A stretch of DNA of 64,000 nt from Vogesella sp. LIG4 (GTDB lineage Bacteria; Pseudomonadota; Gammaproteobacteria; Burkholderiales; Chromobacteriaceae), in NCBI RefSeq assembly GCF_900090205.1, contig NZ_LT607802.1, forward strand, positions 2,700,106-2,764,105. Direction: 5' to 3'. Positions 1 through 64,000 of the stretch are shown here, piece after piece. Position numbers and translations under genes: made by a program. The notes under the pieces were generated by a model. That model ran no database searches and was not told the DNA's origin. It saw nothing but the letters and a program-made list of their open reading frames with translations. Position 1 is the stretch's first letter. Every line of letters starts with the position of its first letter.

Positions 1-326
1 TCGGCTGCCTTGCTCATCTGCACCGTGGCGACAATGTTCTTGCGATCCTCGCTCACTTTTACCGCGGTCACTTCGCCAATATCCACATCCTTGTACTTGA
101 CGCGCGTCTTGCCCGCTTCCAGCCCCTCGGCGTTGCGGAAGGTGATGGTGATGGCGGGCCCGCGCGACAGGATGGCGTGCACGGCCAGGTAGCCTCCGAT
201 CAGCGCGGCCACCACCGGAATCAGCCACACCAGCGACGGCGACCAGCGCTGCCGTGTTACCAGCAGCGCCTGCGGCAGCTCCGGCGGCACGGGTTCTTGC
301 GGCGCATCGTCACGTTTGTCAGTCAT
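1..326 (-). CDS. pqiB: PqiB/MlaD-family protein, N-terminal part (cut by window edge)
   Basis: Only the first ~108 codons are in the window. A short acidic, proline-rich cytoplasmic start is followed by one transmembrane segment (about residues 33-52, running through LVWLIPVVAALIGG) and the start of an MCE/MlaD domain (ITFRNAEGLEAGKTRVKYK). In E. coli PqiB is a multi-MCE protein bridging inner and outer membranes for lipid transport and envelope stress. The ATG overlaps the stop of the upstream PqiA-like gene by 8 nt, so the two are translationally coupled. Family assignment is strong; the remainder of the protein is unseen. Confidence 0.85.
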   Translation of the reverse strand, partial: MTDKRDDAPQEPVPPELPQALLVTRQRWSPSLVWLIPVVAALIGGYLAVHAILSRGPAITITFRNAEGLEAGKTRVKYKDVDIGEVTAVKVSEDRKNIVATVQMSKAA

Positions 327-960
327 TCTTTTCCTCTATCGGGTCCCAGATGAGCCTGGGGTCGAAGCACATGGCGGACAGCATGGTGAGCACCACCACG
401 GCGCCGAAAGCCATGGCGCCCGGGCCGGCCTTGATGCTGGCCAGCGACTGCAGCTGCACCAGCGACACCAGCAGCGCTACCACATAGATATCCAGCATTG
501 ACCACGGGCCGATGATTTCCAGCAGCCGGTACAGCCGCGTGCGTTGCCGGGGCGCCCAGTTCGAGCGGCACTGCACGGTGATCAGCAACAGCAACATGGC
601 CAGAATCTTGAGCAGCGGCACCAGCACGCTGGCGGTGAACACCACCAGCGCCAACGGCCAGGAACCGCTTTGCCATAGAAATACCACACCGCTCATGATG
701 GTGTCGTTCTGCGTGCCGGACAGCATGGCGGTTTCCATGATCGGCAGCAGGTTGGCCGGCAGATAGCAGATAACCGCCGCCAGCAAAAAGGCCCAGGCGT
801 ATTCCACGCTGCGTTTCTTGCGCGGCCGCACTTCAGCCCCGCAGCGCGGGCACAGCGCCGCTTCGTCCCGGCTCGCGTTCGTCCCTTGGCACAACAGGCC
901 GCAAGCGTGGCAATGCCAGCAGCCATGCGCGGCGGCGGAGTTCAGCGGATAGTGCGACAT
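319..960 (-). CDS. pqiA: PqiA-family membrane protein (second half-size copy)
   Basis: A 213-residue protein with an N-terminal zinc-ribbon-like region (CWHCHACG then CPRCGAE) and about four hydrophobic helices, as in one PqiA domain. E. coli PqiA is about twice this length and carries two such domains; here they are two separate genes. I chose the ATG at 960 because GGGAG lies about 10 nt upstream; a GTG at 978 is an alternative. It overlaps the preceding pqiA-like gene and pqiB, making a tight three-gene pqi operon, presumably delivering lipid substrates to the PqiB tunnel. Confidence 0.85.
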   Translation of the reverse strand: MSHYPLNSAAAHGCWHCHACGLLCQGTNASRDEAALCPRCGAEVRPRKKRSVEYAWAFLLAAVICYLPANLLPIMETAMLSGTQNDTIMSGVVFLWQSGSWPLALVVFTASVLVPLLKILAMLLLLITVQCRSNWAPRQRTRLYRLLEIIGPWSMLDIYVVALLVSLVQLQSLASIKAGPGAMAFGAVVVLTMLSAMCFDPRLIWDPIEEKND

Positions 961-1577
961 GTTTCGTAGCGCTCCCACAGCATGGCGGCGTCAAAACGGC
1001 TGGCACTGGTGGCCAGCAATACGATCAGGGCGAAAAACGACCACAGCCCGATGCCGGGGTGTACCTGTGCCAGATGTGCCAGCTTCACCAGCGATACCAG
1101 CACACCCAGCATGAACACCTCTACCATGCCCCAGGGGTGTAGCAGCCGGATCAGCCGCATCGCACGCGGAAAGCCGCGTGGCGCGTGGCCCAGTGTCAGT
1201 GGCAGCAACAAGTAGAGCAGGGCCAGCAACTCGATGCCTGGCAACAGCACGCCGGTGAACAGCACCAGCATGGCCACCGGCAGCATGTCCTGATGCATCA
1301 GCTGTATGGCCGTACCCAGCAGCGTGGTGGCGGTGCGAATGCCGCCGGCCTCCAGCCCCACCACCGGAAACACATTGGCCAGCAGGAAGACGAAGATGCC
1401 GGTCAACACCAGTGCCAACGAGGTTTGGGGCTGATAGCCCGGCGCACGGTGCAGCAACCCGCCACAGCGGCAGCAGAGCACGTTTTGTGCTGCGCCGGGC
1501 GGCGCCAGCTGCAAGAGGTCGCACTCGGGGCAGGCGAGCTTGATATGGCGGGCTGTTGGGGTGCTATCGCTCATCAT
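942..1577 (-). CDS. pqiA: PqiA-family membrane protein (first half-size copy)
   Basis: About 211 residues: a zinc-ribbon near the start (CPECDLL, then CCRCGG around residues 36-40) and four strongly hydrophobic segments, the layout of a single PqiA domain. The open frame continues upstream to 1799, but that stretch has no domain character and the family starts shortly before the first cysteine pair, so I take the double ATG at 1577/1574. No strong ribosome site is visible. First gene of the pqi operon; its end overlaps the start of the next gene. Confidence 0.8.
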   Translation of the reverse strand: MMSDSTPTARHIKLACPECDLLQLAPPGAAQNVLCCRCGGLLHRAPGYQPQTSLALVLTGIFVFLLANVFPVVGLEAGGIRTATTLLGTAIQLMHQDMLPVAMLVLFTGVLLPGIELLALLYLLLPLTLGHAPRGFPRAMRLIRLLHPWGMVEVFMLGVLVSLVKLAHLAQVHPGIGLWSFFALIVLLATSASRFDAAMLWERYETCRTIR

Positions 1578-1831
1578 CTGCGAAAGATTGTCATCAAGAT
1601 GCTTAATTATCCGACTTAAAACCACCACCCAGCGATGTAATTGCGCGTGAACCCGGTAGCACTGTGCCCGGCTGCCGTGGCATCGGCAGCCGGCAGCGGT
1701 ATGCCTGGCCAGCAGGGGCTGGCCGGCAGCCATGCGAAGCGGTGATAATGCAGCCCGAATCAGCCTGGCCGGGTGTAGCGGCTGTGCCGGCCAACCCAAT
1801 TACCTTCATGCCAACTTCGGGATCTCTCTAC

Positions 1832-2677
1832 ATGGACTTTTTCAACATTCTCATCCTGGCGATAGTGCAGGGCGCGGCGGAGCTGCTGCCGGTTTCCAGC
1901 TCGGCGCATGTCATCGTGGCCGAAAAGCTGATGGGGCTCGACCCGACCTCGCCGGAAATGACGATGCTGCTGGTGATGCTGCACACCGGCACCATGTTCG
2001 CCGTGATCGTGTACTTCTGGCAGGCCTGGCGCGACACCTACTTCTCCTCGGGCCATGCTTTTCGCAGCAATGCCCGGCTGATCGTGGTGGCGACCGCCGC
2101 TACCGGGGTGGTGGGCCTGCTGCTGCTGAAGCTGATCAAGCACCTGGTTGCCGGCAACGACCCCGGCTTTGAAATCGAGCACCTGTTTGCCAATGCCAAG
2201 CTGATGGCCGCGGCGCTGGCTGCCGCCGGCGTGCTGATCATCGCCTCGTCGCGGCTGCCGGAACGCGCCAATGGTGCGCTGAACCTGCGCACCGCGGCCT
2301 GGGTGGGGGCGGTGCAGGGGCTGTGCCTGCCGTTCCGTGGCTTCTCCCGCTCCGGCGCCACCATCTCCACCGCGCTGGCGCTGGGTAGCAGCCGCCGTCG
2401 GGCGGAAGAATTCAGCTTCGCCCTGGCGGTGGTGCTGACTCCGGCGGTCATCGTCAAGGAGGCGTTCCGCCTGTACCAGTCGCATGCGCTGACGGTGGCC
2501 AAGAACGGCACCAGCCTGCTGCAGCTGGTAGGCCCCAGCCTTGTCGGCATGCTGTTGAGCTTTGTTGCCGGCCTGCTCGCGCTGCGCTGGCTGTCCCGCT
2601 GGCTGGAGCAGGGCCGCTGGCACTTCTTCGGCGCCTACTGCCTGGTGGCTGCCGTGGTGGTACTGCTGGTCGGCTAA
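1832..2677 (+). CDS. uppP: Undecaprenyl-diphosphatase UppP/BacA family
   Basis: Integral membrane enzyme, 281 residues, which dephosphorylates undecaprenyl diphosphate to recycle the lipid carrier of cell-wall synthesis. It has the family start (MDFFNILILAIVQG), the first catalytic block as AELLPVSSSAH and the second as GFSRSGATIS. Both blocks are somewhat divergent from the usual TEFLPVSSSGH and PGTSRSG, but the glutamate, serines and arginine are kept. The frame extends upstream to 1664; I chose the ATG at 1832 because homology begins there. A strong hairpin follows at 2716. Confidence 0.85.
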   Translation: MDFFNILILAIVQGAAELLPVSSSAHVIVAEKLMGLDPTSPEMTMLLVMLHTGTMFAVIVYFWQAWRDTYFSSGHAFRSNARLIVVATAATGVVGLLLLKLIKHLVAGNDPGFEIEHLFANAKLMAAALAAAGVLIIASSRLPERANGALNLRTAAWVGAVQGLCLPFRGFSRSGATISTALALGSSRRRAEEFSFALAVVLTPAVIVKEAFRLYQSHALTVAKNGTSLLQLVGPSLVGMLLSFVAGLLALRWLSRWLEQGRWHFFGAYCLVAAVVVLLVG

Positions 2678-2715
2678 GCCGCAGTGCTGAATACGGGTCT
2701 GCCAAGGCCCACGAC

Positions 2716-2746
2716 AAGGCCCTTGCGCATGGCGCAAGGGCCTTGT
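2716..2746. terminator. Terminator-like hairpin after uppP
   Basis: A perfect 14-bp inverted repeat (CAAGGCCCTTGCGC and its complement) around a 3-nt loop, 38 bases after the uppP stop. It lacks a long T run but sits between convergent genes, so it may act in both directions. A hairpin of the same design lies at 12973-13003. Confidence 0.65.
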
Positions 2747-2787
2747 TCGTTAATGCCGCCAGCGGCGGCCGTGCCGGCCCGCAGACG

Positions 2788-2796
2788 TTGGCCGCA
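2788..2796 (+). repeat. Intergenic copy of the TTGGCCGCA motif
   Basis: One of about 50 exact copies in the window of a 9-mer with preferred context GTTGGCCGCAAG. This one follows the uppP terminator hairpin. See the whole-window finding for the other positions. Confidence 0.6.
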
Positions 2797-2812
2797 AGCC
2801 GGTGGTGCGGGC

Positions 2813-3340
2813 TCAGCCGCGGGCGGCCTGCGCCTGCGCCCGGCGCGCCGCTGCCACCAGGCCATCCAGCCAGTCCTGGTGGCCGTTGATCATCGGGTTG
2901 GGCCTGGCCTGTGCCAGCGCCTGTGCCGGTTTGCCCTGCTGTGTCTCCTGGGTAAGGATGCGCACCCGGCCGGCGGACAGGTCTTCGATCAGCCAGGCGT
3001 GGTGCACGTCCAGGCGGTCTTGCGGCGTGCTGCCCGCCCAGCCATGCCAGGCGATGCGCGCGGCTTGACCGGCTGTTGGCGGTACATGCTCCACCACCTG
3101 CGCTTCCACCGGAAAGCCGAAGGTTTCAAAGTAGAAGCGCACGCCCTGGGCCAGCGCCGGGCCTAGGTGGTCGTACAGCCGCGGGTTGGCCGAATTGGCG
3201 TAGTAGCCGGGCCACAGCCCCGGGGTGTTCAGCCATGGCCAGATATCGTTTGTGCCGAGCCCGGCAACGATGATCTCGTTGGAGCAGAAATTGTCGCTGA
3301 AGCCCGGTACATAGCCTGCTGGCCAGATGATGTCGCTCAT
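2813..3340 (-). CDS. SRPBCC-like conserved protein of unknown function
   Basis: A soluble 175-residue protein with no signal peptide or membrane segment. The middle (GVRFYFETFGFPVEAQVVEH, then RIAWHGWAG) and the C-terminal stretch with NGHQDWLDGLV resemble the polyketide-cyclase/SRPBCC ligand-binding fold, often seen in stress or detoxification proteins; the substrate is unknown. It is divergently transcribed from a LysR regulator at 3442, which probably controls it. Assignment is by sequence feel, so moderate. Confidence 0.65.
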   Translation of the reverse strand: MSDIIWPAGYVPGFSDNFCSNEIIVAGLGTNDIWPWLNTPGLWPGYYANSANPRLYDHLGPALAQGVRFYFETFGFPVEAQVVEHVPPTAGQAARIAWHGWAGSTPQDRLDVHHAWLIEDLSAGRVRILTQETQQGKPAQALAQARPNPMINGHQDWLDGLVAAARRAQAQAARG

Positions 3341-3396
3341 GCTGATTCCTGTATTTGTTGGCGGATGGGCGGCACTGTACCGGTCAGCAAAAAATC

Positions 3397-3423
3397 AATA
3401 AATCGCGCTAATATCAATTTATT
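3397..3423. promoter_or_regulatory. AT-rich inverted repeat between divergent genes, possible LysR site
   Basis: AATAAAT and its inverted copy ATTTATT are separated by 13 bases in the 101-base gap between the SRPBCC gene and the LysR gene. Position and dyad symmetry fit a LysR-type operator that would serve both genes. Inference only. Confidence 0.35.
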
Positions 3424-3441
3424 TGTTACCTGAAAGAACAA

Positions 3442-4365
3442 ATGGCGCACAGCAGCAATGCCACCCGCCTGGGCAGCATCGAACTGTTCTGCAAGGCGGC
3501 CGAGCTGGGCAGCTTCACTGCCGCGGCCGAGGCGATGGGGCTGACACCGGCGGCGGTCAGCCGCTCGATCCGACGCATGGAAGAGCGCCTGGGGGTGCGG
3601 CTGTTTGCCCGCACCACGCGCAGCGTGCGCCTGACCAGCGAGGGCGAGCTGTACTGGCAGGAGTGTCGCCAGGCACTGGGGCAAATCGCCGAGGCGGAGC
3701 GGGCACTGGGCGGCCGCCAGCAAGTGCCCAGCGGCGTGCTGCGCATCAGCGCGGGCACGCTGTACGCCAACTACCGGCTGCTGCCGCTGCTGGGCGAATT
3801 TACCGCCGCCTACCCGCAGGTAGCGCTGGAGCTGAGCCTGTCCAACCGCGTGGTGGATATCGTGGACGAGGGCTACGACCTGGCAATACGCATCGGCACG
3901 CCACAGGATTCGCGCCTGGTGGCGCACAAGCTGGAAGACGCCTCGCTGGGGGTGTTCGCCACGCCGGCCTACCTCGCGCGGCGCGGCACCCCGCAGACCC
4001 TGGCCGACCTGGCAGCGCACGACTGCCTGCAGTTCGTGGTGCCCGGCAGCGGTCGCGGCATGCCGTGGCTGTTCCGTGATGCGGACGGCCGCGAGCTGGA
4101 ATTGCTGCCGGACAGCCCGCACCGGGTGCGCGACGACCCCCACGGTTGCATCAGCTGGGGCATGGCGGGCGGCGGGCTGTTCCAGAGCTACCACTTCATT
4201 GCCGCACCGGCGCTGGCGCGCGGCGAACTGGTGGAGGTGCTGCCGGCCTACGCCGGCCGCTCGCGGCAGTTCTCGGTGATCTACCCGCAGCAGCGCCATC
4301 TGTCGGCGCGGGTGCGCGCCTTCGTTGACTTCATGCTGGCGCGGCTGCGCACGCCGCCGCGCTGA
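3442..4365 (+). CDS. LysR-family transcriptional regulator
   Basis: 307 residues: an N-terminal winged helix-turn-helix (about residues 8-66, with FTAAAEAMGLTPAAVSRSI as the recognition region) and a periplasmic-binding-like effector domain (about 95-300). The ARTTRSVRLT stretch after the helix-turn-helix is typical of the CrgA/AaeR-like subgroup. It is divergent from the SRPBCC gene, which is its likely target. The stop is close to that of the next, convergent LysR gene. Confidence 0.9.
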   Translation: MAHSSNATRLGSIELFCKAAELGSFTAAAEAMGLTPAAVSRSIRRMEERLGVRLFARTTRSVRLTSEGELYWQECRQALGQIAEAERALGGRQQVPSGVLRISAGTLYANYRLLPLLGEFTAAYPQVALELSLSNRVVDIVDEGYDLAIRIGTPQDSRLVAHKLEDASLGVFATPAYLARRGTPQTLADLAAHDCLQFVVPGSGRGMPWLFRDADGRELELLPDSPHRVRDDPHGCISWGMAGGGLFQSYHFIAAPALARGELVEVLPAYAGRSRQFSVIYPQQRHLSARVRAFVDFMLARLRTPPR

Positions 4366-4374
4366 GCCGGGGCC

Positions 4375-5265
4375 TTACCAGCGCTGCTGCGCAAACCGCG
4401 CCACCAGGAAGTCCAGCAGCGCCCGCACCGCCGGCGACAGGTGGCGGCGCGACGGATACAGCGCGTAGATGCTCATCTGCGGCGGCTGCCAGTCCGGCAG
4501 TACCGGTAGCAGCCGGCCATCCTGCAGCAGGGCGCTGGCAAGGTAAGTGGGTTGCAGGCTGATGCCGCCGCCGGCCAGCGCCGCGTGCAGCAGCACGGTG
4601 GCGTCGTTGGCGGTGAGGCGGGTGGCCACGCTCACCGTCGCCCGTTCCTCACCGCGCTGGAACTGCCAGCTGCTGCGGCCAACGTTGCTGTGGCCCAGGC
4701 AGCGGTGGCCGGCCAGCTCCGCCGGGGCGTGCGGTGTGCCTGCCTGCGCCAGGTAGGCGGGGCTGGCCACCAGCACCGAGTCGCACAGCGCCAGCGGGCG
4801 GGCGATCAGCGCCGGGTCCGGCTCGCTGCTGATGCGTATCGCCAGGTCGATGCGCGCCTCCACCAGGTTGAGGGTGGCATCGCCCACGTTCAGGTCCAGC
4901 TTCAGCTGCGGGTGCAGCGCCAGGAAGTCCGCCAGCGCCGCCGCCAGGTGGGCGTGGCCGAAGGACATGCTGCTGGTGAGCCGCAGCTGGCCGCGCAGGC
5001 CGCCGCCGGCCGGCGCCACTTCGTCTTCCACCTCCGCCACCAGCGCCAGCATCTGCAGGCAGCGGCGCAGCGCCTGCTCGCCGGCATCGGTCAGCGTGAC
5101 GCTGCGGGTCGTGCGCTGCAGCAGCCGCGCACCCAGCCATTGTTCCATCTCGGCCACGTAGCGCGTCACCATGGCGCGCGACATCTGCAGCCGCTCGGCG
5201 CTGGCGCTGAAGCTGCCGCTGGCGGCCACGTCGGCGAATACCCGCATGGCGGTGACTCTGTCCAT
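4375..5265 (-). CDS. LysR-family transcriptional regulator
   Basis: 296 residues. Helix-turn-helix in the first 60 (FSASAERLQMSRAMVTRYVAEM), followed by an effector-binding domain. The subgroup mark RTTRSVTLT is present. It diverges from the MBL-fold/DsbA-like gene pair beginning at 5382, and a dyad at 5304-5324 lies between them, so it probably regulates that pair and itself. Confidence 0.9.
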   Translation of the reverse strand: MDRVTAMRVFADVAASGSFSASAERLQMSRAMVTRYVAEMEQWLGARLLQRTTRSVTLTDAGEQALRRCLQMLALVAEVEDEVAPAGGGLRGQLRLTSSMSFGHAHLAAALADFLALHPQLKLDLNVGDATLNLVEARIDLAIRISSEPDPALIARPLALCDSVLVASPAYLAQAGTPHAPAELAGHRCLGHSNVGRSSWQFQRGEERATVSVATRLTANDATVLLHAALAGGGISLQPTYLASALLQDGRLLPVLPDWQPPQMSIYALYPSRRHLSPAVRALLDFLVARFAQQRW

Positions 5266-5303
5266 GTTATCTGCTCGATTTGTGCAACAAATATGCGCAG
5301 TTT

Positions 5304-5324
5304 ATCCGGTTTATCTGGCCGGAT
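5304..5324. promoter_or_regulatory. Dyad ATCCGG-N9-CCGGAT, possible LysR operator
   Basis: A 6-bp inverted repeat with a 9-base spacer in the gap between the LysR gene and the MBL-fold gene. A related half-site (TATCCG/CGGATA) occurs before another LysR gene at 12024. Binding is inferred from position only. Confidence 0.4.
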
Positions 5325-5381
5325 CGGGAAATTATAGTGACGTCCATCAAGCACGCGGCCAGGCCGCAGAAAGGACACATC

Positions 5382-6245
5382 ATGATTCGCCACAGCATCG
5401 TCGCTGCCTCCCTCGCCCTGGCCTTTGGCGCTGCCCACGCCGCGCAGCCGCTGCAACTGCAGGTATACAACGCCGGGGAGGGCAGCTTTCACGCCAACGC
5501 CGTGGTGGTGAGCGGCGAACACGAAGCAATGGTGATCGACAGCGGCTTCACCCGCGCCGATGCCTACCGCATTGCGGCCAGGGTGCTGGACAGCGGCAAG
5601 ACGCTGAAGACCATCCTGATCAGCAATGCCGACCCGGATTACTACTTTGGCGCCGAGGTGCTCAAGCAGCTGTTCCCGCAGGCCGAGGTGGTGGCCAGCC
5701 CGGCGGTGGCCGGCGCCATCCGCACCCGGCTGGCAGGCAAGCTGGCGTTCTGGGGGCCGAAGATGGGCGCCAATGCGCCGCAGCAGCCCATCGTGCCCAC
5801 TGCCTTGAGCACGGATAGCCTGAGCGTGGACGGCGAGAAGATCGAGCTGCGCGGCACCCGCGGCGTGCTGGCGAGTCGACCCTATGTGTGGATTCCGTCG
5901 CTGCACGCCATTGCCGGCAACGTGGCGCTGTTCAGCGGCCTGCACGTATGGACCGCCGACACCCGGCAGCCGGCCGAGCGCCAGGCCTGGCTGGCGCAGC
6001 TGGACGAGATGGCGGCGCTCAAGCCCGCCATCGTGGTGCCGGGCCACATGGCCGCCGGCAGCGCGCTGGACGCCAGCGCCATCAGCTACACCCGCAACTA
6101 TCTGCAGCGTTTTGACAGCGAAGCGGGCAAGGCCAACAATGCCGCCGAACTGATTGCCGCCATGCAGCGCGCCTACCCGCAGGCCGGCATGGGGCTGGCG
6201 CTGGATATCGGCGCCAAGGTGAATAAAGGTGAAATGAAATGGTAA
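5382..6245 (+). CDS. Secreted MBL-fold protein with degenerate metal motif
   Basis: 287 residues starting at an ATG preceded by AAAGGA. The first ~20 residues form a signal peptide ending AHAAQ, so the product is periplasmic. The body follows the metallo-beta-lactamase fold (VVVSGEHEAMVIDSGF, then ILISNADPDYYFGAEV, later VVPGHMAAG). The usual HxHxDH zinc motif is replaced by NADPDYY, so the first metal site is largely missing while GH near the C-terminus remains. It may be an inactive or altered-metal member. It overlaps the DsbA-like gene by 7 nt. Confidence 0.8.
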   Translation: MIRHSIVAASLALAFGAAHAAQPLQLQVYNAGEGSFHANAVVVSGEHEAMVIDSGFTRADAYRIAARVLDSGKTLKTILISNADPDYYFGAEVLKQLFPQAEVVASPAVAGAIRTRLAGKLAFWGPKMGANAPQQPIVPTALSTDSLSVDGEKIELRGTRGVLASRPYVWIPSLHAIAGNVALFSGLHVWTADTRQPAERQAWLAQLDEMAALKPAIVVPGHMAAGSALDASAISYTRNYLQRFDSEAGKANNAAELIAAMQRAYPQAGMGLALDIGAKVNKGEMKW

Positions 6246-6937
6246 AGGCCTCCCTGCATTACTACTACGACCCGCTGTGCGGCTGGTGCTACGGTGCCGC
6301 GCCGCTGCTGGCCGCCGCCAGCCAGGTGCCGGGCCTGCAACTGGTATTGCACGCCGGGGCGATGATGAGCGGCCCCAACCGCCAGCCGGTAAGCGCCCAG
6401 CTGCGCCAGTACGTGATGACGCACGATCAGCGCATCCACCAGCTTACCGGCCAGCCGTTTGGCGATGACTATTTCCATGGTCTGCTGCTGGATAACAGCG
6501 CGGTGTTCGACAGCACGCCGCCGACGCTGGCGATCCTGGCGGCCGAGGCGCTGGGGATGGACGGGCTGACCATGCTGCATCGCCTGCAGCAGGCGCATTA
6601 CGTGGAAGGGCAGCGCATCGCCGAGCCGGCGGTGCTGCAGCAGCTGGCGCAGGAACTGGGGCTGGACGGCGCGGCCTTCGCTGCCGAATACCAGCACCAG
6701 CAGGGCGAGTTCGCCGCACACGTTGGCCGCAGCCACCGCGACATGGCCGCGCATGGCCTGCGCGGCTTCCCCTCGCTGCTGCTGGAGCTGAACGGCCGCC
6801 TGCAGCGGGTGGAACTGTCGCCGTACCTGGGCAAGCCGGAGGCGTTTGCCGGTTATCTGCAAGGCTTGCTGGCGGGTGCCGCCGGTATGGCAGAGGCCGA
6901 TGCGCCGTTCTGCACGCCGGATGGTTGCGAGGGTTGA
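6239..6937 (+). CDS. DsbA-family thioredoxin-fold protein
   Basis: 232 residues, without a signal peptide. The start YYYDPLCGWCYGAAPLL carries a CGWC active site, and HGLRGFPSLLLEL supplies the cis-proline region. This matches the cytoplasmic DsbA-like group (COG3531/FrnE-like), thought to act as dithiol oxidoreductase or isomerase. Its ATG lies inside the end of the MBL-fold gene, so both are co-transcribed and probably controlled by the divergent LysR protein. Substrate unknown. Confidence 0.85.
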   Translation: MVKASLHYYYDPLCGWCYGAAPLLAAASQVPGLQLVLHAGAMMSGPNRQPVSAQLRQYVMTHDQRIHQLTGQPFGDDYFHGLLLDNSAVFDSTPPTLAILAAEALGMDGLTMLHRLQQAHYVEGQRIAEPAVLQQLAQELGLDGAAFAAEYQHQQGEFAAHVGRSHRDMAAHGLRGFPSLLLELNGRLQRVELSPYLGKPEAFAGYLQGLLAGAAGMAEADAPFCTPDGCEG

Positions 6938-7018
6938 AGCAACAGTTCATGCCCGTGTTGATGTGGTAGGCAGTCTGGCGCGGGTATGGCCTGCCACCTC
7001 CGGGCTACCGTGTGAATT

Positions 7019-7096
7019 GTAGGGTGGGCAAAGGCCATGGGCCGTGCCCACCGGCAGGATGTTATTGGTGGGCACGCTGTGCTTTGCCCACCCTAC
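7019..7096. repeat. Palindromic interspersed element (GTAGGGTGGGCAAAG arms)
   Basis: A 78-base element bounded by GTAGGGTGGGCAAAG and its exact inverted copy, with an inner inverted pair GTGCCCACC/GGTGGGCAC. A second element of similar design (GTAGGGCGGGTTG arms) is at 13856-13937. Elements of this kind are small non-coding palindromes scattered between genes. It sits between convergent genes. Confidence 0.7.
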
Positions 7097-7116
7097 GGTA
7101 GCCATCGTTTCGCATG

Positions 7117-7145
7117 AAAAAACCGCCAGCCTGGCGGTTTTTTTT
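7117..7145. terminator. Bidirectional intrinsic terminator
   Basis: A GC-rich stem (ACCGCCAG/CTGGCGGT) is flanked by A6 on one side and T8 on the other, between the convergent DsbA-like and cysteine hydrolase genes. It fits termination for both strands. A TTGGCCGCA motif copy overlaps its right edge. Confidence 0.85.
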
Positions 7146-7166
7146 GCGGCCAACGTGCGCTGCGGC

Positions 7167-7790
7167 TTACTGCGCCACCGCCAGCAAATGCGAGTCCAGC
7201 ACGTCCTCGCTGGCGGCCACTGGCTGGCCGGCCTGTACCGCGGCGATCCAGTCGTCGGTACTGGCCACCGCGGCAAAGCCGGTCTGCATCACCACGGTGA
7301 ATACGCGGTGGATCTCCTCGGCGCTGGCGCTGCCGGCGCGGTTGCGGTAGGGCAGCGAGCCGCTGGCATCATGCAGCAGCTCCACCTGCCAGCCGTCGTG
7401 GCTGGCGTGCAGCACGGTGGCGGCATCGCAGTTGTGGGTCATGTAGCCGACGATGCTCAGCGTGTCGATGTCACGCGCACGCAGCCAGTCGGCCAGATCG
7501 GTGCCGGTAAAGCAGCTGGCTTCCTGCTTGCTGATCAGGTGGTCGTGCGGGCGCCCGGCGATGCTGGGGTGCAGCGCGGCGCCGTGGCTGCCTTCGGCAA
7601 AGATCGGCGTGCCGGGCGGGGCGATGTGCTGCACCACCACCACCGGGATGCCGGCGGCGTTGGCCGCATCCATGGCGCGGCCAACGTTGGGCAGGGTGAT
7701 GGCCGGGTCCGGGTAGCTGATGCCCAGCTTGCCGGTGAAGTATTCGTTCTGTACATCGATGACGATCAGCGCGCGGCGCGGTGTGTTCAT
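7167..7790 (-). CDS. Cysteine hydrolase, isochorismatase family
   Basis: 207 residues with the family catalytic triad visible: Asp in LIVIDVQNEY (near residue 12), Lys in LISKQEASCF (near 88) and Cys in YMTHNCDAAT (near 120). Members hydrolyse small amides or vinyl ethers (nicotinamidase, isochorismatase and others); the substrate cannot be told here. It is divergent from a GlxA-type AraC regulator. A GGAAA ribosome site precedes the ATG. Confidence 0.9.
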   Translation of the reverse strand: MNTPRRALIVIDVQNEYFTGKLGISYPDPAITLPNVGRAMDAANAAGIPVVVVQHIAPPGTPIFAEGSHGAALHPSIAGRPHDHLISKQEASCFTGTDLADWLRARDIDTLSIVGYMTHNCDAATVLHASHDGWQVELLHDASGSLPYRNRAGSASAEEIHRVFTVVMQTGFAAVASTDDWIAAVQAGQPVAASEDVLDSHLLAVAQ

Positions 7791-7905
7791 GGCGGTTTCC
7801 TGTGTCGGGTGGCGATGACGGCAGTGTGCCGGCGCGGCAGGTGGCTCACGAGTGGCCCGTATGACAATTTGCGTTAAGATCGGGCCATCGTAGAGGAGGC
7901 TGGCT

Positions 7906-8862
7906 ATGTCCGAGATTCGTGTTGCCGTGGTGGCGTTCGACCAGATCAGCCCGTTCCACCTGTCGGTGCCCTGCGTGGTGTTCGGCGAGAACCAGCTGCA
8001 GGCGCCGGCCTACCGGCTGCAGGTGTGCGCCGCCGAGCCGGGAGCGCTGAGCACTTCCGCCGACTTTGGCCTGACGCTGGCGGCCGGGCTGGAGGTGCTG
8101 CAGCAGGCCGAGGTGGTGATCGTGCCCAGCTGGCGCGATCACGAGGAGACGGCGCCGGCGCCACTGCTGGCCGCCTTGCGCGCGGCATACCAGCGCGGGG
8201 CACGCATTGTCGGGTTGTGTCTGGGCGCCTATGTGCTGGCGCAGGCCGGGCTGCTGGATGGCCGCCGCGCCACCACGCACTGGGCCTATGCCGACGATTT
8301 CGCCCGCCGCTTTCCGCAGGTAGAGGTGGATGCCGCCGTGCTGTATCTGGACGATGGCCCGCTGCTGACCTCGGCCGGCACCGCCGCCGGGCTGGATTGC
8401 TGCCTGCACCTGTTGCGCCAGCTCAGCGGCGCCGAGGCGGCCAACAGCGTGGCGCGGCAGCTGGTGACGCCGCCGCATCGCCAGGGTGGCCAGGCGCAGT
8501 ACATCGAGCAGCCGCTGCCGGCCAGCGTGCGCGACGAGCGGCTGTCCGGCCTGCTGGACTGGGTGCGCGGCCACCTGCATCAGGCGCACAGCCTGGACAG
8601 CCTGGCCGAACGCGCGCTGATGAGCCGGCGCACCTTCACCCGACACTTCCGCCAGCTTACCGGCGGCACGGTGCAGGGCTGGCTGCTGGCCGAGCGCCTG
8701 GCGCTGACCCAGCGGCTGCTGGAAACCAGCGCGCTGCCGGTGGAGCACATCGCGCAGCAGGCCGGCTTCGGCTCGCCGGCCTCGCTGCGGCTGCATTTTC
8801 GCAAGGCCTTCGGCGTGGCGCCCAGCGAGTGGCGGCAGACCTTCCAGGGGGCGCGCGATTGA
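7906..8862 (+). CDS. GlxA-family AraC-type regulator
   Basis: 318 residues with two parts: an N-terminal DJ-1/PfpI-like domain (about 5-180, with GLCLGAYVLAQAGLLDGR and TTHW) and a C-terminal AraC helix-turn-helix pair (about 215-315, with SLDSLAERALMSRRTFTRHF and IAQQAGFGSPASLRLHFRK). This is the FtrA/GlxA architecture. AGGAGG precedes the ATG at a 6-base spacing. It probably controls the divergent cysteine hydrolase. Its stop directly abuts the stop of the next, convergent gene. Confidence 0.92.
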   Translation: MSEIRVAVVAFDQISPFHLSVPCVVFGENQLQAPAYRLQVCAAEPGALSTSADFGLTLAAGLEVLQQAEVVIVPSWRDHEETAPAPLLAALRAAYQRGARIVGLCLGAYVLAQAGLLDGRRATTHWAYADDFARRFPQVEVDAAVLYLDDGPLLTSAGTAAGLDCCLHLLRQLSGAEAANSVARQLVTPPHRQGGQAQYIEQPLPASVRDERLSGLLDWVRGHLHQAHSLDSLAERALMSRRTFTRHFRQLTGGTVQGWLLAERLALTQRLLETSALPVEHIAQQAGFGSPASLRLHFRKAFGVAPSEWRQTFQGARD

Positions 8863-9480
8863 TCAGGCCGGCAGCGCAATTGCCTCGCCGTTGAGACTGA
8901 ATGCCATGCCCTGCGGCCCGAAGCGCATCTGCGTGTCGGTATGCAGGCTGGCCTGCAGCGCACGGTAGTACTCGAACACCGCCATGCGCTCGCTGTCGCT
9001 GCGCGCCGCGTACCACGCCCTGGTGTAGGCAACGCCGGCTTCCAGGCTGGGGATCTGGCTGGCCAGCGCGTTGACGTTGTGGATGGCCAGCGACAGCTTG
9101 TCGTCGCCGTTGATCAGCTTTTCGATGGCGGCGGCGTCCGGGCGGTCGCCGCGTACCGTGATGTAGCCGGTGTTGGGGTCGCTTTCCACCAGCTCGAACG
9201 CCGGGCTGGCGCTGATGCCGGCCGCGGCCAGTTTTTGCTGCAGCCGCGTCTGCACATCGGCAGCCATGCGGCCAACGTTTTCACGCGTGGGCAGCATCAG
9301 CGCCTGTTCCTGCTCGGTGAGCGGCCTGTTGCCGCCGCTGGCGGCTGGGGTAACGGTATTGGCCGGCGTGCTGCTGGCACTGGCCGTGGCGGCAAAGCTG
9401 CCGCCGTTGCCGGTAGTTTTTGCCTGCGCGCTGCCGCCCAGGGCGGGGCTGGCCGGCGTAATCTGGCTGCCGATCTGCAT
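8863..9480 (-). CDS. Hypothetical protein with low-complexity N-terminus
   Basis: About 205 residues that I do not recognise. Residues 1-50 are rich in Ala, Ser, Thr and Gly, without signal peptide or membrane helix. The rest is a normal globular sequence (RENVGRMAADVQTRLQQKL, then FELVESDPNTGYITVRGD). I use the second of two ATGs (9480) because AAGGA is 7 bases upstream; 9483 is possible. Its stop is back to back with that of the GlxA regulator. The style recalls the unknown protein at 50529-51569, but no shared domain is evident. Confidence 0.6.
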   Translation of the reverse strand: MQIGSQITPASPALGGSAQAKTTGNGGSFAATASASSTPANTVTPAASGGNRPLTEQEQALMLPTRENVGRMAADVQTRLQQKLAAAGISASPAFELVESDPNTGYITVRGDRPDAAAIEKLINGDDKLSLAIHNVNALASQIPSLEAGVAYTRAWYAARSDSERMAVFEYYRALQASLHTDTQMRFGPQGMAFSLNGEAIALPA

Positions 9481-9549
9481 CATGCTGTCCTTCCCGGTGG
9501 TGAAGGCGACTGATTACGCAAATGGCATGCCAGCGTTGTGGCAGGTGCT

Positions 9550-10956
9550 TCAGCCCTCGTTGGCCGCAGGGCGCGCCAGGGCGGCACCGGCATGCGGGTG
9601 CAGGCGGCGGAACTGCAGTGCCGACAGCATGGCCAGCACGCCCATGATCACGAAGGACCAGGAAAAATCGCTGACCTGCAGCGTGGCATGTGCCTGTATG
9701 CGGGCAATGCCCTGCAGCGCAAAGGCTGCCACGGTCACCCCCAGGCCGGAGGCCAGCTGCATCGCCACGCTGGACAGGGTGGAGGCATGGCTCATGCCGC
9801 CGTGGTTGATGTCGGCGAAGGCAATGGCGTTCAGGCTGGTGAACTGCAGCGAGCGCATGCAGCCGCCCAGCAGGAAGGTGGCCAGCATCAGCCAGTGCGG
9901 GCTGTGCGCATCGAACAAGCCGTAGCCGGCGAAGGACAGGCCGCACAGCAGGCTGTTCACCAGCAGCACCTGGCGGAAGCCGAAGCGCTGCAGCACGTGG
10001 CCGACAATGGTCTTCATGAACATGGCGCCCAGCGCGGTGGAGCAGGTGAGCAGGCCGGACTGGAACGGTGTCAGCCCGAAGCCCAGCTGCAGCATCAGCG
10101 GCAACAGGAAGGGCGTGGAGCCCATGCCGACGCGGAACAGGAAGCCGCCGATCAGGCTGGCGTGAAAGGTGGGAATGCGCAGCAGCGACAGGTCCAGCAG
10201 CGGGTGCGGGTGGCGGCGCGCATGCCAGGGGTAGACGGCCAGCAGCAGGCCGCCGGTAATGGCCAGCACGCTGGACCAGCCTACCGACAGCATATGCTTG
10301 CCTTCGGTAGCCAGCCCCAGCATGGCCAGCGACAGCCCCAGCCCGGTGAGCGCAAAACCCATCCAGTCCAGCGGCGGCACCTTGTCGTCACGCAGGTTTT
10401 CGATATAGCGCCCGGCCAGCACCAGCCCCAGGAGGCCGATGGGCAGGTTGATCAGGAAAATCCAGCGCCAGTGGAAATAGGTGCTGATGAAGCCACCCAG
10501 CGGCGGCCCCACCACCGGGCCCAGCAAGGCCGGAATGGTGAGATAGCTCATCGCCCGCACCAGCTCTTCTTTCGCCGTGGTGCGCAGGATCACCAGCTTG
10601 CCCACCGGCACCATCATCGCGCCGCCGATACCCTGCAGGAAACGCGCCAGCACGAAGCCTTCCAGGCTGTGGCTGAACGCGCACAGCAGCGAGCCGGCGC
10701 TGAACACCACGATGGCGGCGCGGAACACCCGCCGCGCACCGAAGCGGTCGGCCATCCAGCCGCTGACCGGAATGAACACCGCCAGGCTTACCAGGTAGGA
10801 AGTCAGCGCCAGTTTGAGGGCAATCGGGTCCACCCCCAGGTCGACGGCAATGGCCGGCAGCGAGGTGGCAATCACGGTGGCGTCCATGTTTTCCATGAAC
10901 AGGGCGGTAGCGATGATCAGCGGCGTGAGCATGCTGCGGGACAGGCGGAACGGCAT
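9550..10956 (-). CDS. MFS multidrug transporter, DHA2 (EmrB/QacA-like) family
   Basis: 468 residues with many hydrophobic helices. It carries the DHA2 start (LIIATALFMENMDATVIATSLP), motif A after TM2 (GWMADRFGARRVFR) and antiporter motif C-like GPVVGPPLGG. Members use proton motive force to expel drugs or toxic metabolites. The frame runs upstream to 11157, but homology begins at the ATG at 10956. The operator or regulator is unknown; the nearby LysR/SDR pair is separated from it by a strong hairpin. Confidence 0.9.
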   Translation of the reverse strand: MPFRLSRSMLTPLIIATALFMENMDATVIATSLPAIAVDLGVDPIALKLALTSYLVSLAVFIPVSGWMADRFGARRVFRAAIVVFSAGSLLCAFSHSLEGFVLARFLQGIGGAMMVPVGKLVILRTTAKEELVRAMSYLTIPALLGPVVGPPLGGFISTYFHWRWIFLINLPIGLLGLVLAGRYIENLRDDKVPPLDWMGFALTGLGLSLAMLGLATEGKHMLSVGWSSVLAITGGLLLAVYPWHARRHPHPLLDLSLLRIPTFHASLIGGFLFRVGMGSTPFLLPLMLQLGFGLTPFQSGLLTCSTALGAMFMKTIVGHVLQRFGFRQVLLVNSLLCGLSFAGYGLFDAHSPHWLMLATFLLGGCMRSLQFTSLNAIAFADINHGGMSHASTLSSVAMQLASGLGVTVAAFALQGIARIQAHATLQVSDFSWSFVIMGVLAMLSALQFRRLHPHAGAALARPAANEG

Positions 10957-11130
10957 GGTGGGCACTTGCGGACAGTCAGGTTGGCAATTTAACAGATATT
11001 TAGATTTCTGATTGTCACGCGAGGTAATAGTTTCCCGGCCAAATGTACAGGTGGGTAAATATTCCCATGCACGCGGCGCGCAGCGGGAACAGGGCGGCGG
11101 CACAGCGTTGCCGGCGCCACCATCAGCCTC

Positions 11131-11162
11131 AAAGGTTGGCCGCAAGCCTGCGGCCAACCTTT
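11131..11162. terminator. Terminator-like hairpin built from two inverted GTTGGCCGCA motifs
   Basis: A perfect 14-bp stem (AAAGGTTGGCCGCA and its complement) with a 4-base loop, ending 5 bases from the SDR stop. Each arm is one copy of the abundant motif. In Neisseria, inverted pairs of uptake sequences serve as terminators; this has the same geometry. Minus-strand transcripts of the SDR gene would end here. Confidence 0.75.
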
Positions 11163-11167
11163 GCGCC

Positions 11168-11923
11168 TTACAGCATCATGCCGCCGGATACCTCGATGCG
11201 CTGTGCGTTCACCCAGCGGTTGTCGTCCGACAGCAGCGCGGTGATGGCGCCGCCGATGTCGTCCGCCTCACCGACGCGGCCCAGCGCGGTCTGGCTGGCC
11301 ACGAAGCGGTTCACCTCCGGGTTGTCGCGCACCGTACCGCCGCCAAAATCGGTGGCGATGGCGCCGGGGGCGATGGTGTTGACGGCAATGCCGCGCGGCC
11401 CCAGCTCCTTGGCCAGGTAGCGGGTCAGCACCTCCACCGCGCCCTTCATCGCCGCGTAGGCGGCATAGCCCGGCAGCGCGAAGCGGGCCAGGCCGCTGGA
11501 CAGGTTGACTATGCGCCCGCCGTCGGCCAGCAGCGGCAGCAGCGCCTGGGTGAGGAAGAACATGCCCTTGAAGTGGGTGTTCAGCAGCAGGTCGAACTGC
11601 GCCTCGCTGGTGTCGGCAAAGGCGGCGTGCACGCCCATGCCGGCGTTGTTCACCAGGAAGTCGAAGCTGTCGCGCTGCCAGTGCTCGCGCAGTGCTGCGC
11701 GCACGGCGTCGGCAAAGCCGGCATGGCTGGCCACCTGGCCCACGTCCAGCTGCAGCGCCAGCGCCTTGCCGCCCAGTGCTTCGATGGCGGCGATGACTTC
11801 GTCGGCGGCGGCGCGGTTGCTGTGGTAGGTGAAGATGATGTCGGTGTTGCGGGCGGCCAGTTTCAGTGCGGTGTTGCGGCCCAGGCCGCGGCTGGCGCCG
11901 GTGATGATGGCGATCTTGCGCAT
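11168..11923 (-). CDS. SDR-family oxidoreductase
   Basis: 251 residues of classical short-chain dehydrogenase: nucleotide site TGASRGLG (8-15), NNAG (near 92), catalytic Ser in NLSSG and YAAMK (YxxxK), then the PGAIATD stretch. It uses NAD(P)H to reduce or oxidise an unknown carbonyl or alcohol. AGGAG precedes the ATG. A LysR gene diverges from it and a dyad lies between them, so that regulator probably controls it. Confidence 0.9.
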   Translation of the reverse strand: MRKIAIITGASRGLGRNTALKLAARNTDIIFTYHSNRAAADEVIAAIEALGGKALALQLDVGQVASHAGFADAVRAALREHWQRDSFDFLVNNAGMGVHAAFADTSEAQFDLLLNTHFKGMFFLTQALLPLLADGGRIVNLSSGLARFALPGYAAYAAMKGAVEVLTRYLAKELGPRGIAVNTIAPGAIATDFGGGTVRDNPEVNRFVASQTALGRVGEADDIGGAITALLSDDNRWVNAQRIEVSGGMML

Positions 11924-12023
11924 GATGAGTCTCCTGCTGGCGGTAAGGGAACGGCGGTTGCCGTCATGCTGTGCAGTCTATTGCCGGCAGTTGACGCGAT
12001 AAACCGGCCAGTTCTGGTTAGAC

Positions 12024-12042
12024 TATCCGTATAAACCGGATA
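12024..12042. promoter_or_regulatory. Dyad TATCCG-N7-CGGATA, possible LysR operator
   Basis: Inverted repeat just upstream of the LysR start, within the SDR/LysR divergent gap. Similar half-sites precede the MBL-fold gene at 5304. Inferred from symmetry and position. Confidence 0.45.
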
Positions 12043-12054
12043 ATGAGGCGAGCC

Positions 12055-12969
12055 ATGGAGCAATTGGACGCAATGCGCGTATTCCAGCGGGTAGCGGAGC
12101 TGGGCAGCTTCATTCGCGCCAGCGAAAGCCTGGGCCTGCCGCGCGCCACGGTGTCGGATGCGGTGCAGCAGCTGGAAAGCCGGCTCGGCACCCGGTTGCT
12201 GCACCGGACCACACGGCGGGTGCAGCTTACCCAGGACGGGCAGCTGTTCCTGGAGCGCAGCAGCGACCTGCTGGCGGATTTCGACGAGCTGGGCGCCATG
12301 TTCCAGCAACAGCAGGCGGCGGTCAGCGGCCGGCTGCGGGTGGATATGTCCAGCGGCATCGCCCGCAATATGGTGCTGCCACGGCTGCCGGCCTTTCTTG
12401 CCGCCCATCCCGGGTTGCAGCTGGAGTTGTCCAGCACCGACCGCCGCGTGGACCTGGTGCGTGAAGGCTTCGACTGCGTGGTGCGGGTGGGCGAGGTGCG
12501 CGATGCCAGCCTGATCTGCCGGCCGCTGGGGCGCTTTGCGCTGGCCAACTGCGCCAGCCCCGCCTACCTGGCGGCGCACGGCACGCCGCAGACGCTGGAC
12601 GATCTGGCCAGCCACAGCATGGTGCATTACGTGCCGCAGCTGGGTGGCAAGCCGGATGGCTTCGAATACCTGGATGCGGCGGGGCAGCGCTGCTTTGCGG
12701 CGGTGGCCGGCCGGCTGGTGGTGAACAGCGTCGACGCCTACCTGGGGGCCTGCCTGGCCGGCATGGGCATCATCCAGCTGCCGCGCGTGGCGGTGGCGGC
12801 AGCGTTGGCCGCAGACCAGCTGCGCGAAGTCTTGCCGCAGTGGCAGGCCGCGCCGATGCCGGTAAACCTGCTGTATGCCAACCGCCGCCACCAGCCGCGA
12901 CGGGTGCAGCTGTTCATGAACTGGCTGGACGAGGTGATTCGCCCGTATCTGCTGCCGGTAGCGGGCTGA
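12055..12969 (+). CDS. LysR-family transcriptional regulator
   Basis: 304 residues. The helix-turn-helix is in the first 60 (FIRASESLGLPRATVSDAVQQL), then HRTTRRVQLT and an effector domain. I take the ATG at 12055, with GAGGCG upstream, over the ATG at 12043. It diverges from the SDR gene, its likely target, and ends at a strong hairpin. Confidence 0.9.
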   Translation: MEQLDAMRVFQRVAELGSFIRASESLGLPRATVSDAVQQLESRLGTRLLHRTTRRVQLTQDGQLFLERSSDLLADFDELGAMFQQQQAAVSGRLRVDMSSGIARNMVLPRLPAFLAAHPGLQLELSSTDRRVDLVREGFDCVVRVGEVRDASLICRPLGRFALANCASPAYLAAHGTPQTLDDLASHSMVHYVPQLGGKPDGFEYLDAAGQRCFAAVAGRLVVNSVDAYLGACLAGMGIIQLPRVAVAAALAADQLREVLPQWQAAPMPVNLLYANRRHQPRRVQLFMNWLDEVIRPYLLPVAG

Positions 12970-12972
12970 TGG

Positions 12973-13003
12973 CAAGGCCCTTTCGCATCGCGAAAGGGCC
13001 TTG
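12973..13003. terminator. Terminator-like hairpin after LysR gene
   Basis: Perfect 14-bp stem (CAAGGCCCTTTCGC and complement) with a 3-base loop, just after the LysR stop. Same architecture as the hairpin after uppP at 2716-2746. Confidence 0.65.
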
Positions 13004-13103
13004 GCGGATAAGCCGGAAGGCGGCCAGCTTGCTTGGCTTGCTGGTGCGGCACGGCTTGGTGTGAATCAGTTACCTTGTCAGCAGGCTGGCCGTGGCGGGA
13101 GGC

Positions 13104-13529
13104 TCACTCCACCGGCAGCCGGGTACCGCCGGCGCCGCCGCGGCGCTTGGGCAGGGTGAGCGTCAGTACCCCGTTTTCGTATTTGGCGCTGGCCAGTTCG
13201 CGGTCGATATCGGCCGGCAGCTGGAAGCTGCGCGACACCATGCCGTAGTAGCGCTCGCTGCGCAGATTGCGCTCGTCCTTCTGGCTGTCGAACTGTTTCA
13301 CTTCCGCCTTGATGGTGACCTGCGGGCCGTCGATCTCCACCTGGATATCTTCCTTGGCCACGCCAGGCACCTCGGCCAGCACGGTGTAGCTGCTGTCGGA
13401 TTCGTTGACGTCCAGCTTGATCTGCGACGGCAGGGTATCGCCGTGCAGCGGTTTGATGAAAAAGCCGGGGGTGGTGAAATCGCGGAACAGTTCGTCGAAC
13501 AGGCCGCTGCGGGAGGGCAGGATATTCAT
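13104..13529 (-). CDS. Small heat shock protein, Hsp20/alpha-crystallin family
   Basis: 141 residues: a short N-terminal arm (LFDELFRDF), an alpha-crystallin domain (about 35-125, with AEVPGVAKEDIQVEIDG and YGMVSRSFQLP) and the ENGVLTLTLPK core, ending in a short tail that lacks a clear IxI motif. It acts as a cytoplasmic holdase for unfolding proteins. I take the ATG at 13529 (AAGGAG upstream) rather than the longer frame. A heat-shock-type promoter candidate lies at 13583-13611. Confidence 0.92.
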   Translation of the reverse strand: MNILPSRSGLFDELFRDFTTPGFFIKPLHGDTLPSQIKLDVNESDSSYTVLAEVPGVAKEDIQVEIDGPQVTIKAEVKQFDSQKDERNLRSERYYGMVSRSFQLPADIDRELASAKYENGVLTLTLPKRRGGAGGTRLPVE

Positions 13530-13582
13530 GGCTTCTCCTTGCGCATCAGTGGGTTGTAGCGACTTAGAGCCGCTTGCCATGG

Positions 13583-13611
13583 ATATAGTGCCGCAGGGCT
13601 GGCTACTCAAG
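13583..13611 (-). promoter_or_regulatory. Candidate sigma-32 promoter for hsp20
   Basis: Minus-strand CTTGAGT and CACTATAT separated by 14 bases resemble the RpoH consensus (CTTGAAA and CCCCATNT, 5 of 7 specified positions each). It would give a leader of about 45-50 nt before the hsp20 ATG. Confidence 0.45.
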
Positions 13612-13855
13612 GGCTGGGGGCGGCGTGGTTTGATCTGTGGCAAATGCTGGCACGCAGGGTGGGCAAAGCGCAGCGTTGTCACCAGTTCGCAGCTTGGGGA
13701 GCCTGCGTAGCGAAGCCCAGCGCCTACCGCATCTGGTATTGCATCCGTTGCGCGGCTGTTGTTTGAAGTTGCCGGTTCCCGCCAACGGGCTTGGGGCGCG
13801 CCGGTTTGGTGCTGGCTCTTGTGCCGTCAGGCGGATTGTTTGGCTGTGGCTCGCT

Positions 13856-13937
13856 GTAGGGCGGGTTGGCCGCAGGCCATACCCGCGCGATGTTGGCAGC
13901 TTGCGCGGGTATGAACCGCTGGTTCAACCCGCCCTAC
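13856..13937. repeat. Palindromic interspersed element (GTAGGGCGGGTTG arms)
   Basis: An 82-base element with terminal arms GTAGGGCGGGTTG and exact complement, plus an inner pair CATACCCGCGC/GCGCGGGTATG. It is built like the element at 7019-7096. One TTGGCCGCA copy overlaps its left arm. Confidence 0.7.
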
Positions 13938-14013
13938 GCGGTGCCACATGCGGGCTGGCAAAGCACCGCCTGCCCACCAGCGGCAGCTGGCTTGCGGCCA
14001 ACCTTGCAGGCAA

Positions 14014-14040
14014 TAAAAAAACCACGCAGAGCGTGGCTTT
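14014..14040 (-). terminator. Intrinsic terminator of lysA
   Basis: On the minus strand AAGCCACGC-TCT-GCGTGGTT is followed by a T run, about 20 bases beyond the lysA stop. Classic rho-independent form. Confidence 0.88.
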
Positions 14041-14060
14041 CGGTACAGGGGCCGGGGCTT

Positions 14061-15299
14061 TTACTGCAGCTCCAGCGCCAGCAGTTCTTCCACCGTCTGG
14101 CGGCGGCGGATCAGGCGGTCGGTATCGCCGTCCACCAGCACCTCGGCGATCAGCGGGCGGGTGTTGTAGTTGCTGGACATCGACGAGCCGTAGGCGCCGG
14201 TGTCATGGAAGATCAGCAGGTCGCCCACCCGCGCCGCCGGCAGCGGGCGCGGCAGTACCACGCCGCCATCGCCCTGGGTGAATACGTCGCCGGATTCACA
14301 CAGCGGGCCGGCTACCACGCAATCCTGTTCCGCCTGCTGCACGCCGTCGTGCGGCACCACGCTGATGTGGTGGTAGCTGCCGTACATCGACGGGCGCATC
14401 AGTTCGTTGAAGCCGGCATCCACCAGCACGAAATGGTTGCGGCCAACGTTCTTGGTGGCGCGCACCTCGGCCAGCAGGTTGCCGGATTCGGCCACCAGGT
14501 AGCGGCCCGGTTCGATCTCCAGCGCCAGCGGGTGGCCGATCAGCGCCGCCGCTTCCTGGCGCGCGGTATCCCACAGCCCGAAGTAGTGGCCGGTGTCCAC
14601 CGTGGCATCGCCGTCGCGGTAGGGAATCGACAGCCCGCCGCCGGCGGAGATGGCGTGCAGGTCCTGGCCGGCCTGCTTCACCAGCCGCACCAGGTCCACC
14701 ATGGCGCCGCACACTTCCTGCAGGTGGCTGTAATCCACGCCGGAGCCGATGTGCATGTGCAGGCCCACCAGCTGCAGGCCGTGCTGGCGGATCACCGCCA
14801 GTGCCGCCGGCAGGTCGGTGTGCCAGATGCCGTGCTTGCTGTGCTCGCCGCCGGTGTTGGTCTTGTTGCTGTGGCCGTGGCCGAAGCCGGGGTTGATGCG
14901 CAGCCATACGCGGTGGCCGGGCGAGGCTTCGCCCAGCTGGTGCAGCATGTCGATGGAGCCGGCGTTCACCGGAATGCCGTGTTCCACCACCAGCGCCAGG
15001 GTGGGGCGGTCGATCAGGTCGGCGGTGAACACGATGCCGGACGGCTCGCCGGCGGCGTCGTAGCCGGCGGCCAGCGCGCGCAGGATTTCGCCGCGCGATA
15101 CCGCATCCACTTTCACGCCCTGTTCGCGCATCAGCAGCAGGATGTGCACATTGCTGCATGCTTTCTGCGCAAAGCGGATGGTGTCGAACTGGCGCAGCGC
15201 GGCGATGCGCTCGCGGATCACCGCGGCGTCGTAGGTCCACAGCGGGGTGCCGTAGTGCTGGGCCAGTGCGGTGAGGCGGGCGGTGTCTGGGGTCTGCAT
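14061..15299 (-). CDS. lysA: Diaminopimelate decarboxylase
   Basis: 412 residues, the size of E. coli LysA. It decarboxylates meso-diaminopimelate to lysine, the last step of lysine synthesis, using PLP. Visible marks: PLP lysine in RFAQKACSN (near 46), the barrel segment GLHMHIGSG, the glycine loop SAGGGLSIPY, EIEPGRYLV, and the C-terminal CESGD and YNTRP blocks. It diverges from a LysR-type gene that is likely its activator, as with lysA/lysR in E. coli, and ends at a clean terminator. Confidence 0.95.
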   Translation of the reverse strand: MQTPDTARLTALAQHYGTPLWTYDAAVIRERIAALRQFDTIRFAQKACSNVHILLLMREQGVKVDAVSRGEILRALAAGYDAAGEPSGIVFTADLIDRPTLALVVEHGIPVNAGSIDMLHQLGEASPGHRVWLRINPGFGHGHSNKTNTGGEHSKHGIWHTDLPAALAVIRQHGLQLVGLHMHIGSGVDYSHLQEVCGAMVDLVRLVKQAGQDLHAISAGGGLSIPYRDGDATVDTGHYFGLWDTARQEAAALIGHPLALEIEPGRYLVAESGNLLAEVRATKNVGRNHFVLVDAGFNELMRPSMYGSYHHISVVPHDGVQQAEQDCVVAGPLCESGDVFTQGDGGVVLPRPLPAARVGDLLIFHDTGAYGSSMSSNYNTRPLIAEVLVDGDTDRLIRRRQTVEELLALELQ

Positions 15300-15407
15300 G
15301 GTGTTTGTCCTTGGCGCTATTTGTTGCCTGCCATCATGCGCGCAGGTGTTAATTCAGTAAAATGCTAATATTTCTACCATCGATTCATTTTTGATATGGG
15401 GGTAGCC

Positions 15408-16319
15408 ATGAGCATCGGCCATCGGCACGTCGAGATCTTCCGCGCGGTGATGACCAGCGGCAGCGTTACCGCCGCCGCGGCGCTGCTGCACACCTCGCAG
15501 CCCACTGTCAGCCGCGAGCTGGCGCGGCTGGAGCAGCTGCTGGGCTTCGTGCTGTTCGACCGCATCAAGGGTCGGCTGTTGCCCACTGCGCCGGCGCTGG
15601 CGCTATACGAGGAGGTGCAGCGTTCCTACATCGGCCTGGAGCGCATTGTGGAGGCGGCGGCCAACCTGGCACGGCCGGACGGCGGCCAGCTGGCGGTGGC
15701 CTGCCTGCCGGCCTTCGCCCACGCGCTGTTGCCGGCGGTGTGCCGCCGCCTGCACGAGGTGGCCGGCATGGCGCGGGTGGCGATTACGCCGCAGGAGTCG
15801 CCGCTGCTGGAGGAGTGGCTGTCGGCGCAGCGTTTCGACATCGGCCTGACCGAATCGGTGGAAGCGCCGCCGGGCACCACGCTCACGCCGCTGCTCAGTG
15901 CCGACGAGGTATGCGTGCTGCCGGACGGCCACCCGCTGCTGGCCCGGCCGGTGCTGACGCCGCAGGATTTTGCCGGCCAACCGTTCGTGAGCCTGTCGCC
16001 GCAGGATGCCTACCGCCTGCAGCTGGACGCGGTGTTCGCCGCCGCCGGCGTGGCGCGGCAGCTGGTGTGGGAGACACACAGCGCGGTGTCGGTATGCGCG
16101 CTGGTGCAGCAGGGGCTGGGCGTGGCCATCGTCAACCCGCTCACCGCGCTGGCCATGGCCGGGCAGGGGCTGCAGCTACGGCGCTTCGCGGTATCGGTGC
16201 CGTTTGCCGTCAGCGTGCTGCTGCCGCAGTTCCGCCCGTCCACCCCCTTGGCCGCACGTTTTGTCGAGCTATTGCAGCAGGAAGCGGCGGCGCTGCGCCA
16301 GCGGCTGGCACAACTTTAG
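15408..16319 (+). CDS. LysR-family regulator, probable lysR (activator of lysA)
   Basis: 303 residues: helix-turn-helix with VTAAAALLHTSQPTVSRELARL, then an effector domain, overall close to the LysR/NocR/OccR group (start HRHVEIFRAVMTSGSV). I chose the ATG at 15408 (GGGGGTAG upstream) over 15396. Divergent from lysA with a 108-base gap, so it is expected to sense diaminopimelate or lysine and activate lysA, as the E. coli protein does. Function is inferred from arrangement and subgroup. Confidence 0.8.
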   Translation: MSIGHRHVEIFRAVMTSGSVTAAAALLHTSQPTVSRELARLEQLLGFVLFDRIKGRLLPTAPALALYEEVQRSYIGLERIVEAAANLARPDGGQLAVACLPAFAHALLPAVCRRLHEVAGMARVAITPQESPLLEEWLSAQRFDIGLTESVEAPPGTTLTPLLSADEVCVLPDGHPLLARPVLTPQDFAGQPFVSLSPQDAYRLQLDAVFAAAGVARQLVWETHSAVSVCALVQQGLGVAIVNPLTALAMAGQGLQLRRFAVSVPFAVSVLLPQFRPSTPLAARFVELLQQEAAALRQRLAQL

Positions 16320-16491
16320 CGCTCCACGCTTGAAAAGCCGTTGGCCGCATGCTGGCGCAGCCTGCAGTTAACGCTATGGTTTCTTTGTGATTTTATTTAA
16401 AATTAGAGGCGGTGAAGGCGGCTTTAAACGGAATTACGGCCGATTATTGCTGCCGATAATAAAGAATAATTTAAAAATCGAGAGAGAAGTC

Positions 16492-17586
16492 ATGCGCAAA
16501 TTTGTGCTGCTGGTGTGCGCGCTGCTGCTGTGCGGCCTGGCGCAAGCCATGTCGGTCACCTTCATCAACCCCGGTAAACACGACGAGATCTACTGGCTGA
16601 CCGCCTCGCGCGCCATGCAGGCGGCGGCGGACGACCTGGGGGTGCAGCTGGAAGTGCTGTACGCCGAGCGCATCCACCCGCATGCGGTGGAGTTTGCCCG
16701 TGAAATCGCCGCCCGGCCCAAGGCCAGGCGCCCGGATTACGTGATCCTGTCCAACGACTACGGCACCGCGCCGGAAATCCTCAAGCTGCTGGATGGCGCC
16801 GGCATCCGCACCTTCCTGGCCTTCAGCGGCCGCGGTGACGACAAGGGGCCGGAGCCGATGGGCGCGCCGCGCACCCAGTTCCACCTGTGGCTGGGTTCGC
16901 TGGAGCCGCACGCCGAAGATGCCGGCTACCAGTCGGCCAGGGCGCTGATCCAGAAAGGCCGCAAGGCCGGGCTGCCGCGCGTGGCTGGCAAGCTGCAGCT
17001 GATCGCCATCGGCGGCGACCGCTCCACGCCCACCTCCATGCTGCGCGATGCCGGCATGCGCCGCGCGGTGGCCGAGGCCGGCGATGTGGAGCTGGTGCAG
17101 GAAGTCTATGCCGCCTGGACCCGCGAGCGCAGCGCCGAGCAGAGCGAGTGGCTGTACAAGCGCTACCCGCAGGCGCGGCTGGTGTGGGCCGGCAACGACC
17201 TGATGGCCTTCGGCGCCATGGATACCTGGCGCAAGCAGGGCGGCACGCCGGGCAAGGACGCCCTATTCAGCGGCATCAATACCTCGGCCGAGGCGATGCA
17301 GGCGCTGCGCGATGGCAGCCTGACGGCGCTGTCCGGCGGCCATTTCATTGCCGGCGCCTGGTCGCTGGTGATGCTGTACGACTACGACCGCGGCATTGAT
17401 TTCGCCCCGGATGGGCTGGAGCAGGACCGCAGCATGTTCACGCTGTTCGATGCCACCAGCGCCGAACGCTTCATGCGCGATTACGGCAACCTGGATTTCT
17501 CGCACGTGGATTTTCGCCGATACAGCAAGGCGCTGAACCCGCGGCTGAAGCACTACGATTTCAGCTTCAAGCAGCTGTTGAAATAA
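16492..17586 (+). CDS. Periplasmic binding protein (sugar-binding-like), partner of a diguanylate cyclase
   Basis: 364 residues with a signal peptide cleaved near AQA/MS. The body is a type I periplasmic-binding fold (FINPGKHDEIYWLTASRAMQ, PDYVILSNDYGTAPEILKLL, LVWAGNDLMAFGAMDTWR), like the LacI/RbsB group. No ABC permease or ATPase gene is nearby. The next gene, 9 bases on, is a membrane diguanylate cyclase with a periplasmic domain, so this protein is more likely a ligand sensor signalling to it than a transport component. An AT-rich 170-base leader lies upstream. Confidence 0.8.
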   Translation: MRKFVLLVCALLLCGLAQAMSVTFINPGKHDEIYWLTASRAMQAAADDLGVQLEVLYAERIHPHAVEFAREIAARPKARRPDYVILSNDYGTAPEILKLLDGAGIRTFLAFSGRGDDKGPEPMGAPRTQFHLWLGSLEPHAEDAGYQSARALIQKGRKAGLPRVAGKLQLIAIGGDRSTPTSMLRDAGMRRAVAEAGDVELVQEVYAAWTRERSAEQSEWLYKRYPQARLVWAGNDLMAFGAMDTWRKQGGTPGKDALFSGINTSAEAMQALRDGSLTALSGGHFIAGAWSLVMLYDYDRGIDFAPDGLEQDRSMFTLFDATSAERFMRDYGNLDFSHVDFRRYSKALNPRLKHYDFSFKQLLK

Positions 17587-17595
17587 GGATGCCAC

Positions 17596-18828
17596 TTGTC
17601 GCGTAATTTCCGCCCGCTCGCCCATGCCCTGATCCGCCGCATCGCACTGCTGGCGGTGGGCTGTGCGCTGCTGTTCAGCGCGGTGCAGGGCATCTGGCTG
17701 TACCGCTCGGTGCAGCAGCAGCTGCTGGGCAATATCCAGTACCTGGCCAGCAGCAACATCCCGCTGCTGTCGGTATCGCTGTGGGACATCGAGCCGGAGG
17801 CGGTGCGCCGCCAGCTGTCGGTGATCGTCGCGCGCCCCGGCGTGGCTTTTGCCCGCATCAACGTGGTGACCGGGCAGATGTTCGAGGCCGGCGACTCCAG
17901 CACGCTGTACAACAACCGCGTGACGCGCTTTGTCATCCCCATGCCCAACGGCAGCAGCAAGCCGCTGGGCGAGCTGCTGATCGTGCAGCGCGAGGCCTAT
18001 ATCTACCAGCAGGTGGCCAGCTCGCTGATCGGCATGCTGCTGGGCTACCTGCTGCTTACCGTGCTGATCTGCGGCCTGGTGGCCTATGTGCTGCGCCGCG
18101 ACCTGGAGCGCCCGATGCGCGAAATCGCCGCCTTTGCCGGCCGCCTCACGCCGCAGAGCCTTACCGACCCGCTGCGGCTGCAGCGTGGCAGGCGCGAAGT
18201 GCATGACGAGATCGACCTGGTGGCCGGCGGCTTCGTCACCCTGCAGAACGCGCTGACCGAGCACATCGACTCGCTGGACCAGCAGGTGGAGGAGCGCACC
18301 CAGCAGCTGGAAACCGCGCTGGGCGAAATCCGTGCGCTGCTCACCCACGATGCGCTTACCGGCTGCTACAACCGAGCCTTCCTGGCCGAGCGCCTGCCGC
18401 AGGAAATGACCCGCGCCCAGCGCAGCGGCCAGCCGCTGGCACTGGTGTTCTGCGATATCGACCACTTCAAGCAGATCAACGACGAATACGGCCACCTGGT
18501 GGGCGACGAGGTGCTGACGGCGGCGGCTTCGCGCCTGCTGAGCCAGTTGCGCAGCGACATCGACTGGGTGGTGCGCTTTGGCGGCGAGGAATTCGTGATC
18601 GTGCTGCCGGATACCGGCCACGACGCGGCGCAGCAGGTGGCCGAGCGGCTGCGCGATGCCATTGCCACCTCGCTGCGGCTGCAGGATGGCCGCCGCCTGC
18701 AGATCACCGCCAGCCTGGGCGTGGCGCTCTGGCAGGCAGGCGAGGGCATGGAGCCGTGGCTGAAGCGCGCCGATGCCCTGCTGTACCAGGCCAAAATGCG
18801 CGGTCGCAACCAGGTGGCGGCCTGAGCG
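17596..18828 (+). CDS. Membrane diguanylate cyclase (GGDEF) with periplasmic domain
   Basis: About 410 residues starting at TTG, supported by AAGGATG 6 bases upstream and lack of a better start. TM1 about 12-33, a periplasmic region to about 135, TM2 about 137-160, a HAMP-like and coiled linker (VEERTQQLETALGEI), then GGDEF (about 250-409). The active loop is RFGGEEF, so cyclase activity making c-di-GMP is expected. The RxxD inhibitory site is not at the proper spacing (RSDIDWVV). The periplasmic part probably reads the binding protein encoded just upstream. Confidence 0.88.
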
Positions 18829-18922
18829 CATGCCTGTTCCCGCGGACAGTTACTGCGGATGGCGTATTGCCGCCGGGCGCCGGTGGCGGCATGCTGTGCC
18901 GGCCCCACTGATCTGGTTTGCC

Positions 18923-19690
18923 ATGGCTGATTCGCTCGTGAAATTCCCGCGTGCCGGGCTCGCCGTTGCCGTGCTGCTGGCTGCTGCCACCAGCGGTGCG
19001 GAACCGTTGCGCGCGGCGATCCGCGTGCCGGTTTACAGCGAATATTCGGAGCCGCCGTTTGCCGCCGAAGGCAGCAACAGCCTGTCGCTGCGGCTGGCCG
19101 ACTGGCTGACGGCACATGCGGCCGGCGCGTATGTGTTCCAGGCGGTGTCGCTGCCCAGAAAACGCCTGTCGGCGCTGATAGCGCAGCCGGGCTGGCAGGG
19201 GCTGGTGCTGTGGGCCAATCCGGTATGGTTCGACGATGTCGGCATGCGCCGCTACGCCTGGTCGCAACCGCTGATGCAGGATGTGGACCTGGTGATCTCG
19301 CGCCAGGAGCTCTCACTGGAATATGGCGATCTCGGTCACTATACCGCCTTGCGGCTGGGGGGGATTGCCGGGCACCGCTATGCGGATGTGGACCGGCTCT
19401 TCGCTGATGGCCAGCTGCAACGGGAGGATGCCGACAGCCAGCTGCAGAATGTGTTCAAGCTGCGCCGGCAGCGCATCGATCTCACCTTCATCCAGGCCTC
19501 GTCGCTGCCATACCTGCTGCAACAGGTTCCGGATCTGCGGACCTGGGCCTATTTCTCCCGCAGCAACCGTGGCCAGGTGACGCGCTACTGCTTTGCCGAC
19601 AAGGACAACCGGCGCCTGATCGGCTACGTCAACGCACAGATCGGCCTGCTGCAGCAGGACAAAACCTGGCAGGGCTGGCTGAAGTACTGA
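18923..19690 (+). CDS. Periplasmic solute-binding-like protein (SBP_bac_3 type)
   Basis: About 255 residues. I start at the ATG at 18923; the next ~28 residues are signal-peptide-like (LAVAVLLAAATSGAEP). The body (VPVYSEYSEPPFAAEGSN, PRKRLSALIAQPGWQGLVLW, DLTFIQASSLPYLLQQVPDL) resembles the short amino-acid-binding-like proteins often found without a transporter. It follows the diguanylate cyclase by about 95 bases and may be part of the same signalling locus. Ligand unknown. Confidence 0.7.
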   Translation: MADSLVKFPRAGLAVAVLLAAATSGAEPLRAAIRVPVYSEYSEPPFAAEGSNSLSLRLADWLTAHAAGAYVFQAVSLPRKRLSALIAQPGWQGLVLWANPVWFDDVGMRRYAWSQPLMQDVDLVISRQELSLEYGDLGHYTALRLGGIAGHRYADVDRLFADGQLQREDADSQLQNVFKLRRQRIDLTFIQASSLPYLLQQVPDLRTWAYFSRSNRGQVTRYCFADKDNRRLIGYVNAQIGLLQQDKTWQGWLKY

Positions 19691-19706
19691 CGCAACGTCG
19701 CAAAGG

Positions 19707-19715
19707 TTGGCCGCA
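19707..19715 (+). repeat. Intergenic TTGGCCGCA motif copy (AAAGGTTGGCCGCAAGC context)
   Basis: Full-context copy between the convergent binding-protein and MFS genes, 16 bases past the first stop and next to the MFS terminator. Confidence 0.6.
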
Positions 19716-19730
19716 AGCGCCGGCGGGCAG

Positions 19731-19765
19731 AAAAATGCCGCCCGGCGGTCAGCGTGGGCGGCATT
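19731..19765 (-). terminator. Intrinsic terminator of the gluconate MFS gene
   Basis: On the minus strand, AATGCCGCCC and GGGCGGCATT form a 10-bp stem followed by TTTTTC, shortly after the MFS stop. Confidence 0.75.
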
Positions 19766-19781
19766 GCGGCTTGCGGGGTGT

Positions 19782-21110
19782 TCAGGCTGCGCGGCCGCCT
19801 GCAGTCTGCCCGTTCAGGCTGCTGCTGTCGGTCGGCGCCGGAATCGGCTCGATGCGGCCGAGCAGGAACACGAAGGCGGCCATGCCGATCAGCAGCATTA
19901 CGCCTGCCACCAGGAAGGCATTGCTGAACGAGTGGGTGCTGCCGACGATGATGCCGGTGACGATGGGGGCGATGGCACCCATCATGTTGTTGGCGAAGTT
20001 CATGATGCCGCCCACGGTGCCGGTGCCGCCTTGCGGCGCGATCAGCGACGGTAGCGACCAGCCCACCGGCGCGGCGGCGGCCAGGCCGCTCAGCGCGATG
20101 GTGATCCACACGATGGCAATGTACGGGTCCTGCGTGGTGGTGGTGCCGAATACCGCCAGCCCCAGCAGCATGCCGCCCAGCAGCACGCCCTTGCGCACGC
20201 GGGTTTCGTCGTGGCCGCGGGCGATCAGGTGGTCGATCAGCCAGCCGCCCACCAGCAGGTCGGACAGGGTGGCGAAGATCCACGGAATGGCGGAGAACCA
20301 GGCGGACTTCAGGATGCTCATGTGCATGGTCTGCACCAGGTAGCCCGGCAGCCAGGTCAGGAACAGGTAGAACACATAGCCATAGGCGGCAAAGCCGATG
20401 GACAGCCCCCACACTTTGCGCTGGCGCAGCAGGTAGCCCAGCATCTGCAGCGAGCCGCCCTGGGCGCCGCCTTCCGGCGTGGCGCCGCCGGCCACGATGT
20501 GGCGGTATTCCTCGGCCGACAGCTTGCTGTCCTTGCTCGGGTCACGGTAGATCGCCCAGAACGCCACGAAGTAGCACAGGCTCAGCACCGCGGTCAGGCC
20601 GAAGCCCCAGCGCCAGCCCAGGTGCACCACCGCCAGCGCCACCAGCGGCACGCCGATCACGTTGGAAAACTTGGCGGCGGCATCGAAGATGGCGGTGGCC
20701 ATGGCGCGCTCGCGGCGCGGGAACCAGTAGCCGGTGGCCTTGGAGCTGGCCGGGAAGCCCGGCGCCTCGGCCACACCCAGCAGCGCGCGGGCGGCGAAGA
20801 TGCCGCCAAAGCCGCCGGCCAGCGCGGTAAGCGATGCCGCCACGCCCCACAGGAATGCCCCCCAGCGTCCCACTTTGCTCACGCCGAAGCGGTCCAGGAT
20901 CACCCCGGTGGGAATCTGCAGCAGCGCGTAAGTCCAGAAGAAGGCGCTGAACAGCAGGCCCAGGTCGCTGTTGTCGAGATGGAATTCGCTTTGCAGCTGC
21001 GGTGCCGCCACCGACAGGCTGATGCGGTCGAAGTAGTTCACCAGGATGCCGACGCCCAGCAGGGTGCCGATCTGCCAGCGGCGCCCGCCGCGTGGTGTGC
21101 TTGCAGTCAT
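19782..21110 (-). CDS. MFS transporter, anion:cation symporter (ACS)-like; probable gluconate or related sugar-acid permease
   Basis: 442 residues with about 12 hydrophobic helices. The start GILVNYFDRISLSVAAPQL and the loop LDRFGVSKVGRWG are typical of ACS symporters for sugar acids (glucarate, galactonate) or aromatic acids. It lies 44 bases behind gntK on the same strand with an AGGAG site, so uptake of gluconate or a related acid is the natural inference; the exact substrate is not proven. Confidence 0.85.
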   Translation of the reverse strand: MTASTPRGGRRWQIGTLLGVGILVNYFDRISLSVAAPQLQSEFHLDNSDLGLLFSAFFWTYALLQIPTGVILDRFGVSKVGRWGAFLWGVAASLTALAGGFGGIFAARALLGVAEAPGFPASSKATGYWFPRRERAMATAIFDAAAKFSNVIGVPLVALAVVHLGWRWGFGLTAVLSLCYFVAFWAIYRDPSKDSKLSAEEYRHIVAGGATPEGGAQGGSLQMLGYLLRQRKVWGLSIGFAAYGYVFYLFLTWLPGYLVQTMHMSILKSAWFSAIPWIFATLSDLLVGGWLIDHLIARGHDETRVRKGVLLGGMLLGLAVFGTTTTQDPYIAIVWITIALSGLAAAAPVGWSLPSLIAPQGGTGTVGGIMNFANNMMGAIAPIVTGIIVGSTHSFSNAFLVAGVMLLIGMAAFVFLLGRIEPIPAPTDSSSLNGQTAGGRAA

Positions 21111-21154
21111 GGATGTGTCTCCTCTGATGTTCTCTGGTTTGTGTGTGATGTTGC

Positions 21155-21670
21155 TTATTGGCCGGGCCGCTGGGAGAGGCGGTCCAGGATGCTGCGGGTA
21201 ATGGTTTGCGGCGTGTCTTCCACGTTGACGGTGAGCGCGTTTTCGTCGGCACTCGGCGGCTCCAGGTCGGCGAACTGGCTGGCCAGCAGGCTGCTGGGCA
21301 TGAAGTGGGCGCTGCGTTGCTGCATGCGCGGCGCAATCTGCTCCACGCTGCCGGCCAGATGCACGAACAGGATGTCCGGGTCGGCGGCGCGCAGTATGTC
21401 GCGGTAGCGGCGTTTCAGCGCCGAGCAGGCCAGCACGCTGCCGCTGCCATCGGCACGGCTTGCGGCCAACCTTGCCGCCAGGGTTTCCAGCCAGCCCTGG
21501 CGGTGCTTGTCGTCCAGCGGTGTGCCGGCGCTCATCAGCGCGATGTTTTCCGGCGGGTGGAAGCTGTCGCCTTCGATGAAGACGATGCCCAGCTCGGCGG
21601 CCAGGGCCTGGCCGATGTGGCTCTTGCCGCAGCCGGCCACACCCATGATCACGATATTGTTTGCAGTCAT
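21155..21670 (-). CDS. gntK: Gluconokinase
   Basis: 171 residues. P-loop GVAGCGKS (10-17), EGDSFHPPEN (GntK signature), PLDDKHRQGWL and the ACSALKRRYRDILR stretch. It phosphorylates gluconate to 6-phosphogluconate, feeding the Entner-Doudoroff and pentose phosphate routes. No ribosome site precedes the ATG; instead an operator palindrome abuts the start codon, suggesting a very short or leaderless mRNA. It lies between gntR-like repressor and permease genes. Confidence 0.95.
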   Translation of the reverse strand: MTANNIVIMGVAGCGKSHIGQALAAELGIVFIEGDSFHPPENIALMSAGTPLDDKHRQGWLETLAARLAASRADGSGSVLACSALKRRYRDILRAADPDILFVHLAGSVEQIAPRMQQRSAHFMPSSLLASQFADLEPPSADENALTVNVEDTPQTITRSILDRLSQRPGQ

Positions 21671-21683
21671 GTTAGCGCTAACA
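21670..21683. promoter_or_regulatory. Operator palindrome TGTTAGCGCTAACA abutting the gntK start
   Basis: A perfect 14-bp palindrome of LacI-family type, identical to the one at 21735. It overlaps the first base of gntK. On the minus strand it is preceded by CATAAT, a plausible -10, so bound repressor would cover the transcription start. Confidence 0.85.
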
Positions 21684-21734
21684 TTATGAGATAAAAAAAA
21701 CCGCCCACTCAGCCGGGCACTCCAATGGCTGCGA

Positions 21735-21748
21735 TGTTAGCGCTAACA
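21735..21748. promoter_or_regulatory. Second operator palindrome TGTTAGCGCTAACA
   Basis: Identical to the site at 21670, 65 bases upstream of it (about six helical turns), so a tetrameric or paired repressor could loop the DNA between. It lies behind the repressor gene and upstream of gntK. Confidence 0.85.
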
Positions 21749-21796
21749 ATTTTGCAATGGCAACGGCTGGCAGGGCAGAAATTTCAGCACGCCAAA

Positions 21797-22813
21797 TCAG
21801 CTGCTCTGCCTATGTTGCAGCGCAAAACCCAGGTCGATACAGGCTGTTTCACCGGATTTTCCCTGCAGCCTGGCCAGCAGTTGTTGCGCTGCAATGCGGC
21901 CAATGTCATGGCGGGGTGTGGCAATTGTGGTCAATGGCGGGGTGGTCCAGGCGGAAGGCGCCAGGTCGTTGAAGCCGGCCACCGCCAGTCGGGCGGGTAC
22001 CGCGATGCCGCGCTGCTGGCAGCGCGCCAGCAGGCCGATGGCCAGGTCGTCGTTGCAGCAGAACACTGCATCGCAATCCGGCTGTGCGGCCAACAGTGCA
22101 TCCAGCATGTCGGCGCCCATCTGCATGCTGGACGGCCGCGGGTCCAGCAGCTCGTGCGCCGGCTGGCAGCCGGCGGCGCTCAGTGCCGCGCGGTAGCCGG
22201 CCAGGCGCTTCTGTACCCGCTCGTCCAGCTGCGCGCCGAGGAAGGCGATGCGTCGGTAGCCGCGTGCCAGCAGGTGGGCGGTCATTGCCCGGCCGGCGTC
22301 TTCCTGCGAAAAACCCACGCAATCGCGGCCGTCGCTGGCCAGGTCCATCATGTGCACTGCCGGCAGCTGGTGGCGCGCCACCAGGTTGCGGAAGGCTTCG
22401 CTCTGCGCCAGCCCGGTGAGCAGCAGGCCGTCCGGGCTGTGCTCCAGGTAGGCGCGCAGCAGTTGCAGCTCCTGGTCGGCGTCGTAGTGGGTGTTGCCGA
22501 TCAGCAGCTGGTAGCCGGCCGGCTGCAGCACTTCCTCGATGCCGGTCAGGGTGTCGATGAACACGGTGTTGCTCAGCGAGGGAATCAGCACCAGCACGGT
22601 ATGCGAGCGCGCCGACGCCAGGTGGCGCGCGGCACGGTTGGGCACGTAGCCCAGTTGCTCCACCGCGGCCAGCACCTTTTCCCGCAGCGCTTCCGATACC
22701 TTGTCCGGCGTGTGCAGCACGCGCGACACGGTAATGGCGCTGACGCCGGCGGCCTGGCCGACGTCGTGCAGGGTGACGCCGCTGCCGGCGCGGATACGGG
22801 ACTTTCTGGACAT
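21797..22813 (-). CDS. LacI-family repressor, probable GntR of the gluconate module
   Basis: 338 residues: LacI helix-turn-helix (VTLHDVGQAAGVSAITVSRVL) and hinge (YVPNRAARHLAS), then a periplasmic-binding-like effector domain (VLVLIPSLSNTVFIDTL, FCCNDDLAIGLL, AGFNDLA). This closely follows E. coli GntR, which is released from DNA by gluconate. The two identical operators directly downstream, in front of gntK, are its likely sites. A T run after the gene (minus strand, about 21690-21700) may end its transcript before the gntK promoter. Confidence 0.9.
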   Translation of the reverse strand: MSRKSRIRAGSGVTLHDVGQAAGVSAITVSRVLHTPDKVSEALREKVLAAVEQLGYVPNRAARHLASARSHTVLVLIPSLSNTVFIDTLTGIEEVLQPAGYQLLIGNTHYDADQELQLLRAYLEHSPDGLLLTGLAQSEAFRNLVARHQLPAVHMMDLASDGRDCVGFSQEDAGRAMTAHLLARGYRRIAFLGAQLDERVQKRLAGYRAALSAAGCQPAHELLDPRPSSMQMGADMLDALLAAQPDCDAVFCCNDDLAIGLLARCQQRGIAVPARLAVAGFNDLAPSAWTTPPLTTIATPRHDIGRIAAQQLLARLQGKSGETACIDLGFALQHRQSS

Positions 22814-23062
22814 GGCGGGCTGTCGGGTAGGAAAACAGCGGCGATTCTAGCGCAGCCCCGGCAATTGATCAGCGCCGCGCGTGGCCGCGGCGGTGCAGGG
22901 CAGGGCGGCGGCCAAACAAGCGCACCGCTCGTATTCACAGCGATTTTGGATTATAAACCGCAGGAAGTTCGGGGTTTTCGGCGGTGCCGATAACGCCAAT
23001 AGCATAATAATTGACGGGGACATGATTGCTGCGGGCAATATCGCGCAGCATTCTGCTGATGT

Positions 23063-23797
23063 ATGCGTTTACTGCTTTGTAGTGTCTTGTTGATGGTTGC
23101 CAGCGTGCCGGCCTGGTCGGCCACGGTAATCAATCTTGCCTCCACGGATTATCCCCCCTATTTTTCGCCATCACTGCCGGGCGACGGCGTGGTTGGCGCC
23201 ATTACCCGCGCCGCACTGGCCAAACATGGCTATACCCTCCAGCTGCATTACCGCCCGTGGGCGCGGCTGATGTCCGAAGTGGAGGGTGGCCATTTCGATG
23301 GCGTGATGGCGGTGTGGTATTCGCCGGAGCGCGCCGGCTATCTGTTGTTCAGCCAGCCGGTGGCCAATACCGTGATCGGCTTTTACCAGCGCAAGGACAA
23401 GCCGCTGAATGTGCAGTCGCTGGCCAGCCTCAAGCCTTATCTGGTGGGCACGGTGCGCGGCTACAAGAACCCGGATGCGTTCGATGCGGCCAGGCTGGAC
23501 ACCGAGCAGGCCAACGACGACCTGAGCAATCTGCGCAAGCTGGCGGTAGGCCGGCTGGACCTGGTGCTGATCGACAAGGCGCTGGCCCACCAGCTGTTGC
23601 CGCAGCTGCCGGGCAATATGGCGGCCCGCATCCACTGGCAGAATCCCCCGGTGGCGGTGATGCCGCTGCATGTCGGCTTTTTTCGTGGCATGACGGGCGC
23701 CGTCAAGTTGAACAGCGATTTCAACGACGGGCTGGCGCAGCTCGAATCCAGCGGCGAGCTGGAAAAAATCTTCAAGCGCTTTCACTTTGCCCAATAA
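23063..23797 (+). CDS. Periplasmic solute-binding-like protein (SBP_bac_3 type)
   Basis: 244 residues with a signal peptide of about 20 (ending VPAWSAT). The body starts INLASTDYPPYFSPSLPGDG and has GAITRAALAKHGYTLQLHY, GVMAVWYSPERAGYLLFS and a C-terminal GELEKIFKRFHF, as in amino-acid-binding-like proteins. No transporter genes follow; the next gene is a membrane diguanylate cyclase 104 bases on, so a sensing role is plausible. The 249-base gap upstream is shared with the gntR-like gene. Confidence 0.8.
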   Translation: MRLLLCSVLLMVASVPAWSATVINLASTDYPPYFSPSLPGDGVVGAITRAALAKHGYTLQLHYRPWARLMSEVEGGHFDGVMAVWYSPERAGYLLFSQPVANTVIGFYQRKDKPLNVQSLASLKPYLVGTVRGYKNPDAFDAARLDTEQANDDLSNLRKLAVGRLDLVLIDKALAHQLLPQLPGNMAARIHWQNPPVAVMPLHVGFFRGMTGAVKLNSDFNDGLAQLESSGELEKIFKRFHFAQ

Positions 23798-23901
23798 TCC
23801 GGCGCAGGGTTGGCCGCAAACCGGTAAAGCGATGCCCCATGCCAATATCAACAAATGGCCGGAAATTATTGATAAGTGGATATTGAGAGCACGACAAATT
23901 G

Positions 23902-25416
23902 ATGGCCGGTGATGACCCAGAAAAATCGCCCGCGTCCGGCAAGCTGCTGCAGCGGCACCCGGCGTTGATCCTTGCGTTTGCCGTGCTGCTGGTTGGCGTC
24001 ATGCTGGGGCTGGTGGGCAATGTGCTGCTGCGGCAGCGTCAGGAAATGGTGCTGCATGCTGCCGACAATGCCGAAAACCTGGCATTGATTTCGGAACGGG
24101 AAATCACCCGCACCCTGCAATTATTCGACCTGTCCATCCAGGCGGTGGTGGACGGGGTAGTCAACAAAGAGGTGCTGGCACTCTCGCCGGGTATGCGGCA
24201 GATGGTGCTGTTCGACCGTTCGGCAACGGCGGGCAAGTACCTGGGCTCGCTGCTCTTTGTCGATGATCACGGCAATATCGTGTTCGACTCCGCCGCCGAA
24301 ACGCCGCGCCACGGCAATTTTGTCGATCGCCCCTGGTTCACTGCCCACCTGCACAATGCCGATGCCGGCCTGTATATCAGCCCGCCGTATCGTTCCCGCT
24401 TGCGCAACGGCATGCAGAGCATCGCGCTGAGCCGGCGTGTGCAGCATGCCGACGGTTCGCTGGCCGGCGTGGTGGTGGGCGCCATCGACCTGGAGTATTT
24501 CCGTGCCCTGTTCAGCGGCCTGAACCTGGGCGGCGATGGCACCATCAACCTGATGTCGGGCAGCGGCACGGTGATCATGCGCCTGCCGTACCGCGATGAC
24601 TGGATCGGCGCCAACCTGGCCAACAGCACCAACTTCCTGCGCGCGCGGCAACAGCACGAGCGCTTTTTTGTGGGCACCAGTGCGCTGGATGGCCGCACCC
24701 GGCTGTACGTGGTGCGCACCTTCAAGACCCTGCCGCTGGTAATCAGCGTGGCGCAGGGCCTGGACGAGGTGTATGCCCAGTGGTGGCGCCAGGCCAGGAT
24801 GGTGGTGCTGCTGATTTCCCTGCTGGCAGTGAGCCTGCTGGCGGCGGCGTGGCTGCTCACCCGCGAGTTCCAGTCACGGTTGAAGGCGGAGCGCGAGCTG
24901 CTGCTGCTGGCCGAGGTGGACGGGCTTACCGCGCTGAACAACCGTCGCAAGTTCGATGCGCTGTTCGAGCGCGAGTGGCTGCGGGCCAAACGCCTGCACC
25001 ACCCGGTAGCAGCGCTGTTCGTGGATATCGACTGGTTCAAGGGCTTCAACGACAGCTATGGCCATCAGCGCGGCGACGATGTGCTGCGGCAGGTGGCGCA
25101 TGTCATTGCCGGTGCGCCCAAGCGGCCGGCCGATGTGTCGGCGCGCTTTGGTGGCGAGGAGTTCGTGCTGGTGCTGCCGGATACCAATGCGCGCGGCGCC
25201 GCCAAGGTGGCGCAGCGCATTGTGGATGAGGTGCGCGCGCTGCAGATTCCCCACGCTGGCAGCAGCTATGGCTGCGTGACGGTCAGCGTTGGCTATGCCT
25301 GCAGCGATATGGGCGTTATCGAGGACGGCAAGGCACTGATCGCCCAGGCCGACCGGGCGCTGTACCTGGCCAAGTCGCGCGGCCGCAACCGGGCGGTCAG
25401 CGCGCTGGAGTCGTAG
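23902..25416 (+). CDS. Membrane diguanylate cyclase with periplasmic Cache-like domain
   Basis: 504 residues from the ATG at 23902 (a TTG at 23899 is in frame). TM1 about 20-45, a large periplasmic double-Cache-like region (about 50-290, with FVDRPWFTAHLHNADAGLYI and DGTINLMSGSG), TM2 about 300-322, and a C-terminal GGDEF domain (about 340-500). The active loop is RFGGEEF and the inhibitory RxxD is present (RPADVSARF), so product feedback is expected. It makes c-di-GMP in response to an extracellular small molecule, type unknown. Confidence 0.9.
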   Translation: MAGDDPEKSPASGKLLQRHPALILAFAVLLVGVMLGLVGNVLLRQRQEMVLHAADNAENLALISEREITRTLQLFDLSIQAVVDGVVNKEVLALSPGMRQMVLFDRSATAGKYLGSLLFVDDHGNIVFDSAAETPRHGNFVDRPWFTAHLHNADAGLYISPPYRSRLRNGMQSIALSRRVQHADGSLAGVVVGAIDLEYFRALFSGLNLGGDGTINLMSGSGTVIMRLPYRDDWIGANLANSTNFLRARQQHERFFVGTSALDGRTRLYVVRTFKTLPLVISVAQGLDEVYAQWWRQARMVVLLISLLAVSLLAAAWLLTREFQSRLKAERELLLLAEVDGLTALNNRRKFDALFEREWLRAKRLHHPVAALFVDIDWFKGFNDSYGHQRGDDVLRQVAHVIAGAPKRPADVSARFGGEEFVLVLPDTNARGAAKVAQRIVDEVRALQIPHAGSSYGCVTVSVGYACSDMGVIEDGKALIAQADRALYLAKSRGRNRAVSALES

Positions 25417-25423
25417 CGGGGCT

Positions 25424-25432
25424 TGCGGCCAA
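25424..25432 (-). repeat. TTGGCCGCA motif copy between convergent stops
   Basis: The complement of AAAGGTTGGCCGCAAGC fills nearly the whole 30-base gap between the diguanylate cyclase and LysR stops. Confidence 0.6.
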
Positions 25433-25446
25433 CCTTTGTGATCCGA

Positions 25447-26331
25447 TCAGCTGGCCGCCGCGGCCAGCAGCCAGTCGTGCAGCGCCTGTGCCGCGGGGCG
25501 CAGGCTGGCACCGCGTGGGTGCACCAGGTAGTAGGCCTGCGCTACCGGCAGCACGCAGTCGAACGGTTCGATCAGCAGACCCTGCCGCAATTCCTCCGCC
25601 ACCAGCAGCCGGCTGCACAGCACCACGCCACGGCTGTGGCGGGCGGCTTCTATGGCAAGCGAGGTCTGGTTGAAATGCAGGCCGGGCAGGGCGGCCACCT
25701 GCGTTGCGTCCAGCCCGGCAAAGCGGCCCAGCCAGGCCGGCCAGTGCGGGTGCAGGGTAGAGTGCAGCAGCGTGGCGCGCGCCAGGTCGGCCGGCGCCGC
25801 CAGGCCAAGCTTGGCCGCATAGTCCGGCGCGCAGAACAGCCGCGCCTCGTCCGGCAGCAGCAGGCTGGCCGCCAGCTGCGGGTCCTTGCCGTCGAAGTGG
25901 CGCACGGCCAGGTCGATGGCATCGCGCTCGAAATCCACCAGCGTGGTGGAAGCCACCAGGTGCAGCGCAATCTCCGGGTAGCGGCTGAGGAAATCCGCCA
26001 TGCGCGGCGCGAACCACTTGGCCGCCAGCGTGGGCGGCAGCGACAGCCAGGCTTCGCTGCTGCGCCGCTTGCGCAGCGCGTGGCTGGCCTGCTGGATGCG
26101 CGCCAGCGACGGCTGGATCGCCTGCCAGTATTCCTGCGCTTCCGGCGTGGGGCGGATCTGCCGGGTTTCGCGCACGAACAGCGCTGCGCCCAGCCAGTCT
26201 TCCAGCTTCTGCACCTGCTGGCTGACGGCGCCCGCCGTTACCGCCAGCTCATTGGCTGCCAGAGCAAAACTCATGTGCCGCATGGCGGCATCGAAAGCCA
26301 GCAAGGCTTTCATCGGTGGGTAGCTTGTCAT
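25447..26331 (-). CDS. LysR-family regulator (GcvA-like)
   Basis: About 294 residues. Start motif PPMKALLAFDAAMRHMSF and AVTAGAVSQQVQKLEDWLG are the GcvA/AmpR-type helix-turn-helix; an effector domain follows. I take the ATG at 26331 because homology begins there; the frame opens at 26361. It diverges from the EamA transporter gene, which it likely regulates. Confidence 0.88.
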   Translation of the reverse strand: MTSYPPMKALLAFDAAMRHMSFALAANELAVTAGAVSQQVQKLEDWLGAALFVRETRQIRPTPEAQEYWQAIQPSLARIQQASHALRKRRSSEAWLSLPPTLAAKWFAPRMADFLSRYPEIALHLVASTTLVDFERDAIDLAVRHFDGKDPQLAASLLLPDEARLFCAPDYAAKLGLAAPADLARATLLHSTLHPHWPAWLGRFAGLDATQVAALPGLHFNQTSLAIEAARHSRGVVLCSRLLVAEELRQGLLIEPFDCVLPVAQAYYLVHPRGASLRPAAQALHDWLLAAAAS

Positions 26332-26433
26332 ATACCGCAGATTTTCTATTGCATGGCGCAACTATAATCGTTTGTCGGCCAGCGTGCCGCCGGCAACAAT
26401 CGGGGCATCATCACTCGTGCTGGCGGATTCGAC

Positions 26434-27327
26434 ATGAAACACCTTGCCTATGCGGCCTTCCTGCTCCTGGGCCTGATCTGGGGCAGCAATTTCCTGTACA
26501 TGAAATGGGCGGCGGTGTGGCTGAGCCCGGCGCAGATCGTGCTGCTGCGCGTGCTGTTCGGCTTTGTGCCCATTCTGCTGCTGGCACTGGCCCGCGGCGT
26601 GCTCAGCTGGTCGCAGCTGCGCCAGCTGCCGCACTTCATCGCCATGGCGCTGCTGGCCACCGCCGTCTACTACTACGCCTTTGCCGCCGGCACCGCGCGG
26701 CTGCCGTCCGGCATCGCCGGCATGCTCAGCGGCGCCATTCCGCTGTTTTCCTTTGTTACCGCCTGGCTGTTCCTGCGCGAGGAGCCGCTGAACCGCCGCA
26801 CGGTGGGCGGCCTGCTGCTGGGTTTTGTCGGCGTACTGCTGATCGCCCGGCCATGGGCGGCCGGCAGCATCGATCTGCATGGCGTGCTGTACATGGTGCT
26901 GGGTTCGCTGAGCGTGGGCAGCTCCTTTGTGTATGCGCGGCGCTTCCTGGCCGGCAAGGGCTATTCGCCGCTGGCGCTGTCCACCTGGCAGACCGGGCTG
27001 GCGCTGCTGATGCTGCTGGCGGTGACCGATCTGCACGGCATGGGTGGCATCCTGCAGGATGGCCGCGCGCTGGCCGGGCTGGTGCTGGGCCTGGGCCTGC
27101 TGGGCACTGGCCTTGCCTATGTGCTGTATTACTGCATCGTGCAGCAGCTGGGCGCGCTGCGCGCCGCCGGCGTGACCTATATCCCGCCGCTGGTGGCGCT
27201 GGCGATCGGCAGCATGGTGGCACACGAAACCCTGCAGACGGCCCACCTGCTGGCGGTGCTCTGCATCCTGGGCGGGGTGTTCCTGCTGCAGACCGGCAAG
27301 GCTGCCGGCAGCGTGTCGTCGCGGTAA
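26434..27327 (+). CDS. EamA/DMT-family transporter
   Basis: 297 residues with ten predicted helices in two EamA repeats (about 5-140 and 150-285). Marks: GLIWGSNFLYMKWA at the start and FVTAWLFLREEPLNRRT at the end of the first repeat. Members export amino acids or other metabolites. Substrate unknown; the divergent LysR gene is the probable controller. Confidence 0.88.
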   Translation: MKHLAYAAFLLLGLIWGSNFLYMKWAAVWLSPAQIVLLRVLFGFVPILLLALARGVLSWSQLRQLPHFIAMALLATAVYYYAFAAGTARLPSGIAGMLSGAIPLFSFVTAWLFLREEPLNRRTVGGLLLGFVGVLLIARPWAAGSIDLHGVLYMVLGSLSVGSSFVYARRFLAGKGYSPLALSTWQTGLALLMLLAVTDLHGMGGILQDGRALAGLVLGLGLLGTGLAYVLYYCIVQQLGALRAAGVTYIPPLVALAIGSMVAHETLQTAHLLAVLCILGGVFLLQTGKAAGSVSSR

Positions 27328-27475
27328 GGGCGTTATTACTGGGCGGCGCAGTATTTACCGCCTGCTAACGAAAGGCATGCTCATTAGCTGTGTGCATAAG
27401 GGCCTGCGAAAATTTCACTTGCATATATGCCGTCTGAATTGTAAATAAACTTCAACTGAACAGTTGGAGAGCATG

Positions 27476-29086
27476 ATGAGGATTTCGCAGCGGCTTGCCC
27501 TGATGTTATCGGTAGCAGTTATCGGCACCCTGACGCTGACTGCCAATTCCTTTCTGCAGATGCAGCGCCTGAACGGGCAGATAGACAGCATCGGCAACGA
27601 TGTACTGCCCAGCGTGCGCATTCTGGGCGACGCCGGCAAGGAGCTGGTGGAGACGCGCAATTCGGTACTGGCGCATGTAATGGCTGCCGATCTGGCGAAA
27701 AAGACCGAAATCGAGGCGGACTACAAGGACAACCTGGCCTCGCTGCACAAGGACATCGGCCAGTACGAAACCATGGCGCTGAGCAGCGAGGAAAAGGTCT
27801 ACCTTGGCCAGCTGAAGGCCGGCGTGGACGAACTGAACCGCAAGTACGACGGCGTGCTGGCTGCCTCGCGCGCCGGCCAGACCGAAGAAGCCATGCAGCA
27901 GGCGCGGGCGGCGCGTGATCACTTCAAGGCCACGCAGAAAGTGGTCGATGAGCACATCCGCTTCAACCAGCAGCAGGCCGACCGTGCGCTGGCCGACGCC
28001 AGAAGCGTCAGCAGCAGCGCCGAGCTGATGTCCACGGCCATCACGGCGGTGGCCATCGTGCTGCTCCTGGTGCTGGGTTACCTGAGCTACCGCCAGATCA
28101 TCGGCAGCGTGCAGCGCGGCCAGCGCGGCATCCAGCAGCTTACCGAGTCGCTGGATTTCACCTCCCGCTGCCAGGTAAGCGGCAAGGATGAAATTGCCGA
28201 CATGCTGCATGCCTTCAATGCACTTACCGACAAGCTGCAGGGCAGCCTGAGCACCGTGGTGGCCGCCTCGCGCGAAGTCACCCAGTCCGCCACCGAGCTG
28301 GCCAGCTCCGCCCGCCAGGTGGCTGCCGGTTCCAATGCGCAGAGCGAATCGGCTTCCACCATGGCCGCCGCGCTGGAGCAGATCACCGTCAGCATCAACC
28401 ACGTGGCCGACCGCACCCATGAGGCCAACAACCTGGCGCAGGACACCGGCAGCCGCGCCCAGAGCGGCGAGGAGGTGATTGCCGGTACCAGCGAGTCCAT
28501 CGAAAGCATTGCCGGCGCGGTGGAGCATGCCGCGGAAGAAGTCGGGCAGCTGGGTGAGCGCACCCGCGAGATCGCGGTGGTGGTGAACGTGATCAAGGAC
28601 GTGGCCGACCAGACCAATCTGCTGGCGCTGAATGCCGCCATCGAGGCGGCACGCGCCGGCGAAATGGGCCGCGGCTTTGCGGTGGTGGCAGACGAGGTAC
28701 GCAAGCTGGCGGAACGCACCGCGCAATCCACTCAGGAAATCGCCGCCATCATCGGCGCCATCCAGAATGTGTCCAGCAGCGCTGCCGAACGCATGCAGGG
28801 CGTGGTGAGCAATGTGGAAAGCGGGGTGAGCGAGGCCGGCAAGGCGCGCGGCGCCATCCAGTCGATTGCCGAAGTAGCCGGCCAGAGCCGGCACCTGGTG
28901 GGTGAAATCAGCCACGCCATCCGCGAGCAGGGCTCTGCGGCCAACAGTATTGCGCTGCAGGTGGAAAGCGTGGCGCAGATGGCGGAGGAAAACTCGGCAG
29001 CGGCGGCGCTGGTTACCGATCTGGCCAGCCGGCTGCACCAGCTGTCACAGGCGATGCAGCAGGAAGTGGCGGTGTATCGGGTGTGA
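27476..29086 (+). CDS. Methyl-accepting chemotaxis protein
   Basis: 536 residues. TM1 about 7-28, a periplasmic four-helix-bundle sensor (about 30-185), TM2 about 187-207, HAMP, then the cytoplasmic signalling domain (about 270-530) with the conserved hairpin tip DVADQTNLLALNAAIEAARA. It couples ligand binding to CheA through CheW. GGAG with a 6-base spacing favours the ATG at 27476 over 27473. It stands alone, with no che genes nearby, so it is an orphan receptor. The preceding gap holds one Neisseria-type uptake 12-mer. Confidence 0.95.
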   Translation: MRISQRLALMLSVAVIGTLTLTANSFLQMQRLNGQIDSIGNDVLPSVRILGDAGKELVETRNSVLAHVMAADLAKKTEIEADYKDNLASLHKDIGQYETMALSSEEKVYLGQLKAGVDELNRKYDGVLAASRAGQTEEAMQQARAARDHFKATQKVVDEHIRFNQQQADRALADARSVSSSAELMSTAITAVAIVLLLVLGYLSYRQIIGSVQRGQRGIQQLTESLDFTSRCQVSGKDEIADMLHAFNALTDKLQGSLSTVVAASREVTQSATELASSARQVAAGSNAQSESASTMAAALEQITVSINHVADRTHEANNLAQDTGSRAQSGEEVIAGTSESIESIAGAVEHAAEEVGQLGERTREIAVVVNVIKDVADQTNLLALNAAIEAARAGEMGRGFAVVADEVRKLAERTAQSTQEIAAIIGAIQNVSSSAAERMQGVVSNVESGVSEAGKARGAIQSIAEVAGQSRHLVGEISHAIREQGSAANSIALQVESVAQMAEENSAAAALVTDLASRLHQLSQAMQQEVAVYRV

Positions 29087-29189
29087 TGCTGCGCAGTTGC
29101 AGCAATCGCTACTGCACACTTGTTCTGCGCCAGACTGTGTGAATCCGCTACGCGGATGATGATTCTGGTGCCGGTTCCGCCCGGCGGAC

Positions 29190-29356
29190 GGGGTACTTTC
29201 TTTTGCTTCGCCAAAAGAAAGTACCCAAAGAAAAGGCGCCCCGGGGCTGCTCGAAACCCCGTGCAAAAAGGCACGCCCCAGGCGCCGCCGAACTCGCCCC
29301 TCGCTAACGGCTCGGGACTCAGACAGATCGGCGTCTTAAAACCTGGGGCAAATTAA
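29190..29356. repeat. Dispersed non-coding element with perfect hairpin
   Basis: The core is a 15-bp perfect stem (GGGTACTTTCTTTTG and complement, 29191-29226) with a 6-base loop, followed by AAAGAAAAGGCGCCCC and purine/pyrimidine blocks. I know very similar sequence as a recurrent intergenic element in many betaproteobacterial genomes, often misannotated as a small protein. It fills most of the 364-base gap between the chemoreceptor and nitrilase genes; the rest shows nothing more. Confidence 0.6.
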
Positions 29357-29450
29357 TACAATTTCGCCCGGCTCGCGCCGACGGGTTCAGGGCAAGTCGA
29401 TACCGTTCTAACACCTGTACGCTTGGGAGCGATTGCCTAAGCGAATACTC

Positions 29451-30221
29451 TCACCCCAGCGCCAGTGCCAGGTAGTCGTAATCACGGCGTGCGGCGGCCA
29501 CCTGGGTCAGGTCCAGGCTGATGTCCAGCATCTGTTCATCCTCGCCGCTAGCCAGCAGCAGGGTATTGCCGTACGGGTCGGCCACCTGGCTTTCGCCGCA
29601 GAAGGTGTAGTCGTCGCCCGGCCCCACGCGGTTGCACATGGCCACGAATAGCTGGTTCTCCATCGCGCGCATCGGCACCGCCATGCGGTGCACCCGGCCG
29701 TAGGGCTGCATATTGCCGTCCAGCACCACGATCAGCTCCGCGCCCTGGTGCGCCAGCTGGCGCGCGGTTTCCGGGAACTCGATGTCGAAGCAGATCAGCA
29801 GGCCGATGCGGATGCCGCGCCAAGTCACCACCGGAAACTGCCGGCCGCGCTGGAACACGCCCTGGTCCGACAGGTAGAGGTGCGATTTGCGGTAGTCGAG
29901 CACGATGCTGCCATCGGCATCGATCAGCAGCCCGCAGTTGTAGTAGCCGTCGTCGCGGCGCTCGGCCACGCCGATGGCGACAGCCACCCGGGCAGCCTGC
30001 GCGGCGGCGCGCAGTGCGCTTACCACCGGGCCGTCCAGCGGCTCGGCCAGCTCGGCGATATTGCCGGCAGTGGGAAAGCCGGGGACGAAGGTTTCCGGCA
30101 GCACCAGCAGATCAGCCTGGCCGCTGGCGGCGTGAATGGCGGCCAGTGCCTTTTCCAGGTTGGCCGCAGGGTCGCCATCGCGGCAGCTGGCCTGCAGCAG
30201 GCGCAGTTTCAGTGTGCTCAT
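29451..30221 (-). CDS. Carbon-nitrogen hydrolase, nitrilase superfamily
   Basis: 256 residues with the Glu-Lys-Cys triad: Glu in LVLPETFVPGF (near 44), Lys in LDYRKSHLYL (near 111) and Cys in LLICFDIEFPE (near 145). Such enzymes cleave amides or carbamoyl groups. It is the last gene of the guanidino operon and may hydrolyse an amide product or N-carbamoyl compound there; that is inference. No ribosome site is evident; a hairpin at 30230-30257 lies directly upstream. Confidence 0.88.
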   Translation of the reverse strand: MSTLKLRLLQASCRDGDPAANLEKALAAIHAASGQADLLVLPETFVPGFPTAGNIAELAEPLDGPVVSALRAAAQAARVAVAIGVAERRDDGYYNCGLLIDADGSIVLDYRKSHLYLSDQGVFQRGRQFPVVTWRGIRIGLLICFDIEFPETARQLAHQGAELIVVLDGNMQPYGRVHRMAVPMRAMENQLFVAMCNRVGPGDDYTFCGESQVADPYGNTLLLASGEDEQMLDISLDLTQVAAARRDYDYLALALG

Positions 30222-30229
30222 ATGATTCG

Positions 30230-30257
30230 GGCCCGACCTGGCTGAGCAGGCCGGGCC
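30230..30257. other. Hairpin between NCS1 transporter and nitrilase genes
   Basis: An 11-bp stem with one mismatch (GGCCCGACCTG against CAGGCCGGGCC, 6-base loop) in the 45-base gap. No T run, so it may stabilise or process the operon mRNA rather than end it. Confidence 0.45.
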
Positions 30258-30266
30258 TCGCTCCTT

Positions 30267-31748
30267 TTAGGCTGCCGGTTCGTAGGCCACACCCTTGTCA
30301 TGGGCGTGGTGCGGGTCGAAGCGCAGGCTGGCCAGTGCCTGCTCGCTGGCCTCGATGGCCGGTTGCTCCGCCGGCAGGTCCAGGCTGCGGCTCAGCAGGT
30401 AGTAGGCCACGCCGGCTACCAGCAGGCCCACCAGCCAGCCGATGTCCACGCCGCCCAACCGGGTGGCGATGGGGCCGGTATACACCCCCGGCAGCACGAA
30501 GAACGGCACGGTGGCGGCAAAGCCCAGCAGGTAGGCGGCCAGGCCCTGCTTGCCCCAGATGCCGTAGATGCCATGCGGGGTGAACAGGTGGGTAATGGCA
30601 TAGCGGCCACGGCGTACATAGAAGTAGTCCACCAGGTTGACGGCGGTCCAGGGCACCAGCAGGTACAGCATGATGGTCAGCGCGGCGAACAGCATCTCGA
30701 TGGCGTTGACGCTGGTGGCCAGCGAAATCGCCGTCCACAGCGCGGTGAGCAGCACGATCACCACCACGCGCAGCGCACGGGTTGGCCGCACGGTCTTCAG
30801 CGAATCCATGGCGGTGACCACGGTGAGCATGCCGCTGTAGGCGTTCAACCCCATGGTGGCCACCATGGCGGTGATGGACGACAGCGCGATCAGCGCGCCA
30901 AAGCCGTGGAACACCGCATTGCCGGACTGGTACAGCGCCACCAGGCCGTCGCTGGCGCCCAGGCGGGTAGCCAGCCAGGCGCCCATGGCGATCAGCCAGA
31001 TCGCCGACGAGGCCGCACCCAGGAACACCGAGGCGATGATGGAGCGCGCCGGGGTATTGCGCGGCAGGTAGCGCGAGTAGTCGGACACATACGGCGCGTA
31101 GGTGATGTTGTAGCTGGCGCTGGCGGCGATCTGCGCGGCAAACGCCACCAGGCTGAAGCCGCCCGCGCTCGGCACCTTGCCGCCGGCACCGCCGGTGAGG
31201 ATGGCGTAGCTCAGCACCAGGTACAGCGGCAGGCTGAGGTAGAACACCCAGCGGAACACGCGGTGCAGCCAGTCATGGCCGTAGATCGCCAGCAGCATGC
31301 CGATCAGCGAGGTGATGACGGTCACCACGGTGGCGTTCCAGCCGAAGATGCCGTTCAGGCCGCTGGCCATCAGCACCACGTCCACCACGTTGAAGCCGAC
31401 AAAGGTGAACAGCGTGCCGATCAGCACCAGCGACACGCCGCGGTAGCCGAACTGCGCCCGCGACTGGATCATCTGCGGCAGGCCAAGCTCGGCACCCTGC
31501 GAGGCGTGAAAGGCCATGAACAGCGTGCCGAACAGGATGCCGATGGCGCCGGCCAGCGCGGTGTAGCCCAGCGACAGGCCCATGCTGGGGCCGATGAAGC
31601 CGATGGCGATGGTGAAAAACTGGAAATTGCCGAGGAACCAGAACGGCCCCTGGTCGCGCACGCGGCCATGGCGCTCGTGTTCCGGTACGTAATCGATGGA
31701 ACGTACTTCGATACCGCCGCGTGGCGGTTCGCCAGTGTGATTTGGCAT
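30267..31748 (-). CDS. NCS1-family transporter (cytosine/purine/hydantoin type)
   Basis: 493 residues, about 12 helices. Signature regions: DQGPFWFLGNFQFFTIAIGF, YNITYAPYVSDYSRYLP and ITAMVATMGLNAYSG, as in CodB/PucI-like permeases. It imports nucleobase-like or related nitrogenous compounds by cation symport. Placed between the aldehyde dehydrogenase and nitrilase genes of the guanidino operon, so it may import the pathway substrate. AGGAG precedes the ATG. Confidence 0.9.
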   Translation of the reverse strand: MPNHTGEPPRGGIEVRSIDYVPEHERHGRVRDQGPFWFLGNFQFFTIAIGFIGPSMGLSLGYTALAGAIGILFGTLFMAFHASQGAELGLPQMIQSRAQFGYRGVSLVLIGTLFTFVGFNVVDVVLMASGLNGIFGWNATVVTVITSLIGMLLAIYGHDWLHRVFRWVFYLSLPLYLVLSYAILTGGAGGKVPSAGGFSLVAFAAQIAASASYNITYAPYVSDYSRYLPRNTPARSIIASVFLGAASSAIWLIAMGAWLATRLGASDGLVALYQSGNAVFHGFGALIALSSITAMVATMGLNAYSGMLTVVTAMDSLKTVRPTRALRVVVIVLLTALWTAISLATSVNAIEMLFAALTIMLYLLVPWTAVNLVDYFYVRRGRYAITHLFTPHGIYGIWGKQGLAAYLLGFAATVPFFVLPGVYTGPIATRLGGVDIGWLVGLLVAGVAYYLLSRSLDLPAEQPAIEASEQALASLRFDPHHAHDKGVAYEPAA

Positions 31749-31835
31749 TGTCTTCTCCTAGTAGACATGAATTCAGCGCCCCTGTTTGTTGTTGTGCGGG
31801 GCCTGATTGCGTTACTGCACTGCTGTACTGCCGGC

Positions 31836-33278
31836 TCAGATGGCCGTTACGACATGCCGTATCTCCTGAAAGGCGGCGAGGCCCCATGGCCCCAGTTCAC
31901 GCCCGAGGCCGCTTTGCTTGCAGCCGCCCCAGGCAGTTTGCGGAAAAATCAGCTGCGGGCTGTTCACCCAGGCCAGCCCCACTTCCAGCTCGGCGGCCAG
32001 CCGTTCAGCACGGGCGGCATCGCCGCCGACCACGGTGGCCACCAGGCCGAAATCGCTGTCGTTGGCCAGCGCCACCGCTTCGGCGTCGTCCGCGAAGGCG
32101 CGCACGCAGGCCACCGGGCCGAATATCTCTTCGCGCCACAGCCGGCTGTGCGCCGGCAGCTCGGCAAACACCGTCGGCTGCAGGAAGTAACCGCGCGCAT
32201 GCTGCGCCGGGCGCTGCCCGCCGGCGAGCAGGCGACCGCCATCGGCCAGGCCCTGGGTGATATAGCCCTGCACCCGCTGGTACTGCGCGGCGCTGATCAG
32301 CGGGCCGATGTCGGCCTCGCTGCCGCCAATGCGAAGGTTGGCCGCAGCGGCGGCAAAGCGGGCAACGAACTCGGCGTATAGCGGCTGCGCAACCAGGATG
32401 CGCGCGGTGGCCGAGCACATCTGGCCGGCGTTGAAGAAGGCGCCGCCCACGGCCAGCTGCACCGCCTGCTCCAGCTCGGCGTCGTCCAGCACGATCAGCG
32501 CCGACTTGCCGCCCAGCTCCAGGCTGACGCGCGCCATGCGTTCGGCAGCGGTGCGCATCACCGCCTGGCCGCTCTTGTTGCTGCCGGTGAAGGAGATCTT
32601 GTCCACGCCGGGGTGGCTGCTCAATGCCGCGCCCACGTCGCCGCCGCCGCACACCAGGTTGACCACGCCGGCAGGCAGGCCGGCGGCATGGATGATACGC
32701 AGCAGCTCGATTTCCGCCAGCGGGGTGAGTTCGGATGGCTTCAGCACCACGCTGCAGCCTGCGGCCAACGCTGGCGCCAGTTTCCAGGCTGTGGTCACCA
32801 TCGGGAAATTCCACGGCACGATCAAGGCCGCCACACCCACCGGCTCGCGGCGCACGCTGGCGCGGAAGCCTTCGTCCGGCAGCGCCACGGCAGCAGGCTG
32901 CTGGCCATCGCTTTGCAGGCACAGCCCGGCGTAGTAGTCGAAGGTGCCGATGACATCCTGCACGTCCAGCTCGGCTTCCAGCCGCGGCTTGCCGTTATTG
33001 CGCATCTGCAGCGCAATGAGCCGTTCGCGGGCGGCATCCACGCCGCTGGCAATGGCGCGCAGCAGCTCGCCGCGCTGGCGCGCCGGCAGCCGGCGCCAGC
33101 CTGGTAGCGCCTGGCGGGCAGTCTGTACTGCGGCATCCACCTGGGCGGCATCGGCCGCGGCCAGGGTGGCCAGCACGCTTTCATCGGCGGGGTTGGTCAC
33201 CGTCAGCGTGGCGCCCTTGCCCGGCTGCCAGAGGTTGCCGATCAGCACCGCCTGCGGCGGGGTGAGGTGTTCGCTCAT
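31836..33278 (-). CDS. Aldehyde dehydrogenase (aminoaldehyde/betaine aldehyde type)
   Basis: 480 residues. NAD site and catalytic blocks: PWNFPMVTTAWKLAPALAAG, SFTGSNKSGQ, LELGGKSALIV (general-base Glu) and FNAGQMCSATARIL (catalytic Cys). Close to the BetB/KauB kind, which oxidise amino- or guanidino-aldehydes. Beside a GbuA-like ureohydrolase, oxidation of 4-guanidinobutyraldehyde to 4-guanidinobutyrate is a sensible proposal. I prefer the ATG at 33278, where GAGGGG has normal spacing, over 33284. Confidence 0.9.
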   Translation of the reverse strand: MSEHLTPPQAVLIGNLWQPGKGATLTVTNPADESVLATLAAADAAQVDAAVQTARQALPGWRRLPARQRGELLRAIASGVDAARERLIALQMRNNGKPRLEAELDVQDVIGTFDYYAGLCLQSDGQQPAAVALPDEGFRASVRREPVGVAALIVPWNFPMVTTAWKLAPALAAGCSVVLKPSELTPLAEIELLRIIHAAGLPAGVVNLVCGGGDVGAALSSHPGVDKISFTGSNKSGQAVMRTAAERMARVSLELGGKSALIVLDDAELEQAVQLAVGGAFFNAGQMCSATARILVAQPLYAEFVARFAAAAANLRIGGSEADIGPLISAAQYQRVQGYITQGLADGGRLLAGGQRPAQHARGYFLQPTVFAELPAHSRLWREEIFGPVACVRAFADDAEAVALANDSDFGLVATVVGGDAARAERLAAELEVGLAWVNSPQLIFPQTAWGGCKQSGLGRELGPWGLAAFQEIRHVVTAI

Positions 33279-33288
33279 GTTCATCCCC

Positions 33289-33678
33289 TCAGGCTGCCGG
33301 CAGCGGCGACAGGTGTTCGTGCACCGCCAGCCAGGCGCCGTCAGCCTGGCGCTGGAACACGATGGTTTCGCGCTCCTGCAGCTGCTGCTCGCCCTCGAAG
33401 CCGGCGATCACGGTATCGACGTGGTGGGTGAAGATCGCCACCTCGCCCAGCAGCTGCACCTGCTGCTGGCTGGAGTTGCAGCGCTGCACGCGAAAGCCGT
33501 AGTCGCGCTCCCACTGCTGCCACAGCGCCTGGTAGGCGGCGCGGCTGTCCAGGCGCTGTGCGCTGGTGTGGAACACGAAGCTGGCTTCGGGTGCGAAGGC
33601 GGCGAAGTAGGCGGCGGTGTCGTGGCGGGCGAAGGCGTCCACCAGCTGCGCGGCGGCAGCGAGTACTTGTTGTTGCAT
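33289..33678 (-). CDS. SnoaL/NTF2-like protein
   Basis: 129 residues with the cone-shaped NTF2-like fold pattern (LVDAFARHDTAAYFAAFAPE, SFVFHTSAQRLDSRAAYQAL, AIFTHHVDTVI, HEHLSPLP), as in DUF4440/SnoaL proteins that bind or convert small molecules. It sits inside the guanidino operon with gaps of 10 and 10 bases, so it likely assists that pathway; no catalytic role can be assigned. Confidence 0.8.
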   Translation of the reverse strand: MQQQVLAAAAQLVDAFARHDTAAYFAAFAPEASFVFHTSAQRLDSRAAYQALWQQWERDYGFRVQRCNSSQQQVQLLGEVAIFTHHVDTVIAGFEGEQQLQERETIVFQRQADGAWLAVHEHLSPLPAA

Positions 33679-33688
33679 CACGCTCCCC

Positions 33689-34642
33689 TTAGCTGCGGTA
33701 CTCGACGCCGGGCAGCACGCACAGCATCTCGAAGGCAAGGTTGGCCGCAAGCAGCGCGGTGGTGCCCAGCGGGTCGTACGGCGGGGATACTTCCACTAGG
33801 TCGGCGCCCACCAGGTTGACGCCCTTGAGGCCGCGGATGATCTCCAGCGCCTGCGGCACGGTGAGGCCGGCGATTTCCGGGGTGCCGGTGCCGGGGGCGA
33901 ATGCCGGGTCGATGCCGTCGATGTCGAAGCTCAGGTACACCGGGCCGTCGCCCAGCATCTCGCGCACCTGCTGCATCAGCGGCGCCAGCGATTTGCCCCA
34001 GCAGTCCTCGGCCTGCACCACGCGGAAGCCCTGCTCGCGGCACCAGTCGAAATCCTCGGCGGCGTAGCCGGTGCCGCGCAGGCCGATCTGCACCACGCGG
34101 TTGCAGTCCAGCAGGCCTTCTTCCACCGCGCGGCGGAACGGCGTGCCGTGGGCGATCTTCTCGCCGAACATGGTGTCGTTCACGTCGGCATGGGCATCCA
34201 CGTGCACCACGCCCACCTTGCCGTACTGCTTGTGCATGGCGCGCAGGATGGGCAGGGCGATGGTGTGGTCGCCGCCCAGGGTGATGGGGCGGCAGCCGCC
34301 GGCGATGATGTCGTCGAAGGCTTGCTCGATGCGCAGGATGGAGTCGTGCAGGTTGTACGGGTTGGTGGCCACGTCACCGATGTCGGCCACGCGCAGCGAA
34401 TCGAACGGTGCGGCGCGGGTGGCCATATTGTAGGGGCGCAGCAGCACCGATTCGGCGCGGATCTGGCGCGGGCCCAGGCGGGTGCCGGTGCGGTTGGACG
34501 TGCCCAGGTCGAAAGGCACGCCCACGAAGCAGGCATCCAGCCCGGCGCTGGAATCGCATTGCGGCAGGCGCATCATGCTGGCAATGCCGCCGAAACGCGG
34601 CATCTCGTTGCCGCTCATCGGCTGGAAGGTAGGATGGGACAT
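33689..34642 (-). CDS. gbuA: Ureohydrolase, guanidinobutyrase/agmatinase family
   Basis: 317 residues. The start QPMSGNEMPRFGGIASMMRL matches Pseudomonas guanidinobutyrase rather than classical agmatinase. Manganese ligands are in GGDHTI, HVDAHADVND and SFDIDGIDPAFAPGTGTPE. It hydrolyses a guanidino compound to urea plus an amine; 4-guanidinobutyrate to GABA is the likely reaction. First gene of a five-gene operon with an aldehyde dehydrogenase, transporter and nitrilase. GGAG precedes the ATG at 34642. The leader contains a 104-bp dispersed repeat. Confidence 0.88.
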   Translation of the reverse strand: MSHPTFQPMSGNEMPRFGGIASMMRLPQCDSSAGLDACFVGVPFDLGTSNRTGTRLGPRQIRAESVLLRPYNMATRAAPFDSLRVADIGDVATNPYNLHDSILRIEQAFDDIIAGGCRPITLGGDHTIALPILRAMHKQYGKVGVVHVDAHADVNDTMFGEKIAHGTPFRRAVEEGLLDCNRVVQIGLRGTGYAAEDFDWCREQGFRVVQAEDCWGKSLAPLMQQVREMLGDGPVYLSFDIDGIDPAFAPGTGTPEIAGLTVPQALEIIRGLKGVNLVGADLVEVSPPYDPLGTTALLAANLAFEMLCVLPGVEYRS

Positions 34643-34680
34643 CTTGGTTTCTCCACTTGTGGGCATCTCTAAAAACTCAG

Positions 34681-34784
34681 CTTTCGTCGCGATACTGCGT
34701 TGCTCACAAAAAATCCCTCCTTACATATCAAACATATGCGGCGTCGGGATTTTTCATTCACGCCTTGTCTCGCTTAGAAACCCG
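34681..34784 (-). repeat. 104-bp dispersed repeat, copy 1 (upstream of gbuA)
   Basis: Read on the minus strand it matches 43966-44069 at 101 of 104 positions, all differences being C/T. It contains an imperfect inverted repeat (AAAAATCCC ... GGGATTTTT). Located in the leader or promoter region of gbuA, between the start codon and the LysR-side dyad. Confidence 0.9.
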
Positions 34785-34891
34785 GGTTTTTCGAGGCACC
34801 CTTGCGTCGTTCCCGGTAAACCCGGAATCTGTTGTGTGAATCGAGTGTAGAAACCTTGTCACAAGGGAAGAATTACAGACTTGCAACCTTC

Positions 34892-34911
34892 ACATTGAAG
34901 CGCATCAATGT
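34892..34911. promoter_or_regulatory. LysR-type operator candidate ACATTGA-N6-TCAATGT
   Basis: A perfect 7-bp dyad with 6-base spacer, 22 bases before the LysR start in the gbuA/LysR divergent gap. It fits an autoregulatory LysR box; the gbuA start is about 250 bases away because of the inserted repeat. Confidence 0.6.
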
Positions 34912-34932
34912 AAGGAAAGCGGAGAGGAACGA

Positions 34933-35829
34933 ATGCTCAACAACCTGCACGACCTGGACCTGCGCCTGATTCGGGTCTTCCTGGCGGTGGTGGAGGCCGG
35001 CGGTGTAACGCCGGCGCAATCGGCGCTGAATGTGTCGCAGTCCACCATCAGCATCCAGCTGTCCACGCTGGAAACCCGGCTCGGTTTCCGGCTGTGCGAG
35101 CGCGGCCGCGGCGGCTTCAGCCTCACGGCGAAGGGCGAGAACTTCGTCATTTCGGCGCGCCGCCTGCTGCTGGCCATCGACGATTTCTGCGTCGAGGCAC
35201 GGCACATGGGCAAGCGCCTGGTGGGCAGCATCAACCTCGGCCTGATCGGCAATACCCCGGTGCAGCAGAACATCCGCATCAGCCAGGCCATTGCCCGTTT
35301 TCGCCAGCGCGACGAGGCGGTGAAGTTCTCGGTGCAGGTGCGCCCGCCGGGTGACCTGGAAGAACAGGTGCTGAACGGCCAGCTGCACCTGGCGGTGGGT
35401 TACTTCTGGCACCGGCTGCCCAGCCTGGAATACACGCCGCTGTTCGTGGAGCGGCAGGTGGCCTACTGCGGCCAGGGCCACCCGCTGTTCGAGTGTGCCG
35501 GCGCGCTGGAGTCCGGCGAGGTGGCCGACTACGACTGGGCCTGGCGTGGCTACCCGCTGCCGGAGGCGCAGCACGCCACCTCGCAACGCCACGTCACCGC
35601 GGTGGCGGACAATATGGAAGCCATCGCCGTGCTGTTGTTGTCCGGCTTTCACCTGGGCTATCTGCCGGAACACTTCGCCACCCCGTACGTGGAGCAGGGC
35701 CTGCTGCGGGCGCTCAACCCGCAGCAACTGCACTACTCGGTGACCTTCCACGTGCTGACCCGACGCGAGCCGCAGCGCGGCGACATCCTCAAGGCCTTTC
35801 TGGAAGACCTGCGCAGCGAATACCTGTAG
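34933..35829 (+). CDS. LysR-family regulator of the guanidino operon (probable)
   Basis: 298 residues. Helix-turn-helix with GGVTPAQSALNVSQSTISIQL in the first 60 residues, then an effector domain (VGSINLGLIGNTPVQQNI, HLAVGYFWHRLP). GGAGAGGAA precedes the ATG. It diverges from gbuA, the same arrangement as the regulator of guanidinobutyrate use in Pseudomonas; effector inferred to be a guanidino acid. Confidence 0.88.
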   Translation: MLNNLHDLDLRLIRVFLAVVEAGGVTPAQSALNVSQSTISIQLSTLETRLGFRLCERGRGGFSLTAKGENFVISARRLLLAIDDFCVEARHMGKRLVGSINLGLIGNTPVQQNIRISQAIARFRQRDEAVKFSVQVRPPGDLEEQVLNGQLHLAVGYFWHRLPSLEYTPLFVERQVAYCGQGHPLFECAGALESGEVADYDWAWRGYPLPEAQHATSQRHVTAVADNMEAIAVLLLSGFHLGYLPEHFATPYVEQGLLRALNPQQLHYSVTFHVLTRREPQRGDILKAFLEDLRSEYL

Positions 35830-35845
35830 CGGCAGGGCGCTTGGA

Positions 35846-35979
35846 GCGTGTTCACGATCTAGCGGGCTAGAGCGAGACAAGGCGAAAACTGGGGGCGCGT
35901 AATTGACATGCAGTCAATGCGCATCCCTGAGCCGGATTCACGCCGTATCGCCGACGCGCAGCAGATCGTGAACAGGCGC
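35846..35979. repeat. MITE-like element, copy A
   Basis: About 134 bases bounded by GTTCACGATCT (35850) and its exact inverted copy (35963-35973). The inner part, with CAATGCGCATCCCTGAGCC and GCCGTATCGCC, matches copy B at 50411-50526. It lies exactly between the LysR stop and the end of the next, convergent gene. No coding capacity. Confidence 0.75.
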
Positions 35980-36444
35980 TTACAGCCCGAGCTGCGACAG
36001 CGAGGGGTGATCGTCCGGGCGCGGGCCGTGCGGCCAGTGGTACAGCCGCTCGCTTTCCTTGATCGCCAGATCGTTGATGCTGGCAATGCGCACGCGCATC
36101 AGGCCGTGCTCGTCGAACTCCCAGTTCTCGTTGCCGTAACTGCGGAACCACTGGCCGCTGTCGTCGCGCCATTCGTAGGCAAAGCGCACTGCAATGCGGT
36201 TGCCGGTAAACGCCCACAGTTCCTTGATCAGCCGGTAATCGATCTCGCGCTGCCACTTGCGGGTAAGAAACGCCGCAATCGCCTCGCGGCCCTGCAGGAA
36301 CTCGCTGCGGTTGCGCCAGCGGCTGTCCTCGGTATACGCCAGCGCAACACGCGCCGGGTCGCGGCTGTTCCAGGCATCTTCCGCCATGCGCACTTTCTGC
36401 GCGGCGGTGGTGGCATCAAACGGGGGCAGGGGTGGTCGGGACAT
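35980..36444 (-). CDS. DUF1348 (NTF2-like) protein
   Basis: 154 residues, start at 36444 with GGAG upstream. The sequence follows the DUF1348 pattern ([79 protein letters not shown]), a small NTF2-like family with no settled function. Single gene, convergent with the LysR gene across a MITE-like element. Confidence 0.88.
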
Positions 36445-36719
36445 GATGTGCTCCATGGCTGGGGGCTGACGGGCAGACAAGGCCGGGCAAGGTTGGCCGC
36501 ATGGTGGTGCTACTGGCAGGCGTGGCAGCGCAGCCGGCTACGCTGCCGGAGCCTTATGCTGCCCGATATTGCTGTGGCGTGCATGGTATTGCTGCCGGAT
36601 GCGGCCAACATGGCGTGCCGCCTGGCGCAAGCGGCACAGCGCGCAGTGCTCGACGCGTATCAATCTTCATGTTTGCGTATGCCTGGCGTGTGCTTGCAGT
36701 AATGAACTCACGCCAGCCC

Positions 36720-36830
36720 ACGTCGCGATATTGCATTGCTCGCGAAGTTCATCCTTGCATATCAACTATATGCAGCGTCGAGTTTTTTCTCGCCTTGCCC
36801 TGTTTGGAAGCCGTTTTTTACGAAGTTCCT
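36720..36830 (-). repeat. Diverged third copy of the 104-bp repeat
   Basis: Shares blocks such as GTCGCGATA, GCATTGCTCGC, CTTGCATATCAA and ATATGCAGCGTCG with 34681-34784 in the same orientation, with many substitutions and small gaps. An old copy. Confidence 0.6.
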
Positions 36831-37282
36831 CTGATTCAGCTTGTCGAAATTGACGAGCCACAATGATTGAATGCTTATTCATGATGTTTTCAATATTAAG
36901 ATAACAGTGAATATTTATAAGGGTCGTGTGCATGTAATTAACGCATGCTACAAATTGCAATGTTTGGTATTTTCTGGTGGCGTGAAGTGGTGTGAAAAAC
37001 GTTGCGCCTAATTAAGCTAAGCACGGTCTGCAGGTTGGAAAGCCAAGATGGCTTCCTGTCGATAGCCTTGCAGGATAAATATTTGAAATACTGCAGAGAA
37101 CCCAAGGTGGTTTTGTATTCCCCTTTTTAACACTGATCTGAATATTTTTCGGAAATTCATATTTATATTTAATGTGCTGGTGCGCTAGTGGCTGTTTTTT
37201 AATGAATTGCTGTGCGGCCGGCGTGGCGTGGGGAGTCTGCTTGTTGAATTCTTGTGGTGATCCATGACTTTTGTTTTTTCAC

Positions 37283-37294
37283 GATAGTACTATC
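37283..37294. promoter_or_regulatory. 12-bp palindrome GATAGTACTATC
   Basis: A perfect palindrome 70 bases before the peptidase start codon. It could be an operator; no known factor is assigned. Confidence 0.3.
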
Positions 37295-37364
37295 AGTTTG
37301 ATGGTCTATCCTGCATGAATGGAGTGTATGTCACTCTTCCCATTAATGCAGGAGGGTTTGAATA

Positions 37365-38639
37365 ATGAATAATTTCATCCTGATGGCATTGCATTTTGCC
37401 AGGGCAATACTGGTGGTGAGCTTGTTTGGCTCCGCCGGCTTGGCCGCAGCACAAAATGCGATGATCCTGCCGAAGGCGGGAGTGGCGTATTACCACATTC
37501 CTGTATGCCCAGGCCCTGCGAATGCCGGCACGGTTCGCTGTCACGCTCATGTTTTAACCGACATCAAGGGGGTGCCGCAGGCTACCAAGGCTGGCGGTAG
37601 CGGTACGCCTGTACTGCCATCCAGCGGTTTTGGCAGCCCGCAATTCCAGGGCGCCTACGGTTTGAGTGGCTTGAGCGGTAGCCCCGGTAGCGGTATGACG
37701 GTGGCGATTGTGGATGCTTACGATAACCCCAGGGCCGAGCAGGATCTGGCGTATTACAGTACTGCGTGGGGGTTGCCGAGTTGTACTACGGCGAACGGCT
37801 GCTTCCGGAAAGTAAACCAGAACGGCGGAACCAACTATCCGCGCGCCAATGCCGGCTGGGCGCTGGAAATCGCCCTTGACGTGCAGACCGTGCATGCAGT
37901 GTGCCCGAATTGCAGGATTCTGCTGGTCGAGGCAAGTAGCAGCAGTATCAGCAACCTGCTTGCCGCCGAGAATTATGCGGCTGCCCATGCGAATGTCGTT
38001 TCCAACTCCTGGGGCTCAAGCGAATTTTCAGGTGAAGCCAGCTACGATACGTATTTCGGCCGGGTTCTGACCACCGTATCGTCAGGCGATTCAGGCTATG
38101 GCGCGCAATGGCCTGCCGCTTCGCGTAATGTCATTGCCGTGGGGGGGACTACCCTGATGTTGAGCGTGACGGGCAGTAGTTACACGCGTTATAGCGAAGC
38201 TGTTTGGTCCGGCTCGGGCTCCGGCTGCAGTAAATATTTGCCGCAAAGCGTTTGGCAATCAAATTACTTCCTCATCCATGGCAATCCATCCCCTAGCTGC
38301 AATAATCGGGTAATTGCCGATGTGGCCGCCGATGCAGACCCCGGCACCGGGGCGGCTGTATATGATTCTTACGGCTATAACGGCCAGTCGGGTTGGTTTG
38401 TTGTCGGTGGTACCTCGCTCGCCTCGCCGATTATTGCCGCAATCTACGCTATGGCTGGCAACGGGCTGGATACTGCATCGATTTACAGGAACGTGAATTA
38501 CGGCTCAACGATTTATGATGTGAAATCCGGATCAAATTCCAACTCGGGCTGCAGCGATAATCTGTGTTCTGGCCTGCCTGGTTTTGATGGCCCTAGCGGG
38601 CTGGGCACCCCGATCGGTGTGGGGGCATTCACGCCGTAG
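37365..38639 (+). CDS. Secreted serine-carboxyl peptidase, S53 (sedolisin) family-like
   Basis: 424 residues with a signal peptide (about 1-29, ending LAAAQ). Catalytic residues can be placed: Glu168 and Asp172 in WALEIALDVQTVHA, Asp242 in SSGDSGYG, Ser351 in VVGGTSLASP. The C-terminal IYDVKSG block fits the calcium-site region. The stretch before the catalytic core is only about 100 residues, so the usual long activation pro-domain is short or absent. Eleven cysteines suggest disulfides. GGAGGG precedes the ATG. GC is lower than in neighbours, consistent with acquisition. It would degrade external protein, typically at acid pH. Confidence 0.85.
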   Translation: MNNFILMALHFARAILVVSLFGSAGLAAAQNAMILPKAGVAYYHIPVCPGPANAGTVRCHAHVLTDIKGVPQATKAGGSGTPVLPSSGFGSPQFQGAYGLSGLSGSPGSGMTVAIVDAYDNPRAEQDLAYYSTAWGLPSCTTANGCFRKVNQNGGTNYPRANAGWALEIALDVQTVHAVCPNCRILLVEASSSSISNLLAAENYAAAHANVVSNSWGSSEFSGEASYDTYFGRVLTTVSSGDSGYGAQWPAASRNVIAVGGTTLMLSVTGSSYTRYSEAVWSGSGSGCSKYLPQSVWQSNYFLIHGNPSPSCNNRVIADVAADADPGTGAAVYDSYGYNGQSGWFVVGGTSLASPIIAAIYAMAGNGLDTASIYRNVNYGSTIYDVKSGSNSNSGCSDNLCSGLPGFDGPSGLGTPIGVGAFTP

Positions 38640-38966
38640 CTACGGTAGCAAGGCTGCTTGCTTTATTTCTGTTTGCCCAGGCCGGCGTCTGGCGTTAACG
38701 GGCAGGGCGAGCCTGCCGGACGGCAAATGGCAGCGGCGGAGCGCGCTGGCCGCGAATGATTGCGTGGGCACGTGTCGGCCAGGCGGCGTGCAAGGCGAAA
38801 ATGTTTCATGAACTGGAAAAGGCACCTGGGAGGTGCCTTTTCATATGTGCAAGGGGCCGGGTAGTTTTGTCTTGTACTTGGGTCCGAGAGGGACAACACG
38901 TAATCACTGCCTTGGGCGTACTGGCAAATACGACCCGGCGGTTGCGGCAATGGCCTGCCTTGCACC
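38640..38966. other. 327-base gap after the peptidase gene
   Basis: Apart from the terminator at 38817-38841 I see no gene, repeat or regulatory site in it. Confidence 0.5.
38817..38841. terminator. Intrinsic terminator
   Basis: AAAAGGCACCT-GGG-AGGTGCCTTTT, a perfect 11-bp stem with A and T flanks, usable on both strands between the convergent peptidase and Mrr-like genes. Confidence 0.85.
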
Positions 38967-39890
38967 TTAAACCTGGCGCATTCCCAGCGTGTGCTTGCAG
39001 CGCGGGTAGTGCTGGCAGCCCCAGAAACTGGCCCGGCCGGCCTTGCCGCTTACCGCGCGCATGCGGCCGCCACAGCCGGGGCAGGTGGGAATGTGGTAAT
39101 CGCCAGCCGTGGCAAAACGCAGCAGCTCGTCCCGTGCCGGCTGCGGCAGACGCAGGAACATCATCAGCAGCATCTCGCCATCCATCAGCGTGATGTTGTT
39201 GCTGCTGGCGACTGCTTTGGCATCATCGCTGTACTGGCCGCAGGTCATGAAAAACGCCTTGGCGATCTTCTCGTGCGTCATCACCCCCAGCAGCTCGCGC
39301 ACCGGCTTCACCCCGACAAACCGTTCACCCCAGGCCTTGCACTGCACGATGGAAGTGGCACGGCCGGAATCATCCTGGAACAGGCGGATATCGATGCCGC
39401 CATCCGGCCCCAGCGGCGTGGTCTCCGCGCGTATGCCCTTCAGCTCATAAAACTTCTGGCACACATCCTCGAAGCGCTTCCACTCCAGCGCGCGTATCAA
39501 CTCCAGCGACCAGTTGGCCGCAAGCCCGTCCACCGGTGCCGGCTCGCTCTGCGTGGCAGGGGAGGTCATCAAGTCGCTGACGCGGGTGTCGTAATGCGAC
39601 GGCTCAGCCTGCACCGGCTTGAGCGGCGCCAGCTTGCCCGCGCTGCCTCCATCTTGCTGCCGGCTGCGCAGCCAGGACAGTAACGCCAGCAATAACAGGG
39701 AACCGGCCACCAGCCAGGCCAGCTGCGACAGCATGATCACCACGATGGCAAACACCGGGTTGCCACCAAGCACCGCCGGCAATACCGCCTTCATCACGAT
39801 GAAAGCCACCCCCGCCAGTACCGCGCTGACCTGCCACGGCGCGGCAATCAACTCTGCGGCCAACCCTTGCTTGCGTGATCTGCGTGCCAT
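38967..39890 (-). CDS. Membrane-anchored Mrr-like restriction endonuclease with topoisomerase-type zinc finger
   Basis: 307 residues. Two N-terminal hydrophobic segments (about 19-40 and 46-70), a linker, then an Mrr-type PD-(D/E)XK nuclease domain (about 130-240): FEDVCQKFYELKG, DGGIDIRLF and SIVQCKAWGERFVGVKPVREL give the catalytic Asp and QxK. A C-terminal four-cysteine finger (CPGCGGRM ... FWGCQHYPRC) is of the topoisomerase I type. The domain set suggests cleavage of modified or foreign DNA near the membrane; role inferred. Confidence 0.85.
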   Translation of the reverse strand: MARRSRKQGLAAELIAAPWQVSAVLAGVAFIVMKAVLPAVLGGNPVFAIVVIMLSQLAWLVAGSLLLLALLSWLRSRQQDGGSAGKLAPLKPVQAEPSHYDTRVSDLMTSPATQSEPAPVDGLAANWSLELIRALEWKRFEDVCQKFYELKGIRAETTPLGPDGGIDIRLFQDDSGRATSIVQCKAWGERFVGVKPVRELLGVMTHEKIAKAFFMTCGQYSDDAKAVASSNNITLMDGEMLLMMFLRLPQPARDELLRFATAGDYHIPTCPGCGGRMRAVSGKAGRASFWGCQHYPRCKHTLGMRQV

Positions 39891-39913
39891 GTGAGTGTCT
39901 CGGAATAGTCTGA

Positions 39914-40014
39914 TGGCATTCTAGGCGGCATATTTATGTCATGCAATTTGTGGGTGACTGGGCAAGTCCATCCAGCGCAAGACGCATAAGGAGTACGACA
40001 AATGGAAACCATGA
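39914..40014 (+). pseudogene. Remnant of a HigB-like toxin gene (3' end only)
   Basis: Before the antitoxin, the frame 39914-39955 reads ...RRHIYVMQFVG and the frame 39982-40014 reads THKEYDKWKP then stop. Joined, these give the C-terminus of HigB-type toxins (FVGTHKEYD...). They are split by 26 bases (39956-39981), which breaks the frame, and the rest of the gene is gone. Toxin function must be lost. Confidence 0.65.
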
Positions 40015-40411
40015 ACATTGCGGATCTGGCCACGCACTTTAGCGCCCTGAGCCGTGTAGTGCCGCTGCGCCCATTCGAAGTGAAGAAGACTACGAGCGGG
40101 CTATGGCAGTGATGAATACGCTGCTGGACGCTGGTGCGGCTGACGAACAGCACACGCTTGCCGATCTGGTGGCCACCCTGGGTGAACTGGTTGCCGACTA
40201 CGATGCTGTTCACTACCAACTACCGGACGTGACCGGGGCGGATGCGCTACGTTTCCTGATGCAGCAGCACCAGCTGACGCAATCTGACCTACCGGAAATC
40301 GGCACCCAGGGCGTGGTGTCGGAAATACTGCGCGGCAAGCGGGAACTGAACGTGCGGCATATCCGTGCGCTGGTGGGGCGCTTCCACGTGCCAGCGTCGG
40401 TGTTTATCTAG
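40002..40411 (+). pseudogene. Frameshifted HigA-like antitoxin (XRE family)
   Basis: From the ATG at 40002 (AAGGAG upstream) the frame reads METMNIADLATHFSALSRVV, then stops at 40110. Near 40071-40073 one base appears missing: in the next frame IRSEEDYERAMAVMNTLLD continues without break to 40411, ending in a helix-turn-helix (HQLTQSDLPEIGTQGVVSEIL). Together they make a full HigA of about 136 residues. A reinitiating product from 40103 (102 residues, DNA-binding part intact) is possible. Confidence 0.8.
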
Positions 40412-40451
40412 AGTATGCAGCCTGCAGTGAAGCAAGTGAGTTGCAACAAGT

Positions 40452-40477
40452 AAAAAGCCACCTGACGGTGGCTTTTT
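40452..40477. terminator. Intrinsic terminator after higA remnant
   Basis: AAAAAGCCACC-TGAC-GGTGGCTTTTT, an 11-bp stem with T run 40 bases past the stop. Confidence 0.88.
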
Positions 40478-40688
40478 TACTGTACTGCTTGGCGTGCCAA
40501 AGAGGATGCAGCTGGGCAATGGCTCAATAGTTTTTCTGTCAATCTCAAGTCAGACAAGACGACTTCTGCTTTCGACCCTAAGCGGAAGTTGGATACTTCA
40601 GAAAGCTGACATTCAACGTCTGAATTCACTGATCTGCGCGCCTTTTCGCGCAAATCAGGTGGAACAATGGGTTAGACCACACGGCCGC

Positions 40689-41276
40689 CTAAAGGCCAAT
40701 AACCCTATTCCAGTCCGCTACATACATATATATCCGCTGGAATTCACTAGGTAAGAGCATTCGGTTATGGGCGATGAAATTACGAGCCTTCTCCAGTTCA
40801 TCCATCCGCTGTTTGAGCCAATGCTGAGATGGCATCAAGGCTTCGAAATGTTTCCAGCTTTCCAGGATGATTGACGCCAATTGGCCGAAGTCAACGAAGC
40901 CAAGGATGTCTGACTTCTCCCCTTCGAGCCATGAATCATCAAATGCGGTCTTCTGTCGGGATTCAGCATGCTGCTTGATCTTTGCAGGAAGTTTGTTGGC
41001 CCACTCCGGCCCCTCCTTTTCCTCAAGCGTTTCGCGTATTAGAGAGCGAACTTCGTTTTCAAAGCAGTGAAGGACCGCATACAGGCGAGCCATCTCAAGA
41101 GCACCGTTTCGACGCGATACCCCAAAAGGGGCTAGTGCCTCGGACAAGAGCCGTTCTTCGGCTTGACTATGATCGGCACCAACTTGGATACCAGCAGCCT
41201 GAAATTGCCCAGCCTCTGATTCAAACATGAGGCCCCGAAACATATAGTCGCGCAGGTCTTTTCTGATGTCAGTCAA
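40689..41276 (-). CDS. Swt1-type HEPN domain protein
   Basis: 195 residues, soluble, mostly helical. The last third (RMDELEKARNFIAHNRMLL) carries the HEPN signature R-x4-H at Arg165-His170, which forms the RNase site in many HEPN toxins. The FIAHNR form is that of Swt1-like HEPN domains. It is encoded directly after a DUF5343 gene with an 8-base overlap (ATGACTGA), so both are made together. GC is well below the window average. An RNase role in defence or a toxin-antitoxin pair is inference. Confidence 0.8.
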   Translation of the reverse strand: MTDIRKDLRDYMFRGLMFESEAGQFQAAGIQVGADHSQAEERLLSEALAPFGVSRRNGALEMARLYAVLHCFENEVRSLIRETLEEKEGPEWANKLPAKIKQHAESRQKTAFDDSWLEGEKSDILGFVDFGQLASIILESWKHFEALMPSQHWLKQRMDELEKARNFIAHNRMLLPSEFQRIYMYVADWNRVIGL

Positions 41277-41880
41277 GGAGGTGCTCCTTCAAGGATTTGA
41301 AGATTGCGTTGAATACCTCGATGTCTTTTGTTGCGGGTAGGTGTATCTGGATGTTGTAGTGCAGAGATGGACGACTGTGCGCCTTTGTCAATGCCTCGGC
41401 AGCTTCTTTTGGGGGCGGTGCCTCTTGGGGGGCAACCTTGATCTCTGGTTGGGCCGGTGGCTTCGAATTCAAGTCAGCGAGATCCAACAAAGCAAAGAAC
41501 GTTGCTGCCATCAGTTTTGCAGTGTTGGGACTTGCGTTGTGGGCACTCTTGAATTTGCCTTCGATTAGGTCGCGGTCAGCGGTAGTGGGCTTTGCTTTGA
41601 TCGTAAAAAGATCACCATAGGCCTCTTTGATCGCTTCGGCCATCACCTGCCGTGGGTGAGCACCGCGATAGTCGTGATAGCGGCTCGTAGGTGTACCTTC
41701 CGCCGACAGGAAGCCCAGCGCCTTCAAGATTGGGATTACGGCGCGGAAATTGGATGATGTATATCCCCAATCCTTCAGATGCTGATTTGTGAACTTGTCG
41801 GGAGCGGCTGCTTCCGAAATGCGCTGAAATATTTCAGGCAACTGACCATAAACCTGCACGTAGGCATTTGTGAGTGCCAT
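41269..41880 (-). CDS. DUF5343 protein, partner of the HEPN protein
   Basis: 203 residues. N-terminal winged-helix-like part (about 15-110: FTNQHLKDWGYTSSNFRAVI, ILKALGFLSAEGTPTSRYHD) and a C-terminal stretch (LHYNIQIHLPATKDIEVFNA) typical of DUF5343. Its middle is a Pro/Ala/Lys-rich linker. It overlaps the HEPN gene by 8 bases. It could be the antitoxin, sensor or DNA-binding regulator of that gene; none is shown by sequence. Confidence 0.82.
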   Translation of the reverse strand: MALTNAYVQVYGQLPEIFQRISEAAAPDKFTNQHLKDWGYTSSNFRAVIPILKALGFLSAEGTPTSRYHDYRGAHPRQVMAEAIKEAYGDLFTIKAKPTTADRDLIEGKFKSAHNASPNTAKLMAATFFALLDLADLNSKPPAQPEIKVAPQEAPPPKEAAEALTKAHSRPSLHYNIQIHLPATKDIEVFNAIFKSLKEHLLD

Positions 41881-42340
41881 TCAAATCTCCCCCTGCGCCG
41901 TTGTATGGCATTGAAATTACCCGATGGAGTCCGATTATCAAGGATGAATCATGCGGACAGCATCCATGCCCGTCCGCTTTGGACGTGCTTTTGTGTCTGG
42001 CTGCTAATAGCCGATTTCAGTCGTTAAGACTCCCGACTTGGTAACACGGGGGGCTACGGCTATATCCCGAAAAATGCCCTTGTCCTTGTTGATGGTGTCC
42101 GCTATGTTAGTTAATGTCAACGGCAACTACTTCCTTGGTCTACAGGCGGCGCACAAATCCTAGATCGTGAGGGCAGGCATAGAGGCCTATATCAGTCCCT
42201 CGGGCTACGTACACTCTTGCGTCACACTTCTCATATATCGAAAGCCGACATGACAACTTCCCCTTTGCTAACAAGGGTTTGGAGTTGTTCAGTCTTCGGC
42301 TGATGCTATGGCTCCATTCCCGAACCTGAACGGAGCCATC

Positions 42341-42582
42341 ATGTCTCTGACTACTCATGTCGAGTCGGATCTGACGGCGTGTGAGACACGCTTTCTGCTG
42401 GCCGGCCACGACATGGTGCAGTGCACCTGCTACCTGCATCGCGCTGCACACTCGATTTCCCCTTCCTGAGCATTGAAAAAGAACGCTTGCGCCAAGCCAG
42501 CCAGCGGGATACCTGCGTGCTGATTCTTGGCGGCATGGCGTGGTCGCTCAAGCCGTATGGCAGTGCCTCGGGCTATTGGTAG
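42341..42582 (+). pseudogene. Possible remnant of an unrecognised coding gene
   Basis: From ATG 42341 the frame reads MSLTTHVESDLTACETRFLL and onward to TGA at about 42467. A second frame continues as DFPFLSIEKERLRQASQRD and GGMAWSLKPYGSASGYW to TAG near 42582. The two pieces have protein-like composition and would join through a single frameshift near 42440-42455. I do not recognise the product. Confidence 0.35.
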
Positions 42583-42757
42583 GAGATCAAGAGCGCGAAT
42601 GTCAGCGTGAAATTTGGAAAGTAATGAAAGGCTTGGACTTGCAGAGCCCGGGCTTGCTGAGCATGGCTATTGTGAGCTTGATTGGGATGTGGGAGAGGAA
42701 GAGGCTGCGGTGCTGTGGCCAATGTTGGCCGCACAAGGAAATGTCGAGCAGAAACGC

Positions 42758-42785
42758 AAAAAAGCCACCCGAAGGTGGCTTTTTT
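42758..42785 (-). terminator. Intrinsic terminator of the tRNA operon
   Basis: AAAAAAGCCACC-CGAA-GGTGGCTTTTTT, a 12-bp stem with A/T flanks, just beyond the 3' end of tRNA-Glu on the minus strand. Confidence 0.85.
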
Positions 42786-42793
42786 GTTTCTAC

Positions 42794-42869
42794 TGGCGTC
42801 CCCACGGGGATTCGAACCCCGGTTATCGCCGTGAAAGGGCGGTGTCCTAGGCCTCTAGACGATGGGGAC
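42794..42869 (-). tRNA. tRNA-Glu (UUC)
   Basis: 76 nt including encoded CCA. Acceptor GTCCCC pairs with GGGGAC; the anticodon loop CTTTCAC gives UUC; the T-arm GGTTCGAATCC is present. Second gene of the tRNA operon. Confidence 0.97.
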
Positions 42870-42871
42870 AA

Positions 42872-42896
42872 AAAATCCGGCCAGCGGCCGGATTTT
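42872..42896 (-). terminator. Hairpin between tRNA-Ala and tRNA-Glu
   Basis: AAAATCCGGCC-AGC-GGCCGGATTTT, an 11-bp stem directly before tRNA-Glu. It could attenuate read-through or be a processing site. Confidence 0.65.
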
Positions 42897-42908
42897 CTGA
42901 GGTGTTGG

Positions 42909-42984
<76 letters not shown>

Positions 42985-43014
42985 ACAGACGCTGCGTCGT
43001 TCAACGCGGAGCAC

Positions 43015-43043
43015 ATATTAGTTCACGGCTTTCGTGGCGTCAA
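43015..43043 (-). promoter_or_regulatory. Sigma-70 promoter of the tRNA operon
   Basis: On the minus strand TTGACG and TAATAT are separated by exactly 17 bases, about 30 bases before tRNA-Ala. Confidence 0.8.
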
Positions 43044-43090
43044 GCATAAATTTTGCAAGCAGTGAAAACAGGCCGCTGCCGCGCTTCGCT

Positions 43091-43096
43091 TATAAT
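43091..43096 (+). promoter_or_regulatory. Candidate -10 box TATAAT for hpnC
   Basis: Perfect TATAAT 32 bases before the hpnC ATG. No good -35 at 16-18 bases, so the call is weak. Confidence 0.4.
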
Positions 43097-43127
43097 GCGC
43101 GCTTTGCCTGTAGATGGATGCGCGCCG

Positions 43128-43976
43128 ATGGCGGTGGATCATTACGAGAACTTTCCGGTAGGGTCGCTGGCGCTGCCGCGGCGCATGCGCAAGGCGGTGC
43201 ATGTGATCTACCGTTTTGCGCGCCATGCCGACGATATTGCCGACGAGGGCGATGCCCCTGCGGTGGAAAGGTTGGCCGCATTGCAGGCGCTGCGCGAGGA
43301 GCTGGACCGCATCGCCGCCGGCGAGCCGGCGCAACAGCCGCTGATGCAGGCGCTGGCCGGTGTCATTGCCGAACGGCAACTGCCGCTGCAGCCGTTCTAT
43401 GACTTGCTATCGGCGTTCAGCCAGGACGTGGAAAAGACCCGCTACCAGGATTTTGCCGAGCTGGTGGACTACTGCCGCCGTTCCGCCAACCCGGTGGGGC
43501 GGCTGATGCTGGCGCTGTACGGCGAGCACGACAGCCGCAGCATGGCGATGTCGGATGGCATCTGCACCGCGCTGCAGCTGATCAATTTCTGGCAGGACGT
43601 GGCCATAGACTGGCAGAAGGGCCGGGTGTACATCCCGCAGGAAGATCTGGCGAAATTCCGCATCAGCGAGCAGCAGATTGCGCGCGGCAATGCCGGCGGC
43701 GTGTGGCCGATGCTGATGGATAAAGAGGTGAAGCGCGCGCTGGCCATGCTGCAGGCCGGCTCGCCGCTGGCGCTCAAGCTCAAGGGGCGTTTTGGCCTGG
43801 AGCTGCGCATGATCGTGCTGGGCGGCGAGCGCATTCTGAAAAAGATTCACGATGCCCGTGGCGATGTGTTCAACCATCGCCCGGTACTGGGCTGGAGAGA
43901 CTGGCCCGTGATTATCGGCAAGGCGCTGTGGGCGCCGTTTGCCAGACGGGCAACCCGAAAAACGCCGGGTTTCTAA
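43128..43976 (+). CDS. hpnC: Squalene synthase HpnC (hydroxysqualene synthase)
   Basis: 282 residues of the trans-isoprenyl diphosphate synthase fold. The start DHYENFPVGSLALPRRM is the HpnC hallmark; metal-binding segments are RHADDIADEGD and NFWQDVAIDWQKGR. It converts presqualene diphosphate to hydroxysqualene in the hopanoid route. I start at 43128 where homology begins. The last codons and stop (PGF, TAA) lie inside the 104-bp repeat, so the C-terminus may have been altered by the insertion. hpnD follows. Confidence 0.93.
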   Translation: MAVDHYENFPVGSLALPRRMRKAVHVIYRFARHADDIADEGDAPAVERLAALQALREELDRIAAGEPAQQPLMQALAGVIAERQLPLQPFYDLLSAFSQDVEKTRYQDFAELVDYCRRSANPVGRLMLALYGEHDSRSMAMSDGICTALQLINFWQDVAIDWQKGRVYIPQEDLAKFRISEQQIARGNAGGVWPMLMDKEVKRALAMLQAGSPLALKLKGRFGLELRMIVLGGERILKKIHDARGDVFNHRPVLGWRDWPVIIGKALWAPFARRATRKTPGF

Positions 43977-44069
43977 GCGAGACAAGGCGCGAATGAAAAA
44001 TCCCGACGCCGCATATGTCTGATATGTAAGGAGGGATTTTTCGTGAGCAACGCAGTATCGCGACGAAAG
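43966..44069 (+). repeat. 104-bp dispersed repeat, copy 2 (hpnC/hpnD junction)
   Basis: 101/104 identical to the complement of 34681-34784. It begins in the last codons of hpnC, supplies its stop, and fills most of the gap to hpnD. Contains GACGCCGCATATGT and the AAAAATCCC/GGGATTTTT pair, so the hpn transcript would carry a hairpin here. Confidence 0.9.
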
Positions 44070-44107
44070 CGGGTGTTTTTCGAGGTGCCCAGACGAGGGA
44101 GATGGGT

Positions 44108-44953
44108 GTGACCCCACAACAATATTGTGAAGACAAGGCGGCGAAAAGCGGTTCCAGCTTTTACGCCAGCTTCCGCTACCTGCCCAAGGAGCAGCGCGAT
44201 GCCATGGTGGCGCTGTACGCCTTCTGCCGCGAGGTGGACGACGTGGTGGACGAGATCCACGACGACAACGTGGCGCGCACCACGCTGGCCTGGTGGCGCA
44301 CCGAGCTGGCAGCCATGTACCAGGGCACGCCCAATCACCCGGTGATGCGCGCGCTGCAGCCGCAGGTGGCGCGTTTCGACCTGCCGCAGGAGTGGTTTGC
44401 CGAGATCATCGACGGCATGCAGATGGACCTGGACGTGCCGCGCTACAACCGTTTCAGCGACCTGCAACTGTACTGCCACCGTGTAGCCGGGGTGGTGGGG
44501 CAGCTGTCGGCGCAGATCTTCGGCTACCAGGATCGCGCCACGCTGAAATACGCGCACGAGCTGGGGCTGGCGTTCCAGCTCACCAATATCATCCGCGACG
44601 TGGGCGAGGATGCGCGTCGTGGCCGGCTGTATCTGCCGGTGGAGGACCTGCAGCGCTTCGGCGTGCCGGCGGCGGATGTGCTGGCCTACAAGGAAAGCCC
44701 ACAGTTCACCGAGCTGATGCAGTTCCAGATTGCTCGGGCACACGAGCATTACCGTCGTGCCTGGGCGCTGCTGCCACAGGGCGACCGCAAGGCGCAGCGC
44801 ATCGGTCTGGTGATGGCTGCCATTTACCGCGCCACGCTGGACGAAATCGCGCTGGACGGCCCGGGCAAGGTGCTGAACCAGCGGTTGTCGCTGTCGCCGG
44901 GGCGCAAGATCTGGCTGGCGTGGAAGACCTGGAACTTCGGCTACAAGCCGTGA
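44108..44953 (+). CDS. hpnD: Presqualene diphosphate synthase HpnD
   Basis: 281 residues. Aspartate-rich motifs REVDDVVDE and NIIRDVGEDARRGR, plus YCHRVAGVVGQLSAQIFG, define HpnD, which condenses two farnesyl diphosphates to presqualene diphosphate. I choose the GTG at 44108 (protein TPQQYC...) because GAGGGAG then has normal spacing and relatives begin there; the ATG at 44102 has none. Its stop overlaps the hpnE start (GTGA). Confidence 0.94.
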   Translation: MTPQQYCEDKAAKSGSSFYASFRYLPKEQRDAMVALYAFCREVDDVVDEIHDDNVARTTLAWWRTELAAMYQGTPNHPVMRALQPQVARFDLPQEWFAEIIDGMQMDLDVPRYNRFSDLQLYCHRVAGVVGQLSAQIFGYQDRATLKYAHELGLAFQLTNIIRDVGEDARRGRLYLPVEDLQRFGVPAADVLAYKESPQFTELMQFQIARAHEHYRRAWALLPQGDRKAQRIGLVMAAIYRATLDEIALDGPGKVLNQRLSLSPGRKIWLAWKTWNFGYKP

Positions 44954-46224
44954 CACCGCGCGTTGCCATCATCGGCGCCGGCTGGGCCGGCCTGGCAGCC
45001 GCCATCGAGCTGGCCGATGCGGCCAACCTTACCGTGTTCGAAGCCGGCCGCGTGCCCGGCGGCCGCGCCCGCGCGGTGGAGCTGGACGGCATGCGGCTGG
45101 ACAACGGCCAGCACATCCTGATCGGCGCCTACCGCGACAGCCTGCGGCTGATGCAGCGGGTAGGGGTGGATACCGCTGCAACGTTGGCCGCACAGCCGCT
45201 GAGCTGGCAGCAGGTGGACGGCATCAGCATGCGCTGCCCCTCGTGGCCGGCGCCGTGGCAGCTGCTGGCCGGCCTGCTCGGCGCGCGCGGCCTGCGCTGG
45301 CGAGACAAGCTGGCGCTGCTGCGCCTGTTGACCTGGCTCAGGGTGCAAGGCTGGCGAATCGGGCAGGATGTCGCCGCACTGGCCTGGCTGCGTGAGCACG
45401 GGCAGGGCGAGCGGCTGCTGGATTGCTTCTGGACGCCGCTGATCCTGGCCACGCTCAACACGCCGCCGGCGCAGGCTTCCATGCAGCTGCTGGCCAATGT
45501 GCTGCGCGACAGCCTTGGCTCGCCGCGCGGTGCGGACAGCCGGCTGCTGCTGCCGCGCGTCAATCTGGGCGCGCTGTTTGCCGAGCCGGCGCTGCAATGG
45601 TTGGCCGCACGCGGCGCCGATATTCGCCTGGGGCAGCGCATCGCCGCGGTGGACTGGCGCAGCCGCAGCGTGGCCGGCGAGCGTTTCGACGCCATCATCG
45701 TGGCCACCGCGCCCTACCATGCTTTACGACTGGTGGATGCGCCCGCCTTGCAAAACTTGCTCAAGGCATGGCAATACCAGCCGATAAGCACCGTATACCT
45801 GCAGTTTGCCGACCGGGTGGTGTTGCCGGCGGCAATGACCGGGCAGGTGCACGGGTTGGGGCAGTGGTGGTTCGACCGCGAGGCCTTGAGTGGCGAAGCC
45901 GGGCTGGTGTCGGTGGTGATCAGTGCGCAGGGGGCGCACGAATCGCTATCGCACGATGAGCTGGTGCGGCGCTGCGAGGCGGAATTGCGCCGCGCCGTAC
46001 CGCAACTGCCGCCGCTGCGGCAAGGCCGGGTAATTACCGAACGGCGTGCCACCTTTGCGGCCAACGTAGCCTTGCCACGCCCCGATGTGCGACTTCCCGT
46101 AAAATCGGGCTACCTGGCGGGTGACTGGCTATGTGCCGACTACCCGGCTACTCTCGAAGGAGCAGTACGCAGCGGCATTGCCGCCGCCGGAGCCCTCATG
46201 CAGGACTGGACAACAAAACAATGA
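44950..46224 (+). CDS. hpnE: Hydroxysqualene dehydroxylase HpnE (FAD-dependent)
   Basis: 424 residues from a GTG that overlaps the hpnD stop. FAD-binding start VAIIGAGWAGLAAAIELA and GRVPGGRARAVELDG, then NGQHILIGAY; the C-terminal AGDWLCADYPATLEGAVRSG closes the FAD site. It reduces hydroxysqualene to squalene, completing HpnCDE. The track of cyclase (shc) and later hopanoid genes is not in this window. Confidence 0.94.
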   Translation: MTPRVAIIGAGWAGLAAAIELADAANLTVFEAGRVPGGRARAVELDGMRLDNGQHILIGAYRDSLRLMQRVGVDTAATLAAQPLSWQQVDGISMRCPSWPAPWQLLAGLLGARGLRWRDKLALLRLLTWLRVQGWRIGQDVAALAWLREHGQGERLLDCFWTPLILATLNTPPAQASMQLLANVLRDSLGSPRGADSRLLLPRVNLGALFAEPALQWLAARGADIRLGQRIAAVDWRSRSVAGERFDAIIVATAPYHALRLVDAPALQNLLKAWQYQPISTVYLQFADRVVLPAAMTGQVHGLGQWWFDREALSGEAGLVSVVISAQGAHESLSHDELVRRCEAELRRAVPQLPPLRQGRVITERRATFAANVALPRPDVRLPVKSGYLAGDWLCADYPATLEGAVRSGIAAAGALMQDWTTKQ

Positions 46225-46976
46225 TGCAGACTTTTGACGATAACTATCTGGCCGGCCGCGTAATTCTGGTGACCGGCGCTACCCAAGGGGTAGGCCGCGA
46301 AACCGCGCTGGCCGCCGCACGCCATGGCGCTACCGTGGTACTGCTGGCGCGCAGCGTGCGCGGGCTGGAAAAGATTTACGACGAAATCGTGGCGCAGGGC
46401 TCGCCGGAGCCGGTGGCGATTCCGCTGGACCTGCTGGAAGCCACCGACGACGCCTTCAACACCCTGGCGTACCAGATCAAGCACGCGGTTGGGCGGCTGG
46501 ATGGCATCGTGCACTGCGCGCAGCATTTCTTTGCACTGTCGCCGCTTACCGACCAGCGTATCGACGAGTGGATGAACCAGTACCGCATCAATACCGTGGC
46601 GCCGTTCGCACTCACCCGAGCCTGCCTGCCGCTGCTGAAGGCGGCGGAAGACGCCAGCGTGGTGTTCATCGGCGAAACCCACGGCCAGCAGCCGGGGCCG
46701 TTCTGGGGCGCGTTCGGCGCTTCCAAGGCCGGGCTGAACTACCTGATGCAGGTGGCGGCGTCGGAATGGGACATGTTCCCCAATCTGCGGGTGAATCTGC
46801 TGGTGCCGGGGCCGGTCAATTCGCCGTTCCGCGTGCGTACCCACCCGGGCGAGGACAAGAGCGAGCGCGGCAACCTGGTCGACCTGATGCCGCACATGCT
46901 GTACTGGATGGGCGGCGCCAGCCGCGGCCGCAGCGGCGAAATCATCGCGCTGGATCTGCGCACCAACAAGGCATAA
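46221..46976 (+). CDS. YciK-like SDR protein lacking catalytic residues
   Basis: 251 residues, ATG overlapping the hpnE stop (ATGA). NAD(P) site VTGATQGVGRE and YciK-type layout (LDLLEATDDAFNTLA, CAQHFFALSPLT). At the active site AFGASKAG has Phe where the YxxxK tyrosine should be, and the preceding strand reads SVVFIGETHG in place of the usual catalytic serine. Thus probably a non-classical or inactive SDR. Coupled to hpnE, so a role near squalene synthesis is possible but unproven. Confidence 0.85.
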   Translation: MMQTFDDNYLAGRVILVTGATQGVGRETALAAARHGATVVLLARSVRGLEKIYDEIVAQGSPEPVAIPLDLLEATDDAFNTLAYQIKHAVGRLDGIVHCAQHFFALSPLTDQRIDEWMNQYRINTVAPFALTRACLPLLKAAEDASVVFIGETHGQQPGPFWGAFGASKAGLNYLMQVAASEWDMFPNLRVNLLVPGPVNSPFRVRTHPGEDKSERGNLVDLMPHMLYWMGGASRGRSGEIIALDLRTNKA

Positions 46977-46985
46977 GGACGAACG

Positions 46986-47606
46986 ATGCGGGCTTATCTG
47001 CTGTTGCCAGCCATGATGTTGCTGACCGGGTGCAACTGGGTCATGAACATCAGCGGCCTGGCGGCCGAATCCAACAAGGCGATCGGGGCCTCGTGCCGCC
47101 AGACCGGCCGCTCGCTGGAGGAGTGCTACAGCCGCAACCCGGAGGCCGACAAGGCGCAGATTTTCGCCGGCTGGCGCGAAATGCAGGACTACATGGCCAA
47201 GAACAAGCTTGAGACCATGCACCCGATGTCGGAAGCGCCCCCGCCTGCCAGCGGGGATGCCTCCGGCCCGGCTGATGCCCGCGCCGATTCGCCGGCTCAA
47301 AAAAAAAGTAGTGCCCTGAGCGGCAAGGCGGCAGCAGCGGGGGCGGTAGCCGCGCCGCCTGCTGCCACCAAGCCGGTGGAGGTGCGCAAGCCGCTGACCA
47401 ACGAGGAAGCGGAAGCGATGGCCAAGCACGACCCGCTGCTGGATTCCATCCTCTCCACCGTGCGCGGCGAAGACAAGCCCAAGGCGCTGGAGAAGAAGAA
47501 AGACCCGCAGGCCGGTAACGATAACCGCCTGCTCAACATCCTCAACGAAATCAACAGCAGCCAGCCCGAGAAGGGCGCACCCGACAAGCCGGCCAGCTCG
47601 CACTGA
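46986..47606 (+). CDS. Lipoprotein of unknown function
   Basis: 206 residues. Signal peptide with lipobox LLTGC (Cys16), then a small conserved part to about residue 80 (IGASCRQTGRSLEECYSRNP, FAGWREMQDYMAKNKLE) and a long Pro/Ala/Lys-rich tail, presumably periplasmic spacer, ending in DNRLLNILNEIN. The coding sequence includes a run of nine A at 47299-47307. Starts 9 bases after the SDR gene, so it is likely co-transcribed. Confidence 0.8.
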   Translation: MRAYLLLPAMMLLTGCNWVMNISGLAAESNKAIGASCRQTGRSLEECYSRNPEADKAQIFAGWREMQDYMAKNKLETMHPMSEAPPPASGDASGPADARADSPAQKKSSALSGKAAAAGAVAAPPAATKPVEVRKPLTNEEAEAMAKHDPLLDSILSTVRGEDKPKALEKKKDPQAGNDNRLLNILNEINSSQPEKGAPDKPASSH

Positions 47607-47691
47607 GCTGCCGCGCATCCTGCTGCCGATTGGGCTTGCCTGCCAGCCGCCTTGCCGGCAGACTCGGCATCCGCAGTGCGGATACTCATTC

Positions 47692-49056
<1,365 letters not shown>

Positions 49057-49060
49057 CGCC

Positions 49061-49621
49061 ATGACACCTACCGACGCCGATATCGAAGCCGAACGCCCCT
49101 ACCTGCTGCGCTACGCCCGCGCCCAGCTGCACGATGTTGCCGCGGCGGAAGACGCGGTGCAGGACACGCTGCTGGCGGCATTGCAGGGCAGGGAGCGTTT
49201 CAGTGGCAGCTCCAGCCTGCGCACCTGGCTTACCTCCATCCTGCGTTTCAAGCTGGTGGACACCGTGCGCCGCCAGTCGCGCGAAACCACGGTGGACCTG
49301 GGCGAAGACCTGGACCTGGCCGACCTGGATGGCGTGTTCGACGCCAGCGGCCACTGGGCGCATGCGGTGCGCGGCTGGGGCGCGCCGGAGGAAAGCCTGC
49401 TGGCGCGGCAGTTCTGGCAGGTGTACCAGCAGTGCGCGCAGGTGATGCCAAAACGCACCGCCATGGTGTTCGCCATGCGCGAGGTGATGGACATGGACAT
49501 CGCCGACATCTGTAAGAATCTGGGCATTACTGCGGCTAACTGCTCAGTGATGCTGTACCGCGCACGCCTGAGCCTGCGCGAGTGCCTGGAAACACGCTGG
49601 TTCCAGCGGGAGGGAACATGA
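49061..49621 (+). CDS. ECF-type sigma-70 family factor
   Basis: 186 residues. Region 2 (LRYARAQLHDVAAAEDAVQDTLLAAL, SLRTWLTSILRFKLVDTVRR) and region 4 (AMVFAMREVMDMDIADICKN, ITAANCSVMLYRARLSLREC). The following 58-residue zinc-finger gene overlaps it (ATGA) and is the probable anti-sigma partner. Target genes are unknown. It starts 5 bases after radA. Confidence 0.92.
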   Translation: MTPTDADIEAERPYLLRYARAQLHDVAAAEDAVQDTLLAALQGRERFSGSSSLRTWLTSILRFKLVDTVRRQSRETTVDLGEDLDLADLDGVFDASGHWAHAVRGWGAPEESLLARQFWQVYQQCAQVMPKRTAMVFAMREVMDMDIADICKNLGITAANCSVMLYRARLSLRECLETRWFQREGT

Positions 49622-49794
49622 TGCTCAATTGCCGTCAGGCCAGCCGCCTGATTTCCGAAGCCATGGACCGGCCATTGAGCCGCGCCGAACAGGCGCGCCT
49701 GGCGATGCACCTGATGCTGTGCAGCAACTGCCGCAACTTCCGCCAGCAGATGCGCCAGCTGCGCGAGGGCATTCGCAAGGGGCGTGAGCTGTAA
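49618..49794 (+). CDS. Small zinc-finger (anti-sigma-like) protein
   Basis: 58 residues, ATG overlapping the sigma-factor stop, with GGGAGGG upstream. HLMLCSNC gives the HxxxCxxC zinc motif of ZAS anti-sigma factors; no membrane segment, so cytoplasmic. It probably binds the sigma factor and may respond to oxidation of the cysteines. Confidence 0.88.
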   Translation: MMLNCRQASRLISEAMDRPLSRAEQARLAMHLMLCSNCRNFRQQMRQLREGIRKGREL

Positions 49795-49879
49795 AGGTTG
49801 GCTGCATGTGGTGTTAACTGCCGTAGCCCGGGCAAGCGCAGCGCATCCGGGGAAGCGCAGGAAATGGCAAGTCACAAAG

Positions 49880-49907
49880 CAAGGGCGGGTCCACGGACCC
49901 GCCCTTG
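49880..49907. terminator. Terminator-like hairpin after the sigma/anti-sigma genes
   Basis: CAAGGGCGGGTCC and complement, 13-bp perfect stem with a 2-base centre, between convergent genes. Confidence 0.65.
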
Positions 49908-49934
49908 TCACGTTCTTCCTGCGCGGGCATGGCC

Positions 49935-49943
49935 TGCGGCCAA
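49935..49943 (-). repeat. Intergenic TTGGCCGCA motif copy
   Basis: In AAAGGTTGGCCGCAGG context on the minus strand, just beyond the DUF2325 stop. Confidence 0.6.
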
Positions 49944-49949
49944 CCTTTC

Positions 49950-50282
49950 CTACCGCTGACGGCCGCAGGCCTTGGGACAGCTGGCGCACTGTTCGGCCAT
50001 GCCGGCGCATTCCAGCGATTGCTTCAGCGAGCACACCGAACGGCGGCAGGCGATGAACTTCACGTTTTCCTCGTTGGCCAGCTGGCGGAAGTGCTTCATC
50101 ACGTTGTGGCCAAGGAAGTCGGTGAACAGGATCAGCAGCTCGGTGCCAGCCGGCAGGCGGTCCAGCTTGCGCTGATGCGAGCTGTTGCGGCCGCTCAGGT
50201 GTTTATGGATGTTGATGCCGAAAGAAGTGAGTACCCCCGGAATATTGCCCAGGGTGTCGGCGCCGACCAGCATGGCATTCAT
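49950..50282 (-). CDS. DUF2325 protein
   Basis: 110 residues matching the DUF2325 pattern: MNAMLVGADTLGNIPGVLTS, GINIHKHLSGR, ELLILFTDFLGHNVMKHFRQ, FIACRRSVCSLKQSLE. The C-terminal CASCPKAC adds cysteines. Function in the family is unsettled. AGGA is 8 bases upstream. Single gene. Confidence 0.88.
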   Translation of the reverse strand: MNAMLVGADTLGNIPGVLTSFGINIHKHLSGRNSSHQRKLDRLPAGTELLILFTDFLGHNVMKHFRQLANEENVKFIACRRSVCSLKQSLECAGMAEQCASCPKACGRQR

Positions 50283-50410
50283 GGTGTTGTCCTGAGGTTC
50301 TGGATGTGCCCATCTTAGCCAGCTGGAAAAATTTAATCAATAACAATTCTCATTTAGATTTGATCTGGGTCATGGCATTGCCCGGTGGATGCGCAGCCAT
50401 AAGTCCCGGC

Positions 50411-50526
50411 ACCTGTTTGCGATCCAGCGCGCTGGGGCGCGATAAGGCGATAACGGCGGAGGATGCAGGTCAACGCGCATCCCCGAGCCGAATCCAGCGC
50501 CGTATCGCCGCAGCACGTAAACAGGT
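50411..50526. repeat. MITE-like element, copy B
   Basis: Bounded by ACCTGTTTGCG and CGTAAACAGGT; the inner part (CAACGCGCATCCCCGAGCC, GCCGTATCGCC) matches copy A at 35846-35979. Located between the DUF2325 and EF-hand-like genes. Confidence 0.7.
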
Positions 50527-50528
50527 TC

Positions 50529-51569
50529 TCAGGCGCTCAGGTCCACCTGCGAGATCATCCCGACGCTGCCATTCTCGTTCAGGTAGACGCCGGCCTTGCG
50601 CAGCTGGCCCTGGGTGGCGCCCTGGCTGTCGGCAAAGCGGAAGCCGGCATCGGTGCTGGGCAGCAGCAGCGCGCCAATGCCCAGCTCGGACAGCGGGGTG
50701 AGCTTGCTCTGGCCGTCCGCGGTCTGCTGCCATAGCTTGAGGTTGGCAAATGCGGGGTCGCCTTCGTCGATGGCGCCGTTGTGGTCGCTGTCCAGCTTCG
50801 CCAGCTCGGCAAAGCCGTTGCCGCTTTGCGGGCCGAACAGTTCGCTGTTGTCGTCCACCTTGCCGTTGCCGTTGTTGTCCTGCACCAGCCAGCCGCCGTT
50901 GCCGGGCATCGGCATGGCGTCCGGCTTACCGTCGCCGTTCACGTCGAAACTGACGCTGGCGCCGGACAGCGCACCGGCGTCGTTGCCCAGTGTCAGCATC
51001 AGCGGGTCGTGCGTGGCGGCGCCAAAGTTCAGCGTCTGGCTGCTGTGAATATCCAGGCTGCGCTGCAGGCTGACATCCAGCTGGAAGCTGAACTGGCGCC
51101 CGTCGCCGGTGGTGATGCTGCCGCTGGCGGAAAACTGCAGCGACTCCTGTTCCTGGTAGTGGAAGTCCTGCTGCACACGCATCGCCGTTTGCGGAGCGTT
51201 GCTGCCTGGCGCTGCGGTGGTTGGAGGAGGGGGCGTGGCGCTGCTGTTGCTGGCGGCATCGTTGGCCGCAGGCTGGCCGCCGGTAAGCTGGCGCAGGTCC
51301 TGCAGCGAAATATGGATGCCGAAGGCCTTTTCCAGGATGCCGCGCAGCAGCGCCAGTTCGGGTGTCAGGCCATCGTTGTTGTCGGCTGCGTCACCCAGGC
51401 TGGCGGCCTTGCCGGCGTCGCTGAGGGTGACGGTGTCGGTGCTGGCAGCGGCTGGGCTGGCGGTGCTGGCCGCGCCCTCCTGCCAGATGGCAATGCTCTG
51501 CTGCACGCTGCTGGATTGCTGGTACTGATACTGGGTGCCCAGCGCCAGCGACATGGTGTCTACTTTCAT
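50529..51569 (-). CDS. EF-hand-like calcium-binding repeat protein of unknown function
   Basis: 346 residues, no signal peptide. N-terminal low-complexity part (Gln/Ser/Ala), a linker rich in Pro/Thr, a beta-rich middle (QFSFQLDVSLQRSLDIHSSQ), then calcium-loop-like repeats DVNGDGKPDA, DNNGNGKVDDNSELFG and DSDHNGAIDEGD. This resembles proteins seen near type I-secreted or surface factors; export is not shown. AGGAGG with 7-base spacing precedes the ATG. Confidence 0.75.
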   Translation of the reverse strand: MKVDTMSLALGTQYQYQQSSSVQQSIAIWQEGAASTASPAAASTDTVTLSDAGKAASLGDAADNNDGLTPELALLRGILEKAFGIHISLQDLRQLTGGQPAANDAASNSSATPPPPTTAAPGSNAPQTAMRVQQDFHYQEQESLQFSASGSITTGDGRQFSFQLDVSLQRSLDIHSSQTLNFGAATHDPLMLTLGNDAGALSGASVSFDVNGDGKPDAMPMPGNGGWLVQDNNGNGKVDDNSELFGPQSGNGFAELAKLDSDHNGAIDEGDPAFANLKLWQQTADGQSKLTPLSELGIGALLLPSTDAGFRFADSQGATQGQLRKAGVYLNENGSVGMISQVDLSA

Positions 51570-51692
51570 AAGGCTGCCTCCTGCGTCCTGCGCAGCTTAT
51601 ATCGGCAGTAAACAGCGCTTGCTTAGCGCTGTTTCATGAATTTCTGACAGATATACCGGCGGAAAGGCCGCGATGGCGCCATTGCCGGCTTG

Positions 51693-53375
<1,683 letters not shown>

Positions 53376-53653
53376 GGCTGGCCGTTCAGGGCGGGTGCGA
53401 CTGGCGCGGGGTGGCAGAAAATGGCAAACAAGTATCGAAGATTCGCCGTGGCTTCACAATAGCATTGGCCGGTGGCTGCGGCGGGCCCGGGCCGCCGGCA
53501 ATGGCGCCGCGCTGCGATTGCGGCTTGGTTGCCGCGGCAGGTGGTGGTATTGTGCAGGTCATTTTGTTCAAACCGGCAACACCCTCTCGGGGGCCGCGGC
53601 GAACCGGCACGCACCGGTTGAACCGACGGCCCGTGGGCTTGTCTCTTTACGCT

Positions 53654-54355
53654 ATGAAATTTTTGCAATACTTGCTCGCCTGCGTGCTGGCTGGCTGTGT
53701 GACGCTGGCGCAGGCCGCGCCTGACAAGACCACGGATACCAAGCCGGCAGACGATGCTGCCGCGGACCCGATTGCCCACTTTTCCAGCCCAGGCGAAGAG
53801 GCCGTGGGCGATTTGCTGCTGCAGGCCATGAGCCTGCTCGGCGTAGCCTACCGCTTTGGCGGCAGCAGCCCGGAAAGCGGCCTGGATTGCTCCGGCTTCA
53901 TCCAGTACGTATTCAAGAAATCGCTGCACGTCACCTTGCCGCGCACCGCGGCGGAGATGGCGCGGGTTGGCCGCGAGGTGCCGCAGGCCGAACTCAAGCC
54001 CGGCGATCTGGTCTTCTTCAATACCCGCGGTTTCCGCTACTCCCACGTCGGCATCTACCTGGGCAACAACAAGTTCATCCATTCGCCGCGTACCGGCAAG
54101 AATATCGAGGTGGCCAACATTACCCAGAGCTACTGGGTGAGCCACTACAATGGCGCCCGCCGCGTGGCGCGCGGTGTGGGCGTGGCGCCGGAAGCGAATA
54201 GCAGCGCCGCCACCGACAGCGCCGATAACACGCCGGTGGCCGGCAAGAAGGGCAAGAAGCACGCCGGCAAGGACAAGGCTGCGGGCAAGAAAGCCCACGG
54301 CAAGGCCGCCAAGGCCGCCGGTGGCAAGAAGAAAAAGCTCAAGAAGAAGGTCTGA
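53654..54355 (+). CDS. NlpC/P60-family cell-wall peptidase
   Basis: 233 residues. An N-terminal signal with LAGC as possible lipobox (Cys15) or cleavage after AQA. The NlpC/P60 domain (about 50-175) has Cys in SGLDCSGFIQYVF, His in YSHVGIYLGNN and a third site FIHSP. The last ~45 residues are Lys/Ala/Gly-rich, likely binding peptidoglycan or other polyanions. Cuts peptide stems in the wall. I start at 53654; the long upstream frame is not coding-like. Confidence 0.88.
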   Translation: MKFLQYLLACVLAGCVTLAQAAPDKTTDTKPADDAAADPIAHFSSPGEEAVGDLLLQAMSLLGVAYRFGGSSPESGLDCSGFIQYVFKKSLHVTLPRTAAEMARVGREVPQAELKPGDLVFFNTRGFRYSHVGIYLGNNKFIHSPRTGKNIEVANITQSYWVSHYNGARRVARGVGVAPEANSSAATDSADNTPVAGKKGKKHAGKDKAAGKKAHGKAAKAAGGKKKKLKKKV

Positions 54356-54365
54356 TCGCTCCTGC

Positions 54366-54387
54366 GGCCAACCTTTGGCGGTTGGCC
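54366..54387. terminator. Hairpin containing an inverted pair of motif cores
   Basis: GGCCAACC-TTTGGC-GGTTGGCC, 8-bp stem, 10 bases after the NlpC stop. The left arm belongs to an exact TTGGCCGCA copy, the right arm to a near copy (GGTTGGCCGGCAAG). Confidence 0.5.
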
Positions 54388-54396
54388 GGCAAGAGG

Positions 54397-54429
54397 GCGC
54401 CGCGAAACCCCCGGGTTTTTCGCGGTGCC
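54397..54429 (+). terminator. Terminator-like hairpin after the NlpC gene
   Basis: CCGCGAAACCC and GGGTTTTTCGCGG form a near-perfect stem with a T run inside the right arm. The GGGTTTTTCG...GGTGCCC edge resembles sequence beside both 104-bp repeat copies. Confidence 0.55.
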
Positions 54430-54486
54430 CGAGAGTCTGGTAACAGATGCCCGCGCTTGCGGGCATCGACATTTGCAAGGTGAAGC

Positions 54487-54699
54487 ATGAATCTGGAATT
54501 GCCGATCTGGCACGCCCCCGATGGCAGTGTGGTGTCCTGCACCGAGAAGGTGAAGGTAATGACCGAAAACATGGAAGAGCTGGCGCAGGTGGCGCAGGAC
54601 GCTTTCGAGGACGCCATCCTGATGGGCTGCGACGAGCAGCAGGTGCGCAACTTCCTGGTGACGCTGATGCAGCGGCTGGAAAACCCCTACCAAGGCTGA
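54487..54699 (+). CDS. Small conserved protein of unknown function
   Basis: 70 residues, acidic, soluble: LPIWHAPDGSVVSCTEKVKV then MEELAQVAQDAFEDAILMG and QVRNFLVTLMQRLENPY. No known domain. It starts 5 bases before the end-to-start gap with lolC and is probably co-transcribed with it. A hairpin (ATGCCCGC-GCTT-GCGGGCAT, 54447-54466) lies in its leader. Confidence 0.7.
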   Translation: MNLELPIWHAPDGSVVSCTEKVKVMTENMEELAQVAQDAFEDAILMGCDEQQVRNFLVTLMQRLENPYQG

Positions 54700-54703
54700 C
54701 CCT

Positions 54704-55943
54704 GTGCACTTAAATTTCGAGGCTTTCATCGGCCTGCGCTATCTGCGCGCGCGCCGTCGCAACGGTTTCATTTCCTTCATTTCCCTGCTGTCGGTCATCG
54801 GCATCGCCCTGGGCGTGGCGGCGCTGATCGTGGTGCTGTCGGTAATGAACGGCTTTCAGCAGGAGATCCGCGGCCGCATGTTGTCGGTGGTGTCGCACCT
54901 GGAAGTCTCCAGCTATGAAGGCCGCATCGCCGGCTGGCAGCCGCTGCTGGGCAAGCTGGTGCAGCAGCCGCACGTGCTGGCGGCGGCGCCCTATGTCAAT
55001 GCGCAGGGGCTGTTGTCCAGCGGCGGTAACGTACGTGGCGCCATGGTGCGTGGCGTGGAGCCGCCGGCCGAGAGCAAGGTGGTGAGCCTGGGCAAGGAGA
55101 TGCTGCGCGGCAAGCTGGAATCGCTGCAGCCAGGCAGCTACAACATCGTGCTGGGGGTGGAGCTGGCGCGTGCGCTTGGGGTGGAAGTGGGCGACAAGGT
55201 GACGCTGATCACCCCGCAGGGCAATGTCACTCCGGCCGGCATGATGCCGCGCCTCAAGCAGTTCACCGTCGGCGGCATCTTCAAGGCCGGCATGTTCGAA
55301 TACGACGCCTCGCTGGCAATGATCTCGCTGCGCGACGCGCAGGTGCTGTTCCGCCTGGGGCAGGATGTGTCCGGCGTACGCCTGAAGCTGGACGACCCGC
55401 TGCTGGCGCCGCGCATGAAGGCGGAACTGGCGCCGGTGCTTGCGGCCAACCAGATCGCCAGCGACTGGACCGACATGAACGCCAACTACTTCCGCGCGGT
55501 GCAGATCGAGAAACGCATGATGTTCATCATCCTGACGCTGATCGTGGCGGTGGCAGCCTTCAACCTGGTGTCCACCCTGGTGATGGTGGTAACCGACAAG
55601 CAGGCCGACATCGCCATCCTGCGCACCCTGGGCGCGAGCCCGGCCAGCATCATGAAGATCTTCGTGATCCAGGGCTCGGTGGCCGGGGTGCTGGGCACCA
55701 TCGCCGGCGTGGGCGGCGGCCTGCTGCTGGCCATCAACCTGAGCAGCGTGCAGCATGCCATTGAAAGCATCATCGGCGCGCGGCTGCTGTCCAGCGATGT
55801 GTACATGATCGACTTCCTGCCGGTGGACGTGCAGCCCGCCGATGTCACCACCATTGCGGTGATCTCGCTGCTGCTGTCGCTGCTGGCCACGATTTACCCG
55901 AGCTGGCGCGCAGCGCGCACCCGCCCGGCGGAGGCGCTGCGCT

Positions 55944-55951
<8 letters not shown>
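54704..55951 (+). CDS. lolC: Lipoprotein-releasing ABC permease LolC/LolE family
   Basis: 415 residues from GTG. TM1 near 25-48 ([20 protein letters not shown]), a periplasmic region to about 265, then three C-terminal helices ([51 protein letters not shown]). Extracts lipoproteins from the inner membrane and hands them to LolA, with LolD. Only one permease gene, so the complex may be a homodimer (LolF type). Overlaps lolD by 8 bases. Confidence 0.93.
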
Positions 55952-56627
<676 letters not shown>

Positions 56628-56649
56628 ACCGAATCGACAAGGAAAGCGC

Positions 56650-57933
56650 ATGCTGGGGCACGGTACCGAACCGTTGACTTTCGACCGCCTGATGGGGGCA
56701 TTGCAGGGGCCGACCGGCTGGCTGGAACTGGCCATTGCCGTGGTCTGCGTGCTGCTGGCCTATGGGCTGACGCGCCGCATCTACACCCGCTATTTCGGCC
56801 CGGCGCCAGACAGCTGGGGTTTTGGCAAATACCTGGCCTACCGGCTGGTGTTCCCGCTGTCCGCCCAGCTGCTGATGCAACTGGGCGAGCTGGGCTGGCA
56901 CCTGGTGCATCACGGCAAGTCGGAGCTGCTGCTGGTGATCGCCACGCTGCTGTTCTGGCTGTCGGTGATCCGCGTGCTCACCGCGGTGGTGCGCCATGCG
57001 CTGCCGTCCGGCAAGTTCGAGCGCAACGGCGAAAACTTCGTGGCCATGCTGCTGTGGCTGGGCTTTGCCAGCTGGGCCACCGGCTTCGACGTGGTGGTGG
57101 TGGACTGGCTGGAATCCATCAGCTTCCGCGTGGGCAAGAACGAAATCAACCTGCTGATGATCCTGTCCGCCCTGGTGTGGGTGTCGGTGATCATGGTGGG
57201 CGCGCTGTGGGTGAGCAAGCTCATCGAAAAAAAGGTGATGCGGCTGGGCGAGGTGGATCTCAACCTGCGGCTGGTGTTCATCAAGCTGGCGCGCACGCTG
57301 CTGATCATCACCGCGGTGCTGGTGGCGCTGCCCATCGTCGGCATCGACCTCACCGTGCTGTCGGTGTTCGGCGGTGCGCTGGGCGTGGGCCTGGGTTTCG
57401 GCTTGCAGAAGATTGCCAGTAACTACGTGTCCGGCTTCATCATCCTGCTGGAGCGCTCGATCCGCATCGGCGACCGGCTGATGGTGGAAAACCGCACCGG
57501 CTACGTCAGCAAGATCACTTCACGCTACGTGGTACTGAAAACCTCCGACGGCTCCGAGGCGCTGGTGCCCAACGACACACTGATCGCCAGCACCGTGGTG
57601 AACCAGTCCTACTCCGACAAGGCGCTGTGGATCAGCCTGCCGGTGCAGGTGGCCTACGGAACCGACCTTGACCAGGCGCTGCTGCTGCTGCGCCAGGCGG
57701 CAGAGCACCCGCGGGTGAAGCAGGACCCGGCGCCGGCCTCCTTTGTGGTGGCCTTTGCCGAAGCCGGCATCAATCTGGAGCTGGGCATCTGGGTGCGGGA
57801 CCCGGAAAACGGCATGCTGGGCCTGCGTTCCGATATCAATCTGCGCATCTGGCGCCTGTTCGGCGAGCACGACATCCAGATCCCGTATCCGCAGCGCGAA
57901 GTGCGCCTGCTGAACGGGCCGGCAGAAGCCTAG
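56650..57933 (+). CDS. MscS-family mechanosensitive channel
   Basis: 427 residues with several N-terminal helices, then the MscS core: pore helix FGGALGVGLGFGLQKIASNY followed by SGFIILLERSIRIGDRLMVE and the beta domain (LKTSDGSEALVPNDTLIAST). It opens under membrane tension to release solutes on osmotic downshock. 22 bases after lolD, so possibly in the same transcript. Confidence 0.93.
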   Translation: MLGHGTEPLTFDRLMGALQGPTGWLELAIAVVCVLLAYGLTRRIYTRYFGPAPDSWGFGKYLAYRLVFPLSAQLLMQLGELGWHLVHHGKSELLLVIATLLFWLSVIRVLTAVVRHALPSGKFERNGENFVAMLLWLGFASWATGFDVVVVDWLESISFRVGKNEINLLMILSALVWVSVIMVGALWVSKLIEKKVMRLGEVDLNLRLVFIKLARTLLIITAVLVALPIVGIDLTVLSVFGGALGVGLGFGLQKIASNYVSGFIILLERSIRIGDRLMVENRTGYVSKITSRYVVLKTSDGSEALVPNDTLIASTVVNQSYSDKALWISLPVQVAYGTDLDQALLLLRQAAEHPRVKQDPAPASFVVAFAEAGINLELGIWVRDPENGMLGLRSDINLRIWRLFGEHDIQIPYPQREVRLLNGPAEA

Positions 57934-57943
57934 GGAGACAGCC

Positions 57944-58558
57944 ATGCAACGACTCGCGGTGATCGATGACGACCTGGCGGTGCGCCAGTCGCTGCTGTGG
58001 CTGCTGGAATCGCCCAGCCTGGCGGTAAGCGGCTACGACAGCGCCGAAGCCTTCCTGGCCGACAGCGCTGCGGCCAACTTCAACTGCCTGATCGTCGATC
58101 TGCGCATGGGCGGCATGAGCGGCATCATGCTGCTGGAAAAACTGGCCGCCTGGCCGTACAGCCCACCGGTGCTGATGCTCACCGCGCATGGCGACGTGCC
58201 GCACGCGGTGGCGGCATTCAAGCAGGGGGTGGTGGATTTCCTGGAAAAACCGTTCGACGACCAGCACCTGCTGACACTGGTGGAAGAGTGCCTGGCGCGC
58301 GACAGCGAGTCGCGCGAGCGCTTCGTGCGCCGCCGGCAGGTTGCCGCCGCGCTGCAGACGCTCACCGAGCGCGAGCGCGAGGTGATGCAGCTGATCCTGG
58401 CCGGGCTGCTCAACAAGCAGATTGCCGAGGAGCTGGCCATCAGCATGAAGACGGTGGAAGTGCACCGCGCGCGGGTGTTTGACAAGATGGGCGTGAAGTC
58501 GGCGGTGGAACTGGCCGGGCTGATCGGCATCCTGGACGACAAGGGCGGCAAGGCATGA
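57944..58558 (+). CDS. FixJ-like response regulator
   Basis: 204 residues: receiver domain (VIDDDLAVRQSLL; phospho-acceptor Asp52 in IVDLRMGGMSG; Lys in FLEKPF) and a C-terminal LuxR/NarL helix-turn-helix (LTEREREVMQLILAGLLNKQ, SMKTVEVHRARVFDKM). No kinase gene is directly adjacent. Overlaps nudB (ATGA). Confidence 0.93.
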   Translation: MQRLAVIDDDLAVRQSLLWLLESPSLAVSGYDSAEAFLADSAAANFNCLIVDLRMGGMSGIMLLEKLAAWPYSPPVLMLTAHGDVPHAVAAFKQGVVDFLEKPFDDQHLLTLVEECLARDSESRERFVRRRQVAAALQTLTEREREVMQLILAGLLNKQIAEELAISMKTVEVHRARVFDKMGVKSAVELAGLIGILDDKGGKA

Positions 58559-58998
58559 AGCCGCCCAAGCAACCGGTGTCGGTGCTGGTGGTGATCCATA
58601 CCCCCGACCTGCAGATACTGCTGATCGAGCGCGCCGACCGCCCCGGCTACTGGCAGTCGGTCACCGGCAGCCGCGAGGGCGACGAGGCGCTGATCGACAC
58701 CGCGCGCCGCGAAGTGGCGGAGGAAACCGGCATTGTTGCGGCCAACCTTTGCGACTGGCAGCAGCAGAACGTCTACGAAATCTACCCGCAGTGGCGCCAC
58801 CGCTATGCGCCGGGCGTCACCCACAACACAGAGCACGTGTTCAGCCTGGCCCTGCCCGCGCCGCAGCCGGTACGGCTGGCCGAGGGCGAGCACCTGGCCT
58901 GGCAGTGGCTGCCATGGCAGCAGGCCGCGGCGCTGGTGTTCTCTCCTTCCAATGCCGAAGCCATATTCGATTTGGCGAAACGTACCGGTTTGGCATAG
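58555..58998 (+). CDS. nudB: Dihydroneopterin triphosphate diphosphatase NudB
   Basis: 147 residues. Nudix box GSREGDEAL...REVAEETGI (about 39-61), NudB-like start PVSVLVVIHTPDLQILLIER and GVTHNTEHVFSLALP. Removes pyrophosphate from dihydroneopterin triphosphate in folate synthesis. Contains a TTGGCCGCA copy (inverted) just after the box. Confidence 0.92.
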   Translation: MKPPKQPVSVLVVIHTPDLQILLIERADRPGYWQSVTGSREGDEALIDTARREVAEETGIVAANLCDWQQQNVYEIYPQWRHRYAPGVTHNTEHVFSLALPAPQPVRLAEGEHLAWQWLPWQQAAALVFSPSNAEAIFDLAKRTGLA

Positions 58999-59130
58999 TT
59001 GACACAGTATTGCCTATCAAGACTCGGATTTCTTTCTAGTTAATCCTTATCAATCGCAGCATTTCCGCTTCGGCACTATGATGGAGTCAAGAGAGCGCAT
59101 GTCATGCGCCCAGGCTTCGAGGGTAGGGCA

Positions 59131-59841
59131 ATGAAGGTGGTGGATTACAGCAAACTCCGGGTACTGGTGGTGGATGACCAGTTGCTGGTGCGCACCCTGC
59201 TGAGCCGCGCACTGCGCGACCTGGGCGTGGCGGAAGAGGGGATCTATCAGGCAGTAGACGGCGCCACTGCCAAGCGGGCGCTGGATGCCAAGACGGTGGA
59301 CCTGGTGCTGTGCGATCTGCAGATGGAGCCGATCAACGGCATGGATCTGCTGAAGGAAATCCGCTGCGGCATGACGCTGAACGCCTCCACGCTGCCATTC
59401 GTGTTCCTGTCCGGCCATGCCGAGCGCGACAACATCGTGCTGGCCGCCAAACTGCACGCCGACGGCTTCATCATCAAACCCCCGAAACCCGCCGAGCTGG
59501 AGCGCCATCTGCAGGAGGCGCTGAGCCGGCCGCGCCCGGAGCCGGACCCGTTTGCCTACTGCTCCATTCCCACCGGCACCCGTCATGACAAATACCTGTT
59601 CAGCGAGATGATAGAAGAGGCCGCCCGCGCCATGGACGAGGACCAGACGCCGGTGGAGGCGGTGGCGCTGGAGGAGGTGAAGCCGGGCCGCGTGCTGGGT
59701 GCCGACTTGCGCACCGGCAGCGGTCACCTGCTGTTGCAGCGCGGTGCCAGCATCACCCGCACCCAGCTGCGCGTACTGCAGGAGCATGCCGAGCGTTTCG
59801 GTGTCAGCCACCTGGTGCTGACCTGGACCGAACACCCCTAG
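59131..59841 (+). CDS. Response regulator: REC plus HD-GYP-linker-like C-terminal domain
   Basis: 236 residues. Receiver domain (about 8-130): [16 protein letters not shown], acceptor Asp in [15 protein letters not shown], Lys in [11 protein letters not shown]. The C-terminal ~100 residues ([35 protein letters not shown]) look like the segment that precedes HD-GYP domains, but no HD-GYP domain follows. Likely phosphorylated by the hybrid kinase 13 bases downstream. Output unclear. I use the ATG at 59131; 59104 is upstream in frame. Confidence 0.85.
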
Positions 59842-59854
59842 CCGGCGGCGCGAC

Positions 59855-62800
59855 ATGAAGCAGACAGTCAGTCAGACCGCCGCCATCGGGCGGGCGATCC
59901 AGCTTACCGTGCTGCTGCTGGGCTGCATGCAGCTGGTGGCGTCCGGGCTGCTGTTGTGGTCCGGTTACCAGGGCTACCGCCAGGCGCGCGACCATGCCTT
60001 GCTGAACCAGGCCAACCTGGGGCTGTTCAGCGCCACCCGCCTGCTGGCGCGGGAGCACGAACTGACCATGGACAGCATCCTGGCACGTGATCACGCACCG
60101 GCCGGGCTGCCGGCGGAGCTGGCCGCCAGCAGGCGGCAGGTGGATGCCGCCTTCCGTGCGCTGCTGCCGGAGGCGGATGCCCAGCGCCAGCAGCACAGCA
60201 CAGTGCAGCTGGAGCGGCTGCAGCACTACCTGCAGCAGCTGGCACGGCAACGGCAGGAGGTGGATGCGCTGCCGCTGCAGGCGGTGCGCGCCTCCGGCGA
60301 GAGCGAGCTGGCCGGCTGGAACCATGGCATCGGGCCGCTGTTCGACGTGCTCGACAAGCTGCTGCAGCAGGACAGCTTCTGGTTGTCCGACGAAGCCGAC
60401 CCGGTGCTCAACCGCATGGCGGTGCTCAAATACGAAGCCTGGAGCCTGGGCTATATGCTGCAGGCCGAATCCGCCGCCCTGCAGCAGCGTGCCTACCTTG
60501 CCCACCAGCTCAACAGCAGCGAGGAATACGAACTGATGCGGCGGCAGGAGAAAGGCGTGCTGCTGCTGGAAAGCCTGCGGCGCGGCATCCCCTTTGTTGA
60601 CGCGCCGGCACTGCAGCAGTCGCTGCTGCGTTTCAGCGACGCGGCGGACGAGCTGCACGCGGCCACCGCGCGCCAGCTGCAGGTGCTGGGCAAGCCCGGC
60701 GCGGCGCCGCAGTCCAGCGCGCAATACCGGCAGATCAATGCCCGCCTCAGCCGCGAGCTGGGTACCCTGTTCGGCAAGTTGAGCGAGCTGATGGCACAGC
60801 GGGTAGATGCGCACAAGACCCGCTACCAGCTGCAGCTGCTGCTGCACAGCGGCGTGTCGCTGTTGGCGCTGGGGCTGTACTGCTACCTGTGGCTGCGCAT
60901 GCGCGGCAGCATTCTGTGGCCGTTGCGGCGCATGCAGCGGGTGCTGGATGCCGCCGGCGAGGCCATCCTCACCCTGGATGCCGAAGGCCGCATCGTTGCG
61001 GCCAACCGTGCCGCCAGCGAATTGTTCGCCTGTACACCGGCCTGGCTGGCAGGCCTGGCCGCCCGCCGTCTGCTGGCCTCCACCGCCCTGGACGACAAAT
61101 GGCTGCCGGCGGCGGAGCAGGCGGCGGTGGCATGGGAGGAGCAGGCGCGCCGCGCCGACGGCAGCCGCTTTCATGCCGCGCTGTCGCTCACCCCGCTGCC
61201 GGAGGACAGCGACGGCGTGGACCGTTTCCTGCTGATGGTGCGCAACGAGCAGGACCGTCATGAGGCGCAGCAGTCCCTGCAGAGCAGCATGCGGCTGCTG
61301 GCGGCCATCCACCACATGGAAAGCCTGCTGTTCGCGCGCCAGCCGCGGCACAGCGTGTACCAGGAAATACTGAACAGCCTGCTGCAGTACTGTCGGTCCG
61401 AACAAGGCTTCATCCTGGCGTTGACGGCCGACATCGCCGGCCAGCCGGCGGGTTTCCAGTTGCAGGCCATTACCGAGGACAGCCAGCTGCCGCCGTGGGC
61501 GGAGGCCTGGCTGGAGCAGCCGGCCCAGGTGCTGCCGCAGCGGCAGGGCGATGCCTGGGTGCAGAACGGCTGGAGCCTGCTGCCGGTGCAGTTGAATGCG
61601 CGCACTTTGCTGCTGGCCGGGGTGTGCGGTGTGGACATCAGCCATGCGCAGAGCGTGGAGCTGCAACCGCTGCTGGCCGCCTGCGGCAGCATCGTCAGCT
61701 TCTACCTGGAGGAGGACCGCCGCCGGGCATCCGAGCAGGAGTTGCGCCAGGTGCTGCAGATGGAGGAGGCGATCTACGCCGCCTCGCCGATCGGGCTGCT
61801 GCGTGTCGATGGCGAATTCCGCATCCTGCGCAGCAATGCCGCCGCCTGCCGGCTGTTCGGCCGTAGCGAGGCGCAGCTGGCTGGCAGCACGCTGCGCACC
61901 CTGCTGGCCGACGATGACGCCTGGCCGGTGTTGCAGGCGGGGCTGCAGCGGGCGCGCGACGACGCGCGGCTGCAGGGGCTGGAAGTCGAATTCGCCACCG
62001 GCGAGCAGCAGCGGCTGTGGGCGCTGTTGAGCGGGCAGCGCCTGTTGCCGGACACCCCGCTGCCGGACCTGATGCTGGCCTGCCTGGATATCTCCGACCG
62101 GCGGGCGGCGCAGCAGGCCGCGCTACAGGCGCTGGACATGAGCGCCGCGGCGCGCCGCCAGCTGGAGGTGGCGATCGAATCGCTGCCGGAAGCGTTTGCC
62201 TTTTTCGATACGCAGGACCGGCTGGTGCTGTGCAACCGGCGCTATGCCGAGCTGGTCGGCTCCGAACAGCCGCCGGTGGGGCTGCAGGGCTGGAGCTTTG
62301 CCGCGCTGCTGCAGGCGGGGCTGGAAGCCGGCGAGCACCCGGAAGACCGCTTTTCCCACGCGCAATGGCAGGAGGAGCGGCTGCGGCGCCACGCCAGCGG
62401 GCAGGCGGCGTTCCAGCTCAGCGTGGGCGAGCGCTGGTACCAGCTGAGCGACCATGCCATACCGGGTGGCGGCTCGGTGTGCATCTATGCCGACATCACC
62501 GAATTGAAACAGCAGGAAATGGACCTGCTGCTGGCGCGCGACCAGGCGGAGCAGGCCAACCGCACCAAGAGCGCCTTCCTCGCCACCATCAGCCACGAGA
62601 TCCGCACCCCGATGAACGGCGTGCTGGGCATGCTGGAACTGCTGGCGTTTACCCGGCTGGATGCCGAGCAGCGCGATCATATCGACACCATCCAGGAATC
62701 GGCGCAGACCCTGTTGCGGCTGATCGACGACATTCTGGATTTTTCCAAGATCGAAGCCGGCAGGCTGGATATCCTGCCGGAGCCCACGTCGGTGCCGGTA

Positions 62801-64000
62801 CTGCTGCAGCGGGTGTACCAGCTGTACAGCGAGAACGCCGCGCGCAAGGGGCTGAAACTGCTGCTGGACATCGACCCGGCGGTGGCCGGCCTGCTGCTGG
62901 TGGACCCGCTGCGGCTGCGGCAGATCCTGCAGAACTTCTGCAGCAATGCGGTGAAGTTCACCGAGCAGGGCGAGATCGTGCTGCGGGTGAGCTGCCTGGA
63001 CGAGGATGCCGTGCAGCAGACGCTGCGCTTCGCGGTGCAGGACAGCGGCATCGGCATCGCGGCGGAAAACCTGGCGCGGCTGTTCGAGCCGTTCACCCAG
63101 GCGGAAAGCACCACCACGCGGCGCTTTGGCGGCACCGGGCTGGGGCTGGCCATCTGCCGGCGTCTGGCGCACCTGATGGGTGGGCGGGTCCGGCTGGAAA
63201 GCATGCCAGGGCAGGGCACCACGGCGATGCTGGATATCGCCCTGTCGCGCAGCGAACAGCCGCTGCCGCCGCAAGCGCTGCCGGAGCAGGCGCTGCGCCA
63301 GCCGGCCAGGCCGCAGCAGCTGCCGGTGCTGCTGGCGGAAGACAACCCCACCAACCGCAAGCTCATCAGCAAGCAGTTCGAGCTGCTGGGCTACCCGGTG
63401 GTGCTGGCCGAGGACGGCATAGCGGCGCTGCACCTGTGGCAGCGGCAGCCGTTCGCGCTGATTCTTACCGACTGCCACATGCCGCGCATGGATGGCTACG
63501 AGCTGGCCAGCACCATCCGCTACTACGAGGATGCACTGGAAGACGCGCGCCATATTCCCATCATCGCCTGCACCGCCAACGCCAGCCAGGAGGAGGTGAA
63601 CCGCACCCGGGAGGCCGGCATGGATGATTTCCTGCCCAAGCCGCTGGGGCTGGAGGCGCTGTCGGCGATGCTGGAAAAATGGCTGCACCACAGCGGTGGC
63701 CCGGCTGTGGCGGCTGCCGCGCCGATGACGCCGGCTGCGGCCAACGTGCCGGTGCAAGACGACCCGGCCGAGCCGGTGCTGGACCGCGAGGTACTGGCGG
63801 TATACAGCAATGGCGACTGGCCGGTGGAGCGCGACATCCTGGCCGATTTCCTGCACAGCAACGACGAAGACATGCAGGCGCTGCAGCAGGCGGTGGCTGC
63901 GGCCAACCTGGAGCAGGTGGTGTGGGCAGCGCACCGCATCAAGGGTGCCAGCCGCATGGTGGGCGCCGCGCAGCTGGCCACGGCGGCCGCGGCGCTGGAA
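59855..64000 (+). CDS. Hybrid (unorthodox) sensor histidine kinase, incomplete at window end
   Basis: Open frame with no stop to the edge, at least 1382 residues. TM1 about 15-37, long periplasmic helical region to about 325, TM2 about 328-346, PAS-like domain ([20 protein letters not shown]), GAF-like stretch, two more PAS regions ([40 protein letters not shown]), HisKA with His914 in [13 protein letters not shown], ATPase ([14 protein letters not shown]), receiver with Asp1206 in [11 protein letters not shown], and HPt with His1360 in [11 protein letters not shown] multistep phosphorelay kinase of BarA/BvgS type, next to the REC protein. Confidence 0.93.

Follow-up and report, generated by a model that had tools for sequence, protein, structure and literature searches.

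A repeated word of Vogesella genomes is a probable DUS-type uptake signal with a ComP-like minor pilin as candidate receptor

Introduction

The closest described counterparts of the repeated word analyzed here are the DUS of the Neisseriaceae. A DUS is a 12-mer with AG at -2 and -1 followed by a 10-mer body. It is present on both strands, with exact copies numbering from about a thousand to several thousand, differs between clades as dialects, and is also enriched outside genes and in facing hairpin pairs. The USS of the Pasteurellaceae, likewise a genome-wide self-DNA tag, has a core and spaced AT tracts, and HIP1, likewise a very frequent short word, is a palindrome of cyanobacteria. Among pilins, FimT binds DNA. 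Laribacter, Lutiella, and Pseudogulbenkiania are kin of Chromobacteriaceae-type hosts. Frye 2013 (PMC3630211) describes the CTG core of DUS as invariant, and as necessary in N. meningitidis, and reports overlapping dyads in Simonsiella. The same paper lists Laribacter, Lutiella, Pseudogulbenkiania, and two Chromobacterium genomes without obvious DUS, and dates the origin of DUS self-recognition to after the divergence from Chromobacterium violaceum (PMC3630211). A DD region with two disulfides is given as distinctive of DNA-binding ComP in PMC4906244. Excerpts of PMC12061091 and PMC3868556 are further sources.

The Vogesella word shares with neisserial DUS the 12-mer architecture, the copy number, the presence on both strands, and the clade-wise dialects. 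All dialects found here have a CCG core at +6 to +8 where neisserial DUS have CTG, and the hosts are Chromobacteriaceae and relatives instead of Neisseriaceae. NCBI places Vogesella in the Chromobacteriaceae and Crenobacter in the Neisseriaceae; family f1 as used here also includes Chromobacterium and Crenobacter genomes. The flanks of the Vogesella word are flat, unlike the spaced AT-rich flanks of USS, and we know of no sequence likeness between the two. In contrast to HIP1 the word is not palindromic, although overlapping dyads occur.

Results and discussion

The word in the window and in the genome

The window is the whole 64-kb stretch of DNA that was analyzed (C1:2700106-2764105), part of a one-contig genome of 4.147 Mb. 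The original prediction held that it contains about 50 exact copies of the 9-mer TTGGCCGCA. An exact count on both strands gave 50, with 24 on the plus and 26 on the minus strand (Table 1). Dinucleotide-preserving shuffles of the window (n = 100) had a mean of 2.3 copies and a maximum of 6, and the predicted chance level of about one is slightly low. All 50 predicted positions corresponded to sites, 45 of them within 2 nt. The other five were off by 7-19 nt and are corrected from 7669 to 7660, 9248 to 9267, 12815 to 12805, 21470 to 21461, and 60990 to 60997. The G expected before TT in most copies was present in 46/50. Fifteen of the 50 copies did not lie entirely within gene calls made with a crude hexamer model, and the estimate that about a third are intergenic is therefore correct. 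Coding copies were expected to read mostly LAA or AAN; 27 of the 34 readable coding sites read xAAN or LAA, and 5 of the 34 read VGR/IGR. The proposed position of words beside terminators was examined only at one facing pair (11136/11149), which forms a strong hairpin.

Table 1. Coordinates of word copies and of the hairpin in the window
Feature	Position	Strand	Basis
TTGGCCGCA word	2788..2796	+	exact match
TTGGCCGCA word	4674..4682	-	exact match
TTGGCCGCA word	6723..6731	+	exact match
TTGGCCGCA word	7145..7153	-	exact match
TTGGCCGCA word	7660..7668	+	exact match
TTGGCCGCA word	9267..9275	-	exact match
TTGGCCGCA word	9560..9568	+	exact match
TTGGCCGCA word, facing pair arm 1	11136..11144	+	exact match, folding
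TTGGCCGCA word, facing pair arm 2	11149..11157	-	exact match, folding
intergenic 15-pair hairpin of two facing words, candidate terminator	11122..11170 folded	-	-32.4 kcal/mol, z -6.1
TTGGCCGCA word	12805..12813	+	exact match
TTGGCCGCA word	13866..13874	+	exact match
TTGGCCGCA word	13993..14001	-	exact match
TTGGCCGCA word	14438..14446	-	exact match
TTGGCCGCA word	16248..16256	+	exact match
TTGGCCGCA word	16341..16349	+	exact match
TTGGCCGCA word	19707..19715	+	exact match
TTGGCCGCA word	21461..21469	-	exact match
TTGGCCGCA word	21895..21903	-	exact match
TTGGCCGCA word	22085..22093	-	exact match
TTGGCCGCA word	23810..23818	+	exact match
TTGGCCGCA word	25424..25432	-	exact match
TTGGCCGCA word	25811..25819	+	exact match
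TTGGCCGCA word	28936..28944	-	exact match
TTGGCCGCA word	30160..30168	+	exact match
TTGGCCGCA word	30782..30790	+	exact match
TTGGCCGCA word	32338..32346	+	exact match
TTGGCCGCA word	32760..32768	-	exact match
TTGGCCGCA word	33741..33749	+	exact match
TTGGCCGCA word	36493..36501	+	exact match
TTGGCCGCA word	36600..36608	-	exact match
TTGGCCGCA word	37440..37448	+	exact match
TTGGCCGCA word	39514..39522	+	exact match
TTGGCCGCA word	39855..39863	-	exact match
TTGGCCGCA word	42725..42733	+	exact match
TTGGCCGCA word	43272..43280	+	exact match
TTGGCCGCA word	45018..45026	-	exact match
TTGGCCGCA word	45184..45192	+	exact match
TTGGCCGCA word	45601..45609	+	exact match
TTGGCCGCA word	46056..46064	-	exact match
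TTGGCCGCA word	47814..47822	-	exact match
TTGGCCGCA word	48459..48467	-	exact match
TTGGCCGCA word	49935..49943	-	exact match
TTGGCCGCA word	51262..51270	+	exact match
TTGGCCGCA word	54363..54371	-	exact match
TTGGCCGCA word	55441..55449	-	exact match
TTGGCCGCA word	58069..58077	-	exact match
TTGGCCGCA word	58737..58745	-	exact match
TTGGCCGCA word	60997..61005	-	exact match
TTGGCCGCA word	63736..63744	-	exact match
TTGGCCGCA word	63898..63906	-	exact match

The whole genome has 3018 copies of TTGGCCGCA (1535 forward and 1483 reverse), compared with 49 (22 + 27) of the same letters read backwards, and the excess seen in the window holds genome-wide. A 464-kb sample of this genome, made up of 20 regions of 20 kb and the window, contained 330 copies against 10.2 expected from a third-order Markov model, the largest excess among 9-mers with at least 30 copies. 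The predicted context AAGGTTGGCCGCAAG was upheld at these 330 sites. It is laid out as A A G G TTGGCCGCA A G with frequencies of 0.58 for A-4, 0.55 for A-3, 0.53 for G-2, 0.95 for G-1, 0.36 for A+9, and 0.54 for G+10. There was a weak preference for C at -5 and C/G at +11, and no base preference beyond -5/+11 at the 330 sites. The 10-mer GTTGGCCGCA was observed 312 times in the sample against 3.3 expected. Its 30 one-letter neighbors summed to 96 copies against ~103 expected and are not raised as a whole; mild increases were confined to C as the first base (12 vs 3.3) and G as the last (17 vs 4.7).

As with DUS, both strands carry the word (1535/1483) and replication imposes no bias on it: sorted by the sign of regional GC skew, 161 copies in the sample point one way and 169 the other, in agreement with the original prediction. 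The same crude gene calls put 126/330 copies wholly or partly outside genes, where 13.3% of the sample lies, giving a density of ~2.0/kb outside and 0.5/kb inside, about a fourfold difference. Coding copies occur in all six frames with three favored. Word density increases with GC (Spearman 0.54), and nothing further is read into this correlation because the word itself is GC-rich. The spread is even, with a mean of 3.55 and a variance of 3.37 copies per 5 kb (92 bins). Two pair geometries recur, facing (hairpin-forming) and overlapping back to back. Two overlapping back-to-back words make the 20-base palindrome TGCGGCCAACGTTGGCCGCA, present 7 times in 464 kb, and such dyads are a further likeness to Simonsiella DUS. 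The palindromes lie in own-genome regions L010, L011, L014, L015, L019, and L028.

Words of related genera

Whole-genome counts of GTTGGCCGCA were 1871-2895 in 13/13 Vogesella genomes, within the DUS range of about a thousand to several thousand, and 8-58 in 48 other genomes of the family; the proposed count in related genera agrees with the original prediction. An even order-wide sample of 399 genomes gave 1871-2895 copies in its 6 Vogesella genomes and at most 52 in the other 393. A search of genome contigs with RadA as bait returned, among the matches listed, one close relative (L087, the D8 MAG) with 26 words in 21 kb, and at most 4 copies at each of the other 79 RadA loci.

Sister words were found in a blind k-mer survey of 80-120 kb per other family genus and 20 kb of G010. 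The survey sample of g5 had 55 copies of GTTGGCCGAG against 0.9 expected, and GTTGGCCGAA was found in g6, g7, g9, g10, and G010 of g2. In g3, g4, g8, and G002 of g2, with 1-2 genomes sampled each, the survey showed no strong word of this type. Whole-genome counts of GTTGGCCGAA were 2168 in G037, 1851 in G045, 1368 in G010, 1245 in G038, 1104 in G046, 893 in G048, 579 in G036, and 183 in G047, and were low elsewhere (77 and 78 in the two g5 genomes, 8-34 in g1, at most 62 in the remaining genomes). The base at -2 before the 10-mer was most commonly A in 10/11 samples, the exception being G010, and the base at -1 was most commonly G in 8/11 and C in the other three. Within the order sample, high counts of AGGTTGGCCG are confined to Vogesella's family (g1 972-1267, G038 485, G010 442, at most 64 in the other 391 genomes). 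Identical ComP-like proteins tie G034 (GAG word) to Crenobacter cavernae, G036 (GAA word) to Crenobacter sp. SG2303, and the wordless G017 and G044 to Chromobacterium paludis and Paludibacterium yongneupense, respectively. The protein of G055, a genome counted in the same genus as that of the window, is identical to that of V. oryzae over the compared length.

Two genomes also have over-represented palindromes: CGAATTCG (26 vs 5.1) and CGATATCG (28 vs 7.9) in G039 (L212-L216), and GCTTAAGC (22 vs 1.5) in G045 (L233-L236).

A ComP-like minor pilin

The predicted ComP-like minor pilin is encoded in this genome and, as an open frame, in 13/13 Vogesella genomes. Profile and fold searches of the PDB both rank neisserial ComP (2m3k, 2nba, 5hz7) as its best match. 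A profile of 11 placed ComP first at 1.8e-11, with a geopilin at 5.7e-11 preceding the second ComP, and the sister-genus profile separated ComP clearly. The own protein alone scored 23.8 bits with the Pfam ComP model, below the cut-off of 27.3, and the conserved pilin stood out only on genus-wide comparison of pilins. It is 56% identical to its relative in V. facilis and 54% to that in V. oryzae. ComP and the ComP-like pilin share a stretch ending in WPxLP. Neisserial ComP has the DD region with two disulfides and four cysteines; the ComP-like pilin lacks this region and has two conserved soluble cysteines 8-9 residues apart. Soluble cysteines number two in 45/47 rows and three in G000 and G010, one of the 47 rows (G045) being its neighboring pilin.

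ComP loci were taken from 50/61 family genomes, of which G018, G022, and G040 yielded no sequence; the other 11, with g4 represented by its full set of four, were left out for want of a clear or complete ComP match among those listed. The pilin is common to all word-bearing genera examined and is also encoded in wordless Chromobacterium, Paludibacterium, and g2, and the gene alone is therefore not predictive of a word. A quick ComP tree (47 rows), for which the program warns of meeting long branches, supports a Vogesella clade at 99% SH-aLRT on the longest inner branch (0.91). With G045 left out, [FY]K...WPxLP occurs in 21/22 word-bearing and 0/24 wordless ComPs, and xN[TVA]D in 22/22 and 2/24. 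These patterns are not relied on because the word and wordless labels require only 5 changes on the tree and G045 ComP has neither pattern. Two pilin genes arranged in tandem in G045 (L236:18642-19636) each match the ComP-like profile.

Two other pilins were considered as receptors and rejected. L003 has the best ComP_DUS Pfam score in this genome (72.6 bits) and a relative in V. facilis at 78% identity. Its nearest match in the 12 other Vogesella genomes is only 39-49% identical, no nearer than in genus g10, and its PDB matches at E<=1 are 24 pilins without a ComP. L004 was dropped with PDB matches to 23 pilins and no ComP.

Relation to DUS and proposed mechanism

The 12-mer AGGTTGGCCGAA is identical at 9/12 positions to both AG-simDUS, given as AGGCTGCCTGAA in PMC7371117, and AG-mucDUS, whose sequence was taken from a description in PMC3630211. 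The share of random 12-mers that reach 9/12 with any of seven dialects (wadDUS left out) is 0.2% when aligned in register and 0.9% when either strand and shifts of up to 2 are allowed. Common descent of the Vogesella and sister words with DUS is therefore likely, not proved; the Vogesella form AGGTTGGCCGCA alone reaches 8/12, for which chance is 5-6%. In Frye numbering, GTTGGCCGAA agrees with DUS in the C at +6, the G at +8, and the two A residues at +9 and +10, and the middle base of its core is C in place of T. A at +10 is present in GTTGGCCGCA and GTTGGCCGAA and absent in GTTGGCCGAG (Crenobacter cavernae). King3DUS and kingDUS differ by the same A-to-C change at +9, according to PMC3630211.

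The word is very probably the DUS of Vogesella, the 12-mer AGGTTGGCCGCA with body GTTGGCCGCA, bound by the ComP-like pilin and favoring uptake. This explanation draws on several observations, namely the strand-symmetric and sharply defined set of copies, the related words of sister genera, the ComP-like gene in 13/13 genomes, and the import-path genes. We infer that the pilin binds the word and that binding favors uptake. The original prediction of Neisseria-type use with a different word fits the counts, the relatives, the lack of strand bias, and the ComP-like pilin. The sister words of other genera further suggest that the word is a diverged relative of DUS. The system appears to work like DUS/ComP, yet it is neither a described DUS dialect nor a canonical ComP because the CTG core and the DD region are not found.

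In the proposed mechanism, the ComP-like minor pilin on the type IV pilus would bind double-stranded DNA with the word, the pilus would retract through PilQ, and one strand would pass via ComEC to DprA and recombination. Word-carrying fragments would be imported and recombined more often, mutations creating a perfect word would spread, and sites would be repaired from the DNA of relatives. Preferential import and recombination of word-bearing fragments would thus account for thousands of exact copies on both strands. DprA is present in 13/13 Vogesella genomes. ComEC is present in 11/13 and was not found in G058 and G059 among the 13 searched. Both proteins also exceed the cut-off in 10/14 control genomes, E. 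coli being one of those that have them, and therefore permit competence rather than show it.

The locus and alternative readings

The ComP-like gene lies near pilMNOPQ in the order polysaccharide deacetylase, FimT-like pilin, ComP-like pilin, 122-residue protein, aroB, aroK, pilQ, pilP, pilO, pilN, pilM, and PBP1a. A GspH/FimT-type pilin gene (PF12019) is directly upstream of it in the six Vogesella genomes examined. A tblastn comparison of four Vogesella loci recovered both the FimT-like gene and aroB in each, and two further genomes also have the FimT-like gene. Neither the partner nor aroB was found in 17 loci of other genera (tblastn with the Vogesella partner, 2.0-3.4 kb each), and among the compared loci only Vogesella's adjoins aroB with a FimT-like partner. 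In L012 the FimT/GspH-type gene occupies 9469-10005, and the pattern C..N.K.N.D.QGC is conserved in the five sequences aligned.

This arrangement raises the alternative that the uptake signal is read by the FimT-like pilin, or by both pilins together, and not by the ComP-like pilin alone. In its favor, FimT is involved in the DNA uptake of other species (PMC8897410), Vogesella is the only genus in which the partner was seen and has a word with a 9th base unlike that of the sister genera, and the ComP-like pilin is without the DD region. The ComP-like pilin is nevertheless common to all word-bearing genera examined, and tblastn detected no partner in the 2.0-3.4-kb sister word-bearing loci, where a very diverged one could be missed. 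The FimT-like pilin is therefore unlikely to be the general reader, and we consider this alternative improbable overall.

Conservation at orthologous sites bears on whether the words are instead relics of an ancestral uptake specificity that present Vogesella no longer uses. Site history was followed in the RadA region of nine genomes in 24 ordered comparisons, with small numbers and species that are not independent. Words were kept at orthologous places more often than other 10-mers in 24/24 comparisons. Close species kept 7/8, 9/11, and 10/10 aligned words against backgrounds of 25, 63, and 64%. Between the main Vogesella clades, from 2/9 (background 13%) to 6/7 (background 18%) aligned words were kept; that few words were common, for example 2/9 and 3/7 aligned, speaks against the word being the DUS of the genus. 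Several lost sites differ at the last base only. No paper on Vogesella competence was among the matches listed in the open-licence literature, as disuse would predict, but the words are exact and not decaying, are kept between close species, and accompany a ComP-like gene that is open in 13/13 genomes. Relics are thus a very improbable explanation.

A site for a chromosome-organizing or recombination protein of the Chi, KOPS, matS, or nucleoid-protein type would suit the high density and the even spread. Chi and KOPS, however, have a strand bias and the word is strand-symmetric; it also changes between sister genera and has an approximately fourfold higher density outside genes, which leaves this reading slightly less credible still. 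That the word arises from codon use, from restriction-modification, or as part of a dispersed repeat element can be dismissed for practical purposes: many coding copies do read LAA or AAN, but copies occupy every one of the six frames and reach their highest density outside genes, one-mismatch neighbors are not raised as a whole, the flanks are flat and not conserved, and restriction sites are usually avoided, not amplified.

Evolutionary implications and further observations

The preferred reading, a Vogesella DUS bound by the ComP-like pilin, allows a tentative scenario that could well prove wrong. DUS-guided uptake would predate the split of Neisseriaceae and Chromobacteriaceae; the ancestral word would have resembled AGGTTGGCCGAA, and the ComP that read it would have lacked the DD region. 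The CTG core and DD region would have arisen later in the Neisseriaceae, and Chromobacterium would have lost the words and kept the gene. The Vogesella dialect would stem from a shift of A to C at +9, in step with rapid change of the ComP and the acquisition of a FimT-like partner assisting in recognition of the word. The genomes of seven genera together contain three dialects with a CCG core, and the ComP that goes with them is of a simpler kind also present in Chromobacterium. No earlier report of the Vogesella word or system was among the matches listed in the open-licence PMC literature, and the matches listed for the words looked like chance by title. If confirmed, the DUS-type system would date earlier than described, the receptor-word pairs would form a natural series for how a pilin reads DNA, and the tag would likely ease laboratory transformation of Vogesella and Crenobacter strains.

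G010 is the sole g2 genome of ten with the GAA word (1368 vs 11-36 copies), and the tree places its ComP away from those of the other g2 genomes. Either the genome is misplaced or the rest of g2 has lost the word.

Window positions 36700-42990 have low GC (0.555-0.575 in 4-kb bins) and end at tRNA genes 42797-42869 and 42912-42984. The stretch encodes a Mrr-type restriction endonuclease, a Swt1-like HEPN protein adjoining a DUF5343 protein, and a subtilase-family match. It looks like a tRNA-side defense island and still carries words at 37440, 39514, and 39855.
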